Origin: Actinomycetes bacterium
Lineage (GTDB): Bacteria > Actinomycetota > Thermoleophilia > Solirubrobacterales > Solirubrobacteraceae
NCBI GenBank assembly: GCA_021792455.1
Contig: JAJYUP010000013.1
Coordinates: forward strand, 1-43,997
Length of the DNA: 43,997 bases
Direction of reading: 5' to 3'
Position 1 is the first letter of the stretch. Every line of letters starts with the position of its first letter. A model generated the notes under the pieces. It saw only the letters and a program-made list of their open reading frames with translations, was not told the origin of the DNA and did no database searches. Shown here piece after piece: positions 1-43,997 of the stretch. The position numbers were made by a program, and so were the translations under genes.

Positions 1-60
1 TGGAGCGGGCGTCCGCCTGACGGCGGTGGAGCGGGCGTCCGCCTGACGGCGGTGGAGCGG
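1..60. repeat. 26-bp tandem direct repeat, 2 full copies plus a partial third
   Basis: tggagcgggcgtccgcctgacggcgg at 1-26 and 27-52, then tggagcgg at 53-60; truncated by the window edge. Confidence 0.9.
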
Positions 61-315
61 AAGGCCGCCCCGCGGCCGTGGAGCGTGTGGCTGTCTGACC
101 GCTGAGCTCCGCGGCCGGCTGATGCGTTTGCGAGCCGGCTGCGTTTGCAGGCAGCAGCCCGCAGCAGCGCGGGAATCTGCGTTTGACACATGCGCTGATA
201 AAACGGCAACGTTTTCCGCTACCATGCAACGGCACGCTGGCGGCCGATCGAGGGGAGGCGGTGCCTCTGCCTCGCGCGCGGGGCGTCGAACCAGATCACA
301 GCAAGGGGGCAGATC

Positions 316-2250
316 ATGATTCGCAGGCTCGCAGTGGCGGTCCGGAGGGGCCTGATCTCAGCGCGAAGGCAGGCGATCGCGGCCGCGGCTGGCCTCTGCG
401 CGCTCGGCGCAGCCGGCCTGTTGGCGGCGCCCGCGGTCGCAGGGGCGGCGGAAGGCCGACTCTACTGGAGCGCATACGGTGTCGTCGAAACGCCCGCGGC
501 GATCCGCTACGGCAGCCTCACAGGCGGCCCGTTCAGCACCCTGTTCAGCGAAGGGCCCGTTCTCGTCTCCGAAAAACACGAACCGGTGGAGACCGAAGGC
601 GTCGTCCTCGATCCGGCCAGCGGAAAGCTCTACTGGGCCGACGAGAAGACCGGCGCGATCATGCAGGCGAGCCTCAGCGGGCAGGGCACGCCGAGCGTGC
701 TCTACCAGGAACCGACGACGCCGACCGCCGCACGCCCGGATGGCCTCGCGATCGACCCCCAGACCGGAAGCCTCTACTGGACGAACGAAGGCAGTGGTGA
801 AATCCGCGAAGGCGAGGTCAGCGGGACGGCGGCGAGGACGCTGTACAGCAAAGAATTCGAGCCGGTCGGGATCACCCTCGACGCCGCAACGGGCACGCTG
901 TACTGGGCCGACTACACGGCGGGTGAGATCCGCGCAGGAGCAAGCGGCGGCGGGGAAGCGAAGACGCTCTACACCGAAGAGATCTCCGGAAAACCGGATG
1001 GGCTTGTCGGGGTGGCCGTCGATGAAGGCAACGGCGACCTCTACTGGTCCAACTACACGACGAGGCAGATCGTGGCGGGCAGCGTGCTTGGCGAAGGCGC
1101 GGCGAAATCGAGCGTGCTCTACACCGAACCCGAAAAAGCAGGTGTCTTCGGCCTCGCGCTCGAACCCGCGAGCGGCACGCTCTACTGGGCCGACTTCGAA
1201 TCAGGGCAGCTCAGGACTGGGCGCGTCGGAGGTGAAAAGGAAGTCGCGGCGAGCACGCTGTTCGCCGAATCGCCGACGGATGAGCCGGACTTTCTCGATC
1301 TCCTGCTCGCGCCGAGCGCAACTGCCGCCCCAACGCTCAGCGGCAGCGCGCAGGTCGGCCACGCGCTCTCCTGCTCGCAGGGCAGCTGGGCGGCCGATCA
1401 GCCCGGCTCCTCGCTGTATCGCAGCCCGACCTCCTTCACCTACGCCTGGCTTCGCGACGGCAGCGCGATCGCCGGCGCGGACTCCTCGAGCTTCACACCC
1501 TCCGAAGGGGGCTCCTACACCTGCCAGGTGAGCGCGACCAATGCAGCGGGCTCGAGCGCCTCTGCGAGCGCCGCCGTGAACGTGCCTGCCCCGGCTCCGA
1601 GCGTGACGATCTCCGCTCCGGCCTCTGGCGGCACCTACACGGAGGGCCAGCTCGTCGCAACCTCCTTCTCCTGCCTGGAAGGCGCCGGTGGGCCTGGGCT
1701 CTCCTCCTGTGATGACTCCAACGGCACCTCGACTGGGGCCGGCGGCGCTGGGCACCTGAGCACCTCGATCCCTGGGGCCCACACCTACACGGTCACCGCG
1801 CTCTCGAAGGACGGACAGAGCGCCAGCGCGAGCATCTCCTACACGGTCGTTGCGCCGCCTGTGCCGGTGATCCGCATCGCCTCCGGCAAGGCGAGCGTCG
1901 TGCGCGGCAGGGCGAAGGTCTCGCTCGCCTGTGTTGGGAAGGCCTCCTGCTCAGGCAGGCTCCTGCTGGAGCTGCGTGTGAAGGTCGTTGCGAGACGCAG
2001 GGGCAGGCGTCGCAAGGTCCACTTCGAGACGGTCGTGCTCGGCCGCGCCTCCTACAGCCTCGCGGCGGGCGCCCACCGGCTCCTCGTCGTGAAGCTGACC
2101 AAGCGGGCGCTGAAGCTGCTCACCTCCGCCAAGCACCACCGTCTGAGAGTGATCGCGCAGGGCAGCGTGAAGGGCGGACGCAGCGTCAAACGCTCCCTGA
2201 TGCTCGTGCTCGGGTCAGGGAAGGTGAAAGGGCATCTCCGGAAAGGGTGA
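316..2250 (+). CDS. Secreted protein with YWTD/LDLR class B-like beta-propeller repeats, Ig-like modules and a basic C-terminal domain
   Basis: Repeated LYW(A/T/S)(D/N)xxxGxI motifs ([55 protein letters not shown]); N-terminal signal-like hydrophobic segment. Confidence 0.8.
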
Positions 2251-2509
2251 TTCGCGTCGCCCGAGGTGGTGATCCCAAAGAGGGCGATCGTGAAGGCAGG
2301 GGGGTGAGAGAAGGGCCGGGGCGCAGGCGATCTTCGAGACAGCGGGGCGGGCGCTGAGGCGAGCCTCGAAGCGCAGTCGGGCGGGCTGCTGCCTGTCGTT
2401 CGCCTCCGGCTGCACAACCATTCGCGTGGCGGCGTGTTGTGCAGACGTGAGGCTCACCGCTGACACTGAGGCGAGCATCCCGCAACGAGACTGACAGAGG
2501 AGAGCGCCC

Positions 2510-4603
2510 TTGAGAGCTCGCAACCGCAACCGACTCGGCTTCAGCAGCCGGCCAGGCCTCAGCAGCAGCTCGGGCGGCAGCCGGCCAGGTCCAAGCAGCC
2601 GGCCGGGCGGCAGCCGCCGGGCAGGCCTCGGCAGAGCGCCTCAGCGCATCTTCGCCTTCGCAGGCGCGACCGCGACGCTGCTCTTTGCGCTTTCTCTTGC
2701 GATGCCATCGATCGCCGCTGCGGCGGGCCTGCTCTACTTCAGCCACGTCAGCGTGCACGCTCTCCACCACCCGGAAAGCGGTGCGATCGAGCGAATCGCC
2801 CTGCAGCCAGCGAGCTCGGAAGGGCCTCAGACGCTCTTTGAAACCGCGGAAAAGACGGCACCGTCTGGAATCGCGCTCGAACCGGCGACCGGCAGGATCT
2901 ACTGGTCGGAGAGCTCAGCAGGTCAGATCCTCGGCGCTCCGATCGGCAGCAGCTCCGCTGGCGAAGGGGGGCAGTCCTCTGCGCAGCCGGAAGTCCTCTT
3001 CGAAGGCGAAGCGGGCGTCAGCGGCCTCACGGTCGACCCTCAGACCAAACGGCTGTACTGGGTGAACACAGACACGAACGAGGTTCTCTCTGGCGGCATC
3101 GGCGGCAAGGCGGAAGGTCCGCCAGCCGTGCTCTACAAAGATCCGGAAGGCTCCAAACCGGTTGGAATCGTCGTCGACCCCGCGACGAGCAGGCTGTACT
3201 GGACCGACAAGGGCAGCGGCGAGATCAGAAGCGGCGGCATCGGAGGCGAAGGCACGGGCGAAAAGGCGGAAACGCTCTATGGGGAAGGCGAAGAAGCCGC
3301 CGCTCCCGCTGGGATCGCCATCGACGCCGCGACGGGCGCCCTCTACTGGGCCGATGAAGCTGGCGTGAACGGCAAAGGCTACGGCGAAGTCCGCACCGGC
3401 TCGATAGCCGGGCGCACCGCACAGCAGGCAAAGCGCCTGCTCAAGGAAGCGAAGGCGAGCACGAAGCCCTACGGCCTCGCACTCGACCCCGCCGCCGGCA
3501 AGATCTACTGGAGCGACTTCGGTTCCGGCACGATCGACGAAGCGCCCATCACAGGCGAAGAAGCAGGCGGCAAGGTCACGGCGATCACCGCCACCGAAGC
3601 GGAAGGTCCCCGCTCGCTCGCCGTGTTGATGCCGCCGGCGGCGGTCGCTCTGCCGATCGCAAACGGCGCCGACGCGGCGGGGGAGAAGCTCTCCTGCAGC
3701 ACAGGGACCTGGGGGTCTGATCAGCCTGAATCATCGTTCTATGAGGCACTCTCCTCGCTCTCGTATCAGTGGCTGCTCGACGGCTCGCCGCTGCCTGGTG
3801 CGAGCGGTCAGAGCGTCATCCCTGCGATCGGCGGCTCCTACAGCTGCTCTGTCACCGCGGAAAACGCCGCGGGGGCGACGGTCCAGGTCAGCGCGGGGGC
3901 CGGCATCCTCGCGCCCGCGCCGACGGCGACGATCACATCGCCGGGCTCAGGCGGCACCTACACCCAGGGAGAAGTCGTTCCCACCTCCTTCTTCTGCACA
4001 GAAGGGCCAGGCGGCCCTGGGCTCGCCTCCTGCGACGATCAGTACGGCGCCGACACCCTCAGCGGCGGAAGCGGTCATCTCGAAACCTCGATGATCGGGC
4101 CGCACGTCTACGTCGTCGAAGCGATCTCGAAGGACGGCAGGCGCACCGGCGCGATCATCACCTACGAGGTGATCCCAAGGGTGATCACCGCGGCGCTCCC
4201 CGGTGTGCGGATCGCCGCTGCGAGGGCTTCCGTGCTTCACGGTGAGGCGGAGGTGAAGCTCGACTGCGCGGCGGGGGCGCGGTGTGCCGGCAAGCTCACG
4301 TTGAGGGCGCGCGTGAAGGTCGGCTCCCCAGCGAGAGGCACCGGTCGGCACGGCGAGGCGCCCCACTTCAGGACGGTGGTGCTCGGGCATGCCCGCTATG
4401 TCCTCGCCGCAGGGCAGAGCAGGCTGCTCACGGTGAGGCTGACGAGACGGGCGCTGTCTCTGCTGCAGGAAGCGAGGGACCACAGGATGAAGGCTCTGCT
4501 GCTCGTGAGCGTCAGCCATGGGAAGAGCGTTGACAGAAAGGTTCTCCTGCTGGCTGGGAGGCATCTGAGCATCTCCCGCCCGCAGCGTCGCAGGCGCCGC
4601 TGA
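2510..4603 (+). CDS. Paralog of the preceding YWTD beta-propeller secreted protein
   Basis: Same architecture (IYWSESSAGQI, LYWVNTDTNEV, LYWTDKGSGEI, IYWSDFGSGTI; SGGTYTQGEVVPTSFFCTEGPGGPGLASCDD); probable TTG start; repeat-rich N-terminus before the signal peptide. Confidence 0.75.
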   Translation: MRARNRNRLGFSSRPGLSSSSGGSRPGPSSRPGGSRRAGLGRAPQRIFAFAGATATLLFALSLAMPSIAAAAGLLYFSHVSVHALHHPESGAIERIALQPASSEGPQTLFETAEKTAPSGIALEPATGRIYWSESSAGQILGAPIGSSSAGEGGQSSAQPEVLFEGEAGVSGLTVDPQTKRLYWVNTDTNEVLSGGIGGKAEGPPAVLYKDPEGSKPVGIVVDPATSRLYWTDKGSGEIRSGGIGGEGTGEKAETLYGEGEEAAAPAGIAIDAATGALYWADEAGVNGKGYGEVRTGSIAGRTAQQAKRLLKEAKASTKPYGLALDPAAGKIYWSDFGSGTIDEAPITGEEAGGKVTAITATEAEGPRSLAVLMPPAAVALPIANGADAAGEKLSCSTGTWGSDQPESSFYEALSSLSYQWLLDGSPLPGASGQSVIPAIGGSYSCSVTAENAAGATVQVSAGAGILAPAPTATITSPGSGGTYTQGEVVPTSFFCTEGPGGPGLASCDDQYGADTLSGGSGHLETSMIGPHVYVVEAISKDGRRTGAIITYEVIPRVITAALPGVRIAAARASVLHGEAEVKLDCAAGARCAGKLTLRARVKVGSPARGTGRHGEAPHFRTVVLGHARYVLAAGQSRLLTVRLTRRALSLLQEARDHRMKALLLVSVSHGKSVDRKVLLLAGRHLSISRPQRRRRR

Positions 4604-4681
4604 GGGGCGGAGAGAGCGGGTCGCGCAGGCGAACATGCGAAGGTGGGCGTCCGATGGTGAGCGAGGAAGGGGCGGCAGAAG

Positions 4682-5389
4682 GTGAGCGACCCTGAACAGC
4701 TCGCCGCGGCCAAAGCCGAACCCGCCCACTTCACGGCGCTCTCATCCCCGAGTGCGACATCGCCATCGTCGATCGCGGGATCGGCGGGGGCCGAGCTGGG
4801 GCGCCAACTGCGCCTCTGGCTGGCGAGGTGGCGCTTCTATGAGCAGAGCTCGCTGCCTTGGAACAGGGCGCGGATCCACTGGCACTTCATGCGCTCAGAA
4901 GCGTTCGTGCGCTGGCCGGTGCATGGCAACGTGCTTTCCGCGCTGCAGGAGGGGCGCCTCACGGTGGGACGGCACACGCTCTTTGAGCCCGGCGTGTGGA
5001 TCACCGCCCCAGGGGCAGCCGAGGTGAGGATCGGCGAAGGGGTGTTCCTCAACCTCTCCGTGATGATCGCCTCCCTGTCGCTCGTGGAGATCGGCGATCA
5101 CTGCATGCTCGCGAACGGGTGCTTCGTCTCCGACGCCTCCCACCGCTACGAGGACCCCGACCTTCCGATCACCTGGCAGGGCTTCGAGAGCAGGGGGCCG
5201 ACGAGGATCGGTGCCAACTGCTGGCTCGGGGCGCACGTCGTCGTGACGAGCGGGGTGAGCATAGGCGAGCGGTGCGTGATCGGCGCGAACAGCGTCGTGA
5301 CGAAAGACATCGAGCCCTACACGGTGGCGGCGGGTGCCCCCGCCCGTCCGATTCGCCGACTCCCAGGCGCGCCGACGGGCCCGCGATGA
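4682..5389 (+). CDS. Left-handed beta-helix (hexapeptide repeat) acyltransferase
   Basis: Hexapeptide pattern: IGANCWLGAHVVVTSGVSIGERCVIGANSVVTKDIEPYTVAAGAPARPIR. Confidence 0.88.
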   Translation: MSDPEQLAAAKAEPAHFTALSSPSATSPSSIAGSAGAELGRQLRLWLARWRFYEQSSLPWNRARIHWHFMRSEAFVRWPVHGNVLSALQEGRLTVGRHTLFEPGVWITAPGAAEVRIGEGVFLNLSVMIASLSLVEIGDHCMLANGCFVSDASHRYEDPDLPITWQGFESRGPTRIGANCWLGAHVVVTSGVSIGERCVIGANSVVTKDIEPYTVAAGAPARPIRRLPGAPTGPR

Positions 5390-5497
5390 GCTGTTGCAGT
5401 GCAGCGGCAGGCGCATCCCGAGCGCGCAGGTGACCGGGCGCTGCCTCTGCGCCGCGGCTCGCGAGGCCCAAAGGCGCAGCCCCAGGCAGGAGCCTGC

Positions 5498-6427
5498 CTA
5501 CCCCTCCCGCCTCAGGCGCACGCTCAGCTGCTCGAGCTGTTCAGGGTCTATCGAGTAGGTGTAGTCGCTCGAGGGGAACTCGCCGGCGCGCACCTCTGCG
5601 GCGTAGCGCTGCACCGCCTCGAGCATCGGGGCGCGCAGCTGCGCGTAGCGCTTGACGAACCTGGGGCTGCCCCACTCGTAGAGGCCGAGGATGTCGTGCC
5701 AGACGAGGACCTGACCGTCGGCGGGCCCCGCGCCGATCCCAATGACGGGAACCTCGAGCTGGTCGCGGGCGAGGGCGGTGACTGCGGCGGGGACCGCCTC
5801 GAAGACGATGCAGCAGCATCCGGCCTGTTGCAGGGCGATCGCATCCTCCACGACCGCGAGGGCCTGGTCCGCTGTTCGACCCTGCGCCTTGAAGCCGCCA
5901 AGCGCGGTCGCGGTCTGGGGCGTGAGGCCGACATGCCCGACGACAGGTATGCCGGTGTGCGCGATCGCCCGTGCCCTGTCGGCGATCGGTCCGCCGCCCT
6001 CGAGCTTCACCGCATCCGCGCCGCCCTCCTTGACGAACCGCTGAGCGGTGAGCACCGCGAGCTGATCGCTCGCCTCATAGGAGCCGAACGGGAGATCGGC
6101 GAGCAGCAGCGGGGTGCGAAGGCCACGCCGCACCGCTTTTACGAGCATGAGCAGCTCCTCGACGGTGACGGGAACCGTCGAGTCGTAGCCGAGCACCGTC
6201 ATCGCCGCGGAGTCGCCGACGAGCGCGAGGTCGACGTTCGCCTCCTGAACGATCCTTGCGCTCGGATAGTCGTAGCAGGTGACCATCACGAGCGGCTGCC
6301 CGCTGCGCTTGCGCTCGAGCAGCGCTGGGATCGTGAGAGGCAGCCTGTTGGCCGTCGGAGCGCCCTGAAGCGATTCGCCCGCCCCCGCGCTCGGACCGGT
6401 CTGCGCCTGTGGAGGATGCGCGGACAT
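5498..6427 (-). CDS. panB: 3-methyl-2-oxobutanoate hydroxymethyltransferase
   Basis: Characteristic sequence (MVTCYDYPSARIVQEANVDLALVGDSAAMTVLGYDSTVPVTVEE; VKLEGG; IPVVGHVGLTPQT); adjacent to panC and panD. Confidence 0.95.
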   Translation of the reverse strand: MSAHPPQAQTGPSAGAGESLQGAPTANRLPLTIPALLERKRSGQPLVMVTCYDYPSARIVQEANVDLALVGDSAAMTVLGYDSTVPVTVEELLMLVKAVRRGLRTPLLLADLPFGSYEASDQLAVLTAQRFVKEGGADAVKLEGGGPIADRARAIAHTGIPVVGHVGLTPQTATALGGFKAQGRTADQALAVVEDAIALQQAGCCCIVFEAVPAAVTALARDQLEVPVIGIGAGPADGQVLVWHDILGLYEWGSPRFVKRYAQLRAPMLEAVQRYAAEVRAGEFPSSDYTYSIDPEQLEQLSVRLRREG

Positions 6428-6429
6428 CG

Positions 6430-6822
6430 TCAGAGCGCTTGGCTGAGCAGCGTGCCGACGGCGTGATCGACGGCGATGATCGCGTTGCTCTGAGCCTCGA
6501 CGTGGACGACACGAGGCGCGTAGCGCTGAAGCTCCACCTCGTCGTACTGGCCGTAGGAGATGACGATGATCGTGTCGCCTCTCTGCACGAGCCTTGCGGC
6601 TGCGCCGTTGATCTTCACCTCGCCCGAGCCGGGCTCACCTGCGATCGTGTAGGTGACGAAGCGGGACCCATTGTCGATGTCGACGACGTGGACCTGCTCG
6701 CACTCGAGCATGTCCGCGGCAGACAGCAGCTCCGGATCGATCGTGATCGAGCCGACGTAGTGCAGGTCACAGTCGGTGACCGTCGCCCTGTGGATCTTCG
6801 ACTTCAACATGAACCGCTGCAT
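6430..6822 (-). CDS. panD: Aspartate 1-decarboxylase
   Basis: [33 protein letters not shown] contains the G-S self-cleavage site (YVGSITID); start placed at the internal Met. Confidence 0.95.
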
Positions 6823-6830
6823 GTGCTCGC

Positions 6831-7916
6831 TCACAGCTCCTTTGTGGTGTTGGTGGGTTGGTCGACGGCCTGCGCCCCGAAGGCAGGCGGCTGAGGGTGC
6901 AGGCGGATGTTGTCGATGAGGCGCGTCTGGCCGATTCTCGCGGCGATGAGCAGCAGGCACTCGCCGGAGATCTCCTGCACGCTCTCGAAGGTGTCCTCTT
7001 CCACGATCTCCAGATACTGCGCCTGCACGGAGGCGGCGCGGAGAGGCTCTGCCGCTGCGGCAAGCACGCGCTGCGCAGAGCGCTCCCCTGCGGCCGCGGC
7101 GGCCGCACCGGCGGCAAGCGCGGCGTGCAGCGCAGGCGCGCGCCGGCGCTCAGAGGCCGAGAGGCGGCGGTTGCGGCTGGACATCGCAAGCCCATCGCTC
7201 TCACGCACCGTCGGCATCGTCGCGATGCGGACCGCCATGTCGAGGTCCGCAACCATCCGTCTGACGACAGCAGCCTGCTGGGCGTCCTTCTGCCCGAAGA
7301 AGGCGACGTCAGGCGCGACGACGTTGAGCAGCTTGCAGACGATCGTGCACATGGCGTGAAAGTGCCCTGCACCTCGTACGGCGCCCTCGAGCCGATCGCT
7401 GAGATGATCGACCTTAACCCACGTCTGAAACCCCGGCGGGTACATCTCCTCGACAGTGGGGACGAACAGCAGGTGCGCGCCCGCCTCGGCAGCGAGCGCA
7501 CCATCCTCAGCCTCCTGACGCGGATAGGCGAGCAGGTCGGCCTGCTCGTCGAACTGGGCAGGGTTGACGAACACGGATACGACGACGAAGTCGCACTGCG
7601 CCCGCGCCTCTGAGATCAGAGAGAGATGGCCTGCGTGCAGCGCGCCCATCGTCGGCACGAAGCCGATCGTCGCGCGAGCCTCGCGCGCAGCGGCGACGGC
7701 TTCTCTGACGAGGCGGATCTCCCGGACGATGTGCAGACCGCCGGCGGCGCTGGCCCGCTGCGAGGTGGGGGCAGACGAGGGGAGTGCCCGAAGGGAGGGC
7801 GCACGGAGGCTGATGGCGGTTGCGCCTCCAACCTGAGCAGCCTCAGGGCTGTTCCAACCGGCCGACGGACCAGCTCGAGACGGGCTGGCGCAGCGAGAAG
7901 GGGCGATGCGGCTCAT
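6831..7916 (-). CDS. panC: Pantothenate synthetase (start uncertain; the homologous part begins near [12 protein letters not shown])
   Basis: [40 protein letters not shown] and [28 protein letters not shown] are PanC motifs. Confidence 0.92.
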
Positions 7917-8003
7917 CGCCCTGATGGCGAGCGTGGTTGCGTGGTCATCTTCCTCGGTCCAGTTCCCAGTGGGATACCGGTCGCGATGCGCTTGATGATA
8001 CAG

Positions 8004-8092
8004 AACGGCGCCGTGCGCGCGCGGAAGTGACTTCAGGCCTTGGCAAGGTGCCCGGCGCGAGGCCAACGGCGCCGTGCGCGCGCGGAAGTGAC
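8004..8092. repeat. Paired direct repeat in the panC/udg divergent spacer (28 bp, copies 61 bp apart)
   Basis: aacggcgccgtgcgcgcgcggaagtgac, perfect copies at 8004-8031 and 8065-8092. Confidence 0.92.
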
Positions 8093-8119
8093 CGCTTGCG
8101 GTCGATGTAGGATCCCTGC

Positions 8120-8881
8120 ATGGCGAGAGGCGAGCGCCCGCGGAGTGCGGAGCAGCGCCGTGAGGCGCTGAAGGCGCTGTATTCGCAGGTGAGCTCGTGC
8201 GTTCGATGCCCCGAGCTTGCCGCAACCCGGCGCAACGTCGTCTTCGGCTCGGGCGACGCGAACGCTGAGTTGATGTTCGTCGGCGAGGCGCCAGGCGCAC
8301 GGGAGGACGAGCAGGGCCTGCCGTTCGTCGGCCAGGCGGGCAAGCTGCTGGACAGGCTGCTCGCCGAGATCGGGCTCGCGCGCTCACAGGTGTTCGTCGC
8401 GAACACCTTGAAGTGCCGCCCGCCAAGCAATCGCGACCCTCTGCCCCTCGAGATCGAGCGCTGCCGCAGCTATCTGTACGAGCAGGTCGCTCTCGTCGAG
8501 CCGAAGGTGATATGCACGCTCGGCAACTTCGCGACGAAGCTGCTGAGGCAGGACGACACCGGCATAACGAGGCTGCACGGGCGGGCGGAGGTGATCGCGG
8601 TCGGGTGGCGGGTGGTGCGGCTGTACCCGATCTTCCATCCAGCGGCGGCGCTGTACACGCCGAGGATGCTGGAGACCCTCCGCGAAGACTTCCTGAAGCT
8701 GCCGGCCCTGCTTGCGATGCAGGCGCCAGAGCAGGCCGCCGAGCTGGGAGGCTCAGAAGAGCCCATGGACGGGATGAGCCGGCAGCAGGGGGGTGAAGAC
8801 TCGCCGCAGGCGCCACAGCAGGCGCAGCCCGGTGAGCGTGCGCTGCTCGGCAGCGGCGAGGCACAGCTCGGGCTCTTCTGA
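8120..8881 (+). CDS. Family 4 uracil-DNA glycosylase (Fe-S type)
   Basis: VFGSGDANAELMFVGEAPGAREDEQGLPFVGQAGKLLDRLL plus FVANTLKCRPPSNRDP, and Cys residues typical of UDG family 4. Confidence 0.92.
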   Translation: MARGERPRSAEQRREALKALYSQVSSCVRCPELAATRRNVVFGSGDANAELMFVGEAPGAREDEQGLPFVGQAGKLLDRLLAEIGLARSQVFVANTLKCRPPSNRDPLPLEIERCRSYLYEQVALVEPKVICTLGNFATKLLRQDDTGITRLHGRAEVIAVGWRVVRLYPIFHPAAALYTPRMLETLREDFLKLPALLAMQAPEQAAELGGSEEPMDGMSRQQGGEDSPQAPQQAQPGERALLGSGEAQLGLF

Positions 8882-8938
8882 GTGCAGCAGGCGCAGCAGA
8901 GAAGCGGTGCGCATGCTCGGCGGCACCTGCGGGCGGGC

Positions 8939-9039
8939 GCGGCAACCGCCACGCCGTGATGCCAGATCCGGTGAAGACATACCGGGCAGCAGCCGTTGAC
9001 GGGTGCGGCAACCGCCAAGCCGGAACGCAAGATCCGGTG
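8939..9039. repeat. Paired direct repeat between udg and tsaE (35 bp, 66 bp apart, about 5 mismatches)
   Basis: gcggcaaccgccacgccgtgatgccagatccggtg (8939-8973) and gcggcaaccgccaagccggaacgcaagatccggtg (9005-9039). Confidence 0.85.
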
Positions 9040-9116
9040 CGCGCCGGAGGGGCCGGATTAAAGGTCGGACTGCTGCCTGCCGATGAGATGAATGTCTCCA
9101 TCCTCCCCACACGTGA

Positions 9117-9146
9117 CGGCCGGCCCGCACGATCGCGGGCCGGCCG
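9117..9146. terminator. Candidate hairpin, 12-bp GC stem, upstream of tsaE
   Basis: cggccggcccgc-acgatc-gcgggccggccg; no T-tract, so function is unsure. Confidence 0.45.
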
Positions 9147-9249
9147 CTTCACTTGCCACGACCGCGACGGGCTGCGGTCCGGTGAGCTCGATGCCCGCGC
9201 GCTGTATCCAGCGCTCTCACGCTGCGCCTCGCTGGACTACAGTCATGTG

Positions 9250-9678
9250 GTGACTGTGCAAGCTCTGGAAACGGCGAATGAGAGCGAGACCGAGTCCGTC
9301 GGCGCGAAGCTCGCCCGCAGCCTCTGTCGAGGCGACGTGGTGCTCGTGAAGGGCGAGGTCGGCTCCGGCAAGACGACTTTCGTGCGCGGCGCGGCGAGAG
9401 CCCTTGGCGTGGAGGGGCCAGTCACCTCGCCGACGTTCAGTATCGCCCATCGCTACGAGGGTGCAGGCGTGACGGTCTGTCACCTCGATCTCTACAGGCT
9501 GGCCGATCTCGACGCCGAGGATCCAGGGCTTCTGGCCGACCACACAGGGCAGGAGGTGATCGCCTTCATCGAGTGGCCAGAGGCGGGTGAGCGGGAGCTG
9601 CACGAAGCGAGCACGGTCGTGACGCTGCGCCACGCAGGCGAGAACAGGCGTGTGATCGAGGTGTGCGGATGGCGGTGA
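9250..9678 (+). CDS. tsaE: tRNA threonylcarbamoyladenosine biosynthesis ATPase TsaE
   Basis: Walker A GEVGSGKTTFVRGAARALG and VTSPTFSIAHRYEG; GTG start inferred; followed by tsaB. Confidence 0.9.
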   Translation: MTVQALETANESETESVGAKLARSLCRGDVVLVKGEVGSGKTTFVRGAARALGVEGPVTSPTFSIAHRYEGAGVTVCHLDLYRLADLDAEDPGLLADHTGQEVIAFIEWPEAGERELHEASTVVTLRHAGENRRVIEVCGWR

Positions 9679-10580
9679 TCCTCGGCCTGGACACGGCGAC
9701 GAGCGCGACGGCGGCGGCGCTGCTGCTCGCCGACGGCTCCGTGAGCGAGATGCGAGACGACCCAGAGCAGGGCTCCCGCCCGAAGCACAGCACGCATCTG
9801 CTCGCCTTTGCGGAGCAGCTGCTGGCGCGGGCGCACTCGAGCTGGGAGGTCGTTCAGGGGATCGCGGTCGGTATCGGGCCAGGCTCTTTCACGGGTCTGC
9901 GGGTGGGGCTGGCGGTCGCCCGCGGCCTCGCGCAGTCCCTGCAGGTGCCCCTGACGGGGGTGCCGAGCACCGCTGCGCTGGCCGCAGGTGCGCTTTGGCG
10001 GGAGGAGATCTGGGCGCAGGCCGATCACAGTGAGAGGAGAGTGCTGTGCGTGCTGGACGCACGGCGGGGCGAGGGGTTCGCCGCCGCTTACGCGATCGGG
10101 CGGGAGGTGAGCCCGCGGCAGCTCGCTGCGCCGCGCGTGCTGCAGAGCGGTGAGCTCGCGCAGGTGGGCGAGGCTCTGCACCTGGATCTGCAGGAGGGCA
10201 GCTGGCTTGCGGTGGGCGATGGCGCGGTGCGCTTCGAGCGAGAGCTCTCCGGGGCGGCGGTGAGGGTGGCAGCCGCGGACTCAGACGCGCACAGGGTGAG
10301 CGCAGGGACGATCTGCAGGCTGTCCGTCCAGCTGAGCCCTGCTGCGAGAATCGAGGAGGTGCTGCCGATCTACTGCAGACAGCCGGATGCAAAGCCCGTT
10401 CGTCAGCCCCGCAGCCGCCGCGCAGGCAGCGAAGACGGGCATGCGCATCGCGGCGACGGGGCGCGGTCGCAGGCAGCGGCGATGGAAGCGAAGGTGGCAA
10501 TGGGGGACAGGGCGGCCAAAGCGGGAGCTGGACCCGTCGTCGCAGAAGCGGCCGGAGGGGAAAGGGCGGCCTTCGAATGA
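9669..10580 (+). CDS. tsaB: tRNA threonylcarbamoyladenosine biosynthesis protein TsaB, with a low-complexity C-terminal tail
   Basis: MAVILGLDTATSATAAALL and GIAVGIGPGSFTGLRVGLAVARGLAQ. Confidence 0.92.
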   Translation: MAVILGLDTATSATAAALLLADGSVSEMRDDPEQGSRPKHSTHLLAFAEQLLARAHSSWEVVQGIAVGIGPGSFTGLRVGLAVARGLAQSLQVPLTGVPSTAALAAGALWREEIWAQADHSERRVLCVLDARRGEGFAAAYAIGREVSPRQLAAPRVLQSGELAQVGEALHLDLQEGSWLAVGDGAVRFERELSGAAVRVAAADSDAHRVSAGTICRLSVQLSPAARIEEVLPIYCRQPDAKPVRQPRSRRAGSEDGHAHRGDGARSQAAAMEAKVAMGDRAAKAGAGPVVAEAAGGERAAFE

Positions 10581-11104
10581 GCAGGCAGCTGACCGCCCCC
10601 TCCACGATCGACGGCGGGAGCGTGCAGGTGCGCTCTCTGACCTACCCCGACCTGCCAGAGGTGATGTCGATCGAGCGCCGCGCATTTCCGACGCCATGGT
10701 CGCTTGCGATGTTCGTGCTCGAGCTCTCGAAGTCCTCAGGGATCTGTCTCGCGGCAGAGTCGGCTGGCCGGCTGGCCGGCTACCTGATCTGCTCCCGGTA
10801 TGAGACGGTCTGGCACGTGATGAACGTCGCAGTTGACGTCGGGCAGCAGGGCAGGGGCATCGGCTCCGCGCTGCTTGCGGCGCTCTACGAGCGGGTCGCC
10901 GATCCAGATGCCCGCTACACGCTCGAGGTGCGGCGCTCGAACGACGTCGCGATCCACCTCTACGAACGCGACGGCTTCAGGCCCGCGGGCGTTCGGCGGC
11001 GCTACTACCAGGACAACGGCGAGGATGCTCTGGTGATGTGGCGCACGCCTGACACGCTCGCAGGCGGCCTCGGGGACGTCCCAAATCCAGGCGCGAGCTG
11101 GTGA
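10577..11104 (+). CDS. rimI: Ribosomal-protein-alanine N-acetyltransferase (GNAT)
   Basis: VMSIERRAFPTPWSLAMF, QGRGIGSALLAAL, LEVRRSNDVAIHLYERDGF; t6A cluster context. Confidence 0.9.
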   Translation: MSRQLTAPSTIDGGSVQVRSLTYPDLPEVMSIERRAFPTPWSLAMFVLELSKSSGICLAAESAGRLAGYLICSRYETVWHVMNVAVDVGQQGRGIGSALLAALYERVADPDARYTLEVRRSNDVAIHLYERDGFRPAGVRRRYYQDNGEDALVMWRTPDTLAGGLGDVPNPGASW

Positions 11105-12207
11105 GCGCCCTCGACGGCTTCGGGAGCGTGGGCAGCGGCAGCGCACCGCCTGCGAGGCGGTCGGTGCGCTTCCGAGGGCAGGGCCTCGTGCTCGCGATCG
11201 AGACGAGCTGCGACGACACGTGCGCGTCGGTGGTGGACGGTGATGGCGTGATCCGCTCGAACGTGATCTCCTCCCAGCACGTCCACGACCGCTTCGGCGG
11301 CGTCGTGCCTGAGATCGCTGCGAGACATCATCTGCAGCTGATGAACGTGGTCGTCTCTGAGGCGCTGGCGGAGGCACGCACGAGCCTCGATGAGATCGAG
11401 CTGGTCGCGGTCACCCAGGGCCCCGGACTGATCGGCGCGCTGCTCGTCGGCCTCTGCGCCGCGAAGGCGATTGCCGCCGGCAGACGGGTGCCGCTGGCCC
11501 CGGTCGACCACCTCCAGGGCCACGTCTCCGCGAACTTCCTGAGCGAGTCCTTCGAGCCGCCGTTTCTGTGTCTCATCGCGAGTGGCGGACACACGCTGCT
11601 TGCGGAGGTTGAGGAGCACGATCGCTTCAACGTCGTCGGTCGCTGCATCGACGACGCCGCAGGCGAGGCGTTCGACAAGGGCGCAAGGATGCTGGGGCTC
11701 GGCTACCCAGGCGGCCCCGCCCTCGAGCGGCTTGCCGCCGAAGGTGATCCCTGCGCGTTCGAGTTTCCAGGCGCAAATGCGAAGGGCAGGGGACGGCGGG
11801 GCGGGCGCGGCAGAGCCTACGCGCAGGGCCTCGACTTCTCCTTCGCAGGCGTGAAGACGGCGCTGCTCTACAGGCTCCAGCAGATGAGTGAGGCCGACGC
11901 AGCTGCGCAGGCGGCGAACCTCGCCGCCTCCTACCAGCACGCGATCGTAGAGAGCCTCGCCGACAGGGCCGAACGAGCTCTCGAGCGTCTGAAAGTGGAC
12001 AGGCTCGCCCTCGGCGGCGGTGTTGCGGCAAACGGCGCGCTGCGCAGGCGGATGGAGCAGATAGGGGCTCGCCTGCACGTGCCGGCACGTGAGCTGTGCA
12101 CAGACAACGCGGCGATGATCGGCAGTGCCGCCCGCTTCCAGCGGGCGCTGCCGTACCCGAGGTACCTGGCGCTCGATGCCTATGCGACGGGGCAGCGAGC
12201 GCTGTGA
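11101..12207 (+). CDS. tsaD: tRNA N6-threonylcarbamoyladenosine transferase TsaD
   Basis: LAIETSCDDTCASVVDG, GGVVPEIAARHHLQ, FLCLIASGGHTLL, LALGGGVAANGALRRRM; GTG start. Confidence 0.96.
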   Translation: MSALDGFGSVGSGSAPPARRSVRFRGQGLVLAIETSCDDTCASVVDGDGVIRSNVISSQHVHDRFGGVVPEIAARHHLQLMNVVVSEALAEARTSLDEIELVAVTQGPGLIGALLVGLCAAKAIAAGRRVPLAPVDHLQGHVSANFLSESFEPPFLCLIASGGHTLLAEVEEHDRFNVVGRCIDDAAGEAFDKGARMLGLGYPGGPALERLAAEGDPCAFEFPGANAKGRGRRGGRGRAYAQGLDFSFAGVKTALLYRLQQMSEADAAAQAANLAASYQHAIVESLADRAERALERLKVDRLALGGGVAANGALRRRMEQIGARLHVPARELCTDNAAMIGSAARFQRALPYPRYLALDAYATGQRAL

Positions 12208-12303
12208 GATGGTGGCGCGGCGTTCGGAGCGGGACGTGGCTCGATCGGCAGAGTGGTGCGCCACGAGAGGGCGGTGATGCAGAGGGCGAGGTGGCGCCCT
12301 GAG

Positions 12304-12410
12304 GGGTGCAGCGCGGTGAGACGAAGGGTGGGCTCGGCGCGCGAGCCGAAGTGTCGGAGAGAACCGCAGACCGGGTGCAGCGCGGTGAGACGAAGGGTGG
12401 GCTCGGCGCG
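12304..12410. repeat. Perfect 38-bp paired direct repeat between tsaD and the glutaredoxin gene (69 bp apart)
   Basis: gggtgcagcgcggtgagacgaagggtgggctcggcgcg at 12304-12341 and 12373-12410. Confidence 0.95.
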
Positions 12411-12416
12411 GTGGCG

Positions 12417-12671
12417 ATGAGGGGGACGGTCACGATCTACGGTCGCCGCGGCTGCCATCTGTGCGAGGTGGCAAAGCAGGTGATCGAGGCGATGCTCGCC
12501 GATCTGCCGGGCTTCGAGGTGCTCGAGATCGACATCACCGAGCGTGACGCGCTGCATGCCGCCTACCTCGAGCGGATACCAGTCGTTGCCCTGAACGGCG
12601 TCGAGCTGTTCGAACACTTCGTCGATGAGCAGCGGCTGCGCGAGGCGCTGGAGGCGGCGGGTCCCGCCTGA
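12417..12671 (+). CDS. Glutaredoxin-like (DUF836-type) thioredoxin-fold protein
   Basis: MRGTVTIYGRRGCHLCEVAKQVIEAM (CHLC) and cis-Pro region RIPVVALNGVELFEHFVDE. Confidence 0.85.
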   Translation: MRGTVTIYGRRGCHLCEVAKQVIEAMLADLPGFEVLEIDITERDALHAAYLERIPVVALNGVELFEHFVDEQRLREALEAAGPA

Positions 12672-12787
12672 TCGCGATCTGAGCGACGCTGAGGGTGCAT
12701 CCGAGCTGCCCCTCCTCGCGCACGTGATCCTCCGCTCCGCTGATCGGGCTCTGCCGCTCGCGCGCCTGATCCACTAGAGTCAGGCCG

Positions 12788-13456
12788 ATGTCAGGCGAAC
12801 AGGCAGCGCGCGGTGTCGGCAGCCCAGGTGGAAACGGTGACGGTCGCCTCTCGCTCGGGGTGGCGGCACGGCTGTCGCGCTACCTCCAGGTGCTCACCCA
12901 GGCGCGCAAGATGGGCCGAGAGACGATCTCATCCCAGGAGCTCGCGGAGTACACCCACGTCAACCCGACCCAGATAAGGCGCGATCTCTCGGCCTTCGGC
13001 AAGTTCGGCAAGCGCGGGGTCGGCTACAGCGTCGAGTCGCTGATCGTCGAGATCCGAAGGATCCTGCGAACCGCAGGCCAGCACAACATCGCGCTGCTCG
13101 GCGCAGGGCATCTCGGCAACGCGATCGCCTCCTCGGACATCTTCGCCGACCATGGCTTCACCGTCGTCGCGATCTTCGACAGCGATCCGGCGAAGGTCGG
13201 CACCGATGTCGGGGGCAAGGTCGTGCGGCACATCGACGAGCTCGATCGCGTCGTGAAGGAGGAGGACATCGTCGTCGGGGTGCTCGCCGTCCCCGGCGGT
13301 GCCGCCCAGCAGCTCGCGGACGAGCTCGTGAGGGCCGGCGTGAAGATCATCTTCAACTACTCCGACGCGCTGCTGAGCGTGCCCCCAGAGGTGACGGTCC
13401 ACACCTCGAGCCCCGCCGTCGATCTGCTGTATGCGCTGTACTTCTACCTGGCCTGA
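12788..13456 (+). CDS. rex: Redox-sensing transcriptional repressor Rex
   Basis: SSQELAEYTHVNPTQIRRDLSAFGKFGKRGVGYSVESL and LLGAGHLGNAIASSDIFADHGF. Confidence 0.96.
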   Translation: MSGEQAARGVGSPGGNGDGRLSLGVAARLSRYLQVLTQARKMGRETISSQELAEYTHVNPTQIRRDLSAFGKFGKRGVGYSVESLIVEIRRILRTAGQHNIALLGAGHLGNAIASSDIFADHGFTVVAIFDSDPAKVGTDVGGKVVRHIDELDRVVKEEDIVVGVLAVPGGAAQQLADELVRAGVKIIFNYSDALLSVPPEVTVHTSSPAVDLLYALYFYLA

Positions 13457-13472
13457 GCGACCCACCTGAGCG

Positions 13473-13509
13473 AGCCGTCGCCTGCGCGCCCGCGAAGGGG
13501 GCGACGGCT
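13473..13509 (+). terminator. Candidate hairpin downstream of rex
   Basis: agccgtcgcc / ggcgacggct 10-bp perfect stem, 17-nt loop, just after the rex stop. Confidence 0.5.
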
Positions 13510-13535
13510 GGCAGCGCCGCGACCCTCCTAAGCTT

Positions 13536-14762
13536 GTGAGGCGCGCTCGAGACGGCGAGCGCGCCCGCCTGAAGCGACTCCACAGACACCGGACAGTGCA
13601 ATCAGACGCGAGAAACAGCCTCGACCTCGACCTCGCTGAGGAGCGCTTCCTCGCGGCCATCGATCACACCGTCGGCATCGAGGAGGAGTTTGCGATCCTC
13701 GACCAGACGAGCTTCGACCTCGTCCCCGGGTTCGAGCGGCTGCGCGAGGCGGCGGCGATTCGCGACAGCCTGCTCTGCGAAGGGATCACAGGCGAGCTGA
13801 TCTCCTCAGAGGTGGAGATCGTCTCGGGGCGCGGAGAGGATCTCGCAGATGCGATCGCGCGCCAGCGTGAGCGTCGTCGCCGGCTGTTCGCGCTCGCCGA
13901 GCAGGAGGGCTTCGTGCTTGGTGCGACAGGCACGCATCCATGGGCCGACTACCGAAAGCAGACGGTGATCGACACAGAGCACTACCGCCGCGTCGCCGAA
14001 GGTCTGCAGTACGTCGCTGCCCGCAACAACACCTTCAGCCTCCACGTCCACGTGGGCGTGAACAACCCTGACCGCGCGGTGAAGGTGTGCGACCGCCTGC
14101 GCCCTGTGCTGCCGCTTCTGCTGGCCCTCTCCGCAAGCTCGCCCTACATCGACGGCCGGGACTCCGGCCTGCACTCCGCGCGCACGCAGACGTTCACCCG
14201 CAGCTTCCCCCGCTGCGGCGTGCCTGACCCGTTCGGCTCCTGGGCGGCCTACCGACAGTACATAGACGTGCTGCGCAGGACGAGCTCGATCGTGGAGTTC
14301 ACCCAGGTTTGGTGGTCGATACGCCCACACTTCGCCTTCGGAACCGTCGAGGTTCGCATCTGCGACGCACAGATCTCCGGAGGCGAGTCGGAGGCGCTGA
14401 CGGCACTGATCGTAGCCTGCGTCGCCCAGGCGGCGCGAGACATCGATGAAGGCGTTCCGTTCGAGGATCCTCCCTCGCGCCTGATCGAGGAGAACATGTG
14501 GCGAGCGATCAGGTTCGGATTGGACGGCTCGATGATCGACTTCGCAGAGACGGAGGAGTACCCGTCCGCGGCGATCGCAGAGCGGCTCGCCGCCTGGACC
14601 GCGCCGCTGCGCGGGGAGCTCGGGATCGATGTGCTCTTCCCAGAGCGCAACGGCGCGCAGCGGCAGCGGTCGCAGATTGCCGCGGGCGTGCCGATGGAGG
14701 AGGTCTACGCGAGCGTCGTCGCAGAAACCAGGCAGACATATGCCCAGGAGGTGACTGTATGA
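13536..14762 (+). CDS. GCS2-family carboxylate-amine ligase (YbdK-like glutamate-cysteine ligase)
   Basis: TVGIEEEFAILDQTSFDLVPGF, NTFSLHVHVGVNNPDRAVKVCDRLRPVLPLLLALSASSPY, FGTVEVRICDAQ; true start may be downstream. Confidence 0.9.
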   Translation: MRRARDGERARLKRLHRHRTVQSDARNSLDLDLAEERFLAAIDHTVGIEEEFAILDQTSFDLVPGFERLREAAAIRDSLLCEGITGELISSEVEIVSGRGEDLADAIARQRERRRRLFALAEQEGFVLGATGTHPWADYRKQTVIDTEHYRRVAEGLQYVAARNNTFSLHVHVGVNNPDRAVKVCDRLRPVLPLLLALSASSPYIDGRDSGLHSARTQTFTRSFPRCGVPDPFGSWAAYRQYIDVLRRTSSIVEFTQVWWSIRPHFAFGTVEVRICDAQISGGESEALTALIVACVAQAARDIDEGVPFEDPPSRLIEENMWRAIRFGLDGSMIDFAETEEYPSAAIAERLAAWTAPLRGELGIDVLFPERNGAQRQRSQIAAGVPMEEVYASVVAETRQTYAQEVTV

Positions 14763-14833
14763 GCGAGAGCGATCCGAGGCGCGTCGACTGGACGGCGCGT
14801 CTGCGCGCGACGGTTTCGAGGGCTGAGCGGTGA
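14759..14833 (+). CDS. Putative 24-aa microprotein (MSESDPRRVDWTARLRATVSRAER)
   Basis: ATG overlaps the upstream stop (ATGA, 14759-14762) and its TGA overlaps the next GTG start (GTGA, 14830-14833). Confidence 0.45.
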   Translation: MSESDPRRVDWTARLRATVSRAER

Positions 14834-15366
14834 GCGCCGCCCCTGCACGAGAAGAGGAGCAGCTGAAGGCCTACGAAGAGCAGCTGAGCCGGATGCAGAG
14901 CATCGACATCGCCCTGCAGGCGGCGGCGTCGCTGCTGAACATCGGCGGTATGCGCCTCGGCCTGTCGGCGGGCGCCTCTGAGCGGCGCGACCTCGAGCAG
15001 GTGCGCGACGCGATCGACGGTGTGAGGGCCCTGATGCCGATCATCGAGCGACGCCTGCCTGCCGAGGAGACAGGAAGGCTGCGAGACGCGCTCTCACAGC
15101 TGCAGATGGCCTACGCCCAGCTCGTCCGCGAGACGGCGACGGCGACGGCGGGCGCCGGCGCGCACGACGCGCGAGGGCCGAGTGAGCCTGCGTCAGGCGG
15201 CGCCCAGCAGCCGGGCGCAGGCGGGACTGGCGGCGCCGGCGGTGGACAGGCGGGCGGCGCGGCTGGCCCGTCTCAGCCGCCTTCTCCGAGCGCAGATGAG
15301 AAGGGCCGGCGAGGCCCAGGGCCAGCTGAGGCGAGCGGCAGGCTGTGGGTGCCGGGACGCCGGTAG
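14830..15366 (+). CDS. Hypothetical helical protein with Gly/Pro/Ala-rich tail
   Basis: Coupled GTG start; helical N-terminal part (LKAYEEQLSRMQSIDIALQAAASLLNIGGMRLG). Confidence 0.6.
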   Translation: MSAAPAREEEQLKAYEEQLSRMQSIDIALQAAASLLNIGGMRLGLSAGASERRDLEQVRDAIDGVRALMPIIERRLPAEETGRLRDALSQLQMAYAQLVRETATATAGAGAHDARGPSEPASGGAQQPGAGGTGGAGGGQAGGAAGPSQPPSPSADEKGRRGPGPAEASGRLWVPGRR

Positions 15367-15598
15367 CGGCGAGCGGCGCGCGAAGCCCTCTCGCGCAGGA
15401 GCGGAGCAGCCGCGCGCTGCGCAGATAGGCCCGATCAGATTCGATCCGCCTTCTGCCGGGGAGCGCGATACACTGCGCGCGCTCTTTGCGCTGGAAGAGC
15501 GCCTGCGGGCCGTCTCGAGCACCGAGCTCGGCGCGCGAAGTGCGCGCGACTTCTTCGCGCGGCACGAAACCAGACCGCGGAGGATTATCTTTGAGTAG
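15182..15598 (+). CDS. Possible small ORF overlapping the preceding gene and hppA start
   Basis: Open frame with protein-like C-terminus ([48 protein letters not shown]); start unclear. Confidence 0.3.
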
Positions 15599-17693
15599 CT
15601 TTTTGGCCAATCACGGTGTCGTCGTAGCCCTCGTCTGTGCGGGCTGCGCTGTCGTCTATGGGCTCGTGACGGCGCGGGCGCTGCTGAGGCTCTCGCCAGG
15701 CAACGAGAGGATGCAGAGCATCTCGCGTGCCGTGCAGCAGGGCGCGAGCGCGTACCTGAACCGGCAGTACACGACGATCGCCGGCGTTGGCATCGTGCTG
15801 TTCGTCATCCTCATCTTCCTGCAGAACATCGCGGTCGCGGTTGGCTTCGCGATCGGCGGAATCCTCTCCGGCTCGGCGGGGTACATCGGCATGAACGTCT
15901 CCGTGCGCGCGAACGCACGCGTCGCGGAGGCGGCGCGGGGCGGCGTCTCCAAGGCGCTCTCCGTCGCATTCCGCGGCGGCGCGACGACGGGCCTGCTCGT
16001 CGTCGGGCTCGCGCTGCTCGGCCTCTCCGGGTACTACGGCCTGCTCACGGCCGTCTTCAACGACAGCCAGAAGACAGCCGTCGATGCGCTCATAGGACTC
16101 GGCTTCGGAGGCTCGCTGATCTCGATCTTCGCGAGGCTTGGGGGCGGCATCTACACGAAGGCGGCCGATGTCGGTGCCGACATCGTCGGCAAGATAGAGG
16201 CGGGCATACCGGAGGACGACCCTCGCAACCCTGCGACGATCGCCGACAACGTCGGCGACAACGTCGGCGACTGCGCTGGGATGGCAGCCGACCTGTTCGA
16301 GACATATGCCGTCACCGCCGTCGCGGTGATGCTGCTCGGCGTGCTGACCTTCACGGAGTCCACGCGCGTCGCCCTCTACCCGCTCGTGCTCGGAGCGGCC
16401 GCGATCCTCGCCTCGATCATCGGCACCTTCGCCGTGCGCACGACGAAGGGCAACGTCGAGCGCGCCCTCTACCAGGGCCTGATCGTCTCAGCGGTCCTCG
16501 CCGCAGGCGCCTTCGCGCCGATCACCTACTGGATGATGAGAGACGTCCACTTCAGCGGCGCCGGCACGCTCGCCGCTCCGGGCTGGGTGCGCTTCTACCT
16601 GTGCGCGCTGATAGGCGTCGCGGTGACGGCGTGCCTGTTCCTGCTCACCGACTACTACACCTCGACCCGCTTCTCGCCTGTGAAGAAGACGGCGCGGGCA
16701 TCGATCACCGGTCACGCGACGAACATCATTCAGGGCTTCGGCTCAGGGCTGCAGGCGACCGCGCTCCCGGCGCTCGTGATCGCGCTCGGCATCCTCGGCT
16801 CCTGGAAGCTCGCAGGCGGCAACAGCCACAACATCGTGAACGGGATCTATGGCGTCGGCATCGCGGTGATGGGCCAGCTCTCGCTGATGGGTCTCATCGT
16901 CGCGCTCGACGCCTTCGGGCCGATCACAGACAACGCCGGTGGTATCGCGGAGATGGCGGAGCTTCCTGAGGAGGTGCGCAACGTCACCGATCCGCTCGAT
17001 GCGGTCGGCAACACGACGAAGGCTGTGACGAAGGGCTACGCGATCGGATCGGCCGCGCTCGCAGCGGTTGTCCTGTTCGCCGGCTTTCGCCAGGAACTCG
17101 CAACGCAGACGCACAAACCGATAACGGGGCCGGGCGCGCTCCTGTTCGGCATCAACGAACCGCCGGTGCTGATCGGGCTGCTGCTCGGCGGCCTGATGGT
17201 GTGCCTGTTCGCGTCGCTGTCGATCGAGGCGGTCGGCCGCGCGGGGGGCGCGGTGGTCGAGGAGGTTCGCCGGCAGTTCAGAGAGCGGCCGGGGATCATG
17301 GAGGGCAGCGAAGAGCCAGACTACGCGCAGTGCGTCGGCATCGTCACGCGCACCGCCCAGCGGGAGATGATCCTGCCCGCGCTGCTGCCGATCGTGCTGA
17401 CGGTGATCGTCGGCGTGATCGACACGCAGGCGCTCGGCGGCCTGCTCATCGGCGTCATCGTCGTCGGCCTGTTCATGGCGGTTCTCATGACTGCAGGGGG
17501 AGGCGCGTGGGACAACGCGAAGAAGCTGATCGAGGATGGCGCCTTCGGCGGCAAGGGCTCAGAGGCCCACGCCGCCTCCGTGACCGGCGACACCGTCGGC
17601 GATCCCTTCAAGGACACCGCGGGGCCTGCGATCAACCCGATGATCAAGGTCGCGAACATCGTCGCGATCCTCATCATCCCGCTGATCAAGTGA
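15591..17693 (+). CDS. hppA: Membrane-bound proton-translocating pyrophosphatase (K+-independent signature)
   Basis: Motifs [50 protein letters not shown] and [20 protein letters not shown]; probable TTG start. Confidence 0.95.
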
Positions 17694-17706
17694 GCTGACC
17701 GCACGC

Positions 17707-17745
17707 GCTCGCGATCTCGCTGAAGCGCACCGCGTGATCGCGAGC
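17707..17745. terminator. Candidate hairpin after hppA
   Basis: gctcgcgatc / gatcgcgagc perfect 10-bp stem with 19-nt loop; no T-tract. Confidence 0.4.
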
Positions 17746-17885
17746 ATGCGTGTGGATCGCCTGCGCCGCCGAGGTGATGCTCCGATCAGATCAGCGGCCG
17801 CGGGCCCGCCGGCGTGCCTTGTCGACCATGCTCGGAGGTGGCGAGCGGGATACCCTCAGATCTGTATGGGAGCGCTGAGAGCGCG

Positions 17886-18083
17886 ATGAACGGCAGGCAG
17901 ATCCACCGCAGGGCGTCGCTTGTGCTCGCGGCGGTGATGCTCGCAGTCGGCGTCGTCCTTCTGCTCCAGAGCGCGTCCTCGTCCCAGGGGGGAGTGCTCG
18001 GTCGCGTCGTTCTCGGTGTCATGTTTCTGCTCGTCGGGGTTGGGCGGATCTATCTGGAGATGCGCCGGGGTCGAAGGAGGTGA
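17886..18083 (+). CDS. Small two-TM membrane protein
   Basis: MNGRQIHRRASLVLAAVMLAVGVVLLLQ...VVLGVMFLLVGVGRIYLEMRRGRRR; ATGA-type overlap with next gene. Confidence 0.65.
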   Translation: MNGRQIHRRASLVLAAVMLAVGVVLLLQSASSSQGGVLGRVVLGVMFLLVGVGRIYLEMRRGRRR

Positions 18084-20146
18084 GCGGGACGATCGGCCCT
18101 GAGGGGCCTGGCGGAGAGCCTCACGGATCGCCTCGCCGACGGGTCTCGCCCGCCCGCCAGCGGGCCGCCGTCGAGCTCTCGACGCGATCGCGCTCGGCAC
18201 TGCGCAGGTCGATCGGCTCGCCTGCGCTGTTTGCGATCGTCTACGCCTCGACGGCAAGCGCGGTCTATTTCGGGCTTGGCGTGATCGCCTCGCATGCGCT
18301 TGGGCTCACCCCCCTCGTCTTTCTGCTTGCGGCAGCGATGTTCGTGCCGACTGCGATGACCTATCTCGAGGGCGCGCTGCTGCATCCGGAGCGGGGCGGT
18401 TCGAGCGTGTTCGCGCGATACGCGTTCAACGAGCTCGTCAGCTTCGTCGCCGGCTGGGCGATGCTGCTCGACTACGTCATCCTCATCGCCGTCACCGCCT
18501 ATGCGGCGACACAGTATCTCGGCGTGTTCTGGGCGCCTCTTGCCGGGAACCTCGAGGCGATCGGGCTTGCGGCGGCGCTGATCGCGGTTGTCGTCCTCTC
18601 GAGCATCAGAGGTTTTGCGCCGCGCAGAGAGGTCCGTATCGGGGCTCTCGTGCTCGTCGCGGTGCTCGTGCTGCTGCTCGTCGTCGGGATCGGGCTCGCG
18701 ACGATCTTTCACCCAAGCAGGATGGTGAGGTCGATCTCGCTCGGCCGTACCCCCACCTGGTCAGGCCTCGTCTTCGCGCTCACGATCACGACGATCGCCT
18801 TCACGGGGGTCGAGTCCGCCTCAGGCATCGCATCCGAGGTTCGGGTCGGACTCGCCGGACTGAAGCGGCTGCTGAGCGCGGGCTCGGTGCTGCTGCTCGT
18901 CTGCTATCTCGGAATCGGGCTGCTTGCCGCCAGTGACCTCCACGCAGCCGGAGGCGCGCACGTGGGCAGCGGCGGCATTTCGCTCGGCACGTCGTTCACC
19001 GACACGCCGATGATCGGGCTCGTCTCACAGATGCATCCGCAGCTGCTGCGGCAGGTGATGCGCAACGTCGTGGCCGCCGTGGCGGCGAGCACGCTGTTTG
19101 CCGCCGCGAACGCTGCGATGCTCGGGCTCTCTCGTCTCGGATACACGCTCTCAACCAACCGCCAGGTGCCGAGCGGGCTCGGGCGCCTGCACCCACGGCG
19201 GGCGACGCCTCACCTGATCATCCTCATCGCCGGGGTCCTCGCCTTCTGCCTCGTGCTGCCAGAGAACCTCGAACTGCTCGTCGGCCTGTACGCGTTTGGC
19301 GCCGCGCTCGCGTTCACGATCGCGCACGTCTCGGTCTGCAGGCTGCGCTACCGCGAGCGCGACCGGCCGCGACCGTACGCGATCCCGCTCTCTGTCAGCT
19401 TCCGCGGCGCCTCGCTGCCGTTGCCGGCGGCCGCGGGCGCGGTGCTCTTCGCTGCGGCGTGGGTGGCGGTGATGGTCGTACACCTCTACGCGAGATATGT
19501 CGGGCTTGGCTGGATCGTGCTTGGGCTTGCGCTCTACGTCCGTTACCGGCGCTCAGCGGAGCTTCCACTGCTGCGGCGCGTCGCCGTCGCGCCGCAGATG
19601 CTGAGCGCAGAGCAGCCCGGAGAGCGTGACTACAGCTCGATCCTCGTGCCCCTGTCAGGAACGTCGATCGACGACGACATAATCCAGACGGCGGCACTGC
19701 TCGCCTCGGGGCAGCCGACCGAGGAGGGGGAGCCCTGCTCGACGATAGAGGCGGTGTGGATCTTCGAGATCCCGATGCTGCTGCCGCTCGATGCGCGCCT
19801 GCCTGAGGAGCAGATCAGACGCGCGCGCCAGGCGCTCGCCCGCGCAAAGGCTGTCGGCGAGGAGTATGCGGGCGTTCAGGTCGCGACGGCGACAGTGCGT
19901 GCGAGACGGGTGGGCGAGGCGATCGTCGAGGAGAGCAGGCGCCGCGGTGTCGAAGCGATCGTGCTGAGCGCGGAGGAGCCCTCGAAGGTCCGCGGCGGGG
20001 TCCGTCTCGGCGGAAGGGCGGCGCCCATCGAAAACCACGTAGGCGAGGCGGCGAGGTACGTGATCGGCAAGGCGGACTGCCGGGTGATCCTCACTGCTCC
20101 GCCCGCGCGGGAGGCGAGCGCCGAGGGCGCCGCCGCGATGGGCTAA
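18080..20146 (+). CDS. APC-superfamily amino acid permease with C-terminal universal-stress-protein-like domain
   Basis: Multiple TM segments; ALRRSIGSPALFAIVYASTASAVYFGLGVIA; C-terminal SSILVPLSGTSIDDDIIQTAALLA... USP-like. Confidence 0.85.
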   Translation: MSGTIGPEGPGGEPHGSPRRRVSPARQRAAVELSTRSRSALRRSIGSPALFAIVYASTASAVYFGLGVIASHALGLTPLVFLLAAAMFVPTAMTYLEGALLHPERGGSSVFARYAFNELVSFVAGWAMLLDYVILIAVTAYAATQYLGVFWAPLAGNLEAIGLAAALIAVVVLSSIRGFAPRREVRIGALVLVAVLVLLLVVGIGLATIFHPSRMVRSISLGRTPTWSGLVFALTITTIAFTGVESASGIASEVRVGLAGLKRLLSAGSVLLLVCYLGIGLLAASDLHAAGGAHVGSGGISLGTSFTDTPMIGLVSQMHPQLLRQVMRNVVAAVAASTLFAAANAAMLGLSRLGYTLSTNRQVPSGLGRLHPRRATPHLIILIAGVLAFCLVLPENLELLVGLYAFGAALAFTIAHVSVCRLRYRERDRPRPYAIPLSVSFRGASLPLPAAAGAVLFAAAWVAVMVVHLYARYVGLGWIVLGLALYVRYRRSAELPLLRRVAVAPQMLSAEQPGERDYSSILVPLSGTSIDDDIIQTAALLASGQPTEEGEPCSTIEAVWIFEIPMLLPLDARLPEEQIRRARQALARAKAVGEEYAGVQVATATVRARRVGEAIVEESRRRGVEAIVLSAEEPSKVRGGVRLGGRAAPIENHVGEAARYVIGKADCRVILTAPPAREASAEGAAAMG

Positions 20147-20156
20147 CCTGCCGCAC

Positions 20157-20585
20157 ATGTTCATCCTCATCGTTGGAGCGGGGCGCGTCGGGGCAGCCGT
20201 TGCGAAGGCTGCCCGCGCTGCGGGCCACGAAGTCTCGGTCCTCGACGAGGATCCGCTCTCACACGAGCGGCTCGATGCGGGAACAGGCATCTCGTGGGAG
20301 GATTGGGAAGGGCTGTTCACGGTTGGGACAGCGCTCGAGACCGAAGCGCTCATCCAGGCTGGGATCGAACGCGCAGACGTGTTCATCGCCTCCACCGACG
20401 GTGACAACACGAACCTCATCATCTCCCAGATCGCAAAGAAGCGGTTCGGCGTCCCGACGGTGATCGCAAGGGTCATGGACCCCGCGAGGGCGACCTGGTA
20501 CAGGGAGCAGGGCCTGCAGACGATCTCGCCCGCTGAGCACGCGATCGAGATGTTCGAGCACGCCCTCGGACTGGTTGCAGGCTGA
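20157..20585 (+). CDS. TrkA-N (RCK) domain potassium-transport regulatory protein
   Basis: MFILIVGAGRVGAAVAKAARAAGHEVSVLDED; ADVFIASTDGDNTNLIISQIAKKRFG. Confidence 0.88.
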   Translation: MFILIVGAGRVGAAVAKAARAAGHEVSVLDEDPLSHERLDAGTGISWEDWEGLFTVGTALETEALIQAGIERADVFIASTDGDNTNLIISQIAKKRFGVPTVIARVMDPARATWYREQGLQTISPAEHAIEMFEHALGLVAG

Positions 20586-20586
20586 G

Positions 20587-21264
20587 ATGTACGTGATCAT
20601 CGCCGGTGCCGGCAAGGTCGGCCGCAACCTCGCCCGCGAGCTGATCAGCAAGGGCCACGAGGTGACTCTGATCGAGGTCGACAGGGAGCGCTACCTGGCG
20701 ATGGAGGAGGTCTTCGAGCACGCCGTCCAGTATGGGGACGCGACCGAGCTGTGGGTGCTCGAGCGGGCAGGGATCCAGCGTGCGGACCTCGTGATCGCCG
20801 TCACCGGTGATGACGAGGACAACATGCTCGTCTGTCAGGTGGCGAAGGAGAAGTACCTGTGCGAGCGGATCATCGCGCGGGTGAACAACCCTCGCAACCA
20901 CGAGCACTTCAAGCTGCTCGGGATCCAGCCGGCGGTCTCCGCGACCGACCTGATCCTGCGCCTGATCGAGCACGAGGTCCCGCGGTACGGGCTCGTGCAC
21001 CTGCTCGCCCTCGAAGAAGAGCGGCTCGAGATCATCGAGCTGGAGGTGAGCGCGGAGTCGCCGGTTGCAGGCGTGCGCGTCTCGGAGATAAGGCTGCCTG
21101 AAGGCAGCCTGATCATCTCCGTGCTCCGGAACGGATCAGGCTTCGTGCCGAAGGCGGACACGATCATAGAGGCGGGCGACGAGGTCCTGCTGGTGCTCGA
21201 CCCAGGGCTCGAGGAGGCGATCACGCAGTTCTTCTCTGCGAACGGGAGGAAGGCGAGCGCCTGA
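20587..21264 (+). CDS. TrkA family potassium uptake protein (TrkA-N + TrkA-C)
   Basis: MYVIIAGAGKVGRNLARELISKGHEVTLIEVDRE; C-terminal VRLPEGSLI-like / AGDEVLLVLDPG. Confidence 0.9.
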   Translation: MYVIIAGAGKVGRNLARELISKGHEVTLIEVDRERYLAMEEVFEHAVQYGDATELWVLERAGIQRADLVIAVTGDDEDNMLVCQVAKEKYLCERIIARVNNPRNHEHFKLLGIQPAVSATDLILRLIEHEVPRYGLVHLLALEEERLEIIELEVSAESPVAGVRVSEIRLPEGSLIISVLRNGSGFVPKADTIIEAGDEVLLVLDPGLEEAITQFFSANGRKASA

Positions 21265-21450
21265 GCGCACTGCGCCTCAGCCGTCGGGCCGCGGGTGCAG
21301 GGCCCCTGGCCGCAGGTTGCCTCCCGCGCCACGGCCCGTCGCCGAGCGGCGTGCCGTGGGCGCCTGGTTCCAGGACGCCTCGGCCTCCGTCCCCAACGGC
21401 GGTGCTGGCAGGCCCTGTGGCGCCGATGCGCCGCCTGGACTGGCCGGCGG

Positions 21451-21472
21451 CGCGGGGCGCAAGCGCCCCGCG
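21451..21472. other. Short perfect hairpin upstream of the tRNA
   Basis: cgcggggcgc-aa-gcgccccgcg. Confidence 0.5.
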
Positions 21473-21503
21473 GTGAAGCTATATCCTTGGCTGGACGCAC
21501 CGT

Positions 21504-21575
21504 TCCGGGATAGTCCAACGGCAGCGACGCCCGGCTCTGGACCGGGAGATCGAGGTTCGAATCCTCGTCCCGGAG
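21504..21575 (+). tRNA. tRNA-Gln (anticodon CTG), no encoded CCA
   Basis: Acceptor tccggga/tcccgga, anticodon arm cccgg-CTCTGGA-ccggg, T-loop gaggttcgaatcctc. Confidence 0.93.
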
Positions 21576-21631
21576 CTCCTTCTCGCCTCCGTTGGCGAAT
21601 CGTCCCTGGGCCTGACGATCGGTTCTCTGAC

Positions 21632-21716
21632 AGCGGTTCGCCGACCGCGCTTGCAGCGCTTCGCGCAGTGCTCGCACAGCGGCTCGCCCGTTGCTCGCAC
21701 AGCGGCTCGCCGATCG
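21632..21716. repeat. Direct repeat array after tRNA-Gln
   Basis: tgctcgcacagcggctcgcc at 21669-21688 and 21692-21711; degenerate cagcggttcgccgaccg at 21632. Confidence 0.85.
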
Positions 21717-21749
21717 ATGTGAGAGCCCGCTGCAGGTGGGGCGGGGCGG

Positions 21750-23606
21750 TCACGCCGCCGCCTGGCCGACGTCCTCCGTCCAGTCCGCGTAGAGCTCGGC
21801 ATAGCGTCCGCCGGCGGCGATCAGCTCGTCATGCGTGCCCTGCTCGACGATGCTGCCATGCTCGAGGACGACGATCCTGCTCGCCTGCCTGATCGTCGAG
21901 AGCCGGTGCGCGATGACGACCGCGGTGCGACCGGCGAGCAGGCGGCGCAGGCCGTCTTCGATCCTCGCCTCGGACTGCAGATCGACGTTCGAGGTCGCCT
22001 CGTCGAGGATCAGGATCCTCGGGTCGGCGATCAGGGCCCGCGCGAAGGCGATCAGCTGTCGCTGTCCGGCGGAGATCTGGGCGCCGCGCTCGCCGATCTG
22101 CGTCTCGTAGCCGCCTTCGAGGGTGAGGATCATCTCGTGCAGGCCGACCGCAGCCGCCGCGGCTTCGATCTGCTCGAGCGACGCCTCTGGCCGTCCAAAG
22201 CCGATGTTCTCGCGCACGGTGCCCGAGAACAGGAACGCCTCCTGCGGCACGATTCCCAGCTGGCGGCGCAGCGAGGCGGTGCTCACGGACCGCAGGTCGT
22301 GGCCATCGATCAGCACGCGGCCAGATGTCGGATCGTAGAACCGTGCCAGCAGCTTCGCCATCGTCGACTTGCCCGCGCCTGTCGCGCCGACGAGCGCGAC
22401 CTTCTGCCCAGGGGGGACCTCGAGGTCTATGTCGCGCAGCGCAAGCGACCCAGAGCTGCCGCCGTAGCTGAAGCAGACCCGCTGGAAGCTGATCTCTCCC
22501 TTCAGAGCGGGCAGCTTCACTGCGTTCGCGGCGTCGCTGAGCGTGGGCTCGACGTCGAGCAGCTGGAAGATCTTCTCGAGTGCGGCCATCCCGGACTGGT
22601 ATGTCGTGTAGAGCTGGGAGAGCTGCTGGATCGGTTCGAACAGGAACGAGAGCGCGGCGACGAAGGCGACGACCGTGCCGACGGTGATGTGCCCTTCGAT
22701 TGCCTGGTAGCCGCCATAGAGGACGATCGCGCCGATCGCGACCCCAGAGAGCATTTCCACGGCGGGGAAGTAGCGCGCGTTCAGCACGACCGTGAGCATG
22801 TTCGCTTCGCGGTTGTCTTCGTTCAGTTCAGAGAAGGCGGAGATGTGGTGCTGCTCCTGGGCGAACGAGCGCACGACGCGGATGCCTGAGAGAGTCTCCT
22901 GCAGGTTGCCTGTGATCGCGCCGATCGTCTCCCTCGTGCGTCTGAACGCGGAGGCGGAGGCGATCCTGAACCAGAACGAGCCGCCGAGCAGGAACGGGAA
23001 GATGCAGAACGTGATCAGCGCGAGCTGAGGGTCGAGATAGAGCAGGATCGCGACCGTGCCGAGCAGCGTCAATCCCGCTTGGAACAGCGTCACGACGGAG
23101 TCTGTGACGAGCGTGTCGAGCGCCTCGACGTCGTTTGTGATGCGCGAGATCAGCACCCCTGTCGGCCTGCTCTCATAGAAGCCGATCGGCAGGGACTGCA
23201 GGTGGCCGAAGATTCGCAGCCGCAGGTCGGCGAGCGCGCGCTGGCCGATCCAACCGACGAGGTAGGTCTGCGCCCAGGTCATGCTCCACACGAGCAGGGC
23301 GGAGGCGAGGAACGCGATCACGGTGATGATCAGTGCGTTCACGTCGTGCCGCAGGATGCCTGCGTCGATCGCCTCCTTCGCCAGCAGCGGCGGCGCGAGC
23401 GCAGCGCCGGTGCCGAGGATCAGCGCGAGCAGCGTCAACGCCGCACGTCCCCTGTAGGGCCGAATGAGCGCCAGCAGGCCCTTCAGGTTGCGAAGGCGCG
23501 ATCCCCTGCCAGGACGTGAGCCGTCCCACTCTGCGTGGCGCTGGCCACCGACGGCGCGACCCCCTCCGCCGCCCCGGCCGATGCCGCCGTGTCCCATCGC
23601 GCTCAC
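21750..23606 (-). CDS. ABC exporter (TMD-NBD half transporter)
   Basis: Walker A GATGAGKSTMAKLLARFYDPTSG, ISAGQRQLIAFARALIADPRILILDEATSNVD. Confidence 0.94.
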   Translation of the reverse strand: MSAMGHGGIGRGGGGGRAVGGQRHAEWDGSRPGRGSRLRNLKGLLALIRPYRGRAALTLLALILGTGAALAPPLLAKEAIDAGILRHDVNALIITVIAFLASALLVWSMTWAQTYLVGWIGQRALADLRLRIFGHLQSLPIGFYESRPTGVLISRITNDVEALDTLVTDSVVTLFQAGLTLLGTVAILLYLDPQLALITFCIFPFLLGGSFWFRIASASAFRRTRETIGAITGNLQETLSGIRVVRSFAQEQHHISAFSELNEDNREANMLTVVLNARYFPAVEMLSGVAIGAIVLYGGYQAIEGHITVGTVVAFVAALSFLFEPIQQLSQLYTTYQSGMAALEKIFQLLDVEPTLSDAANAVKLPALKGEISFQRVCFSYGGSSGSLALRDIDLEVPPGQKVALVGATGAGKSTMAKLLARFYDPTSGRVLIDGHDLRSVSTASLRRQLGIVPQEAFLFSGTVRENIGFGRPEASLEQIEAAAAAVGLHEMILTLEGGYETQIGERGAQISAGQRQLIAFARALIADPRILILDEATSNVDLQSEARIEDGLRRLLAGRTAVVIAHRLSTIRQASRIVVLEHGSIVEQGTHDELIAAGGRYAELYADWTEDVGQAAA

Positions 23607-25522
23607 AGTCGACCCCCTCCGCCGCCGCCCACCACGCTCGCCGCTGCCGTTTCGCTTCCCTGTGCGACGATCTTCCGGTAGAGCTCTGAGCTGTCGAGCA
23701 GCTCGTCGTGCTCGCCGGCAGCGACGATCCTGCCGGCGTGCAGCACCACTATTCGCTGCGCGAGAGAGATCGTTGAGAGGCGGTGGGCGATGATGATCGT
23801 CGTCCTGCCATCCATCGCCTCCGTGAGGGCGAGCTTCACCCGCTGCTCGGTCGAGGCGTCGAGGGCGGAGGTGGCGTCGTCGAGGATCAGAATCCTCGGG
23901 TCTGCGAGCAGGGCCCTTGCGATCGCGATTCGCTGGCGCTGGCCGCCGGAGAGGGTCAGCCCACGCTCCCCGACCCTCGTCGCAAAGCCATCTGGAAGCT
24001 GCGAGATGAACTCGGTCGCCTGAGCCCTGAGGGCGGCATGCTCCACCTCCTCGATCCCGGCTGTCGGCCTCGCGTAGGCGATGTTCTGCGCAACCGTCGC
24101 AGAGAAGAGGAAAGGGTCGGCGCTGACGATCGCGATGCTTGTGCGAAGCTCCTCGAGCCGCAGCCTGCGCACGTCGACGCCGTCGATCTCAACTGAGCCT
24201 GAGGTTGCGTCGTAGAGCCGCGGCAGCAGGGAGACGAGGCTCGTCTTGCCCGACCCTGTGCCTCCGACGAGTGCGACCGTGCTTCCGCCCTCGATCTCGA
24301 GGTCGACGTCTCGCAGCACCGCCTTGCCGTGCACTGCCGCGGCGGTCGAGCCCGCGCCTGAGGAGGCCGGCGCAGCTCCCGCGAGCTCGTCGCCTGGCGC
24401 CGCGTAGGTGAGCGTCACTTTGCGAATCTGCACCGAGCCGCAGCCCGCCGGCATCGGCTGCGCATCGGCCGCCTCGCTCATCTCGGGAGCGCGGTCGAGC
24501 AGTTGAAAGATCCGGGCGCCAGAGGCGGTCGCGCGCTGGGCCAGCCCGAGGGTGACGCCGAGGGTGCGCATCGGGCCGATCAGCATGTTCAGCAGGAAGT
24601 AGAAGGCGGTGAAGCTGCCGAGCGTCAGGTGGGCGTGTATGACGCGCTCTCCCCCGACCAGGAGCACCGCGGAGAGGCCAAGCTGCGGCAGGAACCCTAT
24701 GATCGGGTTGAACTTCGCCTCCAGCCGCGTCGCGACCATCGCCTGGTCGAAGACCCTCGTCACCCGATCGCTGAACTTCCTCATCATCTCGCGCTCGCGA
24801 GCGAAGGCCTTCACGACGCGCACCCCAGAGATGCTCTCCTCCGCGCTCGCCGTCAGCTCGGCGATCCTCTGCTGCACCTCCTGGATTGCGGGTCGCGCGG
24901 TGCGCCCGTACCTGTTCGCGATCACGACGACGAACGGCACCGGTGCGATCGCGATCAACCCCAGCGTCGGCTGGATCGCGATCATCAGGGCTGCGGCGAG
25001 CAGGATCGTCAGCGCCGATTGGATGATGAAAACGAGTCCGTACCCGAGGAAGAAGCGCACGGCCTGCAGGTCGACTGTGACGCGAGACATCAGCTGGCCG
25101 GTCTGCTGACGGTCGAAGAATGAGAGCTCGAGCTGCTGCAGGTGGCGATAGAGCAGCTGCCGCAGGTCGTACTCGATGCCGAGCGAGACCCTGCCCGCCA
25201 CCATCCGTCGGGCGTACGTCAGCGCCCAGCGGACGATGACGACGCCGAAGATCGCAACGGCGATGTACAGGATCGTGTGCAGATCGCGTGTGCGCACTGC
25301 GGCGTCGTGGTGGGCGGCGGCCGCAGAGCCCTTCCTGACCGTTTCGACCGCGAGGCCGGTGAGGTAGGGCAGGGCGACGGTCATCGCCATCGCTGATGCA
25401 GCGAGAAGGATCGAGGCGAGCAGCCCTCTCTTGTAGGGCTCGAGGAATCCGAGCAGTCGGTGGAAGGTCGCCATAGTTGCGCGGTCAACGATTATTGCAG
25501 CCGCCCTCGGGGTGGCCGCCAT
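23603..25522 (-). CDS. ABC exporter (TMD-NBD half transporter), coupled to the adjacent one
   Basis: GGTGSGKTSLVSLLPRLYDATSG, LSGGQRQRIAIARALLADPRILILDDATSALD; 4-nt overlap with partner. Confidence 0.94.
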   Translation of the reverse strand: MAATPRAAAIIVDRATMATFHRLLGFLEPYKRGLLASILLAASAMAMTVALPYLTGLAVETVRKGSAAAAHHDAAVRTRDLHTILYIAVAIFGVVIVRWALTYARRMVAGRVSLGIEYDLRQLLYRHLQQLELSFFDRQQTGQLMSRVTVDLQAVRFFLGYGLVFIIQSALTILLAAALMIAIQPTLGLIAIAPVPFVVVIANRYGRTARPAIQEVQQRIAELTASAEESISGVRVVKAFAREREMMRKFSDRVTRVFDQAMVATRLEAKFNPIIGFLPQLGLSAVLLVGGERVIHAHLTLGSFTAFYFLLNMLIGPMRTLGVTLGLAQRATASGARIFQLLDRAPEMSEAADAQPMPAGCGSVQIRKVTLTYAAPGDELAGAAPASSGAGSTAAAVHGKAVLRDVDLEIEGGSTVALVGGTGSGKTSLVSLLPRLYDATSGSVEIDGVDVRRLRLEELRTSIAIVSADPFLFSATVAQNIAYARPTAGIEEVEHAALRAQATEFISQLPDGFATRVGERGLTLSGGQRQRIAIARALLADPRILILDDATSALDASTEQRVKLALTEAMDGRTTIIIAHRLSTISLAQRIVVLHAGRIVAAGEHDELLDSSELYRKIVAQGSETAAASVVGGGGGGRL

Positions 25523-25556
25523 CGCAGCCTCTGCCGGCCGCCGGTACCCTCAAAGC

Positions 25557-25769
25557 ATGGCTGCGACCGATTGGAGCGAGGACGCGCATCCGCGATCGGG
25601 GCTGTGCACCGAATGCGCGCATCGCAGAGAGGTGCGCAACAGCCGCGGCTCGGTCTTCACGCTCTGCGAACGCTCTCGGACCGACCCAACCCAGCCGAAG
25701 TATCCGCGACTGCCTGTTCTGCGCTGCGCAGGGTTCGAAGCCTCGGAGGCCAGCCGGCCTGAGCGCTGA
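25557..25769 (+). CDS. Small Cys-containing zinc-ribbon-like protein
   Basis: MAATDWSEDAHPRSGLCTECAHRREVRNSRGSVFTLCERSRTDPTQPKYPRLPVLRCAGFE; CxxC...C...C pattern. Confidence 0.65.
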   Translation: MAATDWSEDAHPRSGLCTECAHRREVRNSRGSVFTLCERSRTDPTQPKYPRLPVLRCAGFEASEASRPER

Positions 25770-25871
25770 TCGCGCCACGCTCGAGGGTGAGGGCTGCCGC
25801 GATGAGGTGGCCCCGCCTGTGCGAGCAGGCGTTCCGACCGGCTGAACCCGTACACTTCAGTCAGAGGAATG

Positions 25872-25889
25872 GCGGCATAGCGATGCCGC
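25872..25889. promoter_or_regulatory. Candidate operator (inverted repeat) upstream of the TetR regulator
   Basis: gcggcat-agcg-atgccgc, about 35 bp before the start. Confidence 0.4.
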
Positions 25890-25923
25890 TGCGTTTTGGT
25901 CCACTTCGTCAACCCCCCTTGTG

Positions 25924-26952
25924 ATGCCTGTACGAAACCGAATTAGCGGCGGTGCGACGCTGAGCGCACCGCGCCGCCGGCGCGTCAGCCGGCGGCCTGC
26001 AGCAGGCGCGCGTGCGTCTCAGCGCACGCGCGTGCAGGAGATCCAGCGCGCGCGGATCATCGCCGCGATGGCGAGCGCCGTCTACCAGCGCGGCGCGGTG
26101 AACGTGTCCGTCGCTGACGTCACGGCTCACGCCGGCGTCTCCCGTCGCACCTTCTATGAGGCGTTCGCCAACGGCGAGCAGTGCCTGCTCGCCACCCTCG
26201 AGGACGCCTTTGAGCAGACGCGCCGGACAGTGCTGGAGGCGTCTGAGAGCGCGGGCGACACCTGGAGAGAGAGGATGCGAGCAGGGATGTGTGCGCTGCT
26301 CACCTGCTTCGAACGGCGCCCAGAGATCGCCTACCTGCTCGTCGTCGAGTGGTTCGCAGCGGGGCCAGCTGCACTCGCGCTGCGCGAGCGGGCGATCGCC
26401 CAGCTCGCCGCTGCCCTCGAGGCTGGCCGCGAGCAGCGAACTCTGCGCAGCGAGCTGCCTCAGCTCACCTCGGAGGCACTCATCGGCGCATGCGTTGCGG
26501 TTCTGCACAGACGTCTCCTCGAGGACAGGCGCACCCGTGGGAAGGCGCGATCACCACGCCTCGCGGAGCTCACCGGGCCGCTCATGAGCATGATCGTGCT
26601 GCCATACCTCGGTGCCGCCGCTGCCGGCAGGGAGCTCGCCCAGCCGCTGCCGGACGCCTCCTCAGCAGATGACGGAGCGTCCCTCCCCGCGCCGCTGCAG
26701 CTCGAGATGCGCCTCACCTATCGCACGATTGCCGTACTGAAGGCGATCGCCGCCGACCCAGGCGCCTCCAATCGTGCGATTGCAGAGGCGGCTGGCGTCG
26801 CCGACCAGGGTCAGATATCGAAGCTGCTCGCACGGCTTCAGTCCCTTGGACTGCTGCGCAACGCACACGCGAACGCCGGTGCGAACGGAAAGCCGAACTC
26901 CTGGACACTCACTGCGAAGGGGCGAAAGCTCGAGCGCTCGCTGCAGCTGTGA
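25924..26952 (+). CDS. TetR/AcrR regulator fused to a C-terminal winged-helix (MarR-like) domain
   Basis: TetR HTH VNVSVADVTAHAGVSRRTFYEAFANGEQCL; C-terminal RTIAVLKAIAADPGASNRAIAEAAGVADQGQISKLLARLQSLGLL. Confidence 0.82.
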   Translation: MPVRNRISGGATLSAPRRRRVSRRPAAGARASQRTRVQEIQRARIIAAMASAVYQRGAVNVSVADVTAHAGVSRRTFYEAFANGEQCLLATLEDAFEQTRRTVLEASESAGDTWRERMRAGMCALLTCFERRPEIAYLLVVEWFAAGPAALALRERAIAQLAAALEAGREQRTLRSELPQLTSEALIGACVAVLHRRLLEDRRTRGKARSPRLAELTGPLMSMIVLPYLGAAAAGRELAQPLPDASSADDGASLPAPLQLEMRLTYRTIAVLKAIAADPGASNRAIAEAAGVADQGQISKLLARLQSLGLLRNAHANAGANGKPNSWTLTAKGRKLERSLQL

Positions 26953-26966
26953 TGACTTGAGCTCCG

Positions 26967-28541
26967 TCAGCCTGCGAGCGCGCCTGCCTGCTCCACTGCG
27001 CCTTCGCCCGCCGCCTCGCGGTCGGTCGAGGCGACGAAGTCGCCGCTTCTCACGAGGGTGAAGGCACAGATCGCGCCGATGAAGGCGACGCCTGCGGCGA
27101 TCAGCACGATTCTGTCCAGCGCGTTCGCGAATCCACCACGATAAGCGTGGGCGAGCGCTGCCGCGGTGCCCGCTCGGAGGCTGTGGAAGACCTCTGCCAC
27201 TTCGCCTGAGGCGAGCAGCGTCGCAAGACGACCGTGCGCGGCGCTCTCCGCAGCCGCCGCAACCCCTCCATGCGCCAGAGAGCCCATCGTGCTGCTCACG
27301 ACCTCGTGCTCGAAGATCGCGCCGAGCCCGGCGATCCCTGTCGCGATGCCCACCTGACGGAAGGTGCTGTTGATGCCGGAGGCCATGCCGCTGCGGGAGA
27401 AGTGCACGACCCCGATCGCCGTCGAGGCGAGTGGCGGATTCACCAAACCGACGCCTGCGCCTGCGAGCACGAAGCCGGGCACGAGGACGGTCCAGCTGCT
27501 GCCAGCGCTCACCGCGCTCATCGCCGCAAGCCCTGCACCGACGAGCACGAGGCCGAAGCCGAGCAGCAGCCTCACAGGCACGTGCACCGTCAAGCGGCCT
27601 GCGATCGGGGCGACGGCGAAGGAGAGCAGGGTCACAGGAAGGAAGCGCAGGCCCGCCGCCAGCGCGCTGTAGCCGAGCACGTCCTGGATGTAGAGGGTGA
27701 GGTACAGAAACATTGCGAAGATCGACGCTGAGAGCGCGAAGGCGACGATGCTCGCGCCGAGAAACGCCCGCCTCCTGAACAGGGACAGGTCGAGCATCGG
27801 GCGCTGCTGGACCAGCTCCGCGGTCAGGAACACGCACATCAGCGCCCCTGATCCGATCAGGAAGGCGAGGATGAGGGTTGAGCTCCACCCTTCTTCGTTG
27901 CCCTCTGAGAGTGCGTAGACGAGCAGGAAGAGGGCTCCTGAGAAGGTGATCAAGCCGACCCAGTCGACCCTGGTCGCCTCTCGGTCGCGCGACTCCGCCA
28001 CCTTCAGCACGCTCAGCAGCAGCGCGGCCGCTCCGATCGGCACGTTGACGAAGAAGATCCATTTCCAGCCGATACCGGAGGTGATGATCCCCCCGAGCAC
28101 GGGGCCGACTGCGACCGCTGCGCCTGTCACCGCGCCGAAGGCGCCGAAGGCGACACCCCGCTCACGGCCGTGGAAGGCCTGCGCGATCAACGCGAGCGAG
28201 GTTGCGAACATCAGCGCACCGCCGATCCCCTGCGCCGCGCGCGCGAGGTTCAGCATCAACGGGCTCGTTGAGAGCCCGCTCACCGCAGAGCAGCAGGTGA
28301 ACAGCAGAAGCCCCGCAAGGAAGACGCGCTTGCGCCCGATCAGGTCGGCGAGGGCGCCACCAGTCAGGAGGAACGCTGCGAGCGTCAGCGCGTAGGCGTT
28401 GACGACCCACTGCAGGTCGGAGAAGGAGGCGTGCAGTGAGCGTTGGATCGATGGCAGCGCAACGTTCACGACAGTGATGTCGAGCAGAAGCATGAAGATC
28501 GCGACGCAGACCGCGATCAGCGTCCACCACTTGCGCTCCAT
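26967..28541 (-). CDS. MFS drug exporter, DHA2 (EmrB/QacA) type, 14 TM
   Basis: MERKWWTLIAVCVAIFMLLLDITVVNVALPSIQRSL; FVNVPIGAAALLLS. Confidence 0.92.
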   Translation of the reverse strand: MERKWWTLIAVCVAIFMLLLDITVVNVALPSIQRSLHASFSDLQWVVNAYALTLAAFLLTGGALADLIGRKRVFLAGLLLFTCCSAVSGLSTSPLMLNLARAAQGIGGALMFATSLALIAQAFHGRERGVAFGAFGAVTGAAVAVGPVLGGIITSGIGWKWIFFVNVPIGAAALLLSVLKVAESRDREATRVDWVGLITFSGALFLLVYALSEGNEEGWSSTLILAFLIGSGALMCVFLTAELVQQRPMLDLSLFRRRAFLGASIVAFALSASIFAMFLYLTLYIQDVLGYSALAAGLRFLPVTLLSFAVAPIAGRLTVHVPVRLLLGFGLVLVGAGLAAMSAVSAGSSWTVLVPGFVLAGAGVGLVNPPLASTAIGVVHFSRSGMASGINSTFRQVGIATGIAGLGAIFEHEVVSSTMGSLAHGGVAAAAESAAHGRLATLLASGEVAEVFHSLRAGTAAALAHAYRGGFANALDRIVLIAAGVAFIGAICAFTLVRSGDFVASTDREAAGEGAVEQAGALAG

Positions 28542-28624
28542 GGAGGCCAGCCTAGCGGCGCATCGGCCGGCGGTTCGGAGGCGGCGCGGCCGCTCGTTCG
28601 GGCGGATCGGCGAGACGCGTGCCA

Positions 28625-29155
28625 TCAGCCACTGCGAAGCTCCTCGATCCTGCATCTGATCCGCCTGCGCGCGCTGCACAGCTCCTCCTGCAGGCGGGTG
28701 AGGTCGGCAAGGCGCGCCTGCACGAGCTCGAGCTGCTTCTCGACGTGCTCGAGAGCCTCTTCGAGCAGGCCCTTCCGTCTGTTCGCGTCGACGCCGCCAC
28801 GTCGCAGCTGCTCTTTCACCGCGGATCGCGCCTCCTCGGCGGCGAGCAGCGTCTTCAGCTGCTCGAGAGAGACGCCGAGCAGCTGCTTGAAGCGCATCAC
28901 CTCTCGGAGGCGGTCGACCTCCTCCTCGGAGTAGAGCCTGTGCGACCCGCTCGTTCTCGGCAGCGACTCTTGCAGAAGCCCGATTTCCTCGTAGTAGCGG
29001 ATCGTCCTTGGTGTCGTGCCGACAAGCTTTGCGACGTCTCCGATGCGCAGCGCCCCCGCAGGGGAGAGGGCGTCTGCCGCCCCCGTCGAGCCGATCGCAG
29101 GCTGCGGTCTGAGCCCAGGGGTCGTCTTCGTCATCTGTTCAGAGGGATGCTTCAC
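28625..29155 (-). CDS. MerR family transcriptional regulator
   Basis: LRIGDVAKLVGTTPRTIRYYEEIGLLQESLPRTSGSHRLYSEEEVDRL. Confidence 0.93.
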   Translation of the reverse strand: MKHPSEQMTKTTPGLRPQPAIGSTGAADALSPAGALRIGDVAKLVGTTPRTIRYYEEIGLLQESLPRTSGSHRLYSEEEVDRLREVMRFKQLLGVSLEQLKTLLAAEEARSAVKEQLRRGGVDANRRKGLLEEALEHVEKQLELVQARLADLTRLQEELCSARRRIRCRIEELRSG

Positions 29156-29202
29156 AACAGTTCTCGCCTACGGTGGTGGCGGAAGGCTCGCTGTCTCGCA
29201 AG

Positions 29203-29218
29203 CTCACGTCAACGTAAG
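29203..29218. promoter_or_regulatory. Candidate MerR-type operator between merR-like gene and msrB
   Basis: ctcacgtcaacgtaag, near-perfect inverted repeat (ctcacgt / acgtaag). Confidence 0.4.
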
Positions 29219-29279
29219 GATTGGATGGTAGCGTCGAGCGTGCTAGAACCGCTGCAGCGAATTCGATGCTGGAGGCGCG

Positions 29280-29690
29280 ATGGAGCGCAGGATCATCAAG
29301 AGCGATGAGGAGTGGCGCCGTCAGCTCTCGCGAGAGAGCTATGAGATCCTGCGTCAGGCCGGCACTGAGCTCCCGTTCAGCGGGCAGTATGTCGACACCG
29401 ACGATGAGGGCGTCTATAGGTGCGCCGGATGCGGCGCAGAGCTGTTCCGCTCGCAGGCGAAGTTCCACTCTTCCAGCGGGTGGCCAAGCTTCACGCAGCC
29501 GATGCTCGCCGACGCCGTCGAGCTGAGGGAGGACAAGAGCCACTTCATGCTGCGTACTGAGGTGCTCTGTCGAGGCTGTGGCGGCCACTTGGGCCACGTC
29601 TTCGACGACGGACCCGCCCCTACGGGACAGCGGTGGTGCATCAACTCTGCTGCCCTGCGCTTCGCACCAGAGGAGCCTCCAAAGGGGTGA
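29280..29690 (+). CDS. msrB: Peptide-methionine (R)-S-oxide reductase
   Basis: YRCAGCGAELFRSQAKFHSSSGWPSF, CRGCGGHLGHVFDDGPAPTGQRWCINSAALRF. Confidence 0.96.
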   Translation: MERRIIKSDEEWRRQLSRESYEILRQAGTELPFSGQYVDTDDEGVYRCAGCGAELFRSQAKFHSSSGWPSFTQPMLADAVELREDKSHFMLRTEVLCRGCGGHLGHVFDDGPAPTGQRWCINSAALRFAPEEPPKG

Positions 29691-29742
29691 GGCGCCTCGC
29701 GGCAGCGCCGGCGTCGCCTGCAAGCGCCTTCAGGCGGCGCAG

Positions 29743-30054
29743 ATGGTGATGGTCGGCCACAACAAGCGCCTCAGCGAGCCCCTGCGCTCGACGACCGCTG
29801 GCAGGATCGGTGCGCTGCTCGTCGCCTCTGGCATTCTCTGCGCGACGGTTGCGGTGCTCGTCATCGGCCTCACCTCCTCTGCGAGGCTCCGCCCTGGGTG
29901 CATCTCCGTCAGCTCTGCGAGCACGGTTGGAGGCGTTCTCACGAGCGCCTGCGGCAGCAGGGCGAAGGAGATCTGCGCGCATCCTGCAGAGAACCCTGGA
30001 CTCGCTCTGCATCACAGGCTCCAAGAGGCCTGCAGGCGCGCGCGCCTGCCGTAG
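29743..30054 (+). CDS. Small single-TM hypothetical protein
   Basis: MVMVGHNKRLSEPLRSTTAGRIGALLVASGILCATVAVLVIGL. Confidence 0.45.
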   Translation: MVMVGHNKRLSEPLRSTTAGRIGALLVASGILCATVAVLVIGLTSSARLRPGCISVSSASTVGGVLTSACGSRAKEICAHPAENPGLALHHRLQEACRRARLP

Positions 30055-30071
30055 CGCGTCGCGGGTGACGT

Positions 30072-30168
30072 GCCGTGCGCCCGTCGCGCGTTTCAGCCGC
30101 AGCGCCGCGTGCCCGTCGCGTCCTGCCGCCGCAGCGCCCCAGTGCGCAAGCGCCGTGTGCCCGTCGCG
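30072..30168. repeat. Three-copy 17-bp degenerate direct repeat upstream of amt
   Basis: gccgtgcgcccgtcgcg (30072), gccgcgtgcccgtcgcg (30104), gccgtgtgcccgtcgcg (30152). Confidence 0.8.
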
Positions 30169-30304
30169 TCCAGCGCTCCTCATCCCGCAGCTCCGCGCGC
30201 CTTGGCCAGATGTCGAAACATCACGTCGAAGCGTTGGCCAAGGCTCCCTACCGAATGCGCCTCAGCCTCGATTCCATGCTCGCAACGTGGCTGGCGCCCC
30301 GCGA

Positions 30305-30338
30305 TCGCTCGTGGGTGTCGGCTTCCACCCACGAGCGA
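30305..30338 (+). promoter_or_regulatory. 13-bp-stem leader hairpin immediately upstream of the amt ribosome-binding site
   Basis: tcgctcgtgggtg-tcggcttc-cacccacgagcga, then ggagg and ATG at 30349. Confidence 0.6.
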
Positions 30339-30348
30339 ATGGAGGCAC

Positions 30349-31752
30349 ATGCACTTCGCGACGGTCGCAGAATGGACCCCCTACCTCAAATGGCTCAACC
30401 CAGGCGACAACGCCTGGCAGATGACGGCTGCGACGCTCGTCGGGCTGATGAGCGTCCCCGGGCTTGCCGTCTTCTATGGCGGGGTGATGCAGAAGCGCTG
30501 GTCTGTCAACAGCATGATGCTCACGTTCGTCGCCTTCTCGCTCGTCCTCGTCGCCTGGTGCCTCTGGGCGTTCAAGATGGGCTTTGGCCAGCCGATCGGC
30601 AACGGCAGCGGCTTCTTCTCCACCTTCTGGGGCGTGCCTGGGAGCATCCTTGGACACGTCGGCGAGGAGGGCCAGGCGCTCATCCCGTCGATAAAGACCG
30701 GGCCGCCGTTCCATTTCCCGACCTCGACGCTCGCCTACTTCCAGTTCGTCTTCGCCGCGATCACTCCGATCCTCATGCTCGGCTCCGTGCTCGGCAGGAT
30801 CAACCTGAAGGCCTGGATCCCGTTCGTGCTGCTCTGGATCACCGTCGTCTACACGATCAATGCGTTCCTCATCTGGGGAGGCGGATTCTTCGCCGCCCAT
30901 GGGGCCATCGACTACTCAGGCGGCTACGTCATCCACCTCGCAGCTGGCGTCTCAGGGTTCGTCGCAGCCGCGGTGATCGGGCCAAGGCTCCAGCGCGACA
31001 GGGAGATCGACGCCCCGAACAACCTGCTGATGGTCGCCGTCGGGGCGGGTCTGTTGTGGCTTGGTTGGAACGGATTCAACGGCGGCGACTCCTACTATGC
31101 AGGCGCGAACGCCTCCGCTGCGGTGCTCAACACGAACCTCTGCACCGCGGTTGCGATGCTCGTCTGGATCGGCTGGGACTACGTCTACAAGGACAAGCCA
31201 TCGCTGCTCGGCTCGATCAACGGCATGATCACCGGGCTCGTCGCGATCACACCTGCAGCCGGGTTCGTCAACGGATATGGAGCGCTCATCATCGGCGTCG
31301 TCGCCTCGACGATCGTGTGGATGGCGATCAGGTACCTGAGCAGGGCGCCTCTGTTCAGAAAGGTCGACGACACCCTTGGCGTCGTCTACACCCATGGGAT
31401 CGCGGGACTGTGCGGCGGCCTGCTCGTTGGGGTGCTTGCGAACTCGAAGATCATCGAGTACTTCGGGCTGAAAGGAACAGCTGCGATCTCCGCAGTCGGT
31501 GGCCTGCACCTGCTGAAGTGGCAGGCGCTCACCGCGCTGTGGGTCATTCTCTTCAGCGGGACCGCGACGTACATCCTTCTCAAGCTCGTTGGCATCTTCA
31601 TCCCGCTCAGGCTCTCTGAGAGGGAGCTCGAGATCGGCGATCACGCGATCCACGGCAACGAGGTCTACCCGTCGGACGTGCCGACGCTTGGCGGCCCTCA
31701 TCACGCCCCTTGGAGTGCGCCCGCCCCCGCCCTCGAGGGCGGCTCGAGCTGA
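30349..31752 (+). CDS. amt: Ammonium transporter (Amt/MEP/Rh family)
   Basis: VPGLAVFYGGVMQKRWSVNSMMLTF; twin-His regions GGYVIHLAAGVSGF and YTHGIAGLCGGLLVG. Confidence 0.95.
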   Translation: MHFATVAEWTPYLKWLNPGDNAWQMTAATLVGLMSVPGLAVFYGGVMQKRWSVNSMMLTFVAFSLVLVAWCLWAFKMGFGQPIGNGSGFFSTFWGVPGSILGHVGEEGQALIPSIKTGPPFHFPTSTLAYFQFVFAAITPILMLGSVLGRINLKAWIPFVLLWITVVYTINAFLIWGGGFFAAHGAIDYSGGYVIHLAAGVSGFVAAAVIGPRLQRDREIDAPNNLLMVAVGAGLLWLGWNGFNGGDSYYAGANASAAVLNTNLCTAVAMLVWIGWDYVYKDKPSLLGSINGMITGLVAITPAAGFVNGYGALIIGVVASTIVWMAIRYLSRAPLFRKVDDTLGVVYTHGIAGLCGGLLVGVLANSKIIEYFGLKGTAAISAVGGLHLLKWQALTALWVILFSGTATYILLKLVGIFIPLRLSERELEIGDHAIHGNEVYPSDVPTLGGPHHAPWSAPAPALEGGSS

Positions 31753-31775
31753 GACGCAGGCTCACAGGACCATCG

Positions 31776-31807
31776 ACGACGGCCAGGCATCTGCCTGGCC
31801 GTCGTTT
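31776..31807 (+). terminator. Intrinsic terminator of amt
   Basis: acgacggccaggca-tc-tgcctggccgtcgt followed by ttcgtt. Confidence 0.75.
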
Positions 31808-31829
31808 CGTTGGAGGTCGATGGAGGGGT

Positions 31830-31902
31830 GACCGCGGCGCATGCGCCGCGGTCCAGGGTCGGCGCATGCGCCGACCCACAGGGGCGCGCATGCGCGCCCC
31901 TG
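31830..31902. repeat. Three consecutive perfect palindromes sharing the core GCGCATGCGC or CGCATGCG
   Basis: gaccgcggcgcatgcgccgcggtc (31830-31853), gggtcggcgcatgcgccgaccc (31856-31877), caggggcgcgcatgcgcgcccctg (31879-31902). Confidence 0.97.
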
Positions 31903-31937
31903 CACAGATGAGAGGGGAGGGGGAGCGGGAGCTGCTC

Positions 31938-32147
31938 CTAGCCGAAGTGGCCCCAGTGGGCGGCGACGATGAGAAGCACCCCGCCCGCCGCGAGCAGGGC
32001 TCCCGCCAGCATCGTCCTGCCCGGAGCGAATCTCAGCGGCGGCAGGTGGGCGAGTACGACCCAGACGCCGGCTATCGCGATCAGCAGGAAGCCGATCTCC
32101 GCGAGATGCCTGCCGGTTTCGACCGTCATCGCAAACAGAAAGCTCAT
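31938..32147 (-). CDS. Small two-TM membrane protein
   Basis: [69 protein letters not shown]; start overlaps the msrA stop. Confidence 0.7.
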
Positions 32148-32878
32148 CCAGTCCCCACTTCCAGTGTCGAGGTCGGTGCCTGCGTGCTCGTGGTCGGGGA
32201 AGCGGGATCGCCCCCATCCCCGTCTCTCATGCGCTGTGTGTCCGTGCCGATCGGGCAGGCGATGCCCGTGCCCCCGAGTCCGCAGTACCCAGAGGGATTC
32301 TTCGCGAGGTACTGCTGGTGGTGAGCCTCGGCATAGTAGAAGTGCGAAGCATGCGCGATATCGGTTGTGATATCGCCGAACCGCCTGGATCGCAGAGCAT
32401 CTCCATAGAGGCGTCTCGATGCTGCCGCCGCGTCGCGCTGGGCCTGTCCATTCGTGAAGATCGCGGAGCGATACTGCGTGCCGACGTCGTTTCCCTGACG
32501 CATCCCCTGAGTCGGGTCGTGTCCCTCCCAGAATGTCTTCAGGAGCCGCTCGTAGGGGATCTGATCGGGCCTGAAGACGACTAGGACCGCCTCAGCATGC
32601 CCGGTCATTCCTGAGCAGACCTCCTCATAAGTCGGGTTCGGGGTGTATCCGCCGCTGTAGCCGACCGCTGTGACGTGCACGCCTGGGAGTCGCCAGAACA
32701 GCCTCTCCGCCCCCCAGAAGCAGCCAAGCGCAAAGATCGCCGTCTCGCAGCCCTCTGGGAAGGGTGGTTGCAGCGGCGTTGCAAGAACGTGATGGATGCC
32801 GTCTGAGAGCACTGGGTCCGCCCGCCCCTCGAGGGCCTCACGCTCGTTGACGAGCCGCGTCTTTGAGGAGCCGAGCAT
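32144..32878 (-). CDS. msrA: Peptide-methionine (S)-S-oxide reductase
   Basis: [52 protein letters not shown]. Confidence 0.96.
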
Positions 32879-33086
32879 CAGAGAGCCAAGTGTACATGCG
32901 CACGAGGTCGTCCACTGCTCAGCGCCTGGACGCCTGCTGTCCGACCGACTCCCCGGCGCGCGGCGCGCTCTTCGCGGTCGGGGTTTCGTTTCTCGGGCAG
33001 CGGGCAACACTGACTGCAGGAGCATCCCTCCCTCATTCCCTCCCCCGATCGGCCCGCTGCCCCCGGCGGGCCGATCCGTCTGGGCA

Positions 33087-33174
33087 CGCGAGGAGCCTGA
33101 CCTCGCGGAGGGTGCGGTGCGGCAGCGGTCGAGATCCTTGGGGGCCTCATCTCGCGAAGAGCCTGATCTCGCGG
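33087..33174. repeat. Paired direct repeat between msrA and the MFS gene (22 bp, 66 bp apart, 2 mismatches)
   Basis: cgcgaggagcctgacctcgcgg (33087-33108) and cgcgaagagcctgatctcgcgg (33153-33174). Confidence 0.88.
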
Positions 33175-33243
33175 CCAGCTTCGCATCGCGGATCGGCATC
33201 CAGCGGAGGCTGTCCTCCTCCGGGGGCTGCTAGAACGCGGGCG

Positions 33244-34575
33244 GTGAGCCCCCGCATCACGAAGCGGCTGACGTTCATCATGGCGCTTGGCTGTGGAGTG
33301 TCCGTCGGCAACCTCTACTACGCCCAGCCGCTCCTGAACGTCATCGCCCGCAGCCTTCACGTCGGGTACGGACAGGCGGGCCTCCTCGTCACGCTCAGCC
33401 AGATCGGCTACGCCCTCGGCCTCGTTTTGCTCGTGCCTCTCGGCGATCTCATCCAGAGGCGTCGACTCGTCGTCAGGACCCTTCTGCTCACGGCGATCTC
33501 GCTCGCTGCCGCGGGCCTCGCGCCGTCGCTGAACGCGCTCGACATCGCGATCTTCGTCGTCGGTGCGAGCACAGTCATCCCTCAGATCCTCGTGCCCTTT
33601 GCCGCGGAGCTCGCCCCAGCTGAGCAGCGGGGCAGGGTCGTTGGGGCGGTGATGAGCGGCCTGCTCGTAGGCGTGCTGCTCGCGCGCACGGTCGCTGGCG
33701 TGCTCGCCCAGCTCGGCAGCTGGCGGATCGCGTTTCTCGCAGCCGCCGGCGCGATGATCGCGCTCGCAGCGCTGCTGCGCAGGGAACTGCCTGAGGTGCC
33801 TGTGGCAGTGAAGATCAGCTATCGGGCACTGCTGCGCTCGGCTGGGTCGATCGCGCTCGAGGACTCGCTGATCAGGTGGCGCTCGCTCTTCGGCGCTGTC
33901 GGGTTCGCCTGCTTCAGCGTGCTGTGGACCTCGATCTCGTTCCTGCTCTCAGGCGCCCCATACCACCTCGGCCCGGCGCTCATCGGACTGTTCGGGCTGC
34001 TTGGCGCCGCTGGCGCGATGATGGCGAACGTCGCCGGCAGAATCGCCGACGCCGGGTTCACGCGCGCAGCGACCGGGGTCCTCTTCGCGCTGCTCAGCGC
34101 CTCATTCGGGCTGCTGATCGCCGGCAGGTCAGACCTGCTGCCCCTCATCGGCGGGATCCTGCTGCTCGATCTCTCCGTCCAGGGCATCCACATCCTCAAC
34201 CAGGCGACGATCTACGCCAGGCACCCAGAGGCGAGGGGCAGGGTGACGACGATCTACATGACGAGCTACTTCGCAGGTGGGGCGGTCGGCTCCGCGGTCG
34301 CATCCGCGCTGTATGGGAGCGAAGGGTGGCGGGGGGTCTGCCTGCTCGGCGCAGGCCTTGGGCTGCTTGGGCTGCTGTCATGGCTGCTCCAGGGCCTCGC
34401 GCGCGGACCTCGGCAGCGGCAGGGGACGGGGCTGCGATCCGGCGGGCAGGAGGCGTTCTCGCCACGCAGTCGGCGGCTCACAGCTCGCACTCGGCGAGGC
34501 ACCGCCGATTCCGAGCTTGCGAGCGCCGCCGATCAGGGGGAGGGCTCGCGCAGCGCGCCTGTGTCAGGGTCGTAG
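33244..34575 (+). CDS. MFS transporter
   Basis: MALGCGVSVGNLYYAQPLLNVIARSLHVGYGQAGLLVTLSQIGYALGLVLLVPLGDLIQRRRLV; GTG start. Confidence 0.9.
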   Translation: MSPRITKRLTFIMALGCGVSVGNLYYAQPLLNVIARSLHVGYGQAGLLVTLSQIGYALGLVLLVPLGDLIQRRRLVVRTLLLTAISLAAAGLAPSLNALDIAIFVVGASTVIPQILVPFAAELAPAEQRGRVVGAVMSGLLVGVLLARTVAGVLAQLGSWRIAFLAAAGAMIALAALLRRELPEVPVAVKISYRALLRSAGSIALEDSLIRWRSLFGAVGFACFSVLWTSISFLLSGAPYHLGPALIGLFGLLGAAGAMMANVAGRIADAGFTRAATGVLFALLSASFGLLIAGRSDLLPLIGGILLLDLSVQGIHILNQATIYARHPEARGRVTTIYMTSYFAGGAVGSAVASALYGSEGWRGVCLLGAGLGLLGLLSWLLQGLARGPRQRQGTGLRSGGQEAFSPRSRRLTARTRRGTADSELASAADQGEGSRSAPVSGS

Positions 34576-35024
34576 ATGAGGCCCCTCACCGTCTCGCGAA
34601 AGGGCAGCTCTCGGCTTGCGCGCAGCCGGGCGACGCTCGCCGCCAAGGTCGCCTCCAGGTCGTCGAAGGCGCCGAGCCGCCAGGAGGGGAGGACCCCACT
34701 CTCGGCGAGGGCGGCCTTGAAGTCGTCCTCTGAGGCGTTGAGCAGGCCGCACTGCTCATGCATGATCACGAGCACCTCCTGCGTTCCCAGCAGCCGCTGG
34801 GAGACGCTGAGGGACCGGATCGCATCATCGGTCGCAAGAGCTCCTGCGTTTCTGAGGATGTGCGCCTCGCCAACCCGAAGCCCAAGCATCCTCAGCGGGT
34901 CGAGGCGTGCGTCCATGCACGTCAGAACCGCGAGCTTGCGCTGTGGCGTCGCGGTGAGCTCAGGCGTTGCGAGCTGCTCGGAGCGCTGCGGTGCGGAGGC
35001 GAGGATCTCGTCTGTCGTCGTCAT
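34533..35024 (-). CDS. Beta-carbonic anhydrase-like protein
   Basis: AVLTCMDARLDPLRMLGLRVGEAHILRNAGALATDDAIRSL...VLVIMHEQCGL (CxDxR and HxxCG zinc ligands). Confidence 0.9.
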   Translation of the reverse strand: MTTTDEILASAPQRSEQLATPELTATPQRKLAVLTCMDARLDPLRMLGLRVGEAHILRNAGALATDDAIRSLSVSQRLLGTQEVLVIMHEQCGLLNASEDDFKAALAESGVLPSWRLGAFDDLEATLAASVARLRASRELPFRETVRGLIYDPDTGALREPSP

Positions 35025-35125
35025 CGGCCTTCGTCCCTTCTCGGCGTGATCAGCCCCAATCCTCCGTCGCCCTCGTCGGAGGTGATCGTAGCTGTGGCAG
35101 CTGCGCACGTGCGTTGTGCTCCACA

Positions 35126-35215
35126 GCCCACCTCGCTCCAGGGCTCTGCGCGGCTGCTTGGCGCGGATCGGGCGGCGGTGACCCATCGCCCACCTCGCTG
35201 TCGGGCTCTACGCGG
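35126..35215. repeat. Paired direct repeat upstream of the carbonic anhydrase (28 bp, 62 bp apart)
   Basis: gcccacctcgctccagggctctgcgcgg (35126-35153) and gcccacctcgctgtcgggctctacgcgg (35188-35215). Confidence 0.88.
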
Positions 35216-35289
35216 TTTGAGACGGCGCTTGCGAGCCCCCCTGCATTCGCTGCCCCGCTGCCGTCGCTTGGGTGCGCTGCCGTCCGCGC

Positions 35290-35398
35290 AGCGTGCCGGA
35301 GTAGGCGCGGTCGGGCACCTCGATCGCCAGAGCATCTACGCATCGAGGCCGGCGGGCGACAGCGTGCCGGAGTATGCGCGGTCCAGCACCTCGATCGC
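35290..35398. repeat. Paired direct repeat: glcF 3' end and a downstream copy (38 bp, 71 bp apart, 3 mismatches)
   Basis: agcgtgccggagtaggcgcggtcgggcacctcgatcgc (35290-35327) and agcgtgccggagtatgcgcggtccagcacctcgatcgc (35361-35398). Confidence 0.92.
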
Positions 35399-36658
35399 GT
35401 GCAGCACAGGCGTGGTGTCCCCAAGTGCGCGCAGATGCGCCTCTATCTGCAGCATGCAGCCGACGTTCGAGGTCGCGATGAGGTCGGGAGAGGCTTCGAG
35501 CAGTCGCTTCGCCTTGCGACGGCCAAGCTGCGCGGCGATGCGAGGCTTGTTGAGGTTGTAGGTCCCCGCCGAGCCGCAGCACAGCTCCCACTCTGCCGGC
35601 TGAACCAGCGTCACATTGCCGATCGCCCGCAGCAGTGCGCGGGGCTGCACGCGCAGCGATTGGGCGTGAGCGAGGTGGCAGGCGTCGTGGCAGGCGATTC
35701 GCAGCGGCGTTGACGCCGACGGCGGAGCGGCGGTGAGGCCGATCTCCGTGAGCAGTGCAGAGATGTCGCGCACCTTGCCTGCAAAGCTGCGCGCACGCTC
35801 CTCGTCGGGGTCGCCGGCGAAGAGCAGGGGGTACTCCTTCATCCCTGAGCTGCAGCCAGCGGTCGTGCTGACGATCGCGTCGAGGTCTTCGTCGAACGCG
35901 TCGAGGTTGCGCCGTGCGCGAACGCGCGCCTGCCGCAGAGCGCCGGCGTGCAGGCTGAGCGCCCCGCAGCAGCCTGCCTCGCTTGGCGTGATCGCCTGAA
36001 TTCCGTTGCGCGCGAGCACGCGCTCGGCTGCGCGGTTGATCTGCGGTGCGAGCACCTGCTGTGCGCAGCCCGCAAGCAGGCCGACACGCCCCCTGCCTGC
36101 CGGGGGCGGGCCATCCCCCTGCTGCGTTGTGGGGCTGCTGCCCTTCACGGGCTGGCGGGTGCTCTGCGCGGCCGTGGCGAGGCGCTCGAGAGCCGCTGCG
36201 ATGCTCGCCTGCAGCTCGTCGCCGAGAAGGGGACGCAGCGGACGCAGCAGTCGGGTGACCCTCAGCGCGAGGCGCAGCCTCGAGGGGGACTGGACGGTGC
36301 CAAGCAGCAGAGAGCGGAGGAGGCGCTCTGGGAACGGGCGCCTGCACTCGCTGTCGATATAGGCCCGGAACGGTGTGATCAGATCCCGGTAGGCGACTCC
36401 TGAGGGGCAGGCGGTCTCGCACGCCAGGCAGGAGAGGCAGTTGTCGATGTATGGTCGTGCGCTGCGAAGGTCGATCGCACCTTCGAGGGCCTCCTTCATC
36501 AGGACGATCCGCCCTCTCGGAGAGTCCATCTCCTCGCCGAGCGTGAGGTATGTAGGGCAGCTCGACAGGCAGAACCCGCAGTGAACGCAGGAGCTGATCG
36601 CCTGCGCCGCCCCTGAGCCCGCCACGCCGAGCTTTTCTGCTTCGATCGAGTGGCGCAT
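35336..36658 (-). CDS. glcF: Glycolate oxidase iron-sulfur subunit
   Basis: CVHCGFCLSSCPTYLTLGEEMDSPRGRIVLMKEALEG, CLSCLACETACPSGV, CCGALSLHAG, CCGSAGTYN. Confidence 0.94.
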   Translation of the reverse strand: MRHSIEAEKLGVAGSGAAQAISSCVHCGFCLSSCPTYLTLGEEMDSPRGRIVLMKEALEGAIDLRSARPYIDNCLSCLACETACPSGVAYRDLITPFRAYIDSECRRPFPERLLRSLLLGTVQSPSRLRLALRVTRLLRPLRPLLGDELQASIAAALERLATAAQSTRQPVKGSSPTTQQGDGPPPAGRGRVGLLAGCAQQVLAPQINRAAERVLARNGIQAITPSEAGCCGALSLHAGALRQARVRARRNLDAFDEDLDAIVSTTAGCSSGMKEYPLLFAGDPDEERARSFAGKVRDISALLTEIGLTAAPPSASTPLRIACHDACHLAHAQSLRVQPRALLRAIGNVTLVQPAEWELCCGSAGTYNLNKPRIAAQLGRRKAKRLLEASPDLIATSNVGCMLQIEAHLRALGDTTPVLHAIEVLDRAYSGTLSPAGLDA

Positions 36659-36659
36659 A

Positions 36660-39527
36660 TCAGCGGAGAGGCAGGAACCTCTCCACAGGGTCGAGGGCAC
36701 GACGGATCCGCTCCCCGAAGGCACCGCCTCCTGCCGCTGGGCAGGAGCCGCTCGCCCCGCTGCCGATCCCAGCGGCCGTGCCGCTCGCCGTCTCGCCGCC
36801 CGCTCGCGCCGCGGACCCGCCAAGGAGCGGCGGAATCGCAGCGCGACTGCCTCCTGAGGCCCCTCTCAGCACGATCGCGCGCAGGCCGATGGTGCGGAGG
36901 AGGAGATCGAGCTCGCTGAGCGGCCGGCTCTGTGGCCAGCCGATGATCGCCGCTTTGCCGCCAAGGCTCAACCGCAGCTTCGCGCCCCTTCCCGCAAGGG
37001 CCTGTTCCAAGGCGGGCGTGGAGCCGAGGTGCATCGCCACCCTGACGAGCAGCTCGCTCTCATCGACCCAGGAGAAGCGCGCTGCATCGCTCCACAGCGC
37101 CGCGTCCTCCGCATCCTCTGCGCACCTGGAGGGCATGTTCAGGAGCGCCGCGCAGCGCGCCGCGCGAGCGCGAAGGTCGGCGCGCCTGCCGCCGAGACGC
37201 ACCAACAGCCTGCCCTCCGGCTCGACGTCGAGCGCGAGGATCTCGACGGGCGCGCGCCCAAGGCAGGCAAGCGCGGTGAGCGCCTGTGCTCGATCATCCG
37301 GGTGCGCGAGGATCGTGATCGCAGCCTCTGGGCGAGGCAGGACCTTCAGGGACAGCCGCGTGATCACGCCAAGGCGCCCGATCGACCCGACGAGCAGCTT
37401 CGGCAGGTCGAACCCCGCCGCGTTCTTGACGACCCTGCCGCCGCCCCGCACGACTGCGCCCGTGCCGTCGATCAGCTCGATCCCGAGGACGAAGTCACGC
37501 ACGCCACCGTGAAGATGGGCGCTGCACCCTGATACGCCTGCAGCGACTGCCCCGCCAAGCGTCGCGCCGGCCGCCGCGAGCGGCGGATCGAATGGGAGCC
37601 ACTGGCCGTGCTCGGCGAGCAGCGCATCGACCTCAGCGACTTGCGTGCCGGCGAGCGCCGTCAGCGTCAGCTCAGCAGGGTCGTAGTCGAGGATCCCCGA
37701 CAGGTGCGAGATGTCGAGCAGCTGGGCGCCCCCCGCTGCGCTGCAGGAGAGCGCGGGCTTGCTGCGCCCGCCGACGGGCAGCAGCTTCGGCAGGCTCCTC
37801 ACGGCGTCCTGAAGGCGCTCGATCTCTTTGGCGACCCCTGCCGAGCGGCGCGTCGCGGCGGTGCCTGCTGAGCGGCCATCGAGTCGCGGTGGCGTGGAGG
37901 CACCGTCGTCTCGCCCGCCTCGCTTCCGCGCTGCATCTGGCGCCCGCAGCCGCTGTCGCCGCTCATCCTCAGGCGGCCAGAGCCCCGTTCTCCGCTCATC
38001 CTCAGGCGGCGAGAGCCCCATTCGCCGCTCATCCTCAGGCGGCCAGGGGAGCATCTTGCCGCGGTTTGCGATCTGCGCGGGGTCGATCGAGGCGCGCAGC
38101 CGCTGCATCACCTCGAGATCCTGCTCGCTGAACATCAGCTGCATGTGCTGCAGCTTCTCTACCCCGACGCCATGCTCGCCGGTGATCGACCCGCCGAGGG
38201 AGACGCACATCTGCAGGATCTCACCGGCGAGGCGCTCCGCCGCCTGAAGCGCCCCCTGGCGTCGTGCGTCGAAGAGGATGATCGGGTGCAGGTTGCCATC
38301 GCCGGCGTGGAACACGTTTGCGATCTGCATGCCGCTGTCCCTGCTCATCCTCTCGATCTCCGCGAGGGCCTCGCCAAGGCGCGTGCGCGGGACGACGCCA
38401 TCCTGGACGATGTAGTCGGGGGCGAGCCAGCCGACGGCAGAGAAGGCGCTCTTGCGGCCCCTCCAGATGAGCGACTGCTCGTCAGGCTGCCTGCTCCTCA
38501 GCACCTCCGCGGCGCCGGAGGTCCTCAGCAGGTCCGTCAGCTGTGATGCATCGGCGCGCACGACGTCGTGCTCGCCGGCAAGCTCGACGATCAGCAGCGC
38601 CGCCGCATCGGGATAGCCCGGTTTCACCGCCGCCTCCGCCGCTTCGATCGCGAGCGCATCCATCATCTCGATCGCGACGGGCAGGATTCCCGCCTCGATT
38701 ATCTGCGCCACCGCCTCACCCGCCGCCTCGAGCGAACCGTAGGCCGCGAGAGATGTCTCTGTGAGCTCCGGCAGAGGGATGAGGCCGACCGTCATCTCGA
38801 GCGCGATGCCGAACAGCCCCTCGCTGCCGCAGAACATCCCGACCCAGTCTGGTCCCGCGGTCTCCGTCGAGTCGTCCCCGAGCTCGACGACGACGCCATC
38901 TGGCAGGACGGCTTCGATGCCGAGCACGTGATTTGCCGTCATCCCGTGCTTGAGGCAGTGAGCTCCGCCGGAGTTGAACGCGATGTTGCCGCCGATCGTG
39001 CACACCGACTCGCTCGACGGGTCAGGGGCATAGGCGAGGCCGTGCCCAGCTGCTGCCCTGCTGAGGGCGAGGTTCACCACTCCTGACTGTACGCGGGCAG
39101 TTCTCGACTCAGGGTCTATGTCCAGGATCTCGTTCAGCCTGTTCAGGGCGATCACGATCCCGCCCTCGACGGGCAGCGAGCCGCCAGACAGCGACGTGCC
39201 GCTGCCGCGGGCGACGAACGGAATCGCGTGCTCGCTGCAGGCGGACACGGCCGCGACCACCTCGTCCCTCGTCTCCGGGATCACGACCGCGAGCGGCAGT
39301 TGCCGAAAGGCCGTGAGCGCGTCGGAGGCGAAGACCGCAAGCTCGGCGGGCTCCGTGAGCAGACGTGAACGAAATCCGATCTCGGCAAGGGAGCGGAGGA
39401 TCTCCTGTCCGCTGCGCAGGCTCTCCGCGCCCGAGCTGGAGGCGCCACGCCTGGTGCGAGGCCGCCATCGCCTGTTCCGCCCGACCTCCCGCTTCCCGCG
39501 AGCGATCCGGCGCGCGCTTCGCGGCAC
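36660..39527 (-). CDS. Glycolate oxidase GlcD-GlcE fusion (two FAD-binding units in one ORF)
   Basis: N-terminal GlcD ([65 protein letters not shown]), then a repeat linker, then GlcE-like ([49 protein letters not shown]); GTG start inferred. Confidence 0.9.
37959..38042 (-). repeat. 33-bp x3 repeat encoding PPEDERR(M/T/Q)xLx in the GlcD-GlcE linker
   Basis: ccgctcatcctcaggcgg at 37959, 37992 and 38025, exactly 33 bp apart. Confidence 0.95.
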
Positions 39528-39569
39528 CTGCTCCGCCTCGGCAGCCGTGTCTGACTCCAGCCCGCGCAC

Positions 39570-40292
39570 ATGTGGCACTATCGCAGGGTGGCAGCTGAGA
39601 CGCAACATAGACGCAAGAGGGACACAAGCGCGCCGAGGGCGAATGCGAGCGCACGTGCTCACGCCTACACGAAGGAGCGGATCCTCGACGGCAGCCTCGG
39701 CGCTGGAGAGGTGATCAGCGAGGGCGAGATCGCGGAGGCGATCGGCACGAGCCGCACGCCTGTGCGTGAGGCGTTTCTTCGGCTGGAGTGCGAAGGCCTG
39801 CTTCGCCTCTACCCGAAGCGCGGAGCGCTCGTCGTCCCGATCTCCCACAGTGAGGTGGAGAGCGTGATGGAGACCCGTCTGCTGATCGAGCGGTTTGCCC
39901 TCAGCAAGGTGATCGCGCTTGGCATCGATCTCGCGGCGCCCCTCGCGCAGGTGATCGCCCGCCAGCGGGAGCTGAGAGGCGGCCGCGATCGTCGCGAGTT
40001 CGTCGAGGCAGATCGCCAGATGCACCGGCTGATCGTCGCGGCGACGGGCAACGAGATCATCCTGCAGCTGCACGACTCGATGCGGGATCGGCAGAGCCGC
40101 ATAGGGCTGATCGCGCTCGCGAGGCAGGATCGCCGTGTCGATGAGATCATCGAAGAACATGCAGCGATCGCCGCGGCGCTCGGAGCTGCAGAAGAGCAGA
40201 GGGCGCTCGCCCTTCTCGACCGGCACCTCCATGCAACTCTGATGCTGCTGCGCGGGCCCGCCTACCTGCGAGACTTCCGCATCGAGGGCTGA
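39570..40292 (+). CDS. GntR/FCD family regulator, divergent from the glycolate oxidase genes
   Basis: [47 protein letters not shown] plus an FCD-like C-terminus. Confidence 0.92.
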
Positions 40293-40332
40293 CGGCAGAC
40301 CGTCGCATCGCCGCCGACGCGAGTCTCGCGAC

Positions 40333-40409
40333 CTCTTGCGCGGGCGGGCGGGACGCCACGACCGCACCGCCGCGTTGGAACCCCTGCCACGAGCTCTTGC
40401 GCGGGCGGG
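40333..40409. repeat. Paired direct repeat between the GntR gene and the VOC gene (16 bp, 61 bp apart)
   Basis: ctcttgcgcgggcggg at 40333-40348 and 40394-40409. Confidence 0.75.
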
Positions 40410-40469
40410 GGACGATCTTCGCGCTCCGATACGCTGAGGAGGCGAAGCACAACCCCCAAGGAGGAGCTC

Positions 40470-41399
40470 ATGGAGACACCGGTCGCAGGCGGGGCCTCAC
40501 TCGGAGCCCAGTCCGCTCAGGCCACCGGCAACTCGCCCGCGCCCGCCGCCGCTCCGCGGATTCCCGCCTCCACCACCGTCGGCGCCGTCCATCTCACGGT
40601 CTCCGACCTGCAGCGCTCGCTCGACTTCTATCAGCGTGCGATCGGCCTCGAGTCGCTTCGAGGTGAGAGCACCGCCGCCTCACTCGGCGTTCGTGGGCGT
40701 GAGCTCGTCGTGCTCGTGCAGCAGCGGGGCGCGCGCCCCGACCACTCGCACACCGGCCTCTACCACTTCGCGCTGCTGTTGCCCAGGCGCACCGATCTCG
40801 CGAAGTGGCTTGCGCATGCGGTCCGCGACGAGGTCTCGCTCGTCGGCGCCGCTGATCACTTCGTCAGCGAGGCGCTCTACCTCAGCGACCCCGACGGGCA
40901 CGGAATCGAGATCTGCGTCGATCGGCCACGGGAGGTTTGGGAGGGCCAGGTCGCCAGGCGGATGACGACCGCACCGCTCGATGTCGACGGTCTGCTCGGG
41001 GGGCTGCGCGACGGAGAGTCCTCGTTGCACCGTCTGCCGGACAGCACCGTCATCGGGCACGTGCATCTGCGCGTCGCCCGCATCCCGGAGACGATCGCCT
41101 TCTACCGGGACCTGCTCGGCTTCTCGTTGATGGCGCAGCTCGGAGCGCAGGCCGCGTTCTTCGGCGCAGGAGGCTACCACCACCACATAGGCGCGAACAC
41201 CTGGGAAAGCGCTGGTGCGAGCCCTCCGCCGCCTGACAGCGCTGCGCTGAGGTGCGCAACGATCGTGCTGCCCACGATCGCCGATCGGGAGCAGATCCTC
41301 GATCGCCTCAAAGCTGCCGGCAAGCCTGTCGAGAGCACGCCGCTCGGACCGGTTGTACGCGATCCTTCGGAGAACGCCCTTCTTCTCGCCGTTCCATAG
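40470..41399 (+). CDS. Two-domain VOC/glyoxalase-type protein (extradiol dioxygenase-like, CatE type)
   Basis: [71 protein letters not shown]. Confidence 0.9.
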
Positions 41400-41617
41400 T
41401 GCAGGCAGGGGCGTGGGCTTCGCCGTCAGCCTCGGTGTTGGGAGCAGGCGCGCGCATGGCCGGAAGCTCGTCGCGCTGGCGTGGCGCGAGGTCGACTCCA
41501 AGGAGTCCGCGCCGCGGGTGTGCAGAAGCTGTGTGGAGCGCTCCCCGGCGGCCGCGCATTCGATCACCGCGAACGCCTCGCATGCGTGCTCGTCAGCGTA
41601 TCCGCTAACATGTCGCC

Positions 41618-41944
41618 ATGCTTGCCGCCGGTCAGACGGCTGGAGATCTGCTCCGCGATATTCGCCGGCGCACCGGCCTGCGCCAGGCCGAGCTTGCGCG
41701 GCGCGCAGGTGTGCCGCGGTCGGTGATCAGCGCTTACGAGACCGGCCGCCGCCAACCAGGCGTTGACGCGCTCGAGCGGATCGCGGAGTCCGTCGGGCTG
41801 AGGCTGACCCTGACCCCCGTCGCTCCGGTCGACCACGTGCGAGCCGGGCGCATCCTCTCGCAGGTGCTCGACCTCGCCGAGTCGCTGCCGGCGAGGCGGC
41901 GCGGCCCGCTCGAATACCCCTCTCTGCGCGGCCTGCCCAGATGA
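41618..41944 (+). CDS. XRE-family HTH protein, putative antitoxin
   Basis: LLRDIRRRTGLRQAELARRAGVPRSVISAYETGRRQPGVDALERIAESVGLRL. Confidence 0.88.
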   Translation: MLAAGQTAGDLLRDIRRRTGLRQAELARRAGVPRSVISAYETGRRQPGVDALERIAESVGLRLTLTPVAPVDHVRAGRILSQVLDLAESLPARRRGPLEYPSLRGLPR

Positions 41945-42495
41945 GCCTGCTCGGGCAGCGACTGCTCGCGGTGCACGACGCGCTGTCCGGGGCAGGGCTC
42001 GCCCACGCCTTCGGCGGCGCGATCGCACTCGCCTACTGCACCGAAGACCCGCGCGGCACGCGCGACCTGGACGTAAACGTGTTCGTCGATCCCACGCGGG
42101 CGGAAGAGGTGCTCGCGGCGCTGCCCGCCGAGGTGACGGTCTCGCAGGCGAACATTACGACCGCACAGCGCGACGGGCAGGTGCGCGTGTGGTGGGAGGA
42201 CACCCCGGTCGACATCTTCCTGGACGTCCACCGCTTGCACGCGGAGGCGGCCGAAGGCGTCCGGCAGGTCGCGTTCGAGGGCCGCACGATCCCGGTGCTC
42301 GACTGCACGGCGCTCACCGTATTCAAGGCGCTGCTCGCCCGCACGAAGGATTGGGCGGACATCGAGGAGATGGCGGCGGCGGCGGCAACCGACCTTCCTC
42401 ACGCGCAGGCGTGGATCGAGCGCATCCTCGGCGCCGAGAGCATCACCGCGCACCGCTTGCGGTCGCTCTCGCCCGGCGGGCACCCGAGCCTCTGA
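41941..42495 (+). CDS. Nucleotidyltransferase-fold protein (AbiEii/DUF6036/MenT-like), putative toxin
   Basis: GG...DLD core: HAFGGAIALAYCTEDPRGTRDLDVNVFV; TPVDIFLD; ATGA overlap with the HTH gene. Confidence 0.78.
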   Translation: MSLLGQRLLAVHDALSGAGLAHAFGGAIALAYCTEDPRGTRDLDVNVFVDPTRAEEVLAALPAEVTVSQANITTAQRDGQVRVWWEDTPVDIFLDVHRLHAEAAEGVRQVAFEGRTIPVLDCTALTVFKALLARTKDWADIEEMAAAAATDLPHAQAWIERILGAESITAHRLRSLSPGGHPSL

Positions 42496-42584
42496 CGGCA
42501 ACTCGGCCTGCGGCGGGCGGCGAGGAGGGCTCGGCGGCCAGCGGCCGGGCGGACGCGGGCGATCGTCGCCTCCGCCCCGGCACC

Positions 42585-42755
42585 CTCGCCGCCCAGGGCT
42601 TCGACCTCGTCAACGTGCAGGCGATGATGGGCTATGCCGACTCGCGCACCACCGCCCGCTGCCTGCACGCGCGGCCGGCGGCCGAGGATGCCGCGAAGCT
42701 CACGAAGATCTTCTGCGGGGATATGCCGAGCGCGATCGTGGAAGGCGCACGGTGA
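42585..42755 (+). pseudogene. Tyrosine recombinase C-terminal fragment with mutated catalytic residues
   Basis: FDLVNVQAMMGYADSRTTARCLHARPAAEDAAKLTKIF resembles the (L/M)GHxxxxTTxxYxH box with H->Y and Y->C. Confidence 0.8.
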
Positions 42756-42759
42756 GCAT

Positions 42760-43062
42760 GTGAGCATCCTGGCGCAAACAGTCGATCCCGACGGCCGTGC
42801 CGTCGTCTTGGATGAGGAGGGCTGGGAGCACATCCTCCATGAGCATCCAGAGCTGGCTCTCTTTCGGGACGAGATCGTCGCGACCGTCCGCTCATCCGGT
42901 CACCACCGCGCCGACCCTCGCCCTGGCCGGGAGCGCTACTGCAGCAGCAACGTCGGACCCAGCCGCTGGCTGTTCGCCATCGTAGACTTCAACGAGACGC
43001 CGGCGCGCATCATGACTGCGTACGCCAACCGCAAAGACCCTCCCGGACGGACAGCCCAATGA
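42760..43062 (+). CDS. Small toxin-like protein (possible BECR/DUF4258-type RNase fold)
   Basis: VVLDEEGWEHILHEHPELALFRDEIVATVRSS...SRWLFAIVDFNETPARIMTAYANRKDPP; overlaps the DUF2283 gene. Confidence 0.6.
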   Translation: MSILAQTVDPDGRAVVLDEEGWEHILHEHPELALFRDEIVATVRSSGHHRADPRPGRERYCSSNVGPSRWLFAIVDFNETPARIMTAYANRKDPPGRTAQ

Positions 43063-43337
43063 CCCTGACGATTGGCAGCCTGACCTTCGACCACGCCACC
43101 TACGACGAGCGCGGCGACGTCCTCTACCTGCACATCGGCGAGCGCCAGGCTGCCGCCGACAGCGAGGAGACGCCCGAGGGGCACGTCCTGCGCTTCAACG
43201 ATCGTGGCGAGGTGATCGGCGTCACGATCATCAACGCGAAGTGGCTGCTCGAACGCGATCACGCCATCAACATCACCGTCCCGGAGCACGTTGTCGTCGG
43301 TCCCGAGGCGCTTTCCGAGGCGCTGGCGGCTGCCTGA
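43059..43337 (+). CDS. DUF2283 family protein, putative antitoxin
   Basis: DHATYDERGDVLYLHIGERQAAADSEETPEGHVLRFNDRGEVIGVTIINAKWLL. Confidence 0.85.
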   Translation: MTLTIGSLTFDHATYDERGDVLYLHIGERQAAADSEETPEGHVLRFNDRGEVIGVTIINAKWLLERDHAINITVPEHVVVGPEALSEALAAA

Positions 43338-43396
43338 CCCGGTACGGGAATACAGATCACCGCGGGCACCTAGCGATGAGCGCCACCAGATCCGAA

Positions 43397-43564
43397 TCAC
43401 CCGCCGCCAAGGTGATGGACGAAGCGATCGAGCTGGCGATCGAAGAACGCTCGCCATATCCCGAGAGGTGCGCCTTGGAGCGACGGCAGGATGCCGCGCC
43501 GAGCGTAGTCCTTCACCGTGGGCGCCGGCAGCAGGAGCAGCTCGGCGACCTGGTCGGCGGCCAT
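43397..43564 (-). CDS. Excisionase/AlpA-like HTH fragment (55 aa)
   Basis: Hand translation: MAADQVAELLLLPAPTVKDYARRGILPSLQGAPLGIWRAFFDRQLDRFVHHLGGG; below the ORF-track length cutoff. Confidence 0.6.
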   Translation of the reverse strand: MAADQVAELLLLPAPTVKDYARRGILPSLQGAPLGIWRAFFDRQLDRFVHHLGGG

Positions 43565-43865
43565 CAGCTCGTCGAGCGTGGCGCCGGCCGTCGGGCCGAC
43601 CTCCGGGTCGGGGGCGGGGTCAGGCAGGGCCAGCTGTTGTGATCGGTGGCTGACGGTCGGCTAGTTGCTGCGCATTGCAATCATTGACCTCACGCAGCCC
43701 AGGGCCGCCAAGAAATCTCAGTCGGCACGAGACGCGGTTGACGTTGCATTGCCGGACGCATCTCAATGCCCCCGCTTCATCGGCTTCCAACCCCACCGAA
43801 CCATCTCGGCTGTCGCTTCGGCACCAGAAGCGTGATCATTTCGCCCTAGAGTCAATACTGATAAC

Positions 43866-43997
43866 TTAAGCCGCTAGGTCCGGCGAGCGGACTTGAACAG
43901 CGTCCTGGGGTCGTCGAGTCGGCTGCGGCCAGGCCTTGTGGTGGGTGCGCTTGACGGCGAAGTTGGACATCTTGCGCTTGAGCACGCGCGGGTTCGC
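43866..43997 (-). mobile_element. C-terminus of a DDE transposase, truncated by the window edge
   Basis: Hand translation: ANPRVLKRKMSNFAVKRTHHKAWPQPTRRPQDAVQVRSPDLAA*; matches the (N)PRVxKRKMSNFxxKRxxHxxWPQPT tail of IS transposases. Confidence 0.75.

What the first reader, a model, noticed from the sequence alone, without database searches (positions are those of the whole stretch)
8004..40409. Recurring architecture: private paired direct repeats with a ~61-71 bp period in many intergenic spacers
Seven junctions carry a direct repeat of 16-38 bp whose two copies start 61, 66, 69, 66, 62, 71 and 61 bp apart (8004/8065, 8939/9005, 12304/12373, 33087/33153, 35126/35188, 35290/35361, 40333/40394). 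The tRNA-Gln spacer adds a degenerate pair 68 bp apart (21632/21700). Repeat sequence differs completely from locus to locus, but spacing and position (in spacers or at gene edges) are conserved. The DNA between the copies is not itself repeated, so these are not simple tandem duplications. Conserved spacing without conserved sequence does not fit REP/BIME, MITE, CRISPR or ordinary VNTRs. It could reflect a local copying mechanism, a spacing-dependent DNA-binding or looping protein, or paired RNA hairpins.
Basis: partly seen in the sequence, partly recalled or inferred. Interest (0 to 1): 0.85.

Follow-up and report, generated by a model that had tools for sequence, protein, structure and literature searches.

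The report
Scars of measured short DNA insertions
In this soil bacterium, dozens of gaps between genes hold a short stretch of new DNA (about 33-36 letters) between two copies of the neighbouring sequence (about 28 or 36 letters), which is the footprint expected if CRISPR-type machinery had pasted fragments outside its normal arrays.

Summary
All seven window pairs are there. In 1.15 Mb of the same genome I find 55 non-coding spaced direct-repeat pairs; 42 have an offset of 57-80 bp, with sharp peaks at 60/61 and 71. Shuffled spacers give none. Copies end abruptly; the DNA between them (S) has no second copy in the assembly. Comparison with congeners gives the polarity. At the ilvD/hydrolase junction, seven congeners carry one copy and the two genes overlap by 11 bp; here the sequence is R(36)-S(35)-R(36), and each gene ends in its own copy. 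So these are insertions of about 33-36 bp of new DNA with duplication of a 28- or 36-bp target, not binding sites, hairpins, VNTRs or diverged tandem duplications. The known enzyme with this geometry is the CRISPR adaptation integrase, Cas1-Cas2; congeners' type I-G arrays have it (36-bp repeats, 34-38-bp spacers). Against it: no cas1 in this 83%-complete assembly, no type I-E Cas2 in 61 genomes, and no source found for any S. I read them as decaying scars of off-array, Cas1-Cas2-like integration: insertion shown, enzyme inferred. Staggered-break repair with filler is the main rival. The tRNA-Gln pair is a 23-bp tandem array and does not belong.

The parts
8004..8031 (.). R copy 1 (28 bp) of pair d=61, upstream of a uracil-DNA-glycosylase-family gene
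   Evidence: perfect copy of 8065-8092
8032..8064 (.). S, 33-bp unrepeated insert
   Evidence: no second copy in own assembly; a 22-bp core has no match in viral contigs
8065..8092 (.). R copy 2 (28 bp)
   Evidence: own interval from the conserved upstream block to the gene is 41-52 bp longer than in two relatives
8934..8973 (.). R copy 1 of pair d=66, uracil-DNA-glycosylase/tsaE junction; weak, possibly a diverged tandem duplication
   Evidence: 76% over 62 nt
9000..9039 (.). R copy 2 of pair d=66
12304..12341 (.). R copy 1 (38 bp) of pair d=69, before a glutaredoxin-like gene
   Evidence: perfect copy
12342..12372 (.). S, 31 bp
   Evidence: no second copy in own assembly; a 22-bp core has no match in viral contigs
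12373..12410 (.). R copy 2 (38 bp)
33087..33108 (.). R copy 1 of pair d=66, msrA/MFS spacer
33153..33174 (.). R copy 2 of pair d=66
35126..35153 (.). R copy 1 of pair d=62
35188..35215 (.). R copy 2 of pair d=62
35289..35327 (.). R, downstream copy of pair d=71 (relative to the minus-strand Fe-S/CCG gene)
   Evidence: carries a Leu-to-Pro change relative to the in-gene copy
35328..35359 (.). S, 32 bp, contains the present stop codon of the Fe-S/CCG gene
35360..35398 (.). R, copy inside the 3' end of the Fe-S/CCG gene (encodes AIEVLDRAYSGTL; the VLDRAY stretch is conserved in its closest homologue)
40329..40348 (.). R copy 1 of pair d=61
40390..40409 (.). R copy 2 of pair d=61

Best explanation
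Each pair is the scar of one insertion. A staggered cut about 28 or about 36 bp wide was opened in the chromosome, a DNA piece of about 33-36 bp was joined in, and gap filling duplicated the target, turning R into R-S-R. The sizes come in two classes: about 28+32/33 (offset 60/61) and about 36+36 (offset 68-76, mode 71). I think the most likely agent is a CRISPR adaptation integrase (Cas1-Cas2 type, one or two systems) acting outside its arrays, either in the past of this lineage or encoded in the missing 17% of the assembly. The scars persisted where they did no harm (gene 3' ends and spacers) and then decayed. Shown: the geometry and its statistics, the sharp edges, that R-S-R derives from a single R (one clear empty site, one supporting junction), and that S has no second copy. 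Inferred: that one class of enzyme measures both lengths, that it is Cas1-Cas2, and that S came from foreign DNA.
For: Offset peaks 60/61 and 71 genome-wide. Edges fall to background identity at once. High-identity class-1 loci: R 26-29 bp in 10 of 12, S 31-35 bp in 10 of 12, insert 60-62 bp in all 12. Class-2 mode is R 35 / S 36. Empty site: seven congeners have ilvD and the convergent hydrolase overlapping by 11 bp in one copy of the sequence; own genome has R1 ending ilvD and R2 ending the hydrolase. mltG-aroE: usually 14-47 nt between mltG stop and aroE core in relatives against 180 here, and R contains the ATGA stop-start overlap. S has no second copy in the 3.15 Mb assembly. Congeners' type I-G loci (Cas1g, Cas2g) carry 36-bp repeats with 34-38-bp spacers, period 70-74. 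Off-array spacer integration on Cas1-Cas2 overexpression is reported (Nivala et al. 2018, as cited in PMC11788318), and apparently nonspecific in vitro integration with a type I-G Cas4/1 is noted in PMC10504553. R-S-R loci do not form regular arrays of 3 or more.
Against: No cas1 family match in this genome (83% complete) and in only 3 of 24 genomes of the genus; no type I-E Cas2 in 61 genomes; congeners' CRISPR repeat absent here. One cas1-positive congener (G014) shows no scars, but only 9.8 kb of its non-coding DNA was available. No S matches phages, plasmids or, for four tested, viral contigs. No edge motif. A few loci have long R and short S while keeping the same offset (e.g. 47/21 at 68, 41/21 at 62), so offset is tighter than R or S. 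The lineage also has many ordinary tandem duplications that Cas1-Cas2 would not explain. Class-2 R and S boundaries depend on alignment settings.
Confidence: 0.5

Rival explanations
1. Double-strand-break repair: two opposite nicks about 28-36 bp apart give long overhangs that are filled in, and end joining captures a short filler fragment; the plentiful plain tandem duplications are the same process without filler.
For: Same lineage has an excess of tandem duplications (132 non-coding arrays in 1.15 Mb; 64 against 6 per 100 kb non-coding in G009). Some loci have intermediate S (5-22 bp). No enzyme-specific motif.
Against: Filler of one size (S mostly 29-38) and a quantised offset are not expected. 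Unit lengths of two-copy tandem duplications differ from R lengths (median 28 against 33, KS P 0.014). G021 has even more tandem arrays but no spaced pair in 9 kb non-coding (low power).
Confidence: 0.2
2. An undescribed integrase or mobile-element-like activity, not Cas1, that inserts measured 33-36-bp pieces with long target duplications.
For: Ruler-like sizes with no cas1 in the assembly; no shared S sequence.
Against: No candidate gene identified; the geometry is already that of Cas1-Cas2.
Confidence: 0.17
3. Diverged tandem duplications in which only part of the unit stayed alike.
For: 8934/9000 is 76% alike over 62 of 66 bp; a few others are near-complete duplications (offset 68 with 63 alike).
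Against: Flank identity outside R is at the 0.30 background from the second base on, and S resembles neither flank more than shuffles in most loci. Perfect R beside unrelated S cannot be divergence.
Confidence: 0.05
4. Functional paired sites: a spacing-dependent DNA-binding protein, or paired RNA hairpins/terminators.
For: Conserved spacing, spacer location; one S (L065) is a perfect 12-bp terminator-like hairpin.
Against: No shared sequence, S not enriched in hairpins (mean z about 0), copies decay to about 80% and below, single-copy state in congeners.
Confidence: 0.04
5. Assembly artefact of k-mer graphs (offsets near 61 and 71).
For: Offsets resemble commonly used k values (my own knowledge); the genome is a fragmented metagenome assembly.
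Against: Many copies differ by 10-20% and the two copies serve different genes (L040, L050); an artefact would give identical copies.
Confidence: 0.02

Closest known systems
Off-array (non-canonical) spacer integration by Cas1-Cas2 (Nivala, Shipman and Church 2018; paper not held, cited in PMC11788318)
   Same: a single repeat-spacer-repeat unit made from a non-CRISPR target by insertion with target duplication; E. coli type I-E sizes 28+33 (my own knowledge) match class 1
   Different: here natural, about 40 in a third of a genome, of all ages, in two size classes, and no cas1 found in the assembly
Type I-G CRISPR arrays of the same genus (G014, G018)
   Same: 36-bp repeat, 34-38-bp spacer, period 70-74, matching class 2
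   Different: those are true arrays with one shared repeat beside cas genes; here every repeat is private and there are only two copies
Filler-bearing duplications from staggered-break repair (end joining)
   Same: duplicated flanks with new DNA between
   Different: narrow sizes here; usually variable
VNTR/tandem duplications
   Same: direct repeats in spacers, also abundant in this genome
   Different: no intervening unrelated DNA, broad period distribution

Membership tests
CRISPR array | three or more copies of one repeat separated by unique spacers | tested here: not met
   no spaced pair chains into 3 regular copies; repeats private to each locus
CRISPR array | cas genes in the genome | tested here: not met
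   no PF01867 match in 3.15 Mb, 83% complete
CRISPR array | repeat and spacer sizes of CRISPR kind | tested here: met
   about 28/32-33 and 35-36/36
Off-array Cas1-Cas2 integration scar | single-copy target becomes R-S-R | tested here: met
   ilvD/hydrolase empty site in seven congeners; tested at one locus, supported at a second
Off-array Cas1-Cas2 integration scar | insert and duplication have the fixed sizes of an adaptation complex | tested here: met
   congener type I-G arrays; class-2 edges less certain
Off-array Cas1-Cas2 integration scar | adaptation genes present in the host lineage | tested here: inconclusive
   absent in the own assembly, present in 3 of 24 genomes of the genus; no type I-E Cas2 in 61 genomes
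Off-array Cas1-Cas2 integration scar | insert derived from a traceable DNA source (phage, plasmid, self) | tested here: inconclusive
   no source found
Tandem duplication / VNTR | whole unit repeated head to tail | tested here: not met
   sharp edges, unrelated S
REP/BIME, MITE | shared sequence family across loci | tested here: not met
   R and S private; S matches only itself at full length

The most novel reading that the evidence does not exclude
A lineage of soil Solirubrobacterales has been peppered with size-measured 33-36-bp insertions with 28- or 36-bp target duplications, by an integrase that is not a CRISPR Cas1, or by a CRISPR adaptation complex that runs largely outside arrays, so that spacers and gene ends have been remodelled by on the order of a hundred events per genome.
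Probability: 0.25. Interest if true: 0.85.

Novelty: new variant of a known kind. Interest (0 to 1): 0.7.

Why it matters
Off-array spacer integration is known mainly from overexpression in the laboratory, as far as I could find. If natural genomes carry large numbers of its scars, CRISPR adaptation (or a lookalike) is a real mutagen: it adds 60-76 bp at a time, pulls overlapping genes apart, and could seed new arrays or control elements. The scars would also be a record of the sizes made by a lost integrase, and a simple test (the offset histogram of spaced repeats) would find them in any genome.

Tried and rejected
S as a copy of local or own-genome DNA: not found. S as hairpin or terminator: not enriched, although one S is a perfect hairpin. 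Palindromes at the R/S junctions noticed by eye in the window: S against the reverse complement of R was no better than shuffles. Copy-over of R downstream with S ancestral: conflicts with the overlapping gene ends in congeners; an apparently coding S at L121 turned out to lie outside the real reading frame. The stop codon inside S at window 35336 by itself leans towards S ancestral at that locus and is not resolved. Sequence preference at edges: none seen. The two offset classes as one helical turn apart in a single enzyme: possible but not needed, because class-1 S (about 33) and class-2 S (about 36) differ. Phage, plasmid and viral matches of S: none. Lenient gapped alignment over-extends class-2 R in this G+C-rich DNA, and a first version of it aligned S to itself (discarded), so class-2 sizes rest on ungapped alignments.
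Full report
Observation. The tRNA-Gln pair is part of a 23-bp tandem array. The window is a whole contig of a 3.15 Mb fragmented genome in 242 contigs, 83% complete; protein relatives place it with Solirubrobacterales metagenome assemblies.

Genome-wide test. I fetched stretches of the same genome, 1.15 Mb with the window, and called genes with a simple codon-usage caller. Among non-coding spaced pairs (score 16 or more, unrelated DNA between copies) 42 of 55 have offsets of 57-80 bp, 11 less and 2 more, with 13 at 60/61 and 10 at 71. The count of 55 includes the window pair at 12304, which my caller placed inside a gene and which I added by hand because its conserved domain begins at residue 41. 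Shuffled spacers give no pairs at all. Spaced pairs in genes are almost all at multiples of three and spread widely. In 400 kb of congener G009 only 4 non-coding spaced pairs occur, two of them in the range and both with short R; another 41 kb of non-coding DNA of other relatives has none in the range against about 8 expected at the own rate.

Anatomy. Outside R, in-register identity drops at once to the 0.30 background. High-identity loci of the first class have R of 26-29 bp and S of 31-35 bp in 10 of 12, and an insert (R+S) of 60-62 bp in all 12. In the second class the commonest form is R 35, S 36, offset 71, with a spread of 68-76; class-2 edges are less certain, because lenient gapped alignment lengthens R. 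R identity runs from 100% down to about 80%, so the events probably have different ages. R copies contain a gene 3' end 17 times and a gene start 3 times, as expected if insertions that leave the protein intact survive.

Polarity. At L040 the dehydratase gene ilvD ends in R1 and a convergent alpha/beta hydrolase gene ends in R2, and hydrolase homologues align to the last residues. In seven congeners the two genes overlap by 11 bp in a single copy of this sequence; in L210 the hydrolase end reads ttcctcagcgagtga, as in R here, and L223 differs from it by one base. So R was single and became R-S-R with S new. At mltG-aroE, relatives mostly have 14-47 nt between the mltG stop and the aroE core against 180 here, and R carries the ATGA stop-start overlap. 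A similar split of a TGATG overlap is seen at L136 11469/11531, for which no useful homologues were found. For the window pair 8004/8065 the interval from a conserved upstream block to the gene is 212 bp here against 171 and 160 in two relatives, in the right direction but not decisive.

What S is. No S has a second copy in the own assembly. As a group they match no phage or plasmid record, and the cores of four young ones match no viral contig. They are not hairpin-rich. Edges show no motif.

Mechanism. Insertion of a measured fragment with duplication of a 28- or 36-bp target is the chemistry of Cas1-Cas2. In this genus, G014 and G018 have cas1 (adaptation genes of G018 typed as I-G) beside arrays with 36-bp repeats and 34-38-bp spacers, period 70-74, which is the class-2 geometry. 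The 28/33 geometry of class 1 is that of type I-E (my own knowledge); no type I-E Cas2 was found in 61 genomes. Cas1-Cas2 overexpression is reported to cause integration outside arrays (Nivala et al. 2018, cited in PMC11788318; the paper itself is not held), Sulfolobus Cas1 is proposed to need a partner to avoid it (PMC9456107), and nonspecific integration is suggested for a type I-G Cas4/1 in vitro (PMC10504553). The own assembly shows no cas1 and no array of the congeners' repeat; at 83% completeness that lowers but does not exclude the reading. Steps shown: single R to R-S-R, new S, narrow sizes. Steps inferred: the enzyme, the foreign origin of S, and that one or two systems made the two classes.

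Rivals. End joining of staggered breaks with filler explains new DNA between duplicated flanks and fits the many plain tandem duplications of this lineage, but not the narrow sizes, and tandem unit lengths differ from R lengths. Diverged tandem duplication, binding sites, paired hairpins and assembly artefact are each contradicted by a test above.

Verdict. A real, surprising insertion process that is rich in this lineage and rare or absent in the sampled relatives, best read as off-array CRISPR-type integration with moderate confidence. About 115 such loci would be expected in the whole assembly by simple scaling of 42 in 1.15 Mb.

Noticed in passing
own genome, 1.15 Mb held; G021 loci L258-L287: Strong excess of short tandem duplications (period mostly 15-30) in spacers of this genome (64 per 100 kb non-coding) and of G021 (144), against 6-10 in G009 and G014.
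   Followed up: partly
L139, L141 (G018, G014): Type I-G CRISPR locus with a Cas4-Cas1 fusion (L139) and 36-bp repeats GTCACCGGAGACGNANGTCTCCGGCTCCGTTGAAGC in both; cas1 in only 3 of 24 genomes of the genus.
   Followed up: partly
L207 (G010), ilvD/hydrolase junction: This congener shows its own duplications of gene-end sequence at the same junction (86-bp gap).
   Followed up: no
L065 4779-4814: One S is almost entirely a perfect 12-bp stem with TTCG loop, like a terminator, right after a gene end.
   Followed up: no
window 7950-7990: Conserved non-coding block (CTCGGTCCAGTTCC...GGGATACCGGTCGCGA) upstream of the uracil-DNA-glycosylase-family gene in several congeners; promoter-like, not identified.
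   Followed up: no
window 316-2250 and 2702-4603: Two long ORFs with repeated (L)YW(A/S)(D/N) units, like LDL-receptor-type beta-propeller repeats (from reading the repeat units only).
   Followed up: no
L073: Record titled Chlamydiae bacterium carries a close relative of this Solirubrobacterales protein (71%), so the title is probably wrong or the bin mixed.
   Followed up: no
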